In this document: positions 1 to 64,000 of the stretch, piece by piece
Numbering within the stretch: the stretch's first letter is position 1
How the letters are laid out: every line of letters begins with the position of its first letter
Assembly (NCBI GenBank): GCA_015178975.1
Contig: WHVD01000095.1
Span: 274,202-338,201, forward strand
Direction of reading: 5' to 3'
DNA: 64,000 nucleotides
From: Hysterangium stoloniferum
Lineage: Eukaryota > Basidiomycota > Agaricomycetes > Hysterangiales > Hysterangiaceae
Position numbers and translations under genes: made by a program
The notes under the pieces: generated by a model
Told to the model about the DNA's origin: nothing
Seen by the model: the letters and a program-made list of their open reading frames with translations, nothing else
Database searches by the model: none

Positions 1-1
1 A

Positions 2-1246
2 TCATTAATAAGAAGAGAATATACTTGGCCCAGACTCCATGGATTCATTAAGCACTATTGTAAATCTTGCACTACTTGTCCCTGCTCAAAATCTCAGCGA
101 CACAAGCCATACAGCCTTTTGAAACAATTCCCAGTACCAGAACACCTGTGGAATTCTATCTCTATGGATTTCATTGAACACCTACTGGACTCTGAAGGCT
201 TTTCCGCCATTCTAGTCATTGTTGACAGATTCTCAAAACAAGGTATATTCATCCCCACATATGATACAATTACGTCTGTGCAGTTAGCAGAACTCCTTAT
301 TATCCACGTATTTTCCAAGCATGGAGTTCCATCCCACATAACTTCCGACCGAGGATCAGATTTCATGTCTCACTTCTTTAGATCCCTGGGGAAATCCTTG
401 GACATGAAACTACATTTCACATCCAGACATCACCCGGAAGGCAACGGACAAACTGAATGCATCAATCAGACATTGGAACAATATCTCCATGTATATTGCA
501 ATTATCAACAGGACAATTAGAAATCCTTGTTACCACTTGCAGAATTTGCTTACAACAATGCACCCTCGGCCACTACTGGTGTTTCCCTGTTCTTTGCAAA
601 TAAAGGATACAATCCAAATATTACAGTACATCCAGAATGAAATCTCGCCTCTGCTTGTACTCAAGAGTTCACCATGGACCTCCACGAGCTCCACAAGGAA
701 CTCTGGACTGCAATAAAGTCCGCCCAAGAACAATATCAACTTTCAGCAGACAAACACCAGATTCTGCCACCCAACTTCAAGATTGGTGATTGTGTTTTTG
801 TCAAAGCTCAATTCTTTAGGACTACCCGTCCATCAAAAAAGCTTGCTGAAAGATATTTAGGTCCTTTTGAAATTATTGCACAAGTAGGTTCAGTTTCTTG
901 GACTCTATGGCTTCTGGATAGCATGCATGTGGTACACCCAGTATTTCATGTTTCTATGTTAGAACCTTGTACTGCTAACACTATCCCGGATCACATGCAA
1001 TCTCTGCCTCCTCCAGTCATTATTGAGGGAGAACCCGAGTTTGAAATCTCAGAAATTTTAGATTCGAAAATTGACAAGTGTCGGCACACTTGGAAACTAC
1101 TTTCCTTGGTCAAGTGGGCAGGTTACGAGGGCACCGATGAAGAAACCTCATCGATTTTGGCCATGGGACTCGGTAATGCCACAGAAGTCGTTACTGACTT
1201 TCATACAGCTTACCCACTCAAACCTGGACCACTATCTTCTCTCTGA
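2..1246 (+). pseudogene. Ty3/gypsy (chromovirus) pol 3' end: integrase and chromodomain
   Basis: One reading frame runs from the window edge to the stop at 1244-1246 and is the C-terminal part of a gypsy polyprotein. The zinc-binding segment (YCKSCTTC) lies near 50-80. The catalytic core follows with the DDE residues in MDFIEHL, TSDRGSDF and GNGQTE. After it come the GPF/E-type segment (RYLGPFEII) and a C-terminal chromodomain (LVKWAGYEGTDEE) that ends in PLSSL, as in fungal chromoviruses. The frame is interrupted by TAG at 518-520, where relatives have Trp, and TGA at 638-640, where an Arg is expected. Downstream are the antisense gene at 1441-2420, a polypurine tract near 2618-2629 and an LTR at 2630. 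The element is inactive. The family call is confident from the motifs. Confidence 0.9.
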
Positions 1247-1440
1247 CTGCACTCCGCAGACCCCATGTTACATTTGGACTCATTTTCATTATTCCCTGTC
1301 ACCCTATGTCTCTCTTTGCTTTTACAGGTTCTGACATGTTTTTCAAGTCCTTAAGAGGATTTTCCATGGACGATGATTCTTATGTTTTTTCACGCTTTAC
1401 TTTTATGTTCAAAAAAAATCATTATCAAGTTTTATATTTT

Positions 1441-2420
1441 CTATTCATCTACATTGATGGGGCTGTCTTTCTTCCCCACCTCCTCTTTCCCCACCTCAGC
1501 CATCTCCTCAGGTAGCTCCGCTACCTCCGTGGGCACCCCATCCTCATCTGAGCTGGCTTCCTCGGAACTCCCAGCCTCTGGCTCCTGATAGATGAAGCCC
1601 GCATACTCCACTAGGAACTTGTAGTGTTCTGAGTGGAGCATGCGGAGATCAGTTGCCATCACCACATAGACCTTGTTGTTCTTCTGGAGCAACTCATTTT
1701 GGGTCTCAATACCCTCAGCAATCTGTCCTAAAATCTCTTCTAAAATGGAGTACCTGTCCGACCTGCTGATGTCCCATGCCCCAGACCCTGTGGGCTGCTC
1801 ATGAACAAGTGAGCACCTCACCTTGAGGTGCATGCATTGGTAGCAGCCTGGTCCCTGGCTGGACTTCCAATTGCACTTCGTGTTCCAGTCATTACAACCG
1901 GAACACCGCAGGTTGTTCCATGTAGGTAGGCGGACTGGTGCCGCTTTCCTTGCTTTCTGTTGATCTGGTTAGTTTTTCCCCGGACCTCCCACAGACCCAA
2001 GACTTACCTTGTTGGGGCTCTCCAGCTCCCCCTCAGACTCCGATTCGACTTCTATCACCTTGCACTGGAAAATGCCAAGTCAGTCAAACACACAAGTTGA
2101 ATTTTGGGACTTACCTTACCTGTGACTACCATGGCCCTCTCTGCAGCCACCTGGGCTTTCTCCGCGGTGACCCACACAGCCTCTTCCACATCCCTCTTCC
2201 TCTTCTCCTCTGCCACTTTCTCCACGGCCAAGGCCACCTGGTACTCCCTATCCAGGGCCTCCTCTACCTCCCTGGCCTCTTTCTCTGCCTCCTCATACTG
2301 TCATCGTTGCTCTTCCCACTGTGCCAAAATTTGGGCAGCGGTGAGCGGCACCCGGTAGATGTTGCCCATGGAGGGCCTGGCAGTCGGCATTGGCCTTCTT
2401 GGTGTTGACTTTGGACTCAT
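1441..2420 (-). pseudogene. Zn2Cys6-like cysteine-motif gene, antisense inside the gypsy element
   Basis: I reconstruct three minus-strand exons: 2420-2115, 2064-2008 and 1956-1441. They are separated by introns of 50 and 51 nt, each with a GTAAGT donor and an AG acceptor. The product would be 292 residues. The N-terminal half is rich in Glu, Lys and Arg (EEKRKRDVEEA) and probably forms a coiled coil. Exon 3 holds C-x2-C-x6-C-x9-C-x2-C-x6-C (CSGC, CNW, CYQC, VRC), which is the spacing of fungal Zn2Cys6 domains. The C-terminus is acidic. The only defect found is TGA at 2301-2303, directly after a CGA Arg codon. The frame holds across both introns, so the model is likely correct. The function is unknown. 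It lies between pol and the 3' LTR of the gypsy element, in the opposite orientation. Confidence 0.72.
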
Positions 2421-2629
2421 TTGTCGATGATGGGGGTAATAAAGAAGAAGAAATTTTCATTTTTTCAAATTTTTATATAGGCTTGTTACATCTGAACCTT
2501 ACCTTCCAGATCACCTGACTCTTTGACACATACATGTAACTGACAAGACTTTTGACACATGTGCATAGCTGACAAGAACCCTATCTAGGTCTAGAGCCTC
2601 TTTGGGACTTCGGCATAAAGGGAGGGTAC

Positions 2630-3105
2630 TGTTACAACTGGAATTCCTGCCAGACTCTGGGCACTAACTTACATGCACCCATGCCCTATACGCACCAATT
2701 GTCAGTTTACTGGACTTCCCACTGGACTCCGTATGTCAGACTTGTCTACGTTCGACTTTGTTATGTTGTGTTTCAGTCACTGGAATACCCACCAGACTCC
2801 ATCTCTGTCTATGTCTGACCTCATCCCACACGTCAGTCACTGGACCCTGCTCAGAAAACCCATCTTTGCTCTAACTGAGCCCCGTTCCCACTTTAGTCAA
2901 ATGACCTGTCACAATTTGGACTCTGCTCCCGCTCCATTTCCCATTATGGTTTATGATTTGTCATGATTCAGACTCCACTCTGTCCTGTCTGGTTCCTAAC
3001 ACCAAATTTGGTGTTTACTATTCTCGTTTTATGTTTTGCTAGTTTCATTTCATTATTACTGGATTTGGTATGTCATTCATTCCACGGTCTATAATGCCAT
3101 TGTAT
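2630..3105 (+). mobile_element. Gypsy LTR, family Z, copy 1 (3' LTR, truncated)
   Basis: A purine-rich tract (AAAGGGAGGG, about 2618-2627) is followed by TGTTACAACTGG, the usual layout of polypurine tract and 3' LTR. The segment around 2996-3090, with AATTTGGTGTTTACT and later ATTACTGGATTTGG, recurs near 19786-19860 and 31975-32050, which defines a three-copy family here. The right end is lost where a Tc1-type remnant begins near 3105. Confidence 0.7.
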
Positions 3106-3590
3106 TTCAACAATCTAGATATGATAGAGCATATTCACAAATACTTTTGATATTTGTGCAATTTTTGTTAGAGTATGATATTACAGCTCTTACATAGTCT
3201 ATGATATTCCCTGTATTTTTCTGATATTTGTAGTATTTTTCCCAGCACTGTAGGTGCAGTATTGAGTGAGTTACCTAGTAAGGTAACTGATGTGTAGGTG
3301 CTTAGGTAAGCACCCTCCTCTGTGGGTGTGGGAAAGTCTCCTTAGTGTTTACTTTCCTCACACTCACAGGTATGTAGTTATTTCACAGTTGAATACATTT
3401 AGTGTTTACTTTCCTCACACTCACAGGTATGTAGTTATTTCACAGTTGAATACATTTAGTGTTTACTTTCCTCACACTCACAGGGTGTTTGTCAAGAGTT
3501 ATTCAACTGTTTCAATAATTTTATCCTCTGAATTATCAAGGATATACATCTGAATTACCAAACATTGGAATGGTTTTTTGAGTCACTGTA
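3105..3590 (-). mobile_element. Tc1/mariner-type element end, with internal insertion
   Basis: Positions 3112-3140 (AATCTAGATATGATAGAGC and following) are the reverse complement of 38391-38417. The right end, GGTTTTTTGAGTCACTGTAT near 3572-3591, matches the inverse of the start of the Tc1 element at 38295. This is therefore the terminal region of the same transposon family in the opposite orientation. About 350 bp between the two matching ends is unrelated to the 38-kb copy and includes the 57-bp tandem repeat. No transposase is encoded. Confidence 0.6.
3346..3484. repeat. 57-bp tandem repeat, about 2.4 copies
   Basis: The unit beginning TGTTTACTTTCCTCACACTC starts at 3346, 3403 and 3460. 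The first two copies look identical over 57 bp and the third is cut short after CTCACAG. The period is divisible by three, so an open frame crosses it, but nothing suggests coding. Confidence 0.9.
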
Positions 3591-4435
3591 TAGCTGGCTC
3601 TTTGATTAAGTTGGGAGTATCTGGCTGATAGGTCAAGACTATTAAGTGAGAAGTACACTTGCAAGGTCCTAGTTTACTGTAGCCTTGTACCTCTTTCATT
3701 TATACAGTGTGAGTGTCTTAAACTCCAGACTCTAAGGTGTAGATTTAGTGTTTATCTGCTTTGGTCACTCACACAGCAACAGAGGGATATACATATATGT
3801 ATGTATAAGCTTTAAATTCTTTTACTGTCTTCTGGTGAATTTCCTGCTGGTAAAATCTCATATCAGTCAAGAAGCACCATCTGTGGACATTATGGATCCC
3901 TGTGAATGTGTACTTTGGAATTCTTGGCTTACTAAATCACTTAAACTATTTACTTGATCACCACTTACTAAACACCATGATACGAATTTTTCAACTTTAG
4001 ATGGTGGAAAGCACTACAAAAAATGGGGGCTTGTGTGTGAAGTCGCTGATACTAATAGTTCGTGTAATTGGGTGATGATGGACATGGGGTGTATTTACTT
4101 TGTGCTGGGATTTCCAAAGAAACTGGGAGATATGGCTCGAATAACCGTATGAAAATTGTCTGTTGGAGGGTACGCGGGCTTCTTAAACCCTACTCGACAT
4201 GAGTACCGTACCACCTTCGTCCTCTCATACGTACCGCGGGCGATGGAATGAATCCGATACATAGCGATGGCCCATTTATTGGAATGAGAGCCTTCAGTAA
4301 GGTATGAGAGGCCTTACGCTTCTGGCATACACGGCACGGGAATCGAGCATGAATAATTGCATAGAAAACACATTGTGCATGAGAATGAAGTAAGCTGACA
4401 GCTCTAACAATCAAACACATCGAGCGCGTACGAGC
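3591..4435. other. Non-coding stretch downstream of the hydrolase gene
   Basis: No convincing gene was found. The left part is AT-rich and transposon-like in composition. The part from about 4150 lies just beyond the hydrolase stop codon and may contain its 3' untranslated region and polyadenylation site. A 76-residue minus-strand frame at 4190-4420 has no recognisable motif. Confidence 0.5.
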
Positions 4436-5743
4436 TCACACACTCGCCTCAATCACCCACCCTTTAACAACATCTGCAGTTCTCTTCACAAATGCGTCAT
4501 ACTCCCAATTAAGATTGCGCACGAAGAGTCCGCAATGGGCCTCAACCTCATCCTTGGCGCCGTGAATACGCACACTCTCCCAGTGTAATCTTTGGTGGGG
4601 GGTGATAACGAAGTGACGTGGTTTAGGTGGGTTGTCGGTACGACCACGGGTATCTGATTCGTGTTCTGGAGGTGACGGTGACGGATGGTTTCTTAGATCC
4701 AAGGACGACATCGACACTGACCCGTGGGCATGTATTTTACCTTCTACTAATGTCCAGAAAACGTGCCATCGCCCATTCCACCTCTCTAACATTCTGTATC
4801 GCTCGAGTAGCCCCTGTGGGTCAAACATACAGACGCCAAACTCCATACTCTCGAGAATGGATCTCTTGAGAGCGACCGCGCGTTGCTTAGTAAAATAGGA
4901 ACGATGGTCTGTGTGGAGGAAGGCGAGGATGGGAGCAGAGGGGATGTGGAGGAGTGTGAGTGTGTAGGTGAGGAGATCGGTGGCGGAAGCAGGGAGGGGG
5001 TACGAAGGAGATGCGGAGGGTGGGGTGGGAGTGGGAAGTGGCGATGATAGCGGCGGACACGATGATGGTCGGGGGGGTAGAGGAGGCGGCACAAGTCTTA
5101 TAGTAGAATCTGAAGGTGTATCTAGAGAAGTTTTCGACCACGTAAGGATGGACTTGGAGTGAAGGCTAGATGAGACTCGCCATTCTCTCCTTGTTCCATA
5201 ACTCTAACGGAGTGTTTATCATTCATTTCTTTCTCGGTTTTGAGGGTGGCACCTGGGTCCCCTTTCTTTGGGATAAGACTTGCAAGGCCACTGACGACGA
5301 CATGGGGATGCATGCCTAAATAGGGCACGTCGCAGGCTAATATTGCGATTATTTTACCTGGTTTAGCGGTCATTGCGGCATCAGCAGCTAAGAGGCCGCC
5401 CATGGAGTGACCGCAGAGAATTATAGGACCATTTGGGAGGGTATCGATCCTGTGGAGTGTGTGTTATGAATGTGACAAGTTGAAAAATAGTAATTGAAAT
5501 GACCATCTTAAAAAATTGGTGGCTGCAAGTGCGATAGGTTTCTTGCTCTGATATGTTGGGTATACAGTACTCTTAAGTGAAATGTGCGCTGGCAATAATA
5601 ATTCTAATGCATTGTGTAAATCGGTCGGAAAAGATTGAAAGGACGTATGGTCCCCTGTTGATAAATCCCTAAGTACTACTACACTCGTTCAAATTCCACC
5701 ACTTGCCTTGAAATCCGTGTATATATACAATATGGACTATCAT
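4436..5743 (-). CDS. Alpha/beta hydrolase (serine hydrolase/lipase-like)
   Basis: This is a minus-strand gene of the fungal alpha/beta-hydrolase type with a GHSMGG nucleophile elbow. Exon 1 (5743-5707) encodes MIVHIVYIHGFQG, with the oxyanion-type HG motif. Exon 2 is 5654-5504 (SFQSFPTDLHNALE). Exon 3 starts at 5449 and carries GHSMGG (the catalytic Ser codon is near 5405) and DVPYLGMHPHVV. Intron 1 is 5706-5655 with a GC donor (AAG/GCAAGT) and an AG acceptor. Intron 2 is 5503-5450. Both joins keep the frame. The C-terminal part (4436 to about 5170) lies in another frame and includes FVITPHQRLHWESVRIHGAKDEVEAHCG cut short here to note a likely catalytic His region near HCGLF. I could not resolve how exon 3 joins this part around 5170-5220: it is either a missed intron or a frameshift. 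Substrate unknown. Confidence 0.75.
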
Positions 5744-5868
5744 TTGGGTATTGTCACCTTGCCAGACACACGTGACCCTAATTATCAGAAGCGCCGGTTT
5801 ATGTCGCCGCCCGAAAGGGACAACGCCGTAAGACGCACAACGACGGTTACCGTTGAACGTCTCATAGG
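5744..5868. promoter_or_regulatory. Short divergent intergenic region (possible shared promoter)
   Basis: Only 125 bp separate the proposed hydrolase start (minus strand, 5743) from the demethylase start (plus strand, 5869). Such a small head-to-head spacer suggests a shared promoter. No core element could be assigned with confidence. The hydrolase frame is open upstream of its proposed start, so the spacer could be shorter still. Confidence 0.35.
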
Positions 5869-8800
5869 ATGACGACAACAACTTTTTCATCGTCGACATC
5901 TACTTCATCAATCCCAGTACAACCGGATCACTTTTATGGACATGAAATATTACCAACCGACCAGGGCTACTTCGACCCGAATGACGACCCCTCTGCATCC
6001 CGTGGCATACCCGTCTTCAGGCCCACCATCGATGAGTTCGAGGATTTCGAGGGGTATCTGAACAAGGTTGAGTGTTGGGGAATGAAGAGTGGCATTATCA
6101 AAATCATTCCGCCTCCAGAATGGTAAGTTGTCCTCTGGTGTGACCGTACTAGCCGCTAATTCCGTCACCCAAAGGACAAGCTCGCTACCATCCACGAAAC
6201 CTCAGCTTAAACATGTCAAGTTGCGCAACCCCATCGAGCAGGACTTTTCAGGCAGCGGCGGTCTCTTCCGTCAGCAGAATATCGAGAAACGGAGGATAAT
6301 GAGCGTTAGGGAGTGGGCGGAGCAATGCAAGAGGGAGGATATGAGGGCCCCCACCATTGAAGAAGCTCAAGGTGGCCGCAGATATGCCGCACCCTCCCCG
6401 AGAGGCCCAAAGAGTAGGGCTAAACGAGCAATTAAGGCTGAACATGTGGAGGACACAGAGCAAGCGGTGACTGAAGAAGAAGGGAATGCTGAGGCTGAGG
6501 CTGAAGGAGAACTAAACGACCACGAATGCGATGACGACGCCGACGTTGCTGCCCGTAGTGAGACACGCGCTGATATTGACGTCGATCCCACCTCTACCCT
6601 TCCGACTCCACCAGCAACTACCGCCTCACATTCTCCTCCCAATGCCGCTGGTTCTCCGCCAGTCACTGCCGAAAATTACAATTCGCCTGCATCCACCCCT
6701 GTTACAGCGCGGAGAAGACGCACAGCAAACGAACGTCAACGCGCAAAAGAGATTCTTGACGACGCGTTCCTAACGACATTTGATCCACACATGGATTGGC
6801 TGCCGAAGGACATGAAGCCTGCGGACTACACCCCGGAGTTTTGTAGAACGCTCGAGAGGATGTATTGGAGAAGTTGTGGTTTTGGAAAGGCCCCATGGTA
6901 CGGAGCTGATATGAAAGGTGAACAACGTGCCGTGTCTCTGCGCCAACGTTTTTTGTTTTTACTAGTAAACTCACAGGATCCCTTTTCACACCCGCTACCA
7001 AGCACTGGAATGTCGCCACTTTACCCTCCGCGCTATCCCGCCTTTTGGGCTCTGACTCACAAATTTCAGGCGTCAACACTCCTTATCTGTATTTCGGCAT
7101 GTGGCGGGCAACCTTCGCATGGCATGTAGAAGATATGGATTTATTTTCCATCAATTACATTCATTTCGGCGCTCCCAAGTTGTACGTTACTCTCGTGTTC
7201 ATACAATCATTTTCACTGATATCACTTCCTTTCTTTCCTTCTCTAGCTGGTATGCCATGCCCCAATCTCGGGCATCAAATCTCGAAACAACCATGAAAGG
7301 TTACTTTCCCCGTGACATATCTAATTGTCCCCAATTCCTCCGCCACAAATCATTTCTCGCCTCTCCTCCAAAGCTCGACCCGGCGCGTCCAAATACACTC
7401 GTCCAACACGCAGGCGAATTTGTCGTCACCTTCCCTAGAGGCTACCACGCTGGCTTCAATCTCGGTTTCAATTGTGCTGAGAGCGTCAATTTTGCATTGG
7501 AAAGTTGGATCGAATTGGGGAAAAAGGCGGCGTACTGCGCCTGTATTGAAGATTCGGTCAAAATCGACGTTGTAAGGCTTTTGAAAGAGAGGGAGATGGA
7601 GCGGAATGGTAACGGGGTTATGACGGACAAAGGAAGCGAACACGCCAGCGTGGGTAGCATGCCGAATAAGAAACGCAAGGTAGAAGTCTTCATCGGACCC
7701 ATGGGTTCAGAATCACCTCCCAAAGCGAAGCGCCCCAAAACATCGGTATCGGGTTCAGCCAAAGCAACATCGACCGCTGCATCATCCAAATCACGTCCCA
7801 AATCCAACACCTCTTTTCCTCCAGCAAGTTTAAGCCAACCTCTGCCTGCACCTACCCACTTCCCCTGCTGCCTCTGCCCCTCCTCTTCAACTGATGGACT
7901 CCTTCGTGTCCACGATCCTCCGAGTGGTCCAAATACGCCGTCGAAGCCACCCCCTGGCACTCCGTGGAGGGCACATGAGCTATGCGCGAAAGTTGTTCCG
8001 GAGACCTGGATTGATGAGGACCCTGATACGGTTAGCGGAATCGACGGAGAGAAAGAGAGGGTCGTGTGGGGTGTGGATGGAATTGTTAAAGATCGGTGGA
8101 TGTTGGTAAGACCCCTTCCTTCTCATGCTACTTATCCTCTATGACACTGTTCCATTCTCCACTAGAAATGTTCCGTCTGCACTCGACCCGCATCCAAATC
8201 CCACGGAGCCCCCATCCAATGCACTAAAGGAAAATGTAGCAAGGCGTTCCACGTTACGTGTGCCGCCGAGGCTGCGACTTCATCCGAAACCGCAGGGAGC
8301 CCATCCAGTGCCGGTGCGGGTGTTGGGTATCGGGTTTTAGAAGAGGTTGAGAAGGAAGTGGTGTTGATTGATGATGCCATGGACGTTGATCCTCCCAACG
8401 CAACGGCTGCTGGCGAAGAGGTGCCTTTGTGCGCAAATACGGGAGTGGCTGGCGATGACGTGCAACCCTCTTCGTCGTTATCTACCGACATACCAATGCC
8501 ACCAGTGCCTGTGGCACCACGCATCCCGAATGTCATCAAGACCATCAAGAAGCTCCTTGTTGAGGTTTTGTGTTCGCAACATAACCCCGTACGTCCCTCT
8601 TGTTTCATTCGACTTTGTCGCATTGTAGACTCTCTTCCCTTCATACTCACACAAACCCATTCAGGCCTCTATCGCGCTCAAAAAGGCTTCCAGAGACGAG
8701 CGTTTGATACGCGACATCGACGCGTTGAAAGATATGGATAGAATCCGCATTCGCAATTCATCAGGTGTATTTGAGGTCTCTCTTGTGCAAGTGAGTTTTC

Positions 8801-10139
8801 TGCATCACTTGTCATCTAACGCATTGTCTTCTCATCTCGCTGTTGCCTTATAGGTCAACAAAGATCGGCGAACAGTCGAGGTCCTCTGGGACGGAGGACA
8901 AAAGCGTGAGTTCAAGTGGGGGAGTATCGTGTGGAGTTGGAGTGGTGAAACAGGGAGGAAGCCAACGGCTGAGGGTGCGTTATCTCTGGGCTTTTGAATC
9001 TATTCATCGTCTCATAGCATCACCTTGCGCCTTCTACAGAAATTGCTACGAATCCGGTACCATCGAAACCTACACCCAAACCTGTGGCATCGACATCATC
9101 GACAGTACGATGCCTTCCACCTGCAACACTCTCTGCCCCGAACTACGACACTTATCCGGCTGAGCTGTTCTCACTTCAGACGCAGTTGTTCCAGCAGCAG
9201 CAACTAGGACGGGGACCAGGTCAAATTTCCCCGCCCCCAGCTGTCCAACAGACCGGACCAAACGTAGGCGGACGAGCATGGTATCACGGAATGAGTCAGT
9301 TCCGCGTAGTGCCACAACCTGCTACCGGGGGTAATTCGGCTTCTACCCCATCAACTTCAACCCCAGTCTCAACCACCGCTGCTATTTCCACCTCCACTAC
9401 CACCAAAGTTCCTGCCATCCCAACTTCCACCGTTATGACCATGCCCATACCCCCGACTCTCATGCCACTCACGCCTGCTCAAATGCAAGCCTATCAGATG
9501 TACTGTCCGCCTTATTACCAGCCGTACGCGCTGTACAAACCACAGACCCAAGCACAAGCCCGGTCATCTGCCGCCCCGTCGTCAGCATCATCGGCATCCC
9601 GGTCGCAATCCACCAGCACCTCTGCAACCACTTCATCGACACCCAAGCCAGCCACAACTGCCGTTCCCTCGTTTTCCGTCCCGCTCTCCGCACAGCCCAG
9701 AGGGATAGGAATTGGCGCTGCACCATACTATCCGTCGTCATATGCCAAGTTACCTCTTCAACCCATTCCAAGTGCGAGTACAAGTACGGGCGGTACGCAA
9801 CATAGCGCAGTACCATACTTACAGCTCACTCCAAGGGGGGTTGCAAGCGCGCCTGGGGCATCCTGGCCGGCGTATATGAGAGGAACAAACGCGGATTCTG
9901 GGGCTAAGGGTAAGGGTAAGGATAGTGCGATTGGAAATAGGGCAGAGGTGTATGAAGAGCAAGAGGCCATGGAGGCGAGGGCGACAATGGCAGCGACGAA
10001 GTTTAGTGGTGAGGCCGACGCAGCGACAAAGCTTTCCGTTGTGAGCAAAGTTGTTGCGTCAAGTGCGGGGAACACACTGGCGGAATCATCATCTGTGACA
10101 AACCAGGTCGAGGAGGCTTTACCCCCCGGGTCTTCGTGA
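5869..10139 (+). CDS. KDM4/JMJD2-like JmjN-JmjC histone demethylase with extended PHD finger
   Basis: Eight exons: 5869-6122, 6175-6917, 6977-7181, 7247-8105, 8166-8588, 8665-8790, 8854-8974 and 9040-10139. All introns are GT-AG and 52-76 nt long, and every junction keeps frame, giving 1276 aa. JmjN spans about residues 40-85 (IPVFRPTIDEFEDFEGYL). The JmjC domain runs from about 300 to 480 with GVNTPYLYFGMW, the Fe(II) ligands His382 and Glu384 (HVED) and His468 (RGYHAGFN). An extended PHD follows at about 606-828 (FPCCLC, KCSVC, HGAPIQC, FHVTC, VEVLCSQH). A Tudor-like stretch (about 860-905) is an inference. The tail is rich in Ser, Thr, Pro and Gln. Enzymes of this family remove methyl groups from H3K9 and H3K36 in the nucleus, using 2-oxoglutarate and oxygen. 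No lesion was seen. Confidence 0.93.
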
Positions 10140-10654
10140 TTACTTCGAAACGCCGTCGTTGCGCGCGAAACCTCCTCACCCTTTCATATTTGCCTTTGTA
10201 TCACCATGCGCGATCGAGTCTTGTTATTCTCCCGTATTTGATTACTTATTAAATTCAGTTTTATATTTTCTTCCACACACTTTTGTGTTTCCTCTCTGAT
10301 CTGCCCCATCCCTCTACTTATCTTCTCATTGGTCACGTGTTATCATCCCATCAATTTGTGTACTATAAATAATGCGGCGTAATCAGTGGGTGCTAAGATA
10401 TGACATACTGGATGGAAAAGGCTTAGTTTACCATGAGATGTGTTCGTGAAGGTGAGGCACCAAGCAGTTGTGAAGGCCCTAGCTATAACCTATCAGCTAT
10501 ATTATTGACTTAGAACCTTTCCCTTCCAAATCTACATTAAGTGACGTAACCAATGACGATCTTCAGGGGGGGAGTTTCAATTCCAGTCTCAAAAACAGTA
10601 CATCCTCGTTCTGTGTGATGGCCATCAGAATTGCGCCCTTGAAATTATCTCGAT
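10140..10654. other. Intergenic region
   Basis: This holds the 3' flank of the demethylase gene (AT-rich ATTTGATTACTTATTAAAT near 10230) and the 5' flank of the next gene. A short TACTATAAATAATG stretch near 10362-10376 could be a TATA-type element. No gene was found. Confidence 0.5.
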
Positions 10655-12853
10655 ATGCAGACAAACTCTCCCTTTCTTCTTAGGTTCCTGCCCACCACCT
10701 GTCCTGTCTTCGCTATACCAGACATTGGCGAGTACAACAACCTGGCGAATGCAAACACTGGTAAGGCCCGATATTCCAATCATCGTCCATTGTCGTCACT
10801 ACCTAATCCCCACTATTGTAGATGTTGACAATTGGCTGTGGCCTGAAGAAGACAAAGCGCTATGGAGGTTGGCTGGACCGGAGTGGCAGAACTTCTTCAC
10901 CAAATGGCGTGGAACTTCCGAGTGCGATTCGCTCGCCGATCCCAGCTCTCCAAAGCTGTCTCTTGCACCTATCGCTAGGTTATCGTCGTATCCTAGAGGC
11001 CTTCCCGTGGCTGTTTTGGTCCGCAAGTGTTATATTGAGATGTTTCACCGCGTCTGGGTGCGCGCATTGAAACCACCCGGCCCTAAAGATGGAGGAGTTC
11101 TTATCACTGGTCAGCCTGGCACTGGTACGTACTCTATACCTCTAATGTTGCGCAAGATAGTAATGGTGTTTTTAGGCAAGACCCTTTTCCTATACTACCT
11201 TCTTGTCCGCCTTCTGCAGCAGAAGCAAATCGTGCTCTTCTCTTTGGGTGACCACGAGCTGTTCCTCTTCTTCCACGATGCTGTTTATTCGGCAAACCCT
11301 AGAATGCACCCAAGCCCCCCCACCCCCAAGTCATCGTCTCCTGACGTTTTTATTTGGTCCTTGGTTGACATATCCGTCAGACAGGAGTCACAATGGCCGT
11401 TGCTCTCTCGCCACTGCTTCCCTGTTTTGACCGCTTCCCCGGATCCCATTCAATATAGGACCTGGATGAAAGGGATAATGGCTCTGATCGTCGGCTTGCC
11501 GTTGTGGACCCGTGAGGAGCTCTCACTAGGGTAGGTTTACACTTGCCAATAGGACGCTTTTGTTCATGTCTTGGCGTACATTGTCCCAGGTTACAATATC
11601 AAGACTTTTATGTTAATTTCCTGGACCTATTGCGCCAGATTTATCCCGACAAAGACTCCTCTCAACCTCGGATGGATCCCATTATTGCGCTAGCTGGGTT
11701 CCCTGGCGCCGGTAGAATTCTCCAAGAACGTTATCCAATGACAATAGAAGGTCCCATGTCACCATCCCCCGAGGATGCCCTCAATGCTCTTCTAGATGCG
11801 GCGATCGAACATTTTGGATATGCTGCTCGTGATGTCTTCCATGGGATCTATCATTTCGACACGATGACCGAGGACCTTAAGCCAGCTTTGCAGATAAGTC
11901 ACCTAGTGTTGCAAGAGATCATAGCCGTCCTTGCCCCTGGTTATAGTGTTCTCAACTCCCGTGTTTCTCATCGGATCCTCGTTATGCACCCTATCCCTCA
12001 CAAGTATCTAGACGCGGATGATTGGACATTGAATTTCAAGTCAGACTGGATTGGCAGGAACATGTCAAAGCAGCTGCATATTGCAGAGGATATCAACATT
12101 TGCCAGACAATCAATATGTTTCGAAAGAGGCCGCAAACAGCAGCACTGGCAGGGTGGTACTTTGAGCCGCTTGCTCATTGTCGGCTCGCGGCGGGCTCTA
12201 CGGGCGGCTTCTGGCCTCTTGTCACAATGACTTCCAACGGGGCTGACCCCCCGGAGGTCATTTCGGACCCTTCAACCCCCATACCTAATAACGTGAAGTT
12301 TGCCCAAGTCCAACGCAAGGTTGTCAAATTCCAATCCACCACTGACTTGCCTACATGTTTTAAGGAACACGAGTATTACCAGCCTGTTGCACTAAATTTC
12401 CCGTTTTTCGATGCTTTCACGGTCGATTTGCATCCTTCGAGACACTCGGCCATTCTCTGGATTCTACAGATGACCATGTCCCGGTCGCATGGAGGCTCGG
12501 CGGTGGGTTATCAAGCGATCCGCAAAATTGTTGCTACCTTGAAGAAGCAACTTCAGGAGACCCCTGCCCCCTCCCAAAAAAAAAGAAAAATCACAAAGCC
12601 CGAGGCCGATAACAAGCAGATAGTCTCGGAGCCGCTCGTGGAGGTCCGCTACCTTCTCATCTCTCCAAGAGCACAGAATGATCCCGTGCAGCCTACGAAG
12701 ACGTGGCGCTTTCCCAATGGATGGAACGAGAATTGCAAGACGTATGATCATCGTGGTGATGCGTACTGGTTAGAGATCATTCTTACGGTGCGTGTTGTGG
12801 ATATCGCTCTATCATTATTACAAACTGAGGGGTATTCCACCTTGCAGTTGTAG
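10655..12853 (+). CDS. Crinkler-RHS-type P-loop NTPase with nuclease-like C-terminal region
   Basis: Proposed exons are 10655-10760, 10822-11124, 11176-11530 and 11590-12853. The introns are 51-61 nt and every join keeps frame, giving 675 aa. The Walker A motif GQPGTGKT (residues 132-139) is split by intron 2. RLAGPEWQNFFTKW and GVLITGQPGTGK are characteristic of the large fungal Crinkler-RHS family. A later segment, FDAFTVDLHPSRHSAILWILQMT (about 526-550, abbreviated when compared), resembles the core of the PD-(D/E)XK-like nuclease region of that family, with Gln where an acidic or Lys residue might be expected. A basic SQKKRKITK near 590 may be a nuclear signal. The last intron is uncertain: 12788-12847 is a possible 60-nt in-frame intron that would shorten the protein by 20 residues. 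The role (effector, or defence/conflict protein) is inferred from the family. Confidence 0.78.
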
Positions 12854-13427
12854 ATGGCCACTGTTTTTTTATGCTAAATCCTGCTACCGAGTCAGGCACG
12901 GCTCAACACTAATTCGAGTTGTTGAAGTCCGGGTGTGAAATCAATATTTGATTCATTATTTTGTATCCACCAGATTCCTTATAGTTACGTGAGCATTTCT
13001 GTACTGTGTAGCCGGTATTTTTTTTGGAGGAGCTTTCCTCGATTTTTCGATGTTCAGTCCAAATTCCAAAGTGTTTCCATTATTCGCAAGGATTCGGGTA
13101 CATTAAACCTCTGTAATTTGAAATGAGAATCAAAATGTGCATGTCAAGTTACAAAATGTGAGACATTCCCCTACGTATAAGGTTCTGCTGAGTAGTAGGG
13201 TAATCCTTCGCGTGGAGACTTCACGAAGAGGAAAGCAATGAGTTGTATTTCGAAGCTCTTCCCTCCTAGGATACAGATATTTAAGCTGCGACTAAATACA
13301 GTGTATCCAACGGTCTAGGCTACCAGACGATTCGCCACTTCCACCAATACCGCAGCGTCGCTGTGCCTTTATCCCCTAGCAACCCCACGCTCCTCAGGCC
13401 TCCACTTCTATATCCTTCCAATCACCA
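12854..13427. other. Intergenic region
   Basis: AT-rich 3' flank of the NTPase gene, then neutral sequence. No supported gene, RNA or repeat was seen. The 63-residue open frame at 12935-13126 has no recognisable features. Confidence 0.5.
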
Positions 13428-13763
13428 ATGTCCCGCTGTTCGAACATGCCCCCGCTCCCCAGACTCCCACACGTTCCAGCCGTCTCTACATTCACGCCCT
13501 GCCACAATCCCCCCTCACCCAGCAATGTCCGCCGTTTCTCTTCTCCGCTGCTCCGGTTCCACCACGCGTCTTTGATACGCCCTTTTTCCTTGAGTTCTAC
13601 TCCTGCACTGCCTATGTCACCCCCGCCTCTTCCGCCTCGTGCGCAGAGTCCGGTAGAGGCACCGACGACGACATCATCTGAGGGAGGAGAAACGTCTTTG
13701 GATGGAACAGGACACCTAGTCCCTTGTATTTTTCACAAACATTGTATTTTCCGCGAATTTTAA
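13428..13763 (+). CDS. Possible first exon of an unidentified protein, presequence-like
   Basis: An ATG at 13428 opens a 111-codon frame that is rich in Pro, Ser and Arg. Its middle (FHHASLIRPFSLSS) has Arg, Ser and hydrophobic residues but no acidic ones, which resembles a mitochondrial presequence with a possible cleavage site near RPFS. From about 13730 the sequence becomes AT-rich and coding character fades, so the gene may be truncated or continue through an unrecognised intron. The composition suits a host gene more than a transposon. No family was recognised. Confidence 0.3.
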   Translation: MSRCSNMPPLPRLPHVPAVSTFTPCHNPPSPSNVRRFSSPLLRFHHASLIRPFSLSSTPALPMSPPPLPPRAQSPVEAPTTTSSEGGETSLDGTGHLVPCIFHKHCIFREF

Positions 13764-14241
13764 ACATGGAATTATATACCTCTGAATTTCAGAAGAAGTG
13801 GTCTTCGTCTAGCAATTCTGATCAGATGTCAAAAGGGCGTAGCCTAATATTGACACTGACGAGTGATTTACAGTGCACCAGTTATGGGCTCGAGATGTTC
13901 TTGAACGAATCTACTCTATCATATCATCAGTTCATTGATTACAGATATTAAAATTCAACTTCTCCATCTTCCAGTCCCTGGAGTTATTATGAGGGTTTAA
14001 TTATTTTGTCTTGTGCAAGTTAATACTTAGATATGTGTCTTGTCAGATGGGAGTGTTAGATATAGTCACTCGGCACATTAGACACGTGGTGTAGATAGAT
14101 AGATAGATAAGGCCTATGTTGTGTGCCACTGTGGGTCCATAGCTAACCTTGATCCTGTCTATATTCAGCACATTTAGTGTATTACATCCAGCGCCCCCAT
14201 CATTCCAACAAAGCTTTGAAGTCCAATGTGGAGTTCTTCGG
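13764..14241. other. Intergenic region with a short TAGA microsatellite
   Basis: AT-rich, with no supported gene. A TAGA/GATA run of about five units lies near 14092-14108. The last part is probably the 5' flank of the ATPase gene. Confidence 0.5.
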
Positions 14242-16998
14242 ATGACCAACGTAAGTTATTATTTCCCCATGACAGCTGCGTATTCTGAATCTATTTTTCA
14301 CCCAAGGGGCTGGTCAGTAACTTTTGTATCTTTGCTTCCACCGTTTGCAAGGCCTAATTCGATCAACTCAGCAACTAAACATGCATGGAATCAGCCTTAT
14401 CGTGGTCGACACCATGTCCTATTGAAACGCACATTGGACGATATCGTCGCCGACTTGAGCCTTGAGTATTCTAATTTTGTACCCATAGTACAGAGTTCGG
14501 GAACAGGAAAATCTCGCATGGTTGATCAACTTGCGACCATAGTATTTACATTGCCATTTAATTTGAGATCTTATTCTGATACCTCAGGTTCGCCTCTCCG
14601 TGTTGCATCTCGCCATAGACCTATCTCTCTTTTTGCCAGGTTATCCTCCTGCTGATGACCCAATTCGCGGTTATCTATCAATAAACAACCACCGGGACAC
14701 GAACGATTCCCTCAGAGGTCGCTACCTTTTGTTTTTGGAGGTCTTATTCACCCATATTTATGAGATAATCCGCGAGTGGCCAACTCACAAAGATAGAACA
14801 ACGTTCGCTTCAGAATGGCGCGAACACTTGAATAAGCAAAGCAAACGTACGGAGATATATAACGAGGTCGTTCGCACATGCAACATTGTGAGACTTTTTT
14901 TTTCCACGACGCGAAAGCTTTTCTCAGGCCGCAGTTTAGACAATGAAAGAAGACTCGTCATTTGGTAATTGGGGTTAGTCCATTCAACGTTACTTCTCAC
15001 CCCCATCAACTTTGACATATCATCTATGGACGAACATAGAGACGTTTGGAATGGCATATCAATATCTGAGCGAGGCTGCCCAAAAGGCACTGAATGCCGC
15101 CCAGAAGTTGATCGCCGAAGTTAGGAGGGCAGGGAACACTCCAACCATAACTCCTCCCAACCATCCAGCGGAAGTGGACGTGGTGCTTTATTTTGACGAG
15201 AGTCATGGGCTGACGACACAGAACACCACAGATAGAACAGCAAGCAACGACACCGTTACTGCGTATGAAACTCTTTGTTGGGCCCTCAATAATTTGCGCA
15301 GTGGAGAAAAGAACGATAATGTGAAACTCGTAGCTCTCTTTCTATCTACTAGCTTTGATATCGCCACTCCTCCACCTTCCTACTGGGCAGATTGCACTCA
15401 TTTACAGCCGCCTGTCGTCGAGCTCCCATTCGATCTTTGGAAGACAAAGTACATCGCGGTCAAGGGGACGCATATGATCGAAGATGTCTGTCGACCCGAA
15501 TTTATGGTTCGGTTTGGACGGCCGTTGTACGTTCCAATTGGCTATACGTCGTTTGTATTGCTGGCTAATAATGAATTACAGATTCTGGACACGCTGGGAA
15601 GCAGGGGGCCGTATGGTCCGAAACTACATCATCGACTTCGCGCAATCTAAGCTCATTTGCAGCGACAACCCATCTGATCTTTCCGTCCAAGCAAAGATTG
15701 CTGTCTTAGCCAGGCGTTTACTGGTAGACTTCGAACCGAAACGCGCACCAGCAATCTGGATGGCGAAAGAATTGGTAGCTGGGCATATGCATGTGGTGTA
15801 CTCTGTTCCGGCTCACCGGGAGCATTTGGCGGCGGGTGCTCCATCGGAACCGATCCTGTCTGAGGCTGCTGCTCGGATCATGGCGTCGGACAATTTCGAA
15901 ACGGCAGAACTTCTCTCAAAGTACTTGTCGGATCGCTTAATTACCCGCGACGCACAGGGTAAGCTCGTTGGACGACTACTACTGATACAGGCGTTTGATG
16001 CCGCCGTTATTCAAAAGTCCGTAAGAGATAGAATAAGGCCTATCCACTTCAGCACCGCTATTCCGGTCATCGATTTCCTTGCCTCGCTATTCCCTGAACG
16101 TTATGAGAAGATGATTTGTGAGACCACGCCGGATAATACGCATGGTGCAACCCTGAAAGAAGCGTTCCGAAATGCAGTGGTATACTTTACACACTGGGGA
16201 AAAGCGGTCGACTCAAGCATGATTAATGATAGAGGAGCGTGGCTGGCCATGTGTCGTGGTATGGCTCTTCAGTGCCATGATTATGAAGACGACATCGACT
16301 TCTTTATCCCTGTTTTATACGATCGCAGACAGACCTTGAGTCGTTTTGCCATGTCTGCTATCTTGATACAGCTCAAGAATCGCGACAAGGTCCAAGCTGC
16401 GAATATAAGTGCCGAGACACTACACTACTTCACACCCGGAAACCGAGAGCAAAATTCTCGACCGTATATTACAATCATCATGGAGTTTGGCCTGAAACCG
16501 TACCCATTCGCTAAGCAAAAATCGATAGGCTATTCAGCCCCTGTACAGGGAACGCCTAAGATTGCTGTAAAAGAGAATAATGAGCGAAAACCACTTCCTC
16601 GCCAGGCAAAGAAGGCTAAGAGTGTAACACACCCTCGCTATTCTTTTTGGGTAACGGGCTGTTCGGAGAGCGTTTACAGAGTCATCCCACGCAACCAAGG
16701 CCATATTTACAAAGGTCTTCTTGGCTCTGACCCTCTGCTGGAGGAACATCCTAGACAGAATGAGCATCACCTCGACGCTGTTCTGCAGATGAAGTCGGGC
16801 TGGACGACAGAGTCCTTTAGAAGGGGGAAGTCGTCGAAACCAGACTTGGGAATGGAGAGTGAGTTGCAGACTGATGAGCTTGATGAGCGTGTAATGGCAG
16901 GACCATTCGCTGATTCCTCCGAGGAGAATGATTCCTCTGAAGAGAATGATTCCTCTGAGGAGAATGGTTTCTCTGCAGAAATATACACATCAGAATAG
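14242..16998 (+). CDS. P-loop ATPase-like protein of an uncharacterised basidiomycete family
   Basis: Modelled exons are 14242-14587, 14640-14887, 14940-14964, 15040-15526 and 15582-16998. The introns are 52-75 nt and the frame is kept throughout, giving 840 aa. Walker A is QSSGTGKS (residues 84-91). Walker B is LYFDESH with Asp259 and Glu260. Other conserved-looking blocks are FVPIVQSSGTGKSRMVD, GYPPADDPIRGYL, FGRPLFWTRW, FEPKRAPAIWMAKELVAGHM and YSVPAHREHL (each given partly). The C-terminus carries an acidic Ser/Glu repeat (DSSEEN three times). I recognise this as a family often multicopy in mushroom genomes but know of no tested function. The tiny third exon (25 nt) and the start are uncertain: the first coding block could contain an additional intron after MTN, since a GTAAGT follows at 14251. 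The gene is adjacent to the Crinkler-RHS-like gene, which also has a P-loop. Confidence 0.7.
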
Positions 16999-18962
16999 AA
17001 AAAAACGAAAACACCTAGACCACTAGCAGAATCTGTTCTATTTTACCATGAAGAGAAGCTTGGTGACAGATTGGAGCGATTGACCGCAAGTGCAGAATAT
17101 CGAAACTTGCTTGAGTAACGTGATAGTCGACAAGAACATTTAGTGTACAATGTTTCTAATATGTAAACACAACTCTGCGATAAAAAGTCGGACCACCTGT
17201 TTTGAAGTTCTTCGACATGGGAAAGGGGATTTTCTGGACGTCTTCTATGTCTGTCTTTATTTATGTTTGAGGAGAATAGAATGGGAGTGGTGGCGCTATG
17301 TCCTTTCGCATCTGTGTATCGGTGGTTCGCAGCCGCACGTGAGGTATTTGTGCGAATGCGGGCTCCTCGGCCATTCCATCCCGAGCTATTCTTCTCCATT
17401 TCACTTCCTCGTCCTCTTAGTCTGTCTATGTCTATTCTGATCGGACATTCGGGAGGTGGAGAGCGATTGATGAATAATCGGGATGGAATGGGACGGGGGT
17501 AAGTATGCTATGTACTTTCTTTCCTTCTTTGCCCTAACTTTGTGTATCGGAGGTGTATGTGCGAGTGTTGGACTCCTCGACCGCCCCATCCTAACCCAAC
17601 CCATCACTCCCAGCGTATGATCTTCTCGTGACGCGGATATAACACCACTTCCTCTGTTTAAGTTTGTCCTTGCTTGACACTCGAAAAGTGGATGTGTCTG
17701 TTGAAACGTCCACTGGATATGTTGGGATGGGAGCAGTGGCGTTATTCTCTTTGACACTCTTTATTTTATTTATTTACTTATTATTTATTTTATTTTCTTT
17801 TCTTTTAATCCATTTATCCGTTCTCCCCATTTTCTTCTCAGAATCCTACTAACCCCACTTCTTCAGATGAAATGTGTATTCCCCCCCCAATCCTCCTTCT
17901 ACGCACAAAATCAACAACAACCAGCTGTCAACGCTGTCAAACCACAAAATTCTTCTGTGTTGTTGAAGGCCGAAAACCGTGGACGCCAAGTGTGAGGGAG
18001 GCATTGTTGGCTGCGATAAGTCTCGACTCTCCGTCTTGTCATCCTCTCTCACACAATCAACAATAAAACTTACTGGCTGACTCCCCATACAGTACCGTGA
18101 GAAAGACGCCATAATGGAGATTCTCCTGGCCTCCTATGGACCCTCGCTGTATGCTACATCTATGGTGGGGATGCGTGAAAGGGAGAGGGCGCGTGAAAAG
18201 AAGATGGCGATGGTGATGATGAGTGGAATAGTGAAGGGGAGGAGGGCGATGAAGAGGGCCCTTGGGATGAAGAGTTTGAGAGGGGGTGGAAGGTTGTAGA
18301 TGAGGAGGGCGGAGTGTAAGTGAAGATAAAAGATGGTTTTCAAGAAGGAATGGAATGATGTGAAGAGATGTTGATATTGATGAGTGAGTTCAGGAGATGC
18401 TTCAACTGTAAAAGAACAAAGCTGAGAGGGAAGCTTTTAAGTTCAGGTTGTAGCCATTTGACTAACCACCCAGCTGCAATACCCTATACCACCTGCATCA
18501 CCCACAACAGCATCAACACCACCACCATCAACCACAGCAACAGCAACAACAGGCACAGCACCCCCACCAGCAACACTTCCTCCTGACATGTTTGGCAGTA
18601 TAGGTATGGGTGTCGGGGTAGGCATCATTGGTGTAGGGGTAGGTGTCATTGGTGTGGGGGCAGGTGTCATTGGCATGGGGGTATGGATGATCCATATCAT
18701 GTGATGTTTGGCCCTGGGCATACCACTTAATGAGCCAACAGCTCTTCACACATGCCATTCCAACATTATGCAATACTGGCATGCCAGGCCCCTGGCTCTC
18801 ATTTTGTTTTGGTGATGTCAATTTAATCCCATAAAATAAAAGTAACATGGCCATGAAAAATAGAAACTGAATTGGACCATCCCATTGGCAAGCATGTGAG
18901 ACAGTGGGGTCAGGAGGATGTAGTGAGGTCATGGGATTGCTCTGCCAGTGGTGTAATCATAG
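16999..18962. other. Gene-poor region, partly duplicated and low complexity
   Basis: No supported gene. Around 17280-17420 and 17530-17690 there are two diverged related segments (TGTGTATCGG followed by GTGCGARTG and CTCCTCG). The 17760-17820 stretch is T-rich. A frame near 18085-18300 (AIMEILLASYGPSLYATSM) could be a fragment of a gene but matches nothing I know. The right part is transposon-like. Confidence 0.4.
18480..18690. repeat. Low-complexity CA/GGTGT minisatellite-like sequence
   Basis: An ACCACC/CAACAGCAAC-rich tract is followed by four diverged copies of an approximately 30-bp GGTGTCATTGGTGTGGGGG-type unit. The plus frame reads VGVGIIGVGVGVIGVGAG. This may be the Gly-rich tail of a transposon protein, but no domain supports that. 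Confidence 0.5.
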
Positions 18963-20240
18963 TGTTAGGACCAGAAAGCCTGCCAGGCTCTGTACCCCAT
19001 TGTCACAAATCAAATTTTACTCAATAAAGTCAAATAAACAATCGAAGAATATTCAACAATATCGAATAAAGATGCCTCATTTGACGAAGTATTAATTCGT
19101 CCTGTTGATAAAGCATGAGGCAAAGATAGGACACAGAGGCTCACAAATAAATAAGTCAAAGAAGGACTCGGAAAAGTTTGACGATTATGTAATACAGTAA
19201 TAATACAATATAATACAGGTTTTCTGACTGACTTCCTTCGTTCCTATCATTGCCCTTATATACTATATATCATTTACCTATGATGATAATATGATATCAA
19301 AGTGAAATCATCAATGACATCAACCTGAGACAAGTTGAAGATATTCAAGATTGTCGAAGATATGGTCGAAGAATAGTCGAGTTGGAAGTCGAGTTGGAAA
19401 TTGAGTCGGAAAGTCGAAGAAATGTTGAAGAAATGTCGAAGAAATATTAAATTGAATATTATCAAAATTTGAGTTTGTACGTTGTGACACCCATCCTACA
19501 TGCACCCGACTCGCTATACCAAGTTACAGCTAAACTGGAAAACCTGCTGGGACCCAGATGTCAAGCCTGTCTATGCCCAACCCTTGGTGTCTCGTGCATC
19601 AGTCACCAGACCCCACTGGGACCTGTGCACATCAAAGCCTGTCTATGTCTGACCCCATTCCATGCACCAGTCACTGGGCTCCACCCAGATAACCCAACAG
19701 CTCTCTAACTGAGCTCCATTCCCATTATGGTCTAATGACCTGTCATGTTTCAGACTCTGCCTCTGTTCCATTCCATTCCTAACATCTAATTTGGTGTTTA
19801 CTTATCTCATTTCATGATTATTTATTTGGAACTCATTATTACTGGATTTGGTATTGCATACATTCTACAGTCTACAGTATATAAACTAGCTAATGTTGTA
19901 CATACAATCTGGTCAGAAAATCAAGTAAGTTTTCAGACTAAGTCCTCCCCCAGTTACTTAGCACATACCCACTCCATCCCCATCTCACAATGCTATTGAC
20001 CTCATCAGAGCCCACAGGCTTTCTGACTAGTCCCTGCTCCATCCCCATCTCTCATATCACAATGCTCGCTATCAACCTTGTCAGAGCCTGTGTGCTTCCT
20101 GACTGATTGTTTGACCTATTAGCTACACCCAGACTCCCTGGGTTTCCCATCCACCTGCTTGAAATTGGACGATTGATGCACTCCATTGGCACTCATGGAT
20201 TTCTAATCCAAAGCAAGTGCTAAACAATCTCGCACCTGAC
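18963..20240 (+). mobile_element. Gypsy LTR, family Z, copy 2, interrupted by a solo LTR
   Basis: It starts TGTTAGGACC and aligns with copy 1 (CTGCCAGRCTCTG, then ACATGCACCC and the AATTTGGTGTTTACT block). It is interrupted at 19001-19489 by a solo LTR of another family. A TATA-like GTATATAAACTAGC follows near 19876. The right boundary (about 20240, CACCTGACA) is an estimate. No internal coding region is attached, so it may itself be a solo LTR. Confidence 0.65.
19001..19489 (-). mobile_element. Solo LTR, family Y, copy 1
   Basis: A 489-bp element with TGTCACAAAT at one end and GTTGTGACA at the other. It is flanked by the 5-bp target duplication CCCAT (18996-19000 and 19490-19494). It is the reverse-complement counterpart of the 480-bp copy at 23526-24005. 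The strand is given relative to that copy. It sits within gypsy LTR Z copy 2, so it is the younger insertion. Confidence 0.9.
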
Positions 20241-20989
20241 AAAAATTGTATATATGTGGATACTGTCACAAAGATAGTCAGTCGAAACATAACAATCAAA
20301 ATGAAATACACTACCATACTCGGAACAAAAAAAGATTCATCAGATATTCACTTGTTCTATGATCTCTATCACTCCACCCATCAAGCTTATCCATAGGTAA
20401 TTGCCTTAGGTGTTGAAATTTTGTCCCCAGGTATTCCACTGATCTACCATGTCAAGAACAAGCTTATATTACAGTTAATTATTTTATATAGGTAAACACC
20501 ACAGATCTTCTCATGCAGTATCACCTCTTCAGGGGACAATCTACCAGGCTTAGCGTATTGTGATTAATATTCCCTTCTGGAGAAATTTTAAATAGTGTTA
20601 CCGCTGGTAGCTAGTTACTCTTCTAAAATGCTATAAGTGCTACCCAAAATAAATTGGTCTATATTACAACCAAAAGGTTGTTAATTAATCAACACTGATG
20701 AGACGACTTCCCCAAAATTTCCTTTATGCATCTGTAGCTTTGTTGTTATCCTAGGTCATAGCCATCAGAAAGTCTTTAAAAGCGGTGAATGGCACCCTGT
20801 GCCCAACAATGTTGTTTCATATGTGTGATTGAGAGGGGGCCGAGTCTGCACTGTCATATACATCAGATGAAGTCTAAAGTTGAGGTCTGTTTCAGCCAAA
20901 TATAGAACAGGTGAAGATAATATGAAGGTACCATCTGTGTGATGGTGTTCGGGTTGTGAAACCACATGTTGATGCCTAATACGACACTG
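20241..20989. other. Non-coding AT-rich sequence
   Basis: No gene, repeat or structural RNA could be supported here. It separates the gypsy LTR from the duplicated membrane-protein pseudogene. Confidence 0.45.
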
Positions 20990-21362
20990 CTAAAGTTTGT
21001 ACGGCCAGTGGTCAAGACATTAGAATCTTTACAATTATCTCATGCTGCTTTTCGGAGATTGACTAAAATTCGTGCAGTGAATATTGCATGGAAGATGTGG
21101 TGTATACTGTTGTAGCAATGAGACTGAAGTTCGAATGATGTGGAAAATGACAGAGATGCATGGACACTATGAGGCTGGGCTTGGGGTGGGGCTAGGTAAG
21201 TACAACTTAGAGTATGTAGGCTGAAGGAGTATTGGTGGCATACGTCAATGACAAAAATGATGATGTTCATAATTGATATACTTTCCCAGAGGTAAATTTA
21301 CAATATGATCATCAAGTCTATGACATATCTACGCACTGGTGAGGTACATATAGTACAGTGGC
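20990..21362 (-). pseudogene. 3' part of DUF6533-like gene (left inverted arm, distal piece)
   Basis: The reverse complement of this segment matches 36590-36955, including the stretch encoding MNIIIFVIDVCHQYSFSLHTL and a conserved INLRKAA-type end. It is therefore the 3' end of the same membrane-protein gene as the right-hand copy at 35593-36957. It is cut off from its 5' part at 27940-28852 by about 6.6 kb of transposons that begin at 21363. Confidence 0.7.
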
Positions 21363-22612
21363 TGCCCACTCTTTGCCCCATTCTTTGACTGCGCAGACTT
21401 TGGCCCTTTCCTGGGCCCAGGTCATGGTTGAGTGCAGTACTGACCTGGCTGTTGTGGCCTGTTTGGCTAGTGCGTCAGCACGTTCATTTCCCTGTATGCC
21501 CATATGTCCTGGGACCCAGGAAACTTCAACATTGGTGTAATGGCAGGAGGACAGCAGCGAATCAACATGCTTGTGAAAAAGCACGGAGCAGAGCTGGGCT
21601 GGATGTGGGGACACATCAGATATTGATGATATAGCAGCCTGATTGTCAACCATAAATGAGATGTGCGTAACAGTAGGGAGGTGGTCAAGGATGTTGGTGA
21701 GGCAGGCAGCAGCACCCACAAGAGCAAGCATCTCAGCATCGAAGACACTGGCTCTGCGGCCAAGGCCCCACTGACCTGAGGCAACCTCCATGCCAAGGTG
21801 TACTGCCGAGAAACCACATCCCGTCCATTTATGGCCCTCAGATCATTTTCTCGACCCATCTGTAAATATGACCAACTGGGTTGGATCTGACGAAATGGCT
21901 CGAATGCGAGCCTTAATCTGGTTGATGAGCTTCCGATGGTCTTCTTCAGTGGATTGCCTGGGTGGGAGGACTGAGCTTAATCGGGTGCCCCATGGGTGTT
22001 TCCTCTCCCAGGGAGGTGGGACATACGGCAATAGCCTTTCTGACTTGGGACTTGTGAAGGTCACCAGACGGTGGATGACTGTTGAAGGTGGGCATTTTCC
22101 TGCATTCTTTTTTGACTGGCACACGGGTTGGGGTTGTGGTGACAAGAGGGGATCATGTTCATCCCAACTGGCAGGAAGTCGGGTGAGGACCTGCGATGTG
22201 GCTGGAAGGGCCCAGAACCTCATGGTGGCATTTTGTGACAGGCACTTCAGGAGTAGGGGTATAGGAACTATAGCAGCCAAGTGATGCATTTCGGGAATGG
22301 GCGTGGTGCGGAAAGCTCCTAAGAGCCACCGTAACCCAACAGTTTGGGCATGCTCTAGAGGCTTCATGAGGCCTTTTTGGTGGACGCCTGTGTACCAGAT
22401 GGCAGAGCCAAAAGTAAGGATAGGAAGTACCACAGTAATATAAAGGAGGCAAGCACTGGAGACTGACAGGCCTCTAACACAATTGGCAAGGATTCGCAAA
22501 CCTGCCACAGCAGATAGGGCCTTATTTGACACCTCAGTAACATGCTGCTTAAATGTCAGCCGACTGTCGAACCACAGCCCTAGCCACCTAATAATGGGCC
22601 GTGGGGTGATGG
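21318..22612 (-). pseudogene. LINE-type (non-LTR) retrotransposon, RT C-terminus and RNase H
   Basis: A minus-strand frame encodes the C-terminal end of a non-LTR reverse transcriptase (WLGLWFDSRLTFKQHV, VLPILTFGSAIWY) and a complete RNase H domain. The four acidic catalytic residues are visible in FTDGS, FDAEM, MVDNQAA and NERADAL, together with WVPGHMGIQGN. A single TGA at 21843-21845, just after FTDGSRK, breaks an otherwise continuous frame. The 5' end is cut exactly where the Tc1 composite starts. At the 3' end the frame runs from about 21362 into the duplicated membrane-protein pseudogene, so the element is truncated or ends there. Confidence 0.88.
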
Positions 22613-22846
22613 TAGGCAACAAAACTGTTCGAATGTTTCTTTGTTTTGGAAAGACCCTTTAGCATTAGCCCAAAATAAATTTTAAAAATTCTGAATAAAT
22701 TATGATAAATGTTCTAATATCACAAAATGTTGATTACATAACCATTATGACATATGTCCATTTATGGCAATGTAATAATAGGATTAATGAAGCTTGTACA
22801 TCCGAACGGTTTTGTTGCCTGTATTTTATAAACCCTATATACTAAA

Positions 22847-23485
22847 CTAGTACTTGGTATACCCTCCCTTGGCCTTAATTACAGCTTCAACTCTTCTAGG
22901 CATACTTTTTATCAAGTTCTGACATACCTCTTTTGGTATCTTCTCCCATTCCACTTGACAGTGTTCACAAAGCTCCTCCACTCCACTAGGTAGTGTGTTG
23001 TACTCAGTTAGCCTCCTTTTCAAGGGTTTAGATCTGGAGACTGTGCTGGTCATTGCATAACAGTATAGCCATGGTCATCAAACCACTTTTGAGCAGTTTT
23101 CTGGTATGCTTTGGCCCATTATCCTGCTGGAAGATGGTATCATATGGAGTTTCTTTGTAAAACTCAAGGGATTGCTGAAGTTCATCCTCCAAGATGGAGC
23201 AGTAAAGCTGTGGATCCATCTTCCCTTCAATCCTAATGGTATATCCAATGCCTTCCCAATGCATGCAACCACACATCATCACACTACCACCACCAAACCT
23301 CAATGATCCCTCCACTTGCCTATCGGTCAACCTCTCCCCCACCTTTTTCTACAACCACTTCCTTCCATCTGACCCAAGACAATTGATTTTGGTCTCATCA
23401 GAGAATACAACACTCTTCCAGACCTCCAGAGTGTACTCCTGATGTCTCTCTGCCCACTGTAGCCTCTCCCTCCTGTGAGGTGGAG
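22847..23485 (-). pseudogene. Tc1-type DDE transposase fragment (left half)
   Basis: The minus strand encodes RLQWAERHQEYT, VVFSDETKINCLG (first catalytic Asp), GGGSVMMCGCMHWEGIG and IFQQDNGPKHT (second Asp). A frameshift then leads to the C-terminal segment ending in KGGYTKY. Where Tc1 enzymes usually have the NP-I-E motif with the third acidic residue, this copy reads PLKRRL. The N-terminal helix-turn-helix region is missing because the copy stops at the palindrome centre. Confidence 0.85.
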
Positions 23486-23525
23486 GGAACATTGAAGTTT
23501 GATGGTGGTAGTGTAATGATGTGGG

Positions 23526-24005
23526 TGTCACGAATGTACAAACTCAAATTTCGATAATATTCAATTTAATATTTCTTCGACATTTCTTTGACATTTCTTC
23601 CACTTTCCGACTCAATTTCCGACTCGACTTCCGATTCGACTATTCTTCGACCATATCTTCGACAATCTCGAATATCTTCGACTTGTCTCAGGTTGATGTC
23701 ATTGATGATTTCATTTGATATCATATTATCATCATAGGTAAATGATATAAGGGCAATGATAGGAACGAAGGAAGTCAGTCAGAAAACCTGTATTATATTG
23801 TATTATTACTGTATTACATAATCGTCAAACTTTTCCGAGTCCTTCTTTGACTTATTTATTTGTGAGCCTCTGTGTCCTATCTTTGCCTCATGCTTTATCA
23901 ACAGGACGAATTAATACTTCGTCAAATGAGGCATCTTTATTCGATATTGTCGAATATTCTTTGATTGTTTATTTGACTTTATTGAGTAAAATTTGATTCG
24001 TGACA
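23526..24005 (+). mobile_element. Solo LTR, family Y, copy 2
   Basis: 480 bp, from TGTCACGAAT to ATTCGTGACA, flanked by GTGGG at 23521-23525 and 24006-24010. It contains GATATAAGGGCAATG near 23746, possibly a TATA region. It is inverted relative to the copy at 19001-19489. Both ends match, and the target duplication is intact. Confidence 0.92.
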
Positions 24006-24029
24006 GTGGGGTTGCATGCATTGGGAAGG

Positions 24030-24503
24030 TGTGAAGAGTGGTAGAAGTTCAGACCGTTCTATATACAAAGAAATGAGTAGAAGAGGAGGATATTGACCCA
24101 TTCGGTGCAATATAAGAGAAAGTGAGAGAAAGAGCACAAGATGATGAAGGAGTCAACGAGTGCGATGGTTCGAGTGGAGGCCTCGACTATTACAGTTCGA
24201 GGCCAGAAGTATTCAGTAGTTCAGATAATGCTACCTATGTGGTAGCTGACACGTTACCCTGATCACCGCTCGTAGTAGACCTAGTTTGTGTCTTACGAGT
24301 GGTGGTTCTTGGATTAAAGTGTGTCTGAGTTCTAATTGGTGCTGAGTGCACCCACAAGTATACACAATGCTTCGAACTAATGAAATATGCAAGATTCGAA
24401 GAATATGAAAGATAGAAAAATATGAATAAAATATGTAAAATATAAATGAAATAAAAGGAGTGTTTTACCACAATGATACTGTGGTAAAAGCATACTCCTC
24501 ACA
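24030..24503 (+). mobile_element. Solo LTR, family X, copy 1
   Basis: 474 bp, from TGTGAAGAGTGG to CATACTCCTCACA, with the target duplication GAAGG at 24025-24029 and 24504-24508. It inserted only 24 bp to the right of the family-Y LTR, in the same Tc1 fragment. It is related to 40015-40653 (shared TTCGAGNCC, GCACCGAGAGCGCC-like and TATACACAAG segments). Confidence 0.9.
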
Positions 24504-25147
24504 GAAGGCCTTGGATATACCATTAGGATTGAAGGGAAGATGGATCCACAGCTTTACTGCTCCATCTTGGAGGATGAACTTCAGCAATCCCTTGAGTTTT
24601 ACAAAGAAACTCCATATGATACCATCTTCCAGCAGGATAATGGGCCAAAGCATACCAGAAAACTGCTCAAAAGTGGTTTGATGACCATGGCTATACTGTT
24701 ATGCAATGACCAGCACAGTCTCCAGATCTAAACCCTTGAAAAGGAGGCTAACTGAGTACAACACACTACCTAGTGGAGTGGAGGAGCTTTGTGAACACTG
24801 TCAAGTGGAATGGGAGAAGATACCAAAAGAGGTATGTCAGAACTTGATAAAAAGTATGCCTAGAAGAGTTGAAGCTGTAATTAAGGCCAAGGGAGGGTAT
24901 ACCAAGTACTAGTTTAGTATATAGGGTTTATAAAATACAGGCAACAAAACCATTCAGATGTACAAGCTTCATTAATCCTATTATTACATTGCCATAAATG
25001 GACATAAGACATCATGGTTATGTAATCAAAATTTTGTGATATTAGAGCATTTATCATAATTTATTCAGAACTTGTAGAATTTATTTTAGGCTAATGCTAA
25101 AGGGTCTTTCCAAAACAAAGAAACATCCAAACAGTTTTGTTGCCTAC

Positions 25148-25543
25148 TGTAGCATTACTTGACTATTGGCCAATCGTGTCCCATAGGTCATCTTCAAAGT
25201 TTCCCATGCATTAATTGGATTACTATCTACTATTATAGCCACCCTGGGCTTGTCTTCAACATGCAGCTATACTATATGCTTAAATGTCTCCATATTATGC
25301 TGTATATGCCTATCTTACAATCTTAAGATTTCACATTGTGGTTGGTCCTATGTAATCCTGATATTTTGCTCTACTGGTCATCCCATGGGATCTTGATATC
25401 AGGATCCACCAGGTCCCCAGTTATGACTTTCCATTGGTCCAATGACTTGAGCATGAGATTTACTAACTATACTATGCATATATAATAGTATATTTGTAAG
25501 AAATAGTCTCAGTCAACATGAAATAGTGGTTTGACTATACTCG
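25148..25543 (-). pseudogene. Copia-type gag fragment
   Basis: The minus strand reads INAWETLKMTYGTRLANSQVMLQ (abbreviated motif: TYGTRLAN), which is typical of the copia Gag helical domain. Stops interrupt it further upstream. It abuts the right end of the Tc1 composite, whereas the left flank of that composite is a LINE. Confidence 0.6.
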
Positions 25544-26250
25544 TTACCCATCTATAAATGGTTGGAAATGGACTAATCCTTCCTTGGCTGAATATGTAAT
25601 TACATTCCACTTTCTTGAGTGTGCAACTTCAATATGTGATAGCACATTCAATGGTGATGCTAGTGTCATCAAATTCTGGGGCCCAAGAGTCTGTCCAAGT
25701 GACTTCCAGTTCTTTGGTTTTGTAGTGAGTAACAAAGACAGGTATTTCTCTTGATTGTTTGAAGGCAGATCTTGCCTGAGGGTAAATTTTGGTGTCTCTT
25801 AGATGCCATAGTACCATTCTCTGGACCTGCTGGAGATAACATCCTAGGGTAAAATTGGAAGTGTCCATGTACAGACAATAGGGCATTCCACTAATAGGAT
25901 GTCCTAAAACCAGGGCAGAACTCAATGCAACCTTAATATCCTCAAAGGCTGTGATGTGTTTGGAATCTCAAGTCCAATGGGGAGACTGTCCAAGAGTAGA
26001 ACGGTATATACATAAGCTGAAAAATATAAGACCATTCCAAGGAAACACTGTAGCTCTCCTATCTTAGTGGGCTGGGCTACTTCCAATATAGTGGCCACCT
26101 TTTCTTGATGGGTTGAGATTGCAATCCTATAATGTGGTTGATGGGTTGACCTTGCAGCAGATGAAGCCATTCAGTGGGTAGCATCAGGATCAATTGATGC
26201 ATTTCTTCCTTCCAGTCTTGATGAAACCCGTACAAGAAATGATTCAGCTT
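25544..26250 (-). pseudogene. Gypsy reverse transcriptase thumb and RNase H fragment
   Basis: Minus-strand pieces include KIGELQCFLGMVLYFSAYV, which corresponds to the gypsy RT connection region (usually LQ-FLG-YF). GHPISGMPYCLYMDTSNFTLG follows, matching the start of the gypsy RNase H domain (YLYTDAS-type). Several frameshifts and stops show that it is dead. Confidence 0.7.
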
Positions 26251-26309
26251 GATTTGTTACTGGATGTACTGTACTGGAGTTTCACAATCATGATGAGGTT
26301 GACAAAATC

Positions 26310-27620
26310 TCATTTCTTCCCATTCCAAGACCAAATATTCATGCCATCTAGTCCCAAGTAAACCTTCAACAATGTCCCAAAGTAAGGATCTGTGAGATTG
26401 ACTGAAGTCAGTATGATATTCATGGTCCAAGATGCTCCACCAGATTTTAGCATTGCCAGTGAGTTGTCTGGGCAGAGGACTCCCAGTAGTGAGCTCATTG
26501 ATTCCAAGATTTCTGAAAGACTCATAATATCCAGAATATACTCCAACACCTTGGAATGACTTCCATCAAATTCAGGGAGATCAGACCATTTGATCTTGAT
26601 ATTGTTGGTATTCAGGGTAAGCACCTTGATTTTAGATAAGTCATTATCCTTAGCACTAGCTCGAGATGAGCTTGGGAATCCAGGAGTTCTGGGATTCCAC
26701 CCCCATGTCCTCAGTTTCCATTGCCATTAAAACCATCTGAACTTCCAGATAAATTGCTTGGTTCTCTCCCTGGGGGAATGAATAGGTTGATCTTCATAGG
26801 CAAGGGATGGTGGGTTTTGTCTGGGTCCAGCGATCCTCAACTGAATACTTGACCTGATATTCCTTCAACAAACACTGTCAAAAAGGATGGTTGACCTTTG
26901 TTGATGATTGGTCTGTTCTAGAATCCAGTGGGAATCATCAAAAGGGTTTGGAGTGCTAGGGGTAGTGTCAAATGACACTCAGGCACAGGGAGTTTCTACT
27001 TTGGGAGCTGCTTGTCGTTCCCTTGAAGCTTCCCTTTCCAGTTCAGCCATGCTAAGACGGTGACACAGTTGTAGTTGGTGAAGGGAAATTTTGACCAGGA
27101 AATTTTTGTCCTGTAGGTGTTCCATCACTTCAATCCTCATGTCCATTGGAAAGCCTTCCAAGATCAGTGGGTGATTGAGTGAGCAGAGGAAATGAGTGTC
27201 AGGGGAACCCTTGAGCTCTTGTATAAAAAACAAGTCTGTCATAGAAACTGGAGAGATGGGGGTATTTGCATCATCTCATCATATTCATGCAGTAATTCCA
27301 TCATCATTTTGTCACATTTTTTCTGGATGTGCAGAAGTATAGACCAAAGGCTGAAATATGTGAAAGACATGTTGGGTGACCTTTCATAGAGAGAAAATTC
27401 TGAGATCTGAATGTATAGGTATTGATAGTACCTTGGAGACAGGATGAAGACATCTAATCATTCTATGCAAAATTTGCAACATATCACCATGTACATTAAG
27501 CAGATCTACCAGTTGAGTAAACAATTCCTTTTTTATCACTGTTCTTCCCCTTTCCATAAGAATTGTTAGCTCCTTGGACCATTCAGGGATCGATTGAGTG
27601 ACCTCTTCCAGAGTTCTTGA
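26310..27620 (-). pseudogene. Degenerate gypsy gag-like region
   Basis: Minus-strand frames include KIKWSDLPEFDGSHSKVLEYI (seen in gag of mushroom gypsy elements as LPEFDG) and, upstream, a hydrophilic segment (LQDKNFLVKISLHQLQLCHRLSMAELEREASRER in part) of the kind found in gag coiled coils. They are in the right order and orientation to belong with the RT fragment at 25544-26250. Many stops are present. Confidence 0.5.
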
Positions 27621-27939
27621 TCATGTGAATAGGGTTTGTGCCAATAAAATCCCATGATACCTAGGAGGATGATCACACTTTATTGAATATACAAACTTTT
27701 ACTGAATAATCCTCATAAATTTTTTAAGTGAGACTGTTCCTTCTGGCCATGACAACTTATTCTATGAGTTTATATTTAATTACCTGAAATTTCATCTTTA
27801 AAATATGCATGCCCTTTTAAAGTACACACAAATGACATAGTTACACAAAATTATTTGGGTTAACCTAGATTATTTGGGTTATAACTTAATCTTTGGGTTA
27901 TGATGTATTCTCTTGTATACAAGCAAACTTTTTTTTTTA
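27621..27939. other. AT-rich non-coding stretch
   Basis: No gene was seen. It includes a run of TTATTTGGGTTA-type short repeats near 27850-27900. It forms the right limit of the transposon block inserted into the left inverted arm. Confidence 0.4.
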
Positions 27940-28852
27940 GATGTGATTTACTTGTTCTGGCTGCGAGGAAGTCCCAGAGCAATTTAAAATGTGCTGATAA
28001 TGTGTACCAAGACTAGGCAGTACTCACGGTGTTGAAGGCACTTGAGGATGGTCAATATTAAAATGACTTGACAGAGCAAATAAACAGATGAAGATCACCA
28101 GTGATAGCATGGCAAATACTTGTTTCGAATATCACACCCAAGATGTAGTCGATAAATATTATGTTGTTAGCAGGTGTTACGATCCAGCAAACGTAGTCTA
28201 CGCCGATTGGACTTGGTCCGACTGCATGGTTCGTAATGGTACGATATTTGAATCATCCCGATCGAAAAATGAGTGGTTTACATATGGTGAGCGAGAAACT
28301 GTGGTAGACCCAATATCCACTCAGAGCCGCGATTAATAGTCCTACACAAAGGAGCGATATTCCTACTTTGCTGTTCTTCCTCCAAACGGCCCAGGTTCTG
28401 AAGACCAGAACAACTGTAACAAACGTTGATTTATTTGGTTGAAACTCGGCTTCTGAAAGGGTACATACATTCCGCAACAATTATCCCAGCTATCATCATT
28501 ACTGGCAGACATGATAAGCAGGTCTTCAGAATGCTACCGTTTTAATCATGACGGGTGCTTCATACCTCCAGCTAGTTTGTATAGAAACTCACAGGTGCTT
28601 GGCGTTGTATTAAATGGTGCGAACTGGACTAGTCAGGGGGAATTTTTCAAATCGTTTTGAAGTGCCAGATCCCTTTTTACTTCACGTACTATAGAGAGAA
28701 AATGCACCATCCAGAAATGCGGGGTATTTCGCAGCATAATATAGAATCTTTCCAGCGTTCCAAGGAGTGGTCCAAATGAGATCAATTTCTTCCCCTATGT
28801 TCAAGAAGTGGTCGTACCACTGCGTCCCACAAGCTTCAGCCTCGATCTACAT
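27940..28852 (-). pseudogene. DUF6533-like membrane-protein pseudogene (left inverted arm)
   Basis: Read on the minus strand, the gene begins with ATG at 28852-28850, followed immediately by TAG where the right copy has CAG. It goes on with HFLNIGEEIDLIWTTPWNAGK and KYPAFLDG, the DUF6533 signature in many agaricomycete seven-helix-like proteins. A later exon encodes VVLVFRTWAVWRKNSKVGISLL, a typical membrane segment block. Its 3' end is displaced to 20990-21362 by transposon insertions. With the codon-2 stop and displacement, this copy is not functional. Confidence 0.7.
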
Positions 28853-30664
28853 TTATGCTTAAGTATTCTTAACGCACCAATAAGGTATAGCCGGCTACTA
28901 TGAAACGGTTAGTGTGGACAGATCAATGATTGACAAGTGGTAGAGTATGCATATTATCAGAATACTAGAAGATAATGCAGATAATCCGCACATAATTGAA
29001 CCTGTAGAACGCTGAAGAGTCTTTGAAAGCTGAGCCCAAGCCGGGGCTTTAGGCCGGGCCGGGCCTTGCCAATCACTACTGAAGACTTACCGTTACAGCA
29101 CGGTGGTTCTCTGATAGGGCCTGAATATTGATGGTGTGCGACGACGAGATCATGTCATATACTGGTTTGGCTAAAATTTAGATGTAATGGTATGTGAAGG
29201 AATACTTTAGTAATGGTGAAGAAAGCCGTCTTTAGTAGACTGAGTCTGTAAGTTTCCCTACAGGTGTCACAAAAATCCAAAAACCTGATAAGTGACACGA
29301 ACCACTGAATAGGCCTGGTCAGGCCTGGTCCGGCCATTCAAGTGTCGATCAGGTGGTTGATTAGGGCCGACCAGACCTATTCAGCAGCTTGTGTCGCTTA
29401 TCAGGTACATTCAGGCTTTTTGGATCTTTGTGACAGGGTTGGCTCAATGTATCATAAAACCGAAATTAAGCTGGAAGACATCATGATCTCCGATTAATGT
29501 GTACTGTTGATATCCTAGTGATGTGCGTAATAAATGCACTTGAATTCATAATCACACTGATAGTGATCATGCACCGTGCCGGAGTTTGAAATTTTGTATG
29601 GATATGCGTAGGCTATGTTGAACAACACCATCGAAACGCTAATTTCTGGCATGGCCGCCCGGTATCAACAACTTTCGGGCACGGCCATCCAACACCAATA
29701 ACGTGCTGCCTAGCAACATATGTGGTTAAACATATATACAAACTGAAGGATTATGATAGTATCACCTCAGTCCGTTATATCATATACGAGACTGAGTTCA
29801 AAAAACAGTTATGTATTTGCACATAATGTAATTAATAGTCACCCATTAGTTAACTGTCTTTAGGTACATAAAATATAGTCCGTTATATCATATACGAGAC
29901 TGAGTTAATTGTCTTTAGGTCTTACTTTCTAACAGGCTAGGCTTGTGATCTAGGTGTGAATAGAACCTATGTATAACCTCAGCGTTGACATCGAAAATGG
30001 TGTCCGGAAGAATCGCTCTAGTAACAATAGCTTGAAACCCTTGCTAAGATTATAAGCATTCACGGCGATGTTTCTTCCATGGAAACGATGACAGTGGGGG
30101 AGTTGTCACTATGTATGATGTCATCTGCCTTGGTACCAAATAGTTCAGCTCGATCGACTTGCACGCACATCAGTTACATAATGGGAGTTACTTCAGGTGT
30201 AAATTAGGTGAAATAGCCCGCACTTTCTATATAATCCTGTGTACTCGAGCTCATTAAATAACGACCTCCTAATCAAATCTTCATATATTCCTCTAGTCCT
30301 ATTGCAACCTCAGCAACGTTTTCTTTTTGGTGCTTTTATCAATACAAGGACCCAATTCTTTTGGGATATCACTGCAAAAAAAGGGCAAATTCATCTGAAT
30401 ATGATACTTGTATTCATTTGTTACCATAATACATGCCAGAACAAGTTATGCATAATTTGTTCTATTCAAGCTGCAATATTAGGTTCCACTCCAAATGCAT
30501 GTGCTTGGGCTCATACTCATACTTATCCCACTCGATAACAGGAGCTCTTCACGTGGCACATACTATGCCACGACAAACGAGGCTTCTGCTGATGAACCAA
30601 CCAAATTAGTTTATGGTCCCTCTTAGGGAGATGAAAGCCTGTTCTGGGCGCCAAAATGAATGCT
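28853..30664. repeat. Left arm of large inverted duplication, non-coding part
   Basis: The reverse complement aligns in patches with 34136-35592. Clear examples are 29090-29250 against 34985-35140 (CCAAACCAGTATATGGCATG region), about 30060-30130 against 34620-34680, and 30240-30664 against 34136-34540. The local duplicated phrase TCCGTTATATCATATACGAG occurs at 29772 and 29880. No intact gene. Confidence 0.65.
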
Positions 30665-31436
30665 CACTTGGAGATTTGTGGGAATGGATGCGGGTCTCAG
30701 CTTGGTCTCACAATCATCCTTAATGCAGCTTTACAGCACAACAAAAAGTTTGGCTTATCTCAGAAAGGATATTCTATTAGACAGGCTTAGCTAAATGATG
30801 TGGAATATACAATTTTTATTAATATATGTAATATGTAGGATGTGCCATATTGTATCACATGGGCAATGAAGTGGCCTGCTGGTCATCCTGCTCCTTCAAG
30901 TTCAGAGGTCCAACACCTAGTCCACCTGTGGCAAAACTCAACAGCCCCCCACACAAGCCCTGGGTTTGACCTGCAGAGTCCAGTGAATGAAAACCAGTCA
31001 GGCATGGACATACATACATATGACTGCCATTGAAGAGCCTCAACCAATCTATGGATTTGTCAATCCACAAGGAGGCAGTGGGAAGATGCCATTTTGAATA
31101 TGAATGGAAATAGGCCAGGAGTTGCAAGGAAGTTACAAGGATGGTAGGTGGCAAGATGTCACAAGTTGTCTTTCAAGAAAATGATATTTCACTCGAGTCA
31201 CTCAATATAGGCTGTGAGATGAAGAATCAGCAAATGAATGAAAACCAGTTGGGCATGGATGTACTACTGCCATTGAAGAGCCTCAATCCACAGCTACAAT
31301 TCATGATTGTGATGATAAGGATGTATTTCAATCTCCACCACAGTCTGATGCTTGATAGATTGGAATTTAACAGTCCACTCAAAGACCTAATGATAGCAAC
31401 ATATTCTGGGTTGAGCAGTGTGTGTAACTTGGTGGG
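30665..31436. other. Spacer of the inverted duplication, with a 60-bp direct repeat
   Basis: A segment beginning GAATGAAAACCAGT and containing CTGCCATTGAAGAGCCTCAA occurs at about 30984 and 31237. Otherwise AT-rich, with no supported gene. Confidence 0.5.
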
Positions 31437-32600
31437 ATAATGTCAGGAACTGGAAACCCTGCTGGACCCCTGGACCCCTGGACTCCGTCCTACATGCTCC
31501 CGACCCTCTATATTGTATAGTTACAACTGGAGTGCCCACCAGAGCCCGCACATCAACTTGTTTGTGTCTGACTCTCTGTATGCACCTCACCCTACCTGCA
31601 CCCGACTCTCTATATCCACTACCAGACAACCCACCGGAACCCGGACTCTGCCCTGTATGCACCTGAGCCACTATATGGAACTCAACATACAGTCACAACC
31701 AGAGTTTCCACCCGGACCTGCCCGTCACACCTGTCTGTATCCGACATACCTGTCTGTACCTGTCTGTACCTGACCCTCTGTGTCTCATGCACTAGTCCTC
31801 GGACTCCACTGGACCTCCTGCATGTCAAACCTGTCTATACCCGACATTGTCTCATGCACCAAGCCCCCGGACTCTGACCGGACTCCCGGAGCCCTCTAAC
31901 TGAGCCCTGCTCCAGTTATGGTTAAATGCCCTGTCATGTTTTGCACCCCACTTCTGTTCCGTTCCGTCCCTAACACCTAGTTTGGTGTTTACTCATCCCA
32001 ATTTATGATTCCCTGTTTTGTCTCTTATTACTACCGGATTTGGCATTGCATACATTCCATAGTCTATATAGTCTAGCTGAATGTTGTACATACAATCCAG
32101 TTAGAAAATCAACTAAGATTCCGACTTAGTGTTCCCTTCAGTCCTAGCTTATACTCCACTCTTTATCCCACCTCTCATCCTTGAAGAACATTGTCATTGT
32201 CATCTCGGAGTCTGTGGCCTTCCCAACTCACTGTCTGACCCATCGTCCTCGATGGGTTTCCTGACTTATCGACTGTTCACCACCTGACCTCCTGACCGAT
32301 TGATCTCTGTGGGTTTCCCGACTTGACTGTTTGACCTTCCGACTCATTGTCAACCTCCATGGGTTTCCCGTATTGACAATGTGACTACTTGGCCTATCAA
32401 TGACCCTGGACTCCTCAGGTTTTCCTGGTCTGCCTGTTTGAAATTGGACACCATGGTCTCATGAGGGTGCAGCCTATAAGCTGAAGCCATGTCCTTCCCG
32501 TAATATCCATGGGTTTCTCTGGAAACCTTCCGTCAAGCCTGCACACTCCTTACCAGATAATCCCAATCTCTGGAAAGGATGCCAATGTGTACAAAGAAAT
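31437..32600 (+). mobile_element. Gypsy LTR, family Z, copy 3
   Basis: Starts TGTCAGGAACTGG and shares the CTAACACCTAGTTTGGTGTTT and ACCGGATTTGGCATTGCATAC blocks (each shown in part) with copies 1 and 2. The interior has several CTGTCTGTAYCYGAC-type short repeats (31730-31850) and CATGGGTTTCCCG repeats (32250-32370). The right end is uncertain: the sequence TATAAGCTGAAGCC near 32475 recurs at 36985. Confidence 0.6.
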
Positions 32601-32823
32601 CCAGCTGGTTATAGGGTCATACTTTTCCTCATCCCAGAAGATCTGTGAGGATATCCAAGTCATCTAGTGAAAATGAACTTTATTTGATGCTGTGACCAAA
32701 CAAACATGATGTGAACGACATGAATATGTCTTACAAAGCATGTGGGTGCTGTCGCCTGTTGTCACCTAATGTAACATTCCTATGTCGGAGTGGGTTTATA
32801 AGCTCACCTGTTTCCTATGGTCA
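32601..32823. other. Non-coding sequence
   Basis: No feature was recognised apart from its position between an LTR and a tRNA-like sequence. Confidence 0.35.
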
Positions 32824-32899
32824 AGTAGTGTAATGGGTAACACCCCTGCTATATGTGCAGAAGCCCTGGGTTTCAACTCCCAGTCTGGCTATTCACTTT
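32824..32899 (+). repeat. tRNA-like sequence (SINE head or tRNA pseudogene)
   Basis: TAGTGTAATGGGTAACA fits an RNA polymerase III A box and D arm. GGGTTTCAACTCCC fits a B box and T arm, with the stem CTGGG/CCCAG and one extra loop base. The expected U33 in the anticodon loop and a good acceptor stem are missing, so a functional tRNA is unlikely. A SINE head is the better guess. Confidence 0.5.
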
Positions 32900-33589
32900 C
32901 TTAACATATCAATGCTCAGAGAATCAAAGCTACAAATGCTTGAGACAACCAATAAATTCACAGTGGTACAATACTCTTACTAAATTATTTGTGTGATGAG
33001 TTCAGTATGGAAATTATTGGGGGACAAGTAGAACTCAGATGAAGGATGTAGCCAGTAAACCAAGTTGATAACAAAGCTAGAGAATACTACGTGATCTAGC
33101 TACTCCTATATACCACTCAGGTATAGAGGAAACTATAGATAGCTATCAACTATCATCTAATCTGGAGCCTGTATCATGATAAGGATCGATGAACCTTATC
33201 ATGATTGGAAGTCATCTCACTATTGAACTAATAATAACATGTGACAAGTGGAACTATTGATTAGGGTGTGTGCTATGGTACCACCCCATGATACCTCAAG
33301 TAACTAGGATAAGTGAGACATACATACATCAACAACATGTGCCCTTGCAGAAATGCTGGATATATATGTTACAACTTGAAAGAGCAAATAGCATTTTGGC
33401 AGTTAGAACTGTCAACTCGCCAGCTACTCGAAACCTCGCAACATTGAAATATTCGGCAAACATGCAATAGAGAGTGGATGGTGTTTCGTCATTGGCCGAA
33501 AAGACACCTGTTTCTATGCTACATTGAATTGACCCTAAGATCCTGCGTCCGTACTAGTATACTAGAGATAACTGTCCTGCTAGTATTTC

Positions 33590-33870
33590 CTTTACGACTC
33601 TATGCCCGTATTTCATCGTGTACCGGTTCTTCGAAATTTTAGCCAAACTAGCATATCTTCATTGTAGACCATCGATATTCAGACTCTGTCATAGGATTTA
33701 TTGACTTATCGTACTACAGCGGTAAGCTGTTGGTGTTGTATGAGTCCAATTATGTGTGAAAAATGGCGCATTATCTTCTAGTATTCTGACCGCATGCGTG
33801 CTTTACCCTTTATCAACCACCGATTCGTCCAGAATAACTAACCCTCACGTAGTTGCCAGCTTTACTTTAT
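33590..33870 (+). repeat. Diverged third copy of part of the duplicated arm
   Basis: Resembles 35020-35270 in the same orientation: the phrases TTTTAGCCAAACTAG, CGATATTCAGACTCTGTCATAG and TTATCTTCTAGTATTCTGA recur with substitutions. It shows that the duplicated locus exists in at least three copies here. No coding capacity was found. Confidence 0.5.
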
Positions 33871-34135
33871 TGGTGCATTGTGAATACCAAAACAGGCAAA
33901 ATAAGTGTAAGTCGAGACTACTACACGCACAATCATGGCCTTGGGATGAGGAATCGGTGAACTCCAAGTATTCTAACCAACAACTTGAGTTTGTTGAAGA
34001 TTTATGGATGTGAGCCGAGCTGTTCAGAACGACCCGACGCTAACCCATGTTTGATGATAGTGAAAAGCCGTAGACCTGTAAGGTATAGAGGAAGTGGTCA
34101 CGGATAATTGACAGGTTGAGCTGACCTTTGTAAGC

Positions 34136-35592
34136 GTTCATTTTGGCGACCGGAACAGGTTTCCATCTTTTCTAGCACGGACCATGAACTAATTTGGTTG
34201 TTTCACCAGCAAAAGCCTCTTCTCGTGTGAGTGGTTGTCATGAAATATGTATGTACTGCGTGAAGAGCTCCTGTTATCGAATGGGATATCAAAGTATGAG
34301 TATAAGCCCAAGCATGTGAGAGGGTACATGCATTTGGAGTGAAACCCAATACTGCGGCATGAATAGAACAAACTATGCATAACTTGTTTTGGGACGTATT
34401 ATGGTAATCAATGAGTACAAATATAATATTCATATGATTTGACCTTTTGTTGCAGTAATATCCCAAAGGAATTTCGTCTATTCATAAAAGCACTAAATAG
34501 AAGACTTGGATGAGGTTGCGAGAAGACTAAGAGATCAGAAGGTCGTTAGTAAGCTTGAGCGCACAGGATTATGTAAAACGTGATGTACTAATTAGTAGCG
34601 GGGGCAGGTGGCATGGCACATAGTAACAACTCCCCTACTGGCATCATTTCCGTGGAGAACCATGGCGGTGAATGCTTCGATGCAACACTGAGGCTATACA
34701 TCGGTACTATTTACACCTTGCTCTGGATCACAAACCTACGCACATCCGTAACTCTGGCACGAGTGCATAGTCACTATCAGTGTCCTTATGATTTCAGCGC
34801 ATTCATTACGCACATCACAAGGATATCAACAGTGTAGATTGATCAGATATCATAATTAGGACGTCTTCTGGTGCTCAATTTCGGCATATATACAATCCCT
34901 TTGATAGCTTCCTTTGTCTTACTGGAGGCACGTTTTTATGATACATTGAGTCAACTCTGTAGGCTGTGGTCCTAAAACTTACAGACTCAGTCTACTAAAG
35001 ACGGCTTTCTTCACCATTGCTAATGTATTCCTTCACATACCATTACATCTAAATTTTAGCCAAACCAGTATATGGCATGATCTCGTCATCGCACACCATC
35101 AATATTCAGGCCCTATCAGAGAACCACCGTGCTGCAGCGGTAAGCCTTCAGTGTTCTACAGGTTCAATCATGTGCGGATTATCTGCATTATCTTCTAGTA
35201 TTCTGATAGTATGCATACTCTACCACTGTTAATCATTGATCTGTCCATACTAACCGTTTCATAGTAGCCGGTTATACATTGTAAGGTTCGGCTTTAAAGA
35301 TAGCGTAATCCTTTGGTTTGAGCTTCTTACGAAGAGGAACGAGCAGAGTAGGAATAGGCTCCAATTCGAAATAACTACTGTAGCTAATGGGTGGTTTCCC
35401 TATTTATGCTCGCATTCGTAGACTAAACCCCCTAGCGACAGATAATGAAATGAAACAGTGTTCTGATCGGAAAATTATCTACCCTCTCTTTACCCCCTGA
35501 GACAACGGCGGTAGACCGCTCCGTGCCAAGTCCGCCACCAGGTCCGCTCCCGTTACATACATCCTTGGTGGGTTAAGAATACTTAATCATAA
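34136..35592. repeat. Right arm of large inverted duplication, non-coding part
   Basis: Counterpart of 28853-30664. It lies upstream of the DUF6533-like gene copy, so it probably represents the original promoter side of that locus. No independent gene is supported. Confidence 0.65.
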
Positions 35593-36957
35593 ATGCAGAT
35601 TGAGGCTGACGCTTGTGGGACGCAGTTGTACGACCACTTCTTGAACTTAGGGGAAGAAATTAATCTCATTTGGACCACTCCTTGGAACGCTGGAAAGATT
35701 CTATATTATGCTGCGAAATACCCCGCATTTCTGGATGGTGCATTTATTCTCTATTGTACGTGAAGTAGAAATTGATCTGGCACTTCAACACACAACCTGA
35801 AAAATTCTCCCTGACTAGACCGGTTCGCGCCACTAGGTACAACGCGCCAGGCACATGTGATGTTCTGTACAAACTAGGTGGAGGTATGAAGTACCCTTCA
35901 TGATTAAAACGGGTAGCGTTCTGAAGACCTGCTTATCATGTCTACCAGTGATGCTCATAGCTGCAACAATCGTTGCAGAATGTATGTGCCCTTTCAGAAC
36001 CCGAGTTTCAGCCAAATAAATCGACATTTGTTGCAGTTGTTCTAGTCTTCAGAACCTGGGCCGTTTGGGGAAAAGATAGCAAAGTAGCAATATCGCTCCT
36101 TTGTGCAGAACTTTTAATGTCGTCTCCGAGTGGATATTTCGCCTACCACAGTCTCTCTGTGACCACATGTAAATCACTCATTTTTCGATCGGCGTGATTC
36201 AGACATCTTACCATTACGACCCATACAGTCGGACCAAGTCCAAGCGGCGTAGACTACGTTTGCTGGATCGTGACCACTTCGGGCCCCATAATATTTCTCG
36301 ACTACATCTTGATTGTAATATTTGAAACAAGTATTTCCCATTCTGTTGACAACAGTATTCGCCTCCTTATTTTCTCTTTTTAGTCATCCTAGGACTGACG
36401 GTCTTCAAGTGCTTTCAACACCGTGAGTACTGCCTAGTTTTGGCATACGTCAACAACACATTTAAAACCGCTCCGGACTTCCTCGTAGTCAGAATAAGCA
36501 GATCTCGTCTAATTGTTACATTATATCAAGACGGCATGTTTCTCACCTAACTCGTAAGATTCCAGCTGATTTTTCGTGCGGGTAAAGGTGTACTGTACTA
36601 TGTGTACCCCATCGGTGCGCAGATATGTCATAAACTCGACGATCATGTTGTAACCTTACCACCGGAAAGGCATATCAATTATGAACATCGTCATTTTGGT
36701 CATTGACGTATGCCACCAATACTCCTACAGCCTACACACTCTAAGTTTCACTTTACCTAGTCCCAGCCCACGCCCAGCCTCATACTGTCCGTGCATCTCT
36801 TTCGTTTTCCGCGTCATTCGAACTTCAGTCTCATTGCTACAACAGTACGCAGCGCATCTTCCATGCAATATTCACTGCACGGATTTTAGTCAATCTCCGA
36901 AAAGCAGCGCGAGATAATTGTAAAGATTCTAATGCCTTGACCACTACCAGCCGTGTG
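35593..36957 (+). pseudogene. DUF6533-like membrane-protein gene copy (right inverted arm)
   Basis: ATG at 35593 starts MQIEADACGTQLYDHFLNLG, followed by IWTTPWNAGKILYY and YPAFLDGAFILY, up to a GTACGTG donor near 35755. Later exon-like pieces encode VVLVFRTWAVWGKDSKVAISLL (about 36020-36090), MNIVILVIDVCHQYSYSL (36681) and SPKSSAR just before a stop at 36915-36917. These match the order seen in agaricomycete DUF6533 proteins, which are multi-helix membrane proteins of unknown role. I could not connect all exons in frame (for example near 35990-36020), so I treat it as decayed, though it is the better preserved copy. Confidence 0.6.
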
Positions 36958-36959
36958 CT

Positions 36960-37136
36960 ACAATCTCATGAGGGCGCAGCCTATAAGCTGAAGTCAAGTC
37001 TTACTGGAATACCCATGGGGTTCTCTGGAAACCCTCTGCTAAGCTCTGCATGCACCTTAACACATAGCCTACATACAATATGTAAATTGATCATCCTGCA
37101 CAATGCTCAGTGTAAGGCTCAATGTTGGGGGTGACA
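36960..37136 (+). mobile_element. LTR fragment
   Basis: CTCATGAGGGCGCAGCCTAT and TATAAGCTGAAGTC followed by GTTCTCTGGAAACCC match 32456-32530 in the family-Z copy 3 region. The remainder has no recognised counterpart. Confidence 0.5.
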
Positions 37137-37615
37137 CTGGCATCTTTGACAGTAACTGCATTTAGAGGTTGTAAGTCATGAACAATACAAAATTTCCTGT
37201 TTTTCTTTGGCACACAAAACTATCACAATCTGTAAGAAGAGCCTGAAGGTTCATAAACACCACTGGAGATTTTCTGTTTGATAAACTGTATGACTTCATC
37301 CTTGAGCCCAAGTGGAATTGGTATGTTCTTGAGGGCCCAGGGTTTATGCTCAATGGTCAGAATAACTATGGGTGAAAAATAGTCAGTGTGGAATGTGTCC
37401 TGCTCAGAATCATCCCATGCTAGAGCTGATTCACTGCAGAGGAGAACTTGAAAGGCCAATTTTAATTCTTCATTACTCAAAAAATCCTGATCAATCCTGA
37501 GGTCTATCCAACACTTTTCTGTAAGTTGGGAACCAAACTGGACAATGTCAGTGGGAAGGGGAGAGGAGAGGTAAAGAGTCAATAGGATTGCTAGGCACTC
37601 ATTGATTTTGTGCAT
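37137..37615 (-). pseudogene. Gypsy reverse transcriptase N-terminal fragment
   Basis: The minus strand encodes FSPIVILTIEHKPWALKNIPIPLG, then IKQKISSGVYEPSGSSYR (both shown in part), matching the start of gypsy RT in mushroom elements (usually TIEH-PW--RNIPIPPG and VYEPSNASYRSRWF). After that a shifted frame gives KKNRKFCIVHDLQPLN-like residues. Stops and shifts make it inactive. Confidence 0.75.
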
Positions 37616-38294
37616 ATGTTTCCCATGATTTCTGCTTCCTCATACCTGGGTGCCCTAGCACAGTCACACCACTTTGACACTGCATCATGAGGCATAGTCA
37701 TGGCCATGGGGTGAACTTTCCAAAGGATACTGGGTGGCTCACATTCTGAAGAACAGGGTATGGAATGGAGACAGGAAGTAAAAAGTTGTCCTGGGGCTCT
37801 ATACTGGAGGGATAGGTAAGAGAGGAGATGTTTAAGGGGGAAGCTGACAATTCTGAAGGTAAAAGAGGTGGAGAGTCACTGGTGTCAATTAATGGAAGGG
37901 AAGACGGTTGTCACATAGAGGAGAGTGTGAGGCAGCAGGGCCAGCTTGAATTTTTTTTTCTTTTTCTTTGGGTGGAATTGTTTATAGATCAAAAGAAGAC
38001 TCCTTAATCTTAAGGAGGAAGGTTTGACAAAGAGTGAGGCTCCAAGATGTAAGATAAGTTATGCTGTGAGCACAAAATATCTAAATTGTGAAGATATGTA
38101 AAATCTGATAATATTTTTGAGAACTTGAGAGACTTTATATACATTAAAAACTATGAGTGGTATGATTTATACAAATAGTATGATCTATGCAAGTGGCACA
38201 ATAATAGGGTGCACATGACATCACATGTATTGATGACAAGATCACAGTGTCAAAAAGAGAGGCATGGCAGCTCAATGGATTATATACTAAGATA
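37616..38294. other. Upstream remnant of the gypsy fragment, AT-rich
   Basis: Probably the protease/gag side of the minus-strand gypsy fragment, but no motif was legible. The right part (38050-38290) is AT-rich and non-coding. Confidence 0.35.
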
Positions 38295-38884
38295 CAGTGA
38301 CTCAAAAAACCCTTCACATGTTTTGTACTTCAGACCTATATCCCTGATAACTCAAAGAATAAAAATGCAAAAATATCAAGAATATTTGTGAATATGCTCT
38401 ATCATATCTAGATTATGGAAGTATGGTGCCATTACATAAGCTCCAAATATGGAAATATTACAAATATTTATATACAAGAGACTCATGTGAAGGGTTTTTT
38501 TGCTGGCAACTTTGATGACTACATATAAATGCTTATATTCATGTGACCTTGTTGATTGTTTACCTCCAATTAGGTCATATGAACAAAATCATGTAATGTC
38601 ACATGATCATGTTGTACTGGAGTATAAATATATCACCTTTAGCAACTAGTAATGCCCTAATTCCTAAGATGCACACTTTGTCTCTTGCCAGCCAGAATCA
38701 TATCCTCTCACTGCTTGATGCTGGCCATACAGCTAGCCACATTGCAGCTTCTACTGGCCATGGCATTGGCACAGTCTCTAGACTTCACTCCAATCATCAT
38801 TGTCATCTCTCTAAGTCCATTGGTGGTCATCCCTCCAAGCTTTCCCCTACCAATATTCACTATGCTGTAAGGGCAACTCTCTAG
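38295..38884 (+). pseudogene. Tc1-type element, transposase N-terminal fragment (second family)
   Basis: The terminal motif ACAGTGACTCAAAAAACCC lies at 38295-38313. ATG at 38669 opens LSLASQNHILSLLDAGHTAS, HIAASTGHGIGTVSRL and SIGGHPSKLSP, i.e. the paired-type helix-turn-helix and GRPR-like linker of Tc1 transposases, and stops at 38882-38884. The catalytic domain is absent. The terminal region is the inverse of 3105-3590. Confidence 0.8.
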
Positions 38885-39014
38885 ACCACACTGACTTGCA
38901 CTGTGACTGAGTTGGGGCACTAGCAGAGGGAATCTGAAGTAAGTCTATACCTATCTATTTACATACATACAGAGTATAATACTACTTACCTAGCAGAGGG
39001 AATCCGAAGAGAAA

Positions 39015-39310
39015 AGTCTAAGGTGACATTTGTCACAACAGGTGACATTTGTCACAACAGGTGACATTTGTCACAACAGGTGACATTTGTCACAACAGGT
39101 GACATTTGTCACAACAGGTGACCGGCGTCACAACAAGTGACTGGCATCACAACAAGTGACTGTCATCACAAAAAGTGACTGTCGTCACAACAGGTGACCA
39201 GCGTCACAACAAGTGACTGGCATCACAACAAGTGACTGTCATCACAAAAAGTGACTGTCGTCACAACAAGTGACTGTCATCACAACAAGTGACTGTCATC
39301 ACAAAATGCG
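39015..39310. repeat. 19-bp palindromic tandem repeat
   Basis: About 15 units. The first five are near-identical GGTGACATTTGTCACAACA. Later units vary in the centre (GTGACTGGCATCAC, GTGACTGTCATCAC, GTGACCGGCGTCAC) while keeping the flanking inverted halves GTGAC and GTCAC/ATCAC. Each unit can form a small hairpin. Confidence 0.95.
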
Positions 39311-39909
39311 ATGACTTGTCACAAACGCGACCCAGCTGTCACAAATGGCTGAATAATAGTAACGTCACACATATGAAAACATCATGATGCACGGGAAAAT
39401 TATGTAATCAGTGCACACACGAAATCAGCAACTTCGCGATGCGTGAGAACATTACATCAGCATATATGCTACAATGGAAAGTAGTAGAAACTCCTGGAAT
39501 ATTCCAGCAGATTCCTGGTAAAATAGCTAAAAAGGTAAAACAAGTAACTAGAACATTCTCCCATGTCTCAGATTTTACTGTATATAAGGAGCTCTGCTCC
39601 ACCACTGAAATATAACTTATTTTAACCCATTTACTACACCACATCAGTGTGCCACTGCATCAGCAGTTATATTCCACCCCTAGTTGGGCTGTTGGATAAA
39701 TATATACAAACACTTAGTCACCTCTAGTTGAGCTGCTGACCTAAGCTAACTCAGGATCCCTTTGCCACCTCTAGTTGAGCTTCTGGTAATAATCCTACTG
39801 TCACATACCTTGTCACAGATTGGTCATCCAAGGCAGGGTTGGTGAATATGTGTGACATGTCAACTGTTTATATAGTGCCTGCAACCTATGTCAGATAGCC
39901 TGGCATAGT

Positions 39910-39953
39910 GGCTCTTTTAGCCCAGTTGGTATAGTGTTCATTGCAGGGAATGC
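39910..39953 (+). repeat. tRNA-like 5' half
   Basis: TTAGCCCAGTTGGTATAGTG matches the D-arm/A-box consensus of tRNAs and is followed by a potential anticodon stem (CATT/AATG). The 3' half is replaced by LTR sequence, so it is a truncated tRNA or SINE. Confidence 0.45.
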
Positions 39954-41023
39954 TTACATCGATTATTCTTCAATAGAGTCGAATAATATTCTACTAATCG
40001 AACTCGAAAGCCTCTGTGAAGAGTCGATAGATTCTGACCGCTCGATGTACCAGGAATAGTATTTATTCAACTACTATTATTAAGTATTGACCTTTCTGTA
40101 CAATACTGTAGATTACTAGACGGATAGTACTAGTAAAAGACGCACTACATGTCACAAGAGCAACTGTACAGTTGCTCGTGACGATAAGGACCGGAGAAAA
40201 GAAGAGTTGACCTTTACGGTATAACTTGTAGCTAGAAGTAAGAAAGATAATCAGCAAAAGACTGAATATCAAAGGTAGAGATATAGCAGCGTGAATCGAC
40301 TAGAGTGTCGACCAGCGCAAAGACTTGAGAGTGGGACTCGACCTTCACGGTTCGAGTCCAAAGATTACTAGTATGCAAGAAGTTGCTACCTTTATAAGTA
40401 GCTGAGACATTACCCTTGACACCTCTCGCTATTCGACATCTGGGTTGTTACGAGGTGGTGTCTGCTGGGTAAAAAGGTGTCTATCTTTTGGCACCGAGAG
40501 CGCCCATAGGTATACACAAGACTTCGAACTAAGAAATACGGGTATGCTCGAAGGATATAGAGAATTAAAGAAAAGGAATAGAAACTAGATAATAAAGTAC
40601 TATAATATGCATATTATTCCACTGTCCAATCATGTATATGCATACCCTTCACAGCCTCATTCGATGAAGTATATATTCGCCCTGTCGATGAAGTAAGAGG
40701 CTATTACCAATCGCAAGAACTCACGGAAGTATTTGTCGAAGAAGTTACAACAAAGTAGATTACTAATATCACTAATATACAGATATTTCGACTGACTTCC
40801 CTTGCTCCTTTCGTAGCTCTTTTATGCTTTTTGTCGTATCGTTATGACTATGTTATGAACTAATTATGAAATCATATATGACATTGAAATGAGACATGTT
40901 GAAAGAGATTCGATGGTGTCGAATAATGTTCAGTTTTGTCGAGTTAAGTTCGATAGGTTGAAGAGTTGTCGAAAGTTACCTTTGAATGTTTGTGACAATA
41001 TGTGACATGTGACAGTTGTGACA
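39954..41023 (-). mobile_element. LTR, family Y, copy 3, interrupted by family X
   Basis: The pieces 39954-40014 and 40654-41023 align with 19001-19489 (GCCTCATTCGATGAAG, TTCGCCCTGTCGATGAAG, and the end GTTGTGACA). It is more diverged than the other two copies. The left end is not clear and no target duplication was found. Confidence 0.7.
40015..40653 (+). mobile_element. Solo LTR, family X, copy 2
   Basis: 639 bp, from TGTGAAGAGTCG to CATACCCTTCACA, with the target duplication GCCTC at 40010-40014 and 40654-40658. It is about 165 bp longer than the other copy because of extra sequence in its left half, including an ACTGTACAGT-type palindrome. It is nested in family Y. Confidence 0.88.
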
Positions 41024-41865
41024 CCTACCCCCTTGTCACATCTAGTTGAGGTTCTGATAAACAACTTGTTCCCCTTTTGCCACCTCTTAGTTGAGTAGCT
41101 GGCTATCCTTTATTACTAATCCACCTCTAGTTGAGTTGTTGGTTATCAGTTAAAGTAATAAATATTTTAGGTTATATTGAGATTAGAAATACATATATTC
41201 TAATTTCTACCCGGTTTTTGGCATAAATAAATACTGAGAATATTCTTGCAGAATCCTTAAGACTACATTAAAATCCTGATAAGTTAGTATTACAGTAGAC
41301 CCTGTAGGTTAGTGTAAATAAAGCATATATTAGCCAAATAGTCTTTTATTCTATATCTAATCTTTTGACCTGTTTATAAATATTTTTACTGTTTGATAAA
41401 TAGTATAAAATATATATAAACTAGCTAGAATCAAAGTTGAATCTATTTTTGGAATCAGTGAATTGTTATTCATATTTTAGTAGTGTGTTTACAGAAAAAG
41501 AACAAGCTTGCACCAGCAGCTCTCAAAACCTTCTTTACAAAGTAGGGTGCATATATTCAAGTAAACTCTTGACTTCAGGGATTCTAAGTCTATTCAGGCT
41601 GCCACTGATTAATATCAAATCATCAAATAAGTGAAAGGAGCATGGTGGGTCCATGGGCGCTTTTAGGCGCTGTGTGAGGGCGCGGAGTGCCCGAACCCTG
41701 AGGTGTGGGAGAGTATGACTCAGCTTAGTGCCCCTAGCTTAGTCAGCGCCGTGGCAAATCACCTGTGCCTGTGCGTTCCTGTCACGGGCACTGCCAGGTG
41801 TGACGCACCTGCACGGGCATGCCACATTGTTTGCGTGCGAACAGGCATGGTGCACCCACTCCCAT

Positions 41866-42080
41866 CCACAATGCACCCATCCACGACGCACCCATCCACG
41901 ACGCACCCATCCACGATGCACCCATCCACGATGCACCCATCCACGATGCACCCATCCACGATGCACCCATCCACGACACATCCACGATGCACCCATCCAC
42001 AGCGCACCCATCCACCCGCTCCCATCCACCGTGCACCCACCTGCTCCCATCCACCGCATACCCATCCACCCTCTCCCATC
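41866..42080. repeat. 15-bp CCCATCCACGATGCA tandem repeat (E1)
   Basis: About 14 units, varying mainly at the CG (CGA, CAG, CCG). The related array is found at the same position in E3 (50375-50560) and E6 (63305-63570). The period of 15 leaves several frames open on both strands. Confidence 0.92.
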
Positions 42081-42099
42081 CACTGCGCACCACTCACAT

Positions 42100-43295
42100 T
42101 CACGGCGCACCCTCTCTCTTTCCTCCAGGTGATGCGTGTACTCTTTCCTTCTCCCTCTGTCCTGCATTAATCCGCCTCCTCTCTCTTTCCTCCAGCGAGT
42201 GTGTGTACCGTTTCCTTCTCTCTCCATCCTCCTCTGATTGACCTGTTCTCTCTTTCATCCAGCCGGTGCGTGTACCATTTCCTCTTTCTTTGTCCTCTGA
42301 TCATCCTCCTCTCTTTCCTCCAGGTGTGTGTACTGTTTCCTTCTCTCTCCGTCCTCCTCTCATCGGGACCCTCTCTCTTTCCTCCAGCCGGTGCGTCTAC
42401 CATTTCCTTTTTCCTCTGTCCTTCGCTGATTTGCCTCCTCTCTCTTTCCTGCAGCCGGTGCGCGTTCCAGTTCCCTCTCTCTCTGTCCTCTTCTGATCGG
42501 CCCCCTCTCTTCCCTCCAGCCGGTGTGTGTACTGCTCCTTCTCCCTCTGTCCTCCTCTCTCTTTCCTCCAGCCGGTGCATGTACCATTTCCTCCTCCCTT
42601 CGTCCTCCTCTGATTGGCCTCCTCTCTCTTTCCTCCAGGAGGTGTGTACTGTTTCCTTCTCTCTTCGTCCCCCTCTAATTGGCCTCCTCTTTCCTCCAGC
42701 CAGTGTGTGTACTGTTTCTTTCTCCCTTTGTCCTCCTCTGATCGGCCTCCTCTCTTTCCTCCAGGAGGTGCATGTACCATTTCTTTCTCTCTTTGTCCTC
42801 TGATCGGCCTCCTCTCTCTTTCCTCCAGCCACTGCGTGTACCATTTCCTTCTCCCTTCGTCCTCCTCTCTCTTTTCTCCAGGAGGTGCATGTCTCCTTTC
42901 CTCCTCCCTTTGTCCTGCTCTGATTGGCCCCCTCTCTCTTTCCTCCAGCAAGTGCGTGTACTATTTCCTTCTCTCTCCATCCTGCTCTGATTGGCCCTCT
43001 CTCTTCCCTCCAGGTGGTTTGTGTACCCTTTCCTTCTCTCTTCATCCTGCCCTGTTTGGCCTCCATTCTCTTTCCTCCAGCCAGTGCGTGTTCCTCTGAT
43101 TGGCCTACTCCCTCTTTCCTACAGTATGTCTACCATTTCCTTCTTCCACCATCCTCCTCTGACCAGCCCTCTCTTTCCTCCAGGTGGTGTGTGTACCCTT
43201 TCTTCAGTGAGTGTGTGTACTGTTTCCTTCTCTCTTTGTCCAGCTGCTGTGTATACTGTTTCCTTCTTCCTCCGTCCCCCTCTGATTGGCCTCAA
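42100..43295. repeat. Approximately 60-bp pyrimidine-rich minisatellite (E1)
   Basis: About 20 diverged units of the form CTCTCTTTCCTCCAG, then a short link, then GTGYGTGTAC, then CATTTCCTTCTC and a TCCTCCTCTGAT block. A strong pyrimidine tract ending in CAG precedes a GTGCGT-like word in most units. The same block occurs in E3 (50560-51270) and E6 (63700-64000). Confidence 0.92.
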
Positions 43296-43299
43296 TAAA

Positions 43300-43440
43300 A
43301 TCAGAATAATTCAAATAAAATATAATAATGAATATAAAATGTTTAAAAATAAAATAAATCGAAATGAAAAACAATAAAATAAAATAAAATTCAATAAATC
43401 AAAATGAAATATGTTAAATCAAAATAAATAAATTGAGTGA
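43300..43440. repeat. AAATAAAAT-rich low-complexity block (E1)
   Basis: A run of AATAAAAT and AAATCAAAATAAA words. An equivalent block lies in E3 at 51270-51420 and in E4 at 53505-53720. Confidence 0.85.
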
Positions 43441-43467
43441 CCACAGTAATTACTTGCAGTTGAGAGT

Positions 43468-43735
43468 CAATTTAACCACTCTTTCCATTTGTAACCATTG
43501 TTTCCTTTTGTAACCATTGTCTCCTTTGTAACCATGGTTTCCTTTGTAACCTTTGTCTGTTTTTGTAACCATTGTTTCCTGTGTAACTGTTGTTTCTTTT
43601 GTAACCATTGTCTCCTTTTGTAACCATTGTTTCCTTTGTAACCATTGTTTCCTTTTGTAACCGTTGTTTCCTTTTGTAACCATTGTTTCCTTTTGTAACC
43701 TTTGTCTCCTTTTGTAACCATTGTTTCCTTTTGGG
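43468..43735. repeat. TTTGTAACCATTGTTTCCT tandem repeat (E1)
   Basis: About 14 units of 18-20 bp that differ mainly in the length of the T run. The related array is in E3 (51455-51645) and, as an altered form, in E4 (54060-54560). Confidence 0.92.
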
Positions 43736-43759
43736 GCTGTGGCTTCCATTTGTGACTGA

Positions 43760-44310
43760 TGTTTCTGTTCTTAGAACACTTTCTGTTCTTAGAACACTTT
43801 CCGTTCTTAGAACACTTTCTGTTCTTAGAACACTTTCCGTTCTTAGAACACTTTCCGTTCTTAGAACACTTTCCGTTCTTAGAACACTTTCCGTTCTTAG
43901 AACACTTTCCGTTCTTAGAACACTTTCCGTTCTTAGAACACTTTCCGTTCTTAGAACACTTTCCGTTCTTAGAACACTTTCCGTTCTTAGAACACTTTCC
44001 GTTCTTAGAACACTTTCCGTTCTTAGAACACTTTCCGTTCTTAGAACACTTTCCGTTCTTAGAACACTTTCCATTCTTAGAACACTTTCTGCTCTTAGAA
44101 CACTTTCCGCTCTTAGAACACTTTCCGTTCTCTGAACACTTTCCATTATCTGAACACTTTCCGCTCTGAGAACACTTTCCATTCTCTGAACACTTTCCGT
44201 TCTCTGAACACTTTCCGTTCTCTGAACACTTTCCGTTCTCTGAACACTTTCCGTTCTCTGAACACTTTCCGTTCTCTGAACACTTTCCGTTCTCTGAACA
44301 CTTTCTGTTC
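43760..44310. repeat. 18-bp GTTC-NNN-GAAC array (E1)
   Basis: About 30 units of GTTCTTAGAACACTTTCC. The halves GTTC and GAAC are invariant in nearly every unit. The 3-nt centre is TTA through most of the array and TCT in the last 10 or so units, next to the element end. Confidence 0.96.
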
Positions 44311-44475
44311 AAACAATGAGTCTCAGAAATACTTAAAAGTTGTTGACATGGGGGGGTTTGGGGGGCTTCGCCCCCCAACAAGTTGGAGCCCGCAGTGAAG
44401 TTGTGGGGCCAGTCGCGAAGCGACGGCCCCGCAGCATAGCAAGGGTTCCTAAGCTTGTCATCATCATCCAATCCA

Positions 44476-47400
44476 ATAAGTGAAAGGAGCATGGTGGGTC
44501 CGTGGGCATTTTTAGGCGCTGTGACAGCCGTAAAAGGTAGGTAAAAGGTACCATCAGCTTAGTCACCTCCTTAGTCAGCGCACCCATCCCACGGTGCACC
44601 CATCCCACGACGCACCCATCCACGCACCCACCGCACACCCATCCACGACGCACCCATCCACCGCGCACCCATCCACCGCACGCCCATCCACACACCTATC
44701 CACCGCGGTGCACATTCCCTTTCAGCTGGGTTCCAGATAAGCCACATAGTGCTCTTTGTGATATATCACACTTGCATTTTTTCCTTGAGTGTATTCTTCT
44801 ACTATTATGGATCGAACCCCTGAGTGTGATCAGGAGGAGGAGCGGAACAGACATAGGGCACAATTGCAGATGACATCACCATCTGACCGCCATCGATGTT
44901 CAGCTGTGGCTCATTATGATGTACCACCCCCTCCTCAACCATTCCCACATGCCTCTGTTGTTTCAGGTCCATCTGATGATCCATTTGTGGCTGCTCCACA
45001 ACCACCACAGTTGCCTCAGCAAGGTGTGATTCCTCCTGCACCCCAAGTGGGGAGTAGTGCCATGGCAGCATTATGGGATCAGTATGCAAATTTGCCACGA
45101 TTACAAGCTCTTGGGCTGGGTCGTCAAGCAGCAAATGTACCTGTTCAACCACAGGCCCCAAATGCCCAATTAGCACCTGCAGATCAATCTATCCAGCCTA
45201 CAGTTGGTTCTGCTGCAGTAGCTGCTTTGCGTGCTCGGTTGGCTACTTTGCCACCATTACGACAACCTGCTGAACGGCATTGTGCACAGGCAAATGCAGC
45301 TGCTCAGATTCAGAATCATCCACCATTACAGCAACCTGCTCAACTGCAGCCACCAATTTTACAGTCAGCACCACATTCACAGCTTGGTCGTCCATCTGTA
45401 CCACTGCACCATGGTCATCCACCTATTAATGCAGTTCCACCACTTCAGGGACAAGTACCTGTTTTTCAGTTGGCACTACCACAGCATCACCATCCACCTG
45501 TTCATCCAGCAGCAAATGCACAGCAACAGCCACAGTTGGCGCCACCCCCAGCCATTCCAGATCCTGCAGTCATCCCTCCACTTCCACTTCCTGTTGCACA
45601 ATTACCCATTGGAAGGCAGCCAGTTGTGGAGGCCAGGTTTCCAAGACATGATGTGGGACATATGAACATACAGTGTTCACACTGTGGAGCTTTACACTGG
45701 ATGGAAGAGCGTCTGTCAGCTAGCTCTCGGACAACACCAAAGTTTGGCAAGTGTTGCAAGCAAGGAAAGATCATCCTTCCAATACTTGAACCAGTCCCTC
45801 CTACCTTAAAGTCTCTTTTTGAGGATAATACAGACAATGCCAAGGAATTTCGCAAAAATATCCGTGCATATAATAATGCATTTGCATTTATATCACTTGG
45901 TGTCAAATTGGATGAGTCTGTCTTGCAAGGCGGTCGGGGCCCATATGTCTTTAAAATACATGGTGGATTGTATCATGAGCATGGTTCCTTAATCCCATAC
46001 GGGGAAGATGTATCACCCACTTATGCTCAGCTTTACATCCCTGATCCTGCACTGGCACGTGAGGATGCACTGGGGAATGCATTGCAGATAAGGCAGAATC
46101 ACAGGGCAAATCGGAATCTAAACAATCAAACCTTTTCTGACTTGCAGGACATGATGGAGCAATATAATCCCTTTAAAGTACTCTATCGCCAGGCACATGA
46201 GCGATTGAGGACACAGGCAGAGACTCCAAGGTTACATGTTAGACTGAGCTACAAGGCTTTTACTGATCCCCGACAGTACAACCTTCCAACTGGTGATGAA
46301 CTTGCAGTCATTGTGCCTGGAGATGGTGATACAGGTCAGGGTGATCCAAGGGATATTATTGTTCAGAGAAGGGGGGGCCTTTCCATTGAATGCATGAAGG
46401 ACAGGCCATTTGTACACCCCTTCATTATGTCATGCTCTTTCCCAGGGGTGAGTGTGGTTGGTCATGGGACATTCCCTATGCAAATAACAATTGGCAGCCT
46501 CAGGCTGCACAGCAGCATGAACAAGCTGAAGAAGAAGACAAAAGTCGTAAGGTGACCCAGCGTGAATATTATGCCTATCGCCTATTTCTTAGAGCAAATG
46601 AAGCCAAAACCATTTTTTATGCACAAAAGCTGTTCCAGCAGTACATTGTTGATGCCTGGGCAGTCACAGAACAGAGTATATTGAAGTTTCTGAGTGAAAA
46701 TCAACCAAGGATACGTGCAGAACTCTACAACCAGGTCGTTGATGCTTTTTCAAATGATGATATCAATCCCAATAGTATCGGTCAGAGGGTCATACTCCCT
46801 TCTTCATTTACTGGCAGTTCAAGGGATATGAGGCAAAGTCTGCAAAATTCTTTTGCAATTGCACGCAAGTATGGCAATGCCAGCTGCTTCATCACCATGA
46901 CTGCTAATCCCAATTGGGAGGAGGTCACCCGTGAATTGCTTCCTGGCCAGACCCCTGCTGATCGCCCTGATTTGGTCTCACATGTCTTTGCTATCAAAAA
47001 GGCTAAAATGCTGAAAATGATTACAGAGGGCCATATCTTTGGTAAAACAGTAGCACATATCCATGTCATTGAATTCCAAAAGCGGGGTCTTCCACACATG
47101 CACTGTCTTATATGGTTTGAGGAGCAGGATAAGCCAAGGACACCTGCAGATGTCGATTCAATTATTTCTGCCTGTTTTCCAGATCCTGAAACACATCCCA
47201 GACTATTTAATTTAGTAGGTCAACTCATGACCCATGGCCCCTGCAGTCTTCATCATCCAAATGCTGCCTGTATGGCCAATGGTACATGTGGTAAATTCTT
47301 CCCAAAGGATTGGTGTGAAGCCACCATTGTCAATCAGGAAGGCTATCCATTCTACCTTCGTCCCAACAATGGGAGGGTTTATGTAACTCCCAAGTTTACA

Positions 47401-50103
47401 TATGACAACAGATATGTTGTTCCTTACTCTCCTATTCTGCTTCTCACCTTTGAGTGTCATATCAATGTCGAGTTGGTCTTTACCAATAGATCAATGAAGT
47501 ATATGCATAAATACTGTTACAAAGGCCCCGATCGCACAACTATGGAGGTTGGAAAGACACCAGATGAGATTAAACAGTATCTTGATGCACGATATGTTAG
47601 TGCACATAAGTCTGTCGGGCGATTAATGCGCAATGAACTCCACACCCAGGTTCCTGCAGTAATGGCACTTTGTGTCCATCTCCCTGGGGAAAACACTGTC
47701 ATTTTTGATGCTGATCAGGGTCCTGCTGAGGCTTTACAAAGGGCAGAGCGTGCTGGCACAACTTTAATGGCTTATTTTGAAGCTAATGCCAAGGATCTTA
47801 TTGGCTACAATGGTCGCCGTGCCAGGGACACATTGTATATGGATTTTCCTGAGTATTTTACATTTGTAGCTAGGACTAAATCATGGAAGCCATGTCAAAG
47901 TGGTTTTTCCATAGGACGCATCCATTTTGTCAATGCTGCCTGTGGTGAAAGATTCCACCTCCATACATTGCTCACTGTCGTCCAAGGTGCCACCTCATTT
48001 GAAAATCTAAGGACTTTTCAGGGTGAGACCCATCCCACATTTCAACAAGCCTGTGTTGCACGTGGTTTGCTTGAAGATGATCGCCAGTGGAACATGTGCC
48101 TCAGAGAAGCCAGTCGCATACAGCCTGGCCTTCAACTTCGCAGGTTGTTCGTCATCATTTTGACCATGTCCTCCCCTGCACAACCTCAAGAACTCTGGGA
48201 TGAGTTCAAAGAATTTATCTGTGATGATTTGGACTGGATCCTGAGGGTTACATATAACATTGACAATGCAGCACCTCACACAATTTATGACTTTGGTCTC
48301 TATCAGATTGATAAAATCCTCCGCTATTCTGGAAAGTCTCTTTCACTCTATCCAACCATGCCACAAATCACTGAGGATTGGGATCAGTTCATTGGCAATC
48401 ATCTCATTAGGGAGCAGAAGAATTATAATCTTGATCATGAGCATGCCAGTGCCCAAGCCAATCTTGAAAATTTCAATCCTGAACAACAAGTGGCTTTTGA
48501 CACTATCATCAAGGCAGTTGATGAACAGCAGGAGGGTAAAATGTTCTTTGTCAATGGCCCAGGTGGCACTGGCAAGTCCTTTGTATGGAATACTCTTGCA
48601 CATGCATGTCGTGCCAAAGGCTACATTGTCCTTTGTGTCGCCTCATCTGGAATTGCATCAATGATTCTCATAGGTGGTCGCACCTCTCATAGCATGTTTG
48701 CAATTCCTGTTCCCTGTGAGAAGAACTCCTCATATCACATCAAAAAGGGCTCAGAAAAGGCAGAGCTCATGAAGCAAGTACGCCTCATCATCTGGGATGA
48801 AGTTCCAATGCAGTCACGTTTCATATGTGAGGCAGTCGACAGAACTCTAAGTGTATTAGACAAAGATGCTCTCCTCTTTGGAGGCATTCCTGTTGCCTGG
48901 GGAGGTGACTTCCAGCAGACTTTGCCTGTTGTACAATGTGCCTCTAAACAACAGATTATTGGTGAATGTATTCAAAAATCTCAACTCTGGAACCATGTCA
49001 AGGTACTTTTCTTGAAAAAGAATATGCGGGTTGATCAACATGATCCACACAGTGATCAGTTTTCTCAGTGGCTCTTAGATGTAGGCCATGGAAAGGATTT
49101 GCCTTTGGATCATACAATGGATATCCCTCCTCATATGATCTGTGGTCCAGAAATGTCTGATCTAATTGCTGAGATATATCCAGACATCCATGTGGATGGA
49201 GACCAAAGAGATTGGCAAGATGGAGACTTCTTAGACCGTGCTATTCTGTGTCCCAGGAATTCAGATGTGGAAGAAATTAATTCAGAACTTCTGAATAGAT
49301 TCCCTGGAGTGAGTCGTGTCTACCACAGTGCTGACACTGCAGAGGGTGACATGGAGGCAGAAGTCTATCCTGTGGAATATTTCAATAGTCTTAACTTTGG
49401 TGGAATTCCACCAAGTTGACTTGAGATGAAGCCAGGAGTACCTTTAATGCTACTACGGAACATAGATCCACAGATGGGACTTTTCAATGGTACAAAGTTG
49501 CGACTACTGAAAATGGAAAATCATTTGCTTTTGGTGCGGATCTTAACTGGACCATGTGCTGGGGAAGAGGCATTTATTTCAAGGATTAAAATCATTACAA
49601 ATGATGATGAACTCCCTTTTAAACTTCATCGGGTTCAGTTTCCAGTATGACTGGCATTTGCAATGACAATTAACAAGTCACAGGGACAATCTTTGAAATT
49701 AGTAGGATTAGATTTGAGAACGGCTGTGTTTGGACATGGGCAATTGTATGTAGGACTTTCAAGGGGAAGAAGTTGGAATAGGGTTAAAATATTATTAGAG
49801 AAGGAGTCAAAGAGAACTGCAAATATAGTGTACAAAGATGTATTCTTAGATTGAGAATTTGATATATTTTGATTGTTTTTTTCCTGACAATGATTGTATT
49901 AGATAGTAAAGAGTTGTGGATGTGAGGGGTTTGCATAGGAAAGTGGGGGGTAGGTCATTTTGATTTTGATAAATACTTAAGAGTTGTCGACGTGGGGGGG
50001 TTTGGGGGGCTTCGCCCCCCAACAAGCTGGAGCCCACAGCGAAGTTGTGGGGCCAGTCGCAAAGCGACCGCCCCGCAGCGTAGCAAGGGTTCCTAAGCTT
50101 GTC
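44476..50103 (+). mobile_element. Helitron array E2: autonomous type, degenerate, subfamily A
   Basis: Starts with the same AAGTGAAAGGAGCATGG as E1, 16 bp after the end of E1. It carries the broken Rep-helicase gene 44807-49854 and ends with GGGGGGCTTCGCCCCCC (50004-50020) and CCTAAGCTTGTC. CCCATCC-type repeats occur briefly at 44580-44700. Its leader is short (about 330 bp) compared with E5. Confidence 0.8.
44807..49854 (+). pseudogene. Helitron Rep-helicase, broken copy
   Basis: ATG at 44807 begins MDRTPECDQEEER and a Pro/Gln-rich N-terminus. The zinc-finger-like CSHCGALHW is near 45675. A one-base deletion near 46380, relative to E5, shifts the frame. The rest continues from 46381 with RGLPHMHCLIWF, KYMHKYCYKG, GPGGTGKS and LIIWDE all intact. 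TGA codons at 49417-49419 and 49648-49650 stand where E5 has CGA and CGG. The final piece reads TINKSQGQS and [10 protein letters not shown]. With three lesions it cannot make a full protein, although truncated products are possible. Confidence 0.92.
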
Positions 50104-50374
50104 ATCCAATAAGTGAAAGGAGCATGGTGGGTCTGTGGGCGTCCTTAGGCGCCGCAGGCCGTGTTCATGAGGGCGCGGAGCACCCGAACCTGACTGTGTG
50201 ACTAAGCTTGACGCACAAAGGTCCTTATTACCTCAGCACGGGAGCAAATGCAGAGGCTTTTTGGCGTTCACGGGAGTATTTGTGGTGCCATGGGAGCATT
50301 GTGTGACATTTTGTTAGGTGCGGGAACTTTTTCGTGACAGAATTATTTTATACATGCACAGCATTTTCAATCGC

Positions 50375-50560
50375 ACACCCATCCACCCGCTCCCATCTAC
50401 CACGCACCCCATCCACCGCGCACCTGCTCCCATCCACCGTGCACCACGCACCTGCACCCATCCACCGCGCACCCATCCACCGCGCACCTGCACTGCGTAC
50501 CTCCCATCCACTGCGCACCCGCTCCCATTCACGGCACACCCTCTCCCATTCATGGCACAC
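50375..50560. repeat. CCCATCCACC-type tandem repeat (E3)
   Basis: Units of about 15 bp containing CCCATCCACCGCGCA, interrupted by CTGCTCC variants. Counterpart of 41866-42080. Confidence 0.88.
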
Positions 50561-51270
50561 CCTCTCTTTCCTCCAGGTGATGTGTGTACTCTTTCCTTCT
50601 CCCTCTGTCCTGTGCTAATCTGCCTCCTCTCTCTTTCCTCCAGTGAGTGTGTGTACTGTTTCCTTCTCTCTGTGTCCTCCTCTGATTGGCCTCCTCTCTT
50701 TCCTCCAGCCAGTGGGTGTACCGTTTCTTTCTCCCTTTGTCCTCCTCTGATCAGCCTCCTCTCTCTTTCCTCCAGGAGGTGTATACCGTTTCCTTCTCTC
50801 TTCGTCCTCTGATCGGCCTCCTCTCTCTTTCCTCCCGCCACTGTGTGTACCGTTTCCTCCTCCCTTCGTCCTCCTCTCTCTTTTCTCTAGGAGGTGCATG
50901 TCCCCTTTCCTCCTCCCTCCGTCCTGCTCTGATTGGCCCCCTCTCTCTTTCCTCCAGTAAGTGCGTGTACTATTTCCTTCTCTCTCCATCCTGCTCTGAT
51001 CGGCCCTCTCTCTTCCCTCCAGGTGGTTTGTGTACCCTTTCCTTCTCTCTTCATCCTGCCCTGATTGGCCTCCATTCTCTTTCCTCCAGCCAGTGCGTGT
51101 TCCTCTGATTGGCCTACTCTCTCTTTCCTACAGTATGTCTACCATTTCCTTCTTCCACCATCCTCCTCTGACCAGCCCTCTCTTTCCTCCAGGTGGTGTG
51201 TGTACCCTTTCTTCAGTGAGTGTGTGTACTGTTTCCTTCTTCCTCCGTCCCCCTCTGATCGGCCTCAATA
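50560..51270. repeat. Approximately 60-bp pyrimidine-rich minisatellite (E3)
   Basis: About 11 units of the E1 type. The right two-thirds (50885-51260) are nearly identical to 42880-43300 of E1, including the odd shortened units, so E1 and E3 share a recent common source. Confidence 0.9.
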
Positions 51271-51454
51271 AAATCAGAGTAATTAAAATAAAATATAATA
51301 AATGAATATAAAATGTTTAAAAATAAAATAAATTGAAATGAAAAACTATAAAATAAAATAAAATTCAATAAATCAAAATAAAATATGTTAAATCAAAATA
51401 AATAAATTGAGTGACCACAGTAATTACTTGCAGTTGAGAGTCAATTTAACCACT

Positions 51455-51645
51455 CTTTCCTTTTGTAACCATTGTTTCCTTTTGTAACCATTGTCTCCTT
51501 TGTAACCATTGTTTCCTTTGTAACCATTGTCTCCTTTTGTAACCGTTGTTTCCTGTGTAACTGTTGTCTCCTTTGTAACTGTTGTCTCCTTTGTAACCGT
51601 TGTTTCCTTTTGTAACCATTGTTTCCTTTTGTAACCATTATTTCC
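51455..51645. repeat. TTTGTAACCATTGTTTCCT tandem repeat (E3)
   Basis: About 10 units of 18-19 bp, as in E1. Confidence 0.9.
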
Positions 51646-51684
51646 TTTTGGGGCTGTGGCTTCCATTTGGGACTGATGTTTCCA

Positions 51685-52515
51685 TTCTTAGAACACTTTC
51701 CACTCTTAGAACACTTTCCGTGCTTAGATCACTTTCCGTGCTTAGAACACTTTCCGTTCTTAGAACACTTTCCGTTCTCTGAACACTTTCTGTTCTCAGA
51801 ACACTTTCTGTTCTTAGAACACTTTCCGCTCTTAGAACACTTCCCGTTCTCTGAACACTTTCCACTCTTAGAACACTTTCCGTTCTCTGAACACTTTCCA
51901 CTCTTAGAACACTTTCCATTCTCTGAACACTTTCCGTTCTCTGAACACTTTCTGTTCTCAGAACACTTTCCGTTCTCAGAACACTTTCTGTTCTCAGAAC
52001 ACTTTCTGCTCTTAGAACACTTTCTGCTCTTAGAACACTTTCTGTTCTCTGAACACTTTCCGTTCTTAGAACACTTTCCGTTCTTAGAACACTTTCCGTT
52101 CTTAGAACACTTTCCGTTCTTAGAACACTTTCCGTTCTTAGAACACTTTCCGTTCTTAGAACACTTTCCGTTCTTAGAACACTTTCCGTTCTCGGAACAC
52201 TTTCCGTTCTCTGAACACTTTCTGTTCTCAGAACACTTTCCGTTCTCTGAACACTTTCTGTTCTCAGAACACTTTCCATTCTCTGAACACTTTCTGTTCT
52301 CAGAACACTTTCTGTTCTTAGAACACTTCCCCTTCTCTGAACACTTTCCACTCTTAGAACACTTTCCATTCTCTGAACACTTTCCGTTCTCTGAACACTT
52401 TCCGTTCTCTAAACACTTTCCATTCTCTAAACACTTTCCATTCTCTGAACACTTTCCGTTCTCTAAACACTTTCTGCTCTCTGAACTCTTTCCATTCTCT
52501 AAACACTTTCCATTC
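51685..52515. repeat. 18-bp GTTC-NNN-GAAC array (E3)
   Basis: About 46 units. The centres are TTA, TCT and TCA mixed on the left, a homogeneous TTA block at 52060-52180, and mostly TCT on the right. Some units have CTCTAAAC in place of CTCTGAAC. Position 1 of the tail varies (CCG, CCA, CTG). Confidence 0.95.
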
Positions 52516-52664
52516 AAACAATGAGTCTCAGAAATACTTAAAAGTTGATGATGCGGGGGGGTTTGGGGGGCTTCGCCCCCCAACAAGCTAGAGCCCACAG
52601 CGAAGTTGTGGGGCCAGTCGCAAAGCGACCACCCCGCAGCATAGCAAGGGTTCCTAAGCTTGTC

Positions 52665-52685
52665 ATATAAGTGAATTCGCATCAA
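52665..52685. other. Junction between E3 and E4 with a leftover start motif
   Basis: After CTTGTC of E3 comes ATATAAGTGAATTCGCATCA, which resembles the first bases of a subfamily-A element (AAGTGAA) before the subfamily-B start at about 52686. It may be the scar of a deleted or aborted element. Confidence 0.5.
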
Positions 52686-52859
52686 TATATAGTAAAGTTG
52701 TACGGTGGGCGGTGGGCGTTTTTAGGCGCTGAAGGCGCCCCAATGCGTGAGGGCGCGGAGCGCCCGAATTTTTCCTCAATTTGTGAGGGCGCAGAGCGCC
52801 CGAACGCTACCCCGATTAGGCCGCCCAGAAATGAGGGCGCGTTAGCGCCCGAATTCTTT

Positions 52860-53500
52860 AATTAGTCAGCGCGGGTGCATTTCTGCACTCGCGGGAGTAT
52901 TTAATGGCACCGCGGGAGCTTTTCTGACAGCGCGGGAGCATTTGTGGTGCCGCGGGAGTATTTTGTGACGCGAACGGAAGTATCTTTAACGCGCGGAGGT
53001 ATTTTGTGACGCGCGGAAGTATTTGTCCCACGCGCGGGAGTATTTTGTCACGTGCGCGGAAGTATTATGTCACATGCGCGGAGGTATTTTCCCATGCCGT
53101 GGGAGCATTTTTGAAACGCGCAGGGAGTATTTGTCACATGCGCGGAACCATTTCATACGCCCTAATGGAAACATTTCCCATGCACCTCCAATAGAATTTC
53201 CCACGCCCTTCATGTCAGCATGCCGTTCACGTAAGCATTTCCCGCGCACTTCACATAGCCATTTCCCACGCCCTTCACCCGACCATTTCCCGCGCCCTAA
53301 TGGAAACATTTCCCACACACCTCCAAGAGAATTCCCCGCGCCCTTCATGTCAGCATTTCCCGCGCGGTTCACGTACGAATTTCCCACGCCCTTCACCGGA
53401 CTATTTCCCGCGCCCCTCAGGGACACATTTCCCACGACGTTTCCGGATGAAGTTCCCGCGCCGTTTTGGGGGAGTATTTCCCGCGCCCCTCACGGAAGCA
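52860..53500. repeat. GC-rich repeat in two opposite orientations (E4)
   Basis: The left half (52865-53150) repeats GCGCGGGAGTATTT-like units of about 20-25 bp. The right half (53165-53500) repeats CATTTCCCGCGCCCTTCA-like units, whose complement is the same GCGCGGGAAATG core. The block is thus an inverted pair of diverged arrays, with an orientation switch near 53160. Confidence 0.85.
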
Positions 53501-53504
53501 TTCG

Positions 53505-53725
53505 ATAAAATACAATAAATGAAAATAAAATGTTTAAAAATAAAATAACATAGAATAAATCGAAATAAAATACAGTAAATGAAAATAAAATGCTTCAAAA
53601 TTAAATAAAATCGGAAAAATCAAAATAAAATACAATAAATCAAAATAAAATATTTAAAAATAGAATAAAATAAATCAAAATAAAATGCAATAAATTAAAA
53701 TACAATAAATATGTCAAAATACAAT
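53505..53725. repeat. AAAATAAAAT low-complexity block (E4)
   Basis: Repeated AATAAATCAAAATAAAAT words, corresponding to the AT-rich blocks of E1 and E3. It is followed by TCAATGCT-type short repeats to about 53870. Confidence 0.85.
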
Positions 53726-53924
53726 ACAATATATCAATGCTCAATGCATGGTCTATTAATGTTTCTTCAATGCTTATCAATTCTCAATCAATGTTCCATG
53801 AATGCTTAATGAATGTTCTCCTCTTCTCAATCAATGCTATATCATATCAATGCTGTGTCAATTGCACATCAATTCCAGTTGAATCAAATCAATTTCTATT
53901 CAGAACTGTACAGTTACTCCATCT

Positions 53925-54290
53925 GAAACCATTACTCCTTTTGAAACCATTACTCCTTTTGAAACTGTTGCTCCTTTTGTACCCATTGTTCCATTTGTGA
54001 TATTTCTTTCTGTCTTTTGTAATATCTTTTGTAATGGTTTCTGTTCTTTAAACAGTTTCCATTCTTACACTTTTGTGACTGTTGTTTTCTTTTGTAACCG
54101 TTGTTTTCTTTTGTGACTGTTTGTTTTCTTTTGTGACCTTTGTTTTCTTTTGTGATCATTGTTTTCTTTTGTCATGGTTGTATTCCTTTGTAACTGTTGT
54201 TTTCTTTTGTAACCTTTGTTTCGTTCCTTTGTAACCAGTATGTTCTTTGTAACCTTTGTTCCGTTCCTTTGTAACTGGGATGTACTTTGT
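53925..54290. repeat. Diverged TTTTGTAACC/TTTTGAAACC repeats (E4)
   Basis: Irregular 17-22-bp units such as CCATTACTCCTTTTGAAA and TGTTTTCTTTTGTGAC. They look like older relatives of the TTTGTAACC array. Confidence 0.75.
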
Positions 54291-54800
54291 AACGGGTGTT
54301 TCCATTGTAACGGGTGTTTCCGTTGTAATGGGTGTTTCCGTTGTAACGGGTGTTTCCGTTGTAACGGGTGTTTCCGTTGTAACGGGTGTTTCCGTTGTAA
54401 CGGGTGTTTCCGTTGTAACGGGTGTTTCCGTTGTAACGGGTGTTTCCATTGTAACGGGTGTTTCCATTGTAATGGGTGTTTCCATTGTAATGGGTGTTTC
54501 CTTTGTAATGGGTGTTTCCATTGTAACGGGTGTTTCCATTGTAACAGATGTTTCCGTTAGACTTTACATTCTATGAGACTTTACGTTGTAATAATGGGTG
54601 TTCCATTGTAATAACGGGTGTTCCGTTGTAATAACGGGTGTTTGCATTGTAACGGGTGTTTGCATTGTAACGGGTGTTTGCATTGTAACGGGTGTTTGCA
54701 TTGTAACGGGTGTTTGCATTGTAACGGGTGTTTGCATTGTAACGGGTGTTTGCATTGTAACGGGTGTTTGCGTTGTAATAACAGGTGTTTCTGTTGTAAT
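54290..54800. repeat. 18-bp GTAACGGGTGTTTCCGTT and GTAACGGGTGTTTGCATT arrays (E4)
   Basis: Two consecutive arrays (54290-54560, about 15 units; 54600-54800, about 10 units) share GTAACGGGTGTTT and differ in the last five bases. The period is 18 bp. A boundary with single-unit changes (GTAATAACGGGTGTT) lies near 54600. Confidence 0.93.
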
Positions 54801-54814
54801 AATGGGTGCCATTC

Positions 54815-55075
54815 TAAGCTAACTTTCCTTTCTAAGGTGACTTTCCATTTTAATGTGACTTTCCATTCTAAAGTGACTTTCCATTCTAAAGTGCCTTTCC
54901 ATTCTAAAGTGACTTTCCATTCTAAAGTGCCTTTCCATTCTAAAGTGACTTTCCATTCTAAAGTGACTTTCCATTCTAAAGTGACTTTCCATTCTAAAGT
55001 GACTTTCCATTCTAAAGTGACTTTCCATTCTAAAGTGACTTTCCATTCTAAAGTGACTTCCCATCCTTTAAAGAC
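54815..55075. repeat. 18-bp CTTTCCATTCTAAAGTGA array (E4)
   Basis: About 14 units with very little variation (CTGA, CTGC at one place). The core CTTTCCATTCT resembles CTTTCCGTTCT of the following array, suggesting derivation from the same ancestral unit. Confidence 0.93.
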
Positions 55076-55094
55076 TTTCTGAACACTTTCCATT

Positions 55095-55790
55095 CTTACG
55101 TTCTACGAGACTTTACGTTCTACGAACACTTTACGTTCTACGAACACTTTACGTTCTACGAACACTTTACGTTCTACGAACACTTTCCATTCTAGGAACA
55201 CTTTCCGTTCTACGAACACTTTCCGTTCTACGAACACTTTCCGTTCTACGAACACTTTCCGTTCTACGAACACTTTCCGTTCTACGAACACTTTCCGTTC
55301 TACGAACACTTTCCGTTCTACGAACACTTTCCGTTCTACGAACACTTTCCGTTCTACGAACACTTTCCGTTCTACGAACACTTTCCGTTCTAAGAACACT
55401 TTCCGTTCTAAGAACACTTTCCGTTCTAAGAACACTTTCCGTTCTAAGAACACTTTCCGTTCTCTGAACACTTTCCGTTCTCTGAACACTTTCCGTTCTC
55501 TGAACACTTTCCGTTCTCTGAACACTTTCCGTTCTCTGAACACTTTCCGTTCTCTGAACACTTTCCGTTCTCTGAACACTTTCCGTTCTCTGAACACTTT
55601 CCGTTCTCTGAACACTTTCCGTTCTCTGAACACTTTCCGTTCTCTGAACACTTTCCGTTCTCTGAACACTTTCCGTTCTCTGAACACTTTCCGTTCTCTG
55701 AACACTTTCCGTTCTCTGAACACTTTCCGTTCTCTGAACACTTTCCGTTCTCTGAACACTTTCCGTTCTCTGAGCACTTTCCGTTCAAAC
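55095..55790. repeat. 18-bp GTTC-NNN-GAAC array (E4)
   Basis: About 38 units in three clean blocks: centre TAC (55100-55385), TAA (55385-55450), and TCT (55450-55785). Half sites are invariant. The TCT block is again closest to the element end. Confidence 0.96.
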
Positions 55791-56279
55791 GATGAGTCTC
55801 AGAAATACTTAAAAGTTGTCGATGCGGGGGGGTTTGGGGGGCGAAGCCCCCCAACAAGCTGGAGCCCGCAGCGAAGTTGTGGGGCCGGTCGCGAAGCGAC
55901 CGCCCCGCAGCGTAGCAAGGGTTCCTAAGCTTGTCAATCATATAAAGTAAAGTTGTACGGTGGGTGGTGGGCGCTTTTTAGGCGCCGAAGGCGCCCCAAT
56001 CCGTGAGGGCGCGGAGCGCCCGAGCTTCTTCCCCATCAGGGTCGAAAAATCCCGATGAGGGTGCGTGTGAGTGTGTGACTAAGCTGAGGGCGCGCTAGCG
56101 CCCGAAGTCTCTTATTAGTCAGCGCGGGGGCATTTTTGCACACGCGGGAGTATTTAATGACGCCGCGGGAGCTTTTCTCACGGCGCGGGAGCTTTTCCGT
56201 GACATTTGTGACATACCCGGAACTATTTTGCGACGCGTGGGAACATTTTAGGCCATAGCCGCGGGAAGCCCGGAAGCCC

Positions 56280-57288
56280 GCTGTAAAGCCTTGAGGCTGC
56301 CATACTTTCTCCCTTCCCCTCTCCCTCCCCCGGCTTTGTCCTCTTTAAATTGTGAGGGGATCCTCTCTGGAATATTTCTCAAGGTATCTGGGCCCATATC
56401 AAGGTGTGTTGAGGGCTCTATTTAATCCTATTAAATTTCGCTTTTTTAATAATTAAATATATTATTCTGCAGTTAGAGTCTGGCCATCCACTGGCCCTGG
56501 ACCCCCCATATTGAGCATTTATCATCTCTGAACCCTTCTTCAACTCCTCAGGCAATATAAAAGGTGTGGTGAGCTTCTACCAATTATTATTTAATTTTCG
56601 CTTTTTTTAATGATTAAATAATTTATTGGCAGTCAGATTACCCTTTCCCGGGTGTTCTTCTCATTCATAATTTTGAAATACACAGTCTGAAGACTATCCT
56701 ATAATATCAGGTATGTTTTGGGCTTTCTCATGCTGTTGTAATATATTTATGCATTATTTTACCCATTTTTGGGTTATTTTAGATCTATTTGTCTGAATTT
56801 CCTTTCCATAGGACTCTCCACTGCTTTTTGAGTCTTCTCTGTGATTATAAGCCGAGTATTGAAGGTGATTCCTGTCCCTGTAATTAATCTTACCTTTTTT
56901 TGCTCAAATATTGTTCTTACAGTGAAATTGACCGTCTATTCTGGGCCGTTTTGCCTTGATTGCTGTTTCTATTGTTACTGGAAGATATAACATATCTCCC
57001 AGTTTATATTGGTACCTTCCCTCATGCTATTAAAAGATATTTATACATTATTGTTCATGTTTTTAGGCTATTTTAGAGCCATTTGTCTGCATTTCTTTTC
57101 TGCCACTCTCTACTGTGTTTGTGACCACTCCATATAAGTATAAGTGGAGTATTGAAAGTGAGTCCTTTCCCTGTAATTTTCTTTGGCTTATTTTAGTCTA
57201 ATTCACCACAACTTTCTGCCCCTCCTCTCTTCCCCCTCTCTTGCAGGGTTTCTCTCTCTGCTACTACTGCTGTGATTGCTATATTAGT
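56280..57288 (+). promoter_or_regulatory. Leader of the Helitron gene with duplicated intron-like cassettes
   Basis: Several donor/acceptor pairs can be read: GTGTGTTGAG to TTCTGCAG, GTGTGGTGAG to TTGGCAG, GTATGTTTTG to TCCATAG, GTGATTCCTG to CTTACAG, and GTGAGTCCTT to CTTGCAG just before the coding exon. Two cassettes with TTTCGCTTTTTTAAT and AATTATT/ATTATT acceptors repeat at 56430-56510 and 56578-56630. A second approximately 170-bp cassette repeats at 56700-56890 and 57010-57180. This looks like a leader with multiple short introns. Splicing is inferred. Confidence 0.5.
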
Positions 57289-60200
57289 ATGGATCGAACA
57301 CCTGAGCGTAATCGGGAGGAGGAGCGAAGGCAGCGTAGGGCACAATTGCAAATGACATCTCCATCTGATCGTCATCGACGTTTAGCTGTGAATTCTAATA
57401 TATTACTCCCTCCTCGACCATTTGGAGATCTCCCTGTTGGTAGAGGTCAACCTGATAATCCATTTTTGGTTGCTCAGCCAGGTGGCTCTACTGCAGGTGG
57501 CTCTACTGCAGGTGGCTCTGCTACAGGTGGCTCTGCTGCAAGTGGCTCTGCTGCAAGTGGCTCTGCTGCAAGTGGCTCTGCTGCAAGTGGCTCTGCTGCA
57601 AGTGGCTCTGCTGCAAGTGGCTCTGCTGCAGGTGGCTCTGCTATAGTTGGCTCTGATGCAGTGGCTCTTTTGCGTAGGCAGTATGAAAATTTGCCACCAT
57701 TACAACCTCTTAGGCAGGGTCGTGGACGGAGAAATCCAGCTGCTCAATTGCAGCAACCAATTTTGCAGTTAGCACCACATATCCAGCAGGGTCATCAACC
57801 AGCAAATGCACCAGGTCATGTACGAGGCAATGTAGCTGCTCAATTGCAGCAACCAATTTTGCAGTTAGCACCACATATCCAGCAAGGTCATCAACCAGCA
57901 AATGCACCTGTTCAGCCACAGGCACCAGGTCATGTACGAGGCAATGTAGCTGCTCAACTTCAGCAACCACTTTATATACAACAGGGTGCACCTGCAGGTG
58001 AAGCTGTCCAGCCTGCAGTTGGCTCTGCTGGAGTAGCTGCTCTGTATGCTCAGTATGCTGCTTTACCACGGTTAGACCAACCTGCTCAACTGCAGCCACA
58101 AATTTTACAGTCAGCACCACATCCACAGCATGGTCATCAACCAGGAAATGTAGCTGCACCACTACAGTATCACCATCCACAGCAGCAACAACCACCTATT
58201 TTACAGTGGGAACCACCACAGCATTACCATCCACAGCAACAACAACCACCTATTTTGCAGTGGCAACCACCACAGCATTTCCATCCACCTGGACATCCAG
58301 CTCCACAACAACAACAACAACCTATATTGCAGTGGGCACCACCACAGCTTCACCATCCACCTGGAAATCCAGCTCCACAACAGCAACAACAGCTACAGTT
58401 AGTACTACCTCCTGCCATTCCACAACTCCAGGCACAGGTACCTATTTTGCAGTTACCACCACCACAGCAGCATCATCCACCTGGAAATCCAGCTCCACAA
58501 CAACAACAAGCACCTATTTTGCAGTGGGCACCACCACAGCTTCACCATCTACCTGAAAATCCAGCTCCACAACAGCAACAGCAACTACAGTTAGCCCCAC
58601 TTCCAGTTATTCCCCCACCTCCAGTTATTCCCCCACCTCCAGCCATTTTACAGCCTGCAGCTATGCCTCCACCTCCCATTCCACAATTACCTATTGGACG
58701 GCAACCAGTTGTGGAGGACCGGTTTCAAAGACATGACTTGGGACGTATGGACATACAGTGTTCAGACTGTGGAGCTTTGCACTGGATGGATGAGCGTATC
58801 TCAAATAGCTCTAAGACACATCCAAAATTTGGCAAGTGTTGCAAGCGAGGAAAGGTGGCCCTCCCAATACTTGAGCCAGTCCCTCACACTTTAAGGTCTC
58901 TCCTGGAGAATAACACAGACAATAGCAGAGAATTTCTCAAGAATATTCGTGCCTATAATAATGCATTTGCATTTACATCACTCGGTGTCAATTTGGATGA
59001 GTCTGTCTTGCAAGGCGGTGGTGGCCCATATGTCTTCAAAATCCATGGTGAATTGTATCACCAGCATGGTGCCTTGATTCCTTACACAGAAGGTGTATCA
59101 CGTAGTTATGCTCAGCTTTACATCCATGATCCTGCATTGGCACAGGAGGATGGACTGAGGCAGGCATTGCAGCAGAGGCAGAATCACAGGGCAAATAGAA
59201 ACCTAAATAACCAAACCTTTTCTGACTTGCAGGATATGATGGAGCAATATAATCCCTTTATACAACTCTATCGCCAGGCACATGAGCGATTGAGGACACA
59301 GGCAGAGACTCCAAGGTTACATGTCAGGCTGAGCTACAAAGCTTTTAATGATCCCAGACGGTACAATCTTCCAACCGGTGATGAACTTGCAGTCATTCTC
59401 CCTGGAGATGGTGATACAGGTCGTGGTGACCCAAGGGATATTATTGTTCAGAGGAGAGGGGGCCAGTTCCATCATGTCCATGATGCACAAGCCATTTATA
59501 CACCCCTTCATTATGTCATGCTCTTTCCCAGGGGTGAGCGTGGTTGGTCATGGGACATTCCCTATGCCAATCAAAATTGGCAGCCCCAGCCTGGACAGCA
59601 GGATGAAGAAGGTGAAGATGAAGATAAAAGTCGGAAGGTGACCCAATGTGAATATTATGCCTATCGCCTATTTCCCAGAGCATACGAAGCCATGACCCTT
59701 TTTTATGCACAAAAGCTATTCCAACAGTATATTGTCAATGCCTGGGCAGTAACGGAGCAGCGCAGATTGAGGTTTCTCAGAGATAATCAACCAAGGTTAC
59801 GTGCAGAACTCTACAACCAGGTGGTCGATGCCTTTACACGTGAGGATGTCAACACAGATGCCAATAGTATTGGTCAGAGGGTCATACTTCTTTCTACATT
59901 TACTGGCAGTTCAAGGGATATGAGACAAAGTTTGCAAAATTCATTTGCAATTGCACGAAAGTATGGCAATGCCAGCTGCTTCATCACCATGACAGCCAAT
60001 CCCAAGTGGAAGGAGGTTACTGATGAATTGCTTCCTGGCCAGACTCCAGCTGATCGTCCTGATTTAGTCTCCAGGGTCTTTGCTGCCAAGAAGGCTAAGT
60101 TGCTCAAGATGATCACAGAGGACCACATCTTTGGTAGAACAGTAGCCCACATCCATGTCATTGAATTCCAAAAGCGGGGTCTTCCACACATGCACTGCCT

Positions 60201-62943
60201 TATATGGTTTGATGACCAGAATAAGCCAAGGACACCAGAAGATGTTGACTCCATGGTTTCTGCCTGTTTTCCAGATCCTGAAACACATCCCAGACTGTTT
60301 AATTTAGTAGGTCAGCTCATGACCCATGGTCCCTGTGGAACTGATCATCCAAATGCTGCCTGTATGGTAGATAAGGAATGCAGTAAACACTATCCAAAGG
60401 ATTGGTGTGAAGCCACTATTGTCAATGAGGAAGGCTATCCAACATGCCGTCGCCCCAACAATGGAAGGGTTTATCAAACTCCCAAGTTTACATATGACAA
60501 CAGACATGTTGTCCCTTACTCCCCCATTTTGATTCTCACCTTTGAATGTCACATCAATGTAGAGTTGACCTTTACCAATAGGTCAATGAAGTACATGCAT
60601 AAATACTGTTACAAGGGCCATGATCGTACAACTATGGAATTTGGAAAGACACCAGATGAAATTCAACAGTACATTGATGCACGTTATGTCAGTGCACATG
60701 AATCTGTCTGGCGGTTAATGCGTAATGAACTCCACACCCAGGTTCCTGCAGTAATGGCACTTGGTGTCCATCTTCCTGGGGAAAACACTGTACTTTTTGA
60801 TGCTGATCAAGGTCCTGCTGAGGCTTTACAAAGGGCAGAGCGTTCAGGGACAACTCTCATGGCTTATTTTGAAGCTAATGCCAAGGGTCTCATTGGTTAT
60901 AATGGACAGCGTGCCCAGGACACATTTTATATGGACTTTCCTGAGTATTTCACATATGTCCCCAAGAAGAAATCATGGAAGCCACGTCAAAGTGGTTTTT
61001 CCATAGGGCGCATTCATTTTGTCAATATTGCCAGTGGGGAAAGATTCCACCTCCGTACTTTGCTCACTGTTGTCAAAGGTGCCACCTCATTTGAACAGCT
61101 CAGGACTTTTCAGGGTGAGACTTATCCCACATTTCAGCAAGCCTGTGTTGCACATGGTTTGCTTGAAGATGACCGCCAGTGGCACATGTGCCTCACAGAA
61201 GCCAGTCGCATAGAGTCTGGGTTTCAACTTCGCAGGTTGTTTGCCATCATTTTGACCATGTCCTCCCCTGCACAACCCCATGAACTCTGGAATGACTTTA
61301 AAGTATTTCTTTGTGATGATTTGAAGTTCATACTTCAGCAAAAACATGGCATTGTCAATCCATCACCAGACAGGATTTATGACTTTGGTCTCTATGAGAT
61401 TGATAAGATCCTCCGCTATTCTGGAAAGTCCCTTTCACACTATCCAACCATGCCAAACTGCACTGATGTTTGGGATGGCATTGTTGGCAACCGTCTCATT
61501 AGGGAGCAGTCAGATTATGATGTTGATATTGAGCATGCCAGTGCCCAAGCCAATCTTGAAAAGTGTAATCCTGAACAACGAGCTGCCTTTGAGACTATAA
61601 TGAAAGCAGTGGATGAGCAGCAGGGCAAATTGTTTTTTGTGAATGGTCCAGGTGGTACTGGCAAGTCCTTTGTATGGAATACTCTGGCACATGCATGTAG
61701 GGCCAAGGGCTACATTGTACTTTGTGTGGCATCTTCTGGAATTGCATCAATGATTCTCAAGGGTGGTCGCACCTCTCACAGCACATTTTCAATCCCTGTT
61801 CCCTGTGAGAAGGATGCTCTATGTCATATCAAAAAGGGTTCAGAAAAAGCAGAGCTCATGAAGAAGGTCCGACTGATTATCTGGGATGAAGTTCCCATGC
61901 AGTCACGTTTCACATGTGAGGCAGTTGACAGAACCCTGAGGGATTTATTAGACAAGGAGGATCTTCCCTTTGGAGGGATCCCTGTGGCCTGGGGAGGTGA
62001 CTTCCAGCAGACTTTGCCTGTTGTACCAAAGGGTTCAAAAGAACAGATCATTGGACAATGTATCCAGAAATCAGAACTCTGGAAGCATATCAAGGTACTC
62101 TTCTTGAAAAAGAATATGCGGGTGGACCAGGATGATCCAGACAGTGAACAGTTTGCTCAGTGGCTATTGGATATAGGCCATGGAAAGGATTTACCTTTGG
62201 ATCATACAATGGATATCCCTCCTCATATGATCTGTGGTCCAGAAATGTCAGATCTAATTGCTGAGATATATCCAGACATCCATGTGGATAGAGACCAAAG
62301 GGATTGGCAAGATGAAGTCTTCTTAGACCGGGCAATTCTGTGTCCAAGGAATTCAGAAGTAGATGAGATTAATTCAGAACTTCTGAATAAATTCCCTGGA
62401 GAGAGTCGTATGTATCACAGTGCTGATACTGCAGAGGGAGACAGTGAGACAGAGATGTATCCTGTAGAGTATTTGAATGGCCTGAATTTTGGTGGAATCC
62501 CACCAAGTCGACTTGAGGTGAAGCCAGGAGTGCCATTGATGCTGTTACGGAACATAGATCCACAGAGGGGGCTTTTCAATGGGACACGATTGCGACTGGT
62601 GAAAATGGAAAATCATTTGCTTCAAGTGCGGATTCTAACTGGACCATGTACTGGAAAAATGGCATTTCTTTCACGGATCAAAATAATTACAAATGATGAT
62701 CAACTGCCATTTAAACTGCATCGTATTCAGTTTCCAGTGCGGTTGGCATTTGCAATGACGATTAACAAGTCACAGGGACAGTCTTTGAAAGTGGTGGGAA
62801 TAGATTTGAGAATGGCAGTGTTTGGACATGGGCAATTGTATGTGGGACTTTCAAGGGGAAGAAGTTGGAATAGGATAAAAATATTATTAAAGGAGACAAA
62901 GAGAACAGCAAATATAGTGTACAAAGATGTATTATTAGATTGA
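57289..62943 (+). CDS. Helitron Rep-helicase transposase, intact
   Basis: 1884 codons without interruption. The N-terminus has Gly-Ser-Ala repeats (GSAAS units, 57490-57650) and a Pro/Gln-rich section to about residue 465. A zinc-finger-like block follows (CSDCGALHW about 490, KCCKRGK). The Rep domain has the HUH motif in RGLPHMHCLIWF (His967, His969) and the paired tyrosines in KYMHKYCYKG (Tyr1102 and Tyr1106). The Pif1-type SF1 helicase has GPGGTGKS (from residue 1453), LIIWDE (about 1530), AWGGDFQQTLPVV and, at the end, TINKSQGQS and [10 protein letters not shown]. Rep nicks and joins single-stranded DNA and the helicase unwinds it during rolling-circle-like transposition. I start at ATG 57289 because E2 starts at the same MDRTPE. 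The open frame upstream begins at an intron acceptor. Confidence 0.95.
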   Translation: MDRTPERNREEERRQRRAQLQMTSPSDRHRRLAVNSNILLPPRPFGDLPVGRGQPDNPFLVAQPGGSTAGGSTAGGSATGGSAASGSAASGSAASGSAASGSAASGSAASGSAAGGSAIVGSDAVALLRRQYENLPPLQPLRQGRGRRNPAAQLQQPILQLAPHIQQGHQPANAPGHVRGNVAAQLQQPILQLAPHIQQGHQPANAPVQPQAPGHVRGNVAAQLQQPLYIQQGAPAGEAVQPAVGSAGVAALYAQYAALPRLDQPAQLQPQILQSAPHPQHGHQPGNVAAPLQYHHPQQQQPPILQWEPPQHYHPQQQQPPILQWQPPQHFHPPGHPAPQQQQQPILQWAPPQLHHPPGNPAPQQQQQLQLVLPPAIPQLQAQVPILQLPPPQQHHPPGNPAPQQQQAPILQWAPPQLHHLPENPAPQQQQQLQLAPLPVIPPPPVIPPPPAILQPAAMPPPPIPQLPIGRQPVVEDRFQRHDLGRMDIQCSDCGALHWMDERISNSSKTHPKFGKCCKRGKVALPILEPVPHTLRSLLENNTDNSREFLKNIRAYNNAFAFTSLGVNLDESVLQGGGGPYVFKIHGELYHQHGALIPYTEGVSRSYAQLYIHDPALAQEDGLRQALQQRQNHRANRNLNNQTFSDLQDMMEQYNPFIQLYRQAHERLRTQAETPRLHVRLSYKAFNDPRRYNLPTGDELAVILPGDGDTGRGDPRDIIVQRRGGQFHHVHDAQAIYTPLHYVMLFPRGERGWSWDIPYANQNWQPQPGQQDEEGEDEDKSRKVTQCEYYAYRLFPRAYEAMTLFYAQKLFQQYIVNAWAVTEQRRLRFLRDNQPRLRAELYNQVVDAFTREDVNTDANSIGQRVILLSTFTGSSRDMRQSLQNSFAIARKYGNASCFITMTANPKWKEVTDELLPGQTPADRPDLVSRVFAAKKAKLLKMITEDHIFGRTVAHIHVIEFQKRGLPHMHCLIWFDDQNKPRTPEDVDSMVSACFPDPETHPRLFNLVGQLMTHGPCGTDHPNAACMVDKECSKHYPKDWCEATIVNEEGYPTCRRPNNGRVYQTPKFTYDNRHVVPYSPILILTFECHINVELTFTNRSMKYMHKYCYKGHDRTTMEFGKTPDEIQQYIDARYVSAHESVWRLMRNELHTQVPAVMALGVHLPGENTVLFDADQGPAEALQRAERSGTTLMAYFEANAKGLIGYNGQRAQDTFYMDFPEYFTYVPKKKSWKPRQSGFSIGRIHFVNIASGERFHLRTLLTVVKGATSFEQLRTFQGETYPTFQQACVAHGLLEDDRQWHMCLTEASRIESGFQLRRLFAIILTMSSPAQPHELWNDFKVFLCDDLKFILQQKHGIVNPSPDRIYDFGLYEIDKILRYSGKSLSHYPTMPNCTDVWDGIVGNRLIREQSDYDVDIEHASAQANLEKCNPEQRAAFETIMKAVDEQQGKLFFVNGPGGTGKSFVWNTLAHACRAKGYIVLCVASSGIASMILKGGRTSHSTFSIPVPCEKDALCHIKKGSEKAELMKKVRLIIWDEVPMQSRFTCEAVDRTLRDLLDKEDLPFGGIPVAWGGDFQQTLPVVPKGSKEQIIGQCIQKSELWKHIKVLFLKKNMRVDQDDPDSEQFAQWLLDIGHGKDLPLDHTMDIPPHMICGPEMSDLIAEIYPDIHVDRDQRDWQDEVFLDRAILCPRNSEVDEINSELLNKFPGESRMYHSADTAEGDSETEMYPVEYLNGLNFGGIPPSRLEVKPGVPLMLLRNIDPQRGLFNGTRLRLVKMENHLLQVRILTGPCTGKMAFLSRIKIITNDDQLPFKLHRIQFPVRLAFAMTINKSQGQSLKVVGIDLRMAVFGHGQLYVGLSRGRSWNRIKILLKETKRTANIVYKDVLLD
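57490..57650. repeat. 15-bp coding repeat (GSAAS units)
   Basis: About 10 units of CTCTGCTGCAAGTGG within the Helitron gene. E2 lacks the array at the same place, so it is a recent expansion of a low-complexity linker. The unit length keeps the frame. Confidence 0.92.
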
Positions 62944-63304
62944 AGTTTTAATGTATTTTGATTGATTGTTTCTAACTTTTCTAACTTCTAACAGTGATTG
63001 TGATATGTAAATACTTAGAAGTGCTGAGAAATACTTAAGAGTCATGGACGCGGGGGGGTTTGGGGGGCGAAGCCCCCCAACAAGCCGGAGCCCGCAGCGA
63101 AGTTGGGGGGCAGGTCGCGAAGCGACCGCCCCGCAGCGTAGCAAGGGTTCCCAGGCTTGTCCATATATAGTAAAGTTGCTTGGTGGTTCCGTGTGGGCGG
63201 ATTAGTCACTATTGTACGTAAGCAAGGGGACAATCGGCGTATTTTTGGTTGCTCACGCGAACATTGGTGACGTGACGCACACGCAATTGCTGCAAGCCCG
63301 CTGT

Positions 63305-63570
63305 CAAGCCTCCATCCACCGCGCACCGGCTCCCATCCACCGCGCACCCATCCACCGCGCACCCATCCATGGCGCACCCATCCACGCGAACCCAACCACC
63401 CGCACCCATCCACCCGTACCCATCCACCCGTACCCATCCACGGCGCACCCATCCGCCGCGCACCCATCCGCCGCGCACCCATTCACCGCGCACCCATCCG
63501 CCGCGCACCCATCCACCGCGTACCCATCCATGACGCACCCACTCCCATCCACGGCGCACACACTCCCATC
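63305..63570. repeat. 15-bp CCCATCCACCGCGCA tandem repeat (E6)
   Basis: About 17 units, with variants CCGTACCCATCCACC and CCGCCGCGCACCCAT. Counterpart of the arrays in E1 and E3, although E6 starts with the subfamily-B end. Confidence 0.92.
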
Positions 63571-63699
63571 CATGGGCACATGCCTGCCCGCCCACTCGGG
63601 CACAAACCGGCAAAGCGCGTTCCGTTTGCCAACGCGCGCACGCGCCACGCCTGTTCGCAACGCGCTGTGCCCATTTGTGCCCAATTGGGCGTGCACCCT

Positions 63700-64000
63700 G
63701 CTCTGATCGGCCCCTCCAGTTGGTGCGTGTCCCCTTTCCTTCTCTCTTCATCCTCCTCTGATCGTCCTCACCTCTTCCTCCAGGATGTGTGTCCCTTTCC
63801 TTCTCTCTTTGTCTGTCTGTCTTTCCTCCAGTTGGTGCGTGTCCCCTTTTCTTCTCTCTTCGTCCTCCTCTGATTGCCTCCTCACTCTTTCCTCCAGGAT
63901 GTGTGTGTACCCTTTCTTTCTCTCTTCGTCCTCCACTCATGGGCCTCCTCTCTTCCCTCCAGGAAGTGCATGTACCCTTTCCTTCTCTCTTCGTCCTCCT
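63700..64000. repeat. Approximately 60-bp pyrimidine-rich minisatellite (E6, partial)
   Basis: About five units with TTTCCTCCAGGATGTGTGT or CTCCAGTTGGTGCGTGT followed by CCCTTTCCTTCTCTCTT (each in part). It continues beyond the window. Confidence 0.9.

Follow-up and report, generated by a model that had tools for sequence, protein, structure and literature searches.

Results

Six Helitrons lie head to tail

From position 41623 to position 63159 of the window (the whole 64,000-nt stretch of Hysterangium stoloniferum DNA that was analysed), Helitrons with a 5'-TC and a CTTG-3' end follow one another consecutively on the forward strand, and a sixth start then continues up to the contig end, where the window ends too. 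E1 (41623..44457) is a non-autonomous element of family A (TCAAATAAGTG...CTTG), recognised by its 5' and 3' motifs; it gave no Rep match and contains internal satellites of 18-19 bp. E2 (44472..50101), of autonomous type and also of family A, carries in addition to the motifs a Rep-helicase gene that is broken into two overlapping frames (44789-46555 and 46390-49419) and interrupted by stops. E3 (50105..52662) is a satellite-filled, non-autonomous family A element with the same 5' and 3' motifs, and E4 (52682..55933), likewise non-autonomous, joins a family B 5' end to a family-A-type 3' end (TAAGCTTG). E5 (55938..63159) is an autonomous-type member of family B, identified by its motifs and protein domains. 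It abuts directly (CTTG|TCCATATATAG) on E6 (63160..64000), a family-B-like element of which only the 5' part precedes the contig end.

The 5' motif AAGTGAAAGGAGCATGG occurs at 41629, 44478 and 50111 (chance expectation 0.01), AGTAAAGTTGTACGGTGGG at 52691 and 55946, and at 63169 the sixth element opens with the related motif AGTAAAGTTGCTTGG; the 5' end of E6 is a separate subtype (TCCATATATAGTAAAGTTGCTTGG). The 3' ends, GCAAGGGTTCC(T/C)A(A/G)GCTTG, terminate at 44457, 50101, 52662, 55933 and 63159, and the five have a mean column identity of 92%. The six-element array in a single orientation, with Rep-helicase Helitron-type members in it, had been proposed in the first-pass annotation and is confirmed: both motifs were located for E1-E5 and the 5' motif for E6, and autonomous-type and non-autonomous members are mixed. 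The 5' start ascribed there to E1-E3 is indeed a shared motif. In the array as a whole the true 5' ends lie 6-9 nt further upstream, at the TC. E4-E6, which had been given matched ends, differ: the 5' end of E6 is of another subtype and the 3' end of E4 is of the family-A type.

The spacers are 5' stubs

Spacers had been put at about 1-22 bp. Their near-absence was borne out; the actual gaps (14, 3, 19, 4 and 0 nt) are built from short pieces of Helitron 5' ends, here called stubs (TCA, TCAA, TCCAA and a 19-mer). On the forward strand, a TCA stub (41620..41622) separates the host A at 41619 from E1, as seen by empty-site comparison, a ladder TCA-TCA-TCA-TCCAA (44458..44471) lies between E1 and E2, TCA (50102..50104) between E2 and E3, the 19-nt stub TCATATAAGTGAATTCGCA (52663..52681) between E3 and E4, and TCAA (55934..55937) between E4 and E5. 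The first 16 nt of the 19-mer belong to a third family (C): they equal its 5' end as found behind a 3' end on C112. Elements that join directly do so as CTTG|TC.

The host repeat flanking the array reads TTAATATCAAA^TACTT, with no stub, in 19 of 20 copies (the 20th lacks the probe motif), and these empty sites place the left edge of the array at A^T. The 21.8-kb array on C124 has both edges at A^T when compared with the paralogous empty site on C508, which shows neither target duplication nor ladder. At these two loci the empty sites rule out that the spacers are host target DNA. One ladder unit (TCAAA) at the window is host sequence and, as there are empty sites at just two loci, other ladders may likewise include some host-repeat sequence.

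The elements are HELPO2-like Helitrons

Rep (HUH) and a PIF1-type helicase, a combination characteristic of Helitrons, are united in a single E5 protein of 1900 aa (57241..62943, forward strand; Pfam domains Helitron_like_N 9e-57, PIF1 9e-74 and Pif1_2B 2e-13). An NCBIfam scan of P0001 returned zero matches above cut-off. The reading frame is open over all 1900 codons, and a C234 copy of equal length is 99.5% identical in protein and 96.9% in DNA. Homologues of the protein number 3825, the named ones among 120 listed including basidiomycete, plant and arthropod proteins. The E5 3' end (63080..63159, forward strand) contains a subterminal hairpin (DNA fold -27.6 kcal/mol, z -5.9), with its stem GGTCGCGAAGCGACC ~30 nt upstream of the terminus. 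Compared with shuffled sequence, three windows of 63-80 nt gave better folds (z -3.4 to -5.9), and the terminal 40 nt of E5 taken by themselves did not (z +1.4).

A 5'-TC after an A is present at 44 of 45 recognisable starts not behind a 3' end and in the window empty-site comparison (41619-41623), and insertion at A^T without target duplication is seen on the left side of the window array and on both sides of the C124 array. In place of 3'-CTRR, the five 3' ends in the window have CTTG. The same departure is described for the CTTG-3' HELPO2 elements of Pleurotus ostreatus, classed as helitron by their authors in the part of the paper cited here (Castanera et al. 2014, PMC4289320), and for this reason the present elements are still filed as Helitrons; we call them HELPO2-like CTTG Helitrons and do not class them as strict CTRR members. 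No endonuclease/OTU-type Pfam domain, a trait of Helentron/Helitron2, was found in E5. A Helentron/HINE identity is ruled out by the A^T target, the TC start and the domains present, and the parallel with Helentron HINEs drawn earlier has to be abandoned for elements whose starts and window empty site are those of A^T / TC Helitrons.

Stacking is common throughout the genome

Of family B, 60 of the 61 listed starts were sampled (C550:10014 was left out), and 29 of the 60 lie immediately behind the 3' end of another element. The family A sample comprised 54 unique starts out of 136 counted: 38 unique starts from 40 list-order loci (L068-L107), 24 of them stacked (26/40 if two duplicates are included), 15 from the window and from regions picked for their array-like look (11 stacked), and one from a B locus. 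Nine tandem units on C51 were excluded from these counts. No recognised 3' end lies upstream of 49 of the 114 starts; four of the 49 lack a recognisable TC start, and 44 of the 45 with a recognisable 5' end read A|TC, the lone exception following an apparent CCTTG end. In the sampled contig regions all 81 close neighbour pairs (80 distinct) are head-to-tail, with none head-to-head or tail-to-tail, and a genome search for A-A head-to-head junctions, allowing up to 3 mismatches, found 0. One array has 13 complete elements and a 14th start.

The window array stops exactly at a contig end, as an assembly artefact might. We regard such an artefact as scarcely credible: seven arrays occur on separate contigs with unlike members and exact junctions, and on C124 an array is present with its flanks on either side, matched by a paralogous empty site. 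The window array is real. Clustering at contig ends is confounded by assembly breaks. A subtelomeric location was rejected, with no (TTAGGG)3 or (CCCTAA)3 run in the window and the seven large regions examined.

Autonomous-type (A) and non-autonomous (N) labels were assigned by hand, gene remnants being scored as A and one C112 element as N without a Rep search. The array orders are NANNA, NNNANNANNANAN, ANAN, NANAN, NNNAA and NNN. N-A-N triplets number 8, where within-array shuffles give 4.0 (P = 0.02); the corresponding counts are 19 vs 14.7 for alternating neighbours (P = 0.05) and 1 vs 2.6 for A-A pairs (P = 0.18). Alternation is at most a weak trend, and the matched N/A/N triplets of the first-pass annotation are not a rule among such mixed orders. 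Of the two triplets claimed in the window, E1-E3 holds; the second is only partly supported, since the contig end cuts E6 short, the 5' end of E6 is of another subtype and E4 has a family-A-type 3' end.

Neighbours are different elements

Relatives were searched for with 39 elements, of which 30 have a relative over 400 bp and nine have none. In 0 of the 30 is the best relative the neighbour, and in two it lies elsewhere within the same array. The closest matches of E2, E4 and E5 lie on C124, C28 and C234, respectively, and the copies of E5 occupy two arrays with unlike neighbours and stubs. Among these 30, adjacent units are not copies of one element, as they would be in concatemers, and serial insertion is favoured over concatemers because none had its neighbour as best relative. 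Rolling-circle read-through, by which a single event would copy several units, or neighbours as a composite, has been held responsible for tandem arrays in bat and silkworm, attributed to bypassed termination in the section cited (PMC4067079). Here it could draw on one upstream junction common to three C157 loci, on a C69 junction equal to a C168 junction over the 140 bases compared, on 44-bp 5' units in tandem on C51 that are identical over the bases shown, and on CpG decay, which is correlated between neighbouring elements (rho 0.55). Neither the 30 elements with relatives nor the differing surroundings of the E5 copies agree with it, and we judge read-through, one of two origins suggested earlier, improbable for arrays whose adjoining members are different elements.

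Among complete elements read by hand, family A 5' ends go with a terminal TAAG in 12 of 13 and family B 5' ends with CAGG in 21 of 22, the exceptions being E4 and one C168 element. This linkage bears on homologous recombination, in which the conserved ~140-bp 3' end would be the site of circle integration: such events would enforce head-to-tail order and CTTG|TC, and the 92% identity of the five 3' ends suits it, but upstream crossovers would scramble 5' family against TAAG/CAGG. With the linkage kept, recombination appears highly improbable.

Stubs, remainders and the side of insertion

Among 78 unique junctions, 48 are exact CTTG|TC, 26 contain stubs or altered 5' ends, two contain remainders and two are of other kinds. 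On C28 an element is sandwiched as TCAA-[element]-TATATAG, and on C112 an element ending in TTTG likewise lies between TCAA and TATATAG; at each locus stub and remainder sum to the family B 5' end TCAATATATAG. On C124 the matching stub is present, yet not immediately before the insert. Remainders also occur on C90 and C544, and matched stub/remainder pairs at two loci (C28 and C112). Remainder junctions (four of the TATAWAG form plus the C112 case) are much scarcer than stubs, and a search for family A remainders (TAAGTG form) found 0; being far rarer than stubs, remainders leave most stubs unexplained by nested insertion.

Stub ladders have a mean length of 2.29 before elements not behind a 3' end (n=48) vs 0.46 behind 3' ends (n=68; P 2e-6), and of 0.27 at 3275 random A^T sites. 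Of 53 immediate stubs, 31 equal a prefix of their own element's 5' end, and the distribution of TCA/TCATA vs TCAA stubs before B2 and B1 gave a Fisher P of 0.056. A 23-nt mini-element ending at an internal CTTG occurs just once in the genome.

We propose that arrays probably lengthen through a series of independent insertions at the 5' edge of resident elements, the side on which the majority of events would take place. The host A and the leading T of the resident would form an A^T target, and a new insertion would give A-[TC new CTTG]-[TC old CTTG]-T, with a clean CTTG|TC junction. A^TC would thereby be rebuilt before the newcomer, a self-renewing site from which the stack would extend 5'-ward. 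The strict head-to-tail polarity suggests that the target is Rep-directed and not random AT: the left end of the resident, nicked or transposase-bound, may give an A 3'-OH to the 5' end of the incoming strand. Where an element enters, or a strand is joined, a few bases into the resident 5' end (TCA^T, TCAA^T or TCAAA^T), a stub would be left, and ladders would build up through repeated or abortive events. In the window, this account requires the 19-nt stub to be the trace of an insertion into the 5' end of a later element. An insertion preference for existing ends, the other origin suggested in the first-pass annotation, fits better than read-through.

Insertion could instead take place at the 3' edge: a transposase loaded with X would cleave resident Y at CTTG^T and join the 3'-OH of Y to the TC of X, the circle-closing reaction in trans, and stacks would extend 3'-ward. 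Junction and polarity would be identical, CTTG^T is a natural Rep substrate, and a GT site is an option left open for a maize pair in the passage cited (Du et al. 2008, PMC2267711). On this reading G^T would have to serve as a target class of its own, beside the A^T of 44/45 recognisable junctions not behind a 3' end, and neither the sandwiches nor the ladders before leftmost elements would arise.

Age order, estimated from CpG decay, divides between the two sides. CpG retention declines 5' to 3' on C28 (rho -0.82, P 3e-4, 14 elements), opposite to what 3'-edge insertion predicts, and C28 is the one array of seven whose order fits 5'-side growth. Pooled over arrays the order is significant (P 0.0012 by the 5' measure, 0.023 by the 3' measure); leaving C28 out brings the net to 0 of 44 pairs (P 0.55) and to a slight reversal (P 0.89). 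Outside C28 the order shows no 5'-side preference. The upstream member is apparently younger in 15 adjacent pairs and the downstream member in 17, and in the window E4-E5 are apparently younger than the upstream E1-E3, as growth at the 3' edge would have it. Stub and direct junctions do not differ in an age test (P 0.22). On balance of these points we consider 3'-edge insertion unlikely.

Discussion

Head-to-tail Helitrons have been on record since 2007-2008. To our knowledge, the earlier cases are too few to decide between concatemers and serial insertion, or between a 5' A^T and a 3' G^T target. The hundreds of Helitron ends in the present genome, where stacking affects roughly half of the starts sampled, or more, make both questions testable through comparison of strains.

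Tandem Helitron arrays with truncated copies and many 5' ends to one 3' end were reportedly found in plant centromeres by Xiong et al. in 2016. The 44-bp 5' units on C51 recall such extra 5' ends; the members described here are, unlike those, mostly two-ended and from different families. A finding of this plant-centromere type is cited in the portion of PMC5148889 used here.

HELPO2 shares with the present elements a basidiomycete host, A^T insertion, a RepHel protein, a subterminal hairpin and the CTTG-3' end. Helitron clusters on chromosomes I and VII are mentioned; head-to-tail stacks and 5' stubs are not described in the part cited, and the word 'tandem' is absent from the main text (PMC4289320). 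In maize, two different Helitrons lie head-to-tail with a CTAG|TC (G/T) junction, and the target was proposed to be either an A^T to which the host gives the A and the resident element the T, or a GT site; according to the passage cited this is a single pair of unresolved order (PMC2267711), whereas here stacked starts make up about half of the sample or more, an array reaches 13 complete elements, and stubs and sandwiches inform the order. Helraiser/Helibat has the same TC start and A^T target; its end is CTAG, and self-stacking is not described in the sections cited (Grabundzija et al. 2016, 2018; PMC4778049, PMC5876387). A precise right-to-left end junction in circles, and a left-end nick with a replication fork, are reported there. 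Helitron2/Helentron elements of Fusarium and animals likewise have RepHel and non-autonomous partners with tandem repeats; they differ in that their terminal inverted repeats are asymmetric and their targets are T-rich or TNAT/T, against A^T here, and the parts of the papers cited mention a few fungal tandem cases and, in bat and maize, distantly related Helitrons directly adjoining (PMC5148889, PMC4067079).

A more speculative version, which we offer tentatively and hold to be rather unlikely, is that a transposase nick makes the resident left end the preferred, self-renewing landing site and that misfires of this nick duplicate the first 3-5 nt. A primer would be extended briefly and the 5' end then rejoined, which would duplicate the sequence up to an A or up to an internal CTTG or CTAG, giving (TCA)n, (TCAA)n and 44-bp tandem repeats. 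If this is true, new microsatellites and minisatellites would arise from abortive rolling-circle initiation.

The stacks could settle the old question of how Helitron stacks arise. In the stub ladders, individual nicking events in vivo may have been preserved in readable form. If left ends are targets, Helitrons would shape their own clusters, may thereby spare host genes, and may supply the neighbours for composite capture.

A head-to-tail array of Helitrons

From position 41623 to the end of the window, which is also the end of its contig (C550, bases 274202-338201, in an assembly of 111 Mb in 554 contigs), five complete Helitrons and the 5' part of a sixth follow each other, every one on the plus strand (E1, 41623-44457; E2, 44472-50101; E3, 50105-52662; E4, 52682-55933; E5, 55938-63159; E6, from 63160), which upholds the six-element array described in the first-pass annotation. 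About 140 bp at the 3' ends, with hairpin potential and a CTTG terminus, is common to the five Helitrons (mean column identity 92%). The 5' ends belong to family A (TCAAATAAGTGAAAGG or TCCAATAAGTG) or family B (TCATATAAAGTAAAGTTG, TCAATATATAGTAAAGTTG and variants). Rep-helicase genes are present in E2, where the gene is broken, and in E5, where the frame is open across 1900 codons; satellites of 18-19 bp fill E1, E3 and E4. The E5 protein has a long low-complexity N-terminal portion with internal tandem repeats (57482-58642), and a 19-bp tandem repeat, GTCACAACAAGTGACTGTC, in 14 copies (39032-39304), lies outside the array.

Elsewhere in the window, a JmjC-domain gene (7101-8144, Pfam 1e-20) has its best organism-named match in Hysterangium stoloniferum itself (82% identity, 39% of query), with lower matches in Sphaerobolus, Suillus and other basidiomycetes. 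Nested long inverted repeats (18994-24012, with arms of 268 nt at 99%, 184 nt at 94% and 36 nt at 100%; 22612-25147, with 644 nt at 98%) are perhaps the terminal inverted repeats of DNA transposons.

Insertion at A^T

Two dispersed repeats (40015-40655 and 41024-41628) precede the array; for each, some 20 scored copies lie elsewhere, with an identity of roughly 95-97%. The second, upstream of 41623, is the host of the array. Of 20 fetched copies of the host repeat, 19 read TTAATATCAAATACTTAAATT (the 20th is without the probe motif), and the window at the same place reads TTAATATCAAA-TCA-TCAAATAAGTG. Since the 19 copies are uninterrupted, the insertion point is A^T, TC forms the start of the element, and host sequence does not account for the extra TCA. 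The right edge of the window array is absent from the assembly. On another contig, C124, the flanks of an array (left ...CTAA, right TCCCCTACTA...) adjoin at a paralogous locus on C508, which reads CTAATCGCCTACTAGATGC...; the entire 21.8 kb, including its ladder (a string of stubs, short pieces that look like Helitron 5' termini), thus lies within one A^T. Comparison with empty sites has accordingly fixed the left edge in the window and both edges on C124 at A^T. A few bases beyond the last CTTG, from C124:77985 onward, a dispersed repeat starting ~CTAAGGTAGGTGTCACTTTAG (nearly 40 scored copies) is perhaps a MITE. The boundary features are diagnostic of canonical Helitrons, except for CTTG in place of CTRR; the same substitution is published for the HELPO2 Helitrons of Pleurotus (PMC4289320).

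Stacking is common in the genome

The Helitron 3' end has at least 395 genome copies (at most 1 mismatch), and there are 136 family-A starts (at most 1 mismatch; nine within a single tandem run) and 61 exact family-B starts. Among 114 unique starts with upstream sequence read, 65 stand directly behind a 3' end, the chance expectation being ~0.01 of 114 (arithmetic, 395 ends in 111 Mb). Family B contributes 29/60 (60 of the 61 exact starts) and family A 36/54, a figure that takes in the 15 starts of the window and of regions selected for an array-like appearance; family-A loci taken in list order give 26/40, or 24/38 without duplicates. The other 49 starts include 45 with a recognisable 5' end, 44 of them at A|TC. 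Arrays of at least three members are found on C28, C112, C124, C168, C234 and C550, and a pair on C535; that on C28 holds 13 complete elements and a 14th start in 47 kb. All 81 close neighbour pairs counted (80 distinct) are head-to-tail, and the genome-wide search for a head-to-head junction of two family-A elements returned none. The first-pass array is confirmed in the main, and the finding reaches beyond one locus: stacking is a common arrangement of these Helitrons in the genome.

Junctions, stubs and ladders

The 78 unique junctions comprise 48 exact CTTG|TC, 26 with stubs or altered 5' ends, 2 with truncated 5' ends and 2 odd ones; Du et al. 2008 describe the same junction, as CTAG|TC, in one maize pair (PMC2267711). 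The common stubs are TCA, TCAA, TCAAA, TCCAA, TCATA, TCCATATA and a third-family 19-mer; they resemble the 5' termini of Helitron families, cut where an A precedes T. No family could be assigned to a few rarer units (TCCTA and others). Ladders reach 22 units (C28) and average 2.29 units before elements not behind a 3' end, versus 0.46 behind 3' ends and 0.27 at random A^T sites (n=3275). Comparison of ladders with empty sites covers the window and C124; one of the units counted in the window ladder, TCAAA, is host sequence.

A C124 stub of 23 nt, unique in the genome, ends in CTTG. A locus on C51 (36583-36955) is a multiple-5'-end array in which nine family-A 5' ends recur every 44 bp; each of the first eight units ends in CTAG, and they are joined head to tail in front of the last, which looks like a full 5' end. 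Both the C124 and the C51 stubs look as though an internal tetranucleotide resembling a 3' end had served in their formation.

Probable serial insertion of different elements

Array members are different elements. A relative of more than 400 bp among the elements read was found for 30 of the 39 compared; the best relative is the neighbour in 0/30 and lies elsewhere in the same array in two. E2 best matches an element on C124 (97%), E4 one on C28 (96%) and E5 one on C234 (97%). The same motifs enclose 7214 bp in E5 and in its C234 copy, and the encoded proteins are 99.5% identical; the two differ in neighbours and in stubs. Rolling-circle read-through, one origin suggested in the first pass, is disfavoured by the 0/30 count; the other, insertion preference for existing ends, is the better reading. 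The arrays probably arise by sequential insertion rather than as concatemers.

Assembly by crossing-over within the shared 3' end is spoken against by the linkage, read by hand, of 5' family to terminal 3' type (A-TAAG 12/13, B-CAGG 21/22). E4 (B with TAAG) and an element on C168 (6109-8602, minus strand; A with CAGG) reverse the pairing of the other 33 complete elements read, and are possibly recombinants or products of gene conversion. Some composite copying is also possible, because three C157 loci (L100, L101, L102) and a C69/C168 pair (L085 on C69) share the same stacked junction plus adjoining bases; these loci are candidate segmental copies or composite elements.

The growing side of the stack

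Du et al. 2008 left undecided whether a newcomer enters at A^T, formed by a host A and the resident T, or at G^T behind the resident (PMC2267711). Growth at the 5' side is favoured by three facts: where no 3' end precedes the junction, A^T is the rule; C28 and C112 each have an element that sits within the 5' end of another, with TCAA on the left and TATATAG on the right; and stub ladders accumulate at the left edge. Age order by CpG decay fits 5'-side growth on C28 (rho -0.82, P 3e-4); the remaining six arrays give a neutral result (net 0 of 44 pairs), adjacent pairs divide 15 to 17, and the age test at junctions with stubs did not reach significance (P 0.22). In the window, an older-looking E1-E3 block lies upstream of the younger-looking E4-E5, with a 19-nt stub (52663) at the join. 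Such a stub would be expected there had the 5' end of a further element, today past the contig end, received E4-E6. Since a bare A^T target is identical on both strands, the strict polarity speaks for presentation of the resident end by the transposase.

Possible alternation of autonomous and non-autonomous members

When any surviving Rep-helicase sequence, gene remnants included, is enough to count an element as autonomous, there are 8 triplets of an autonomous element between two non-autonomous ones versus 4.0 in shuffles (P 0.02), 19 alternating neighbours versus 14.7 (P 0.05) and 1 autonomous-autonomous pair versus 2.6 (P 0.18). Because several measures were tried and remnant genes were scored as autonomous, the alternation is regarded as unproven.

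Significance

Novelty was judged against passages of open-access papers (PMC5148889, PMC4067079, PMC5876387, PMC4778049, PMC13286980, PMC2267711, PMC4289320, PMC6213432). Stacking in Hysterangium extends a known Helitron phenomenon, and through it an unsettled question in Helitron biology can be put to the test.
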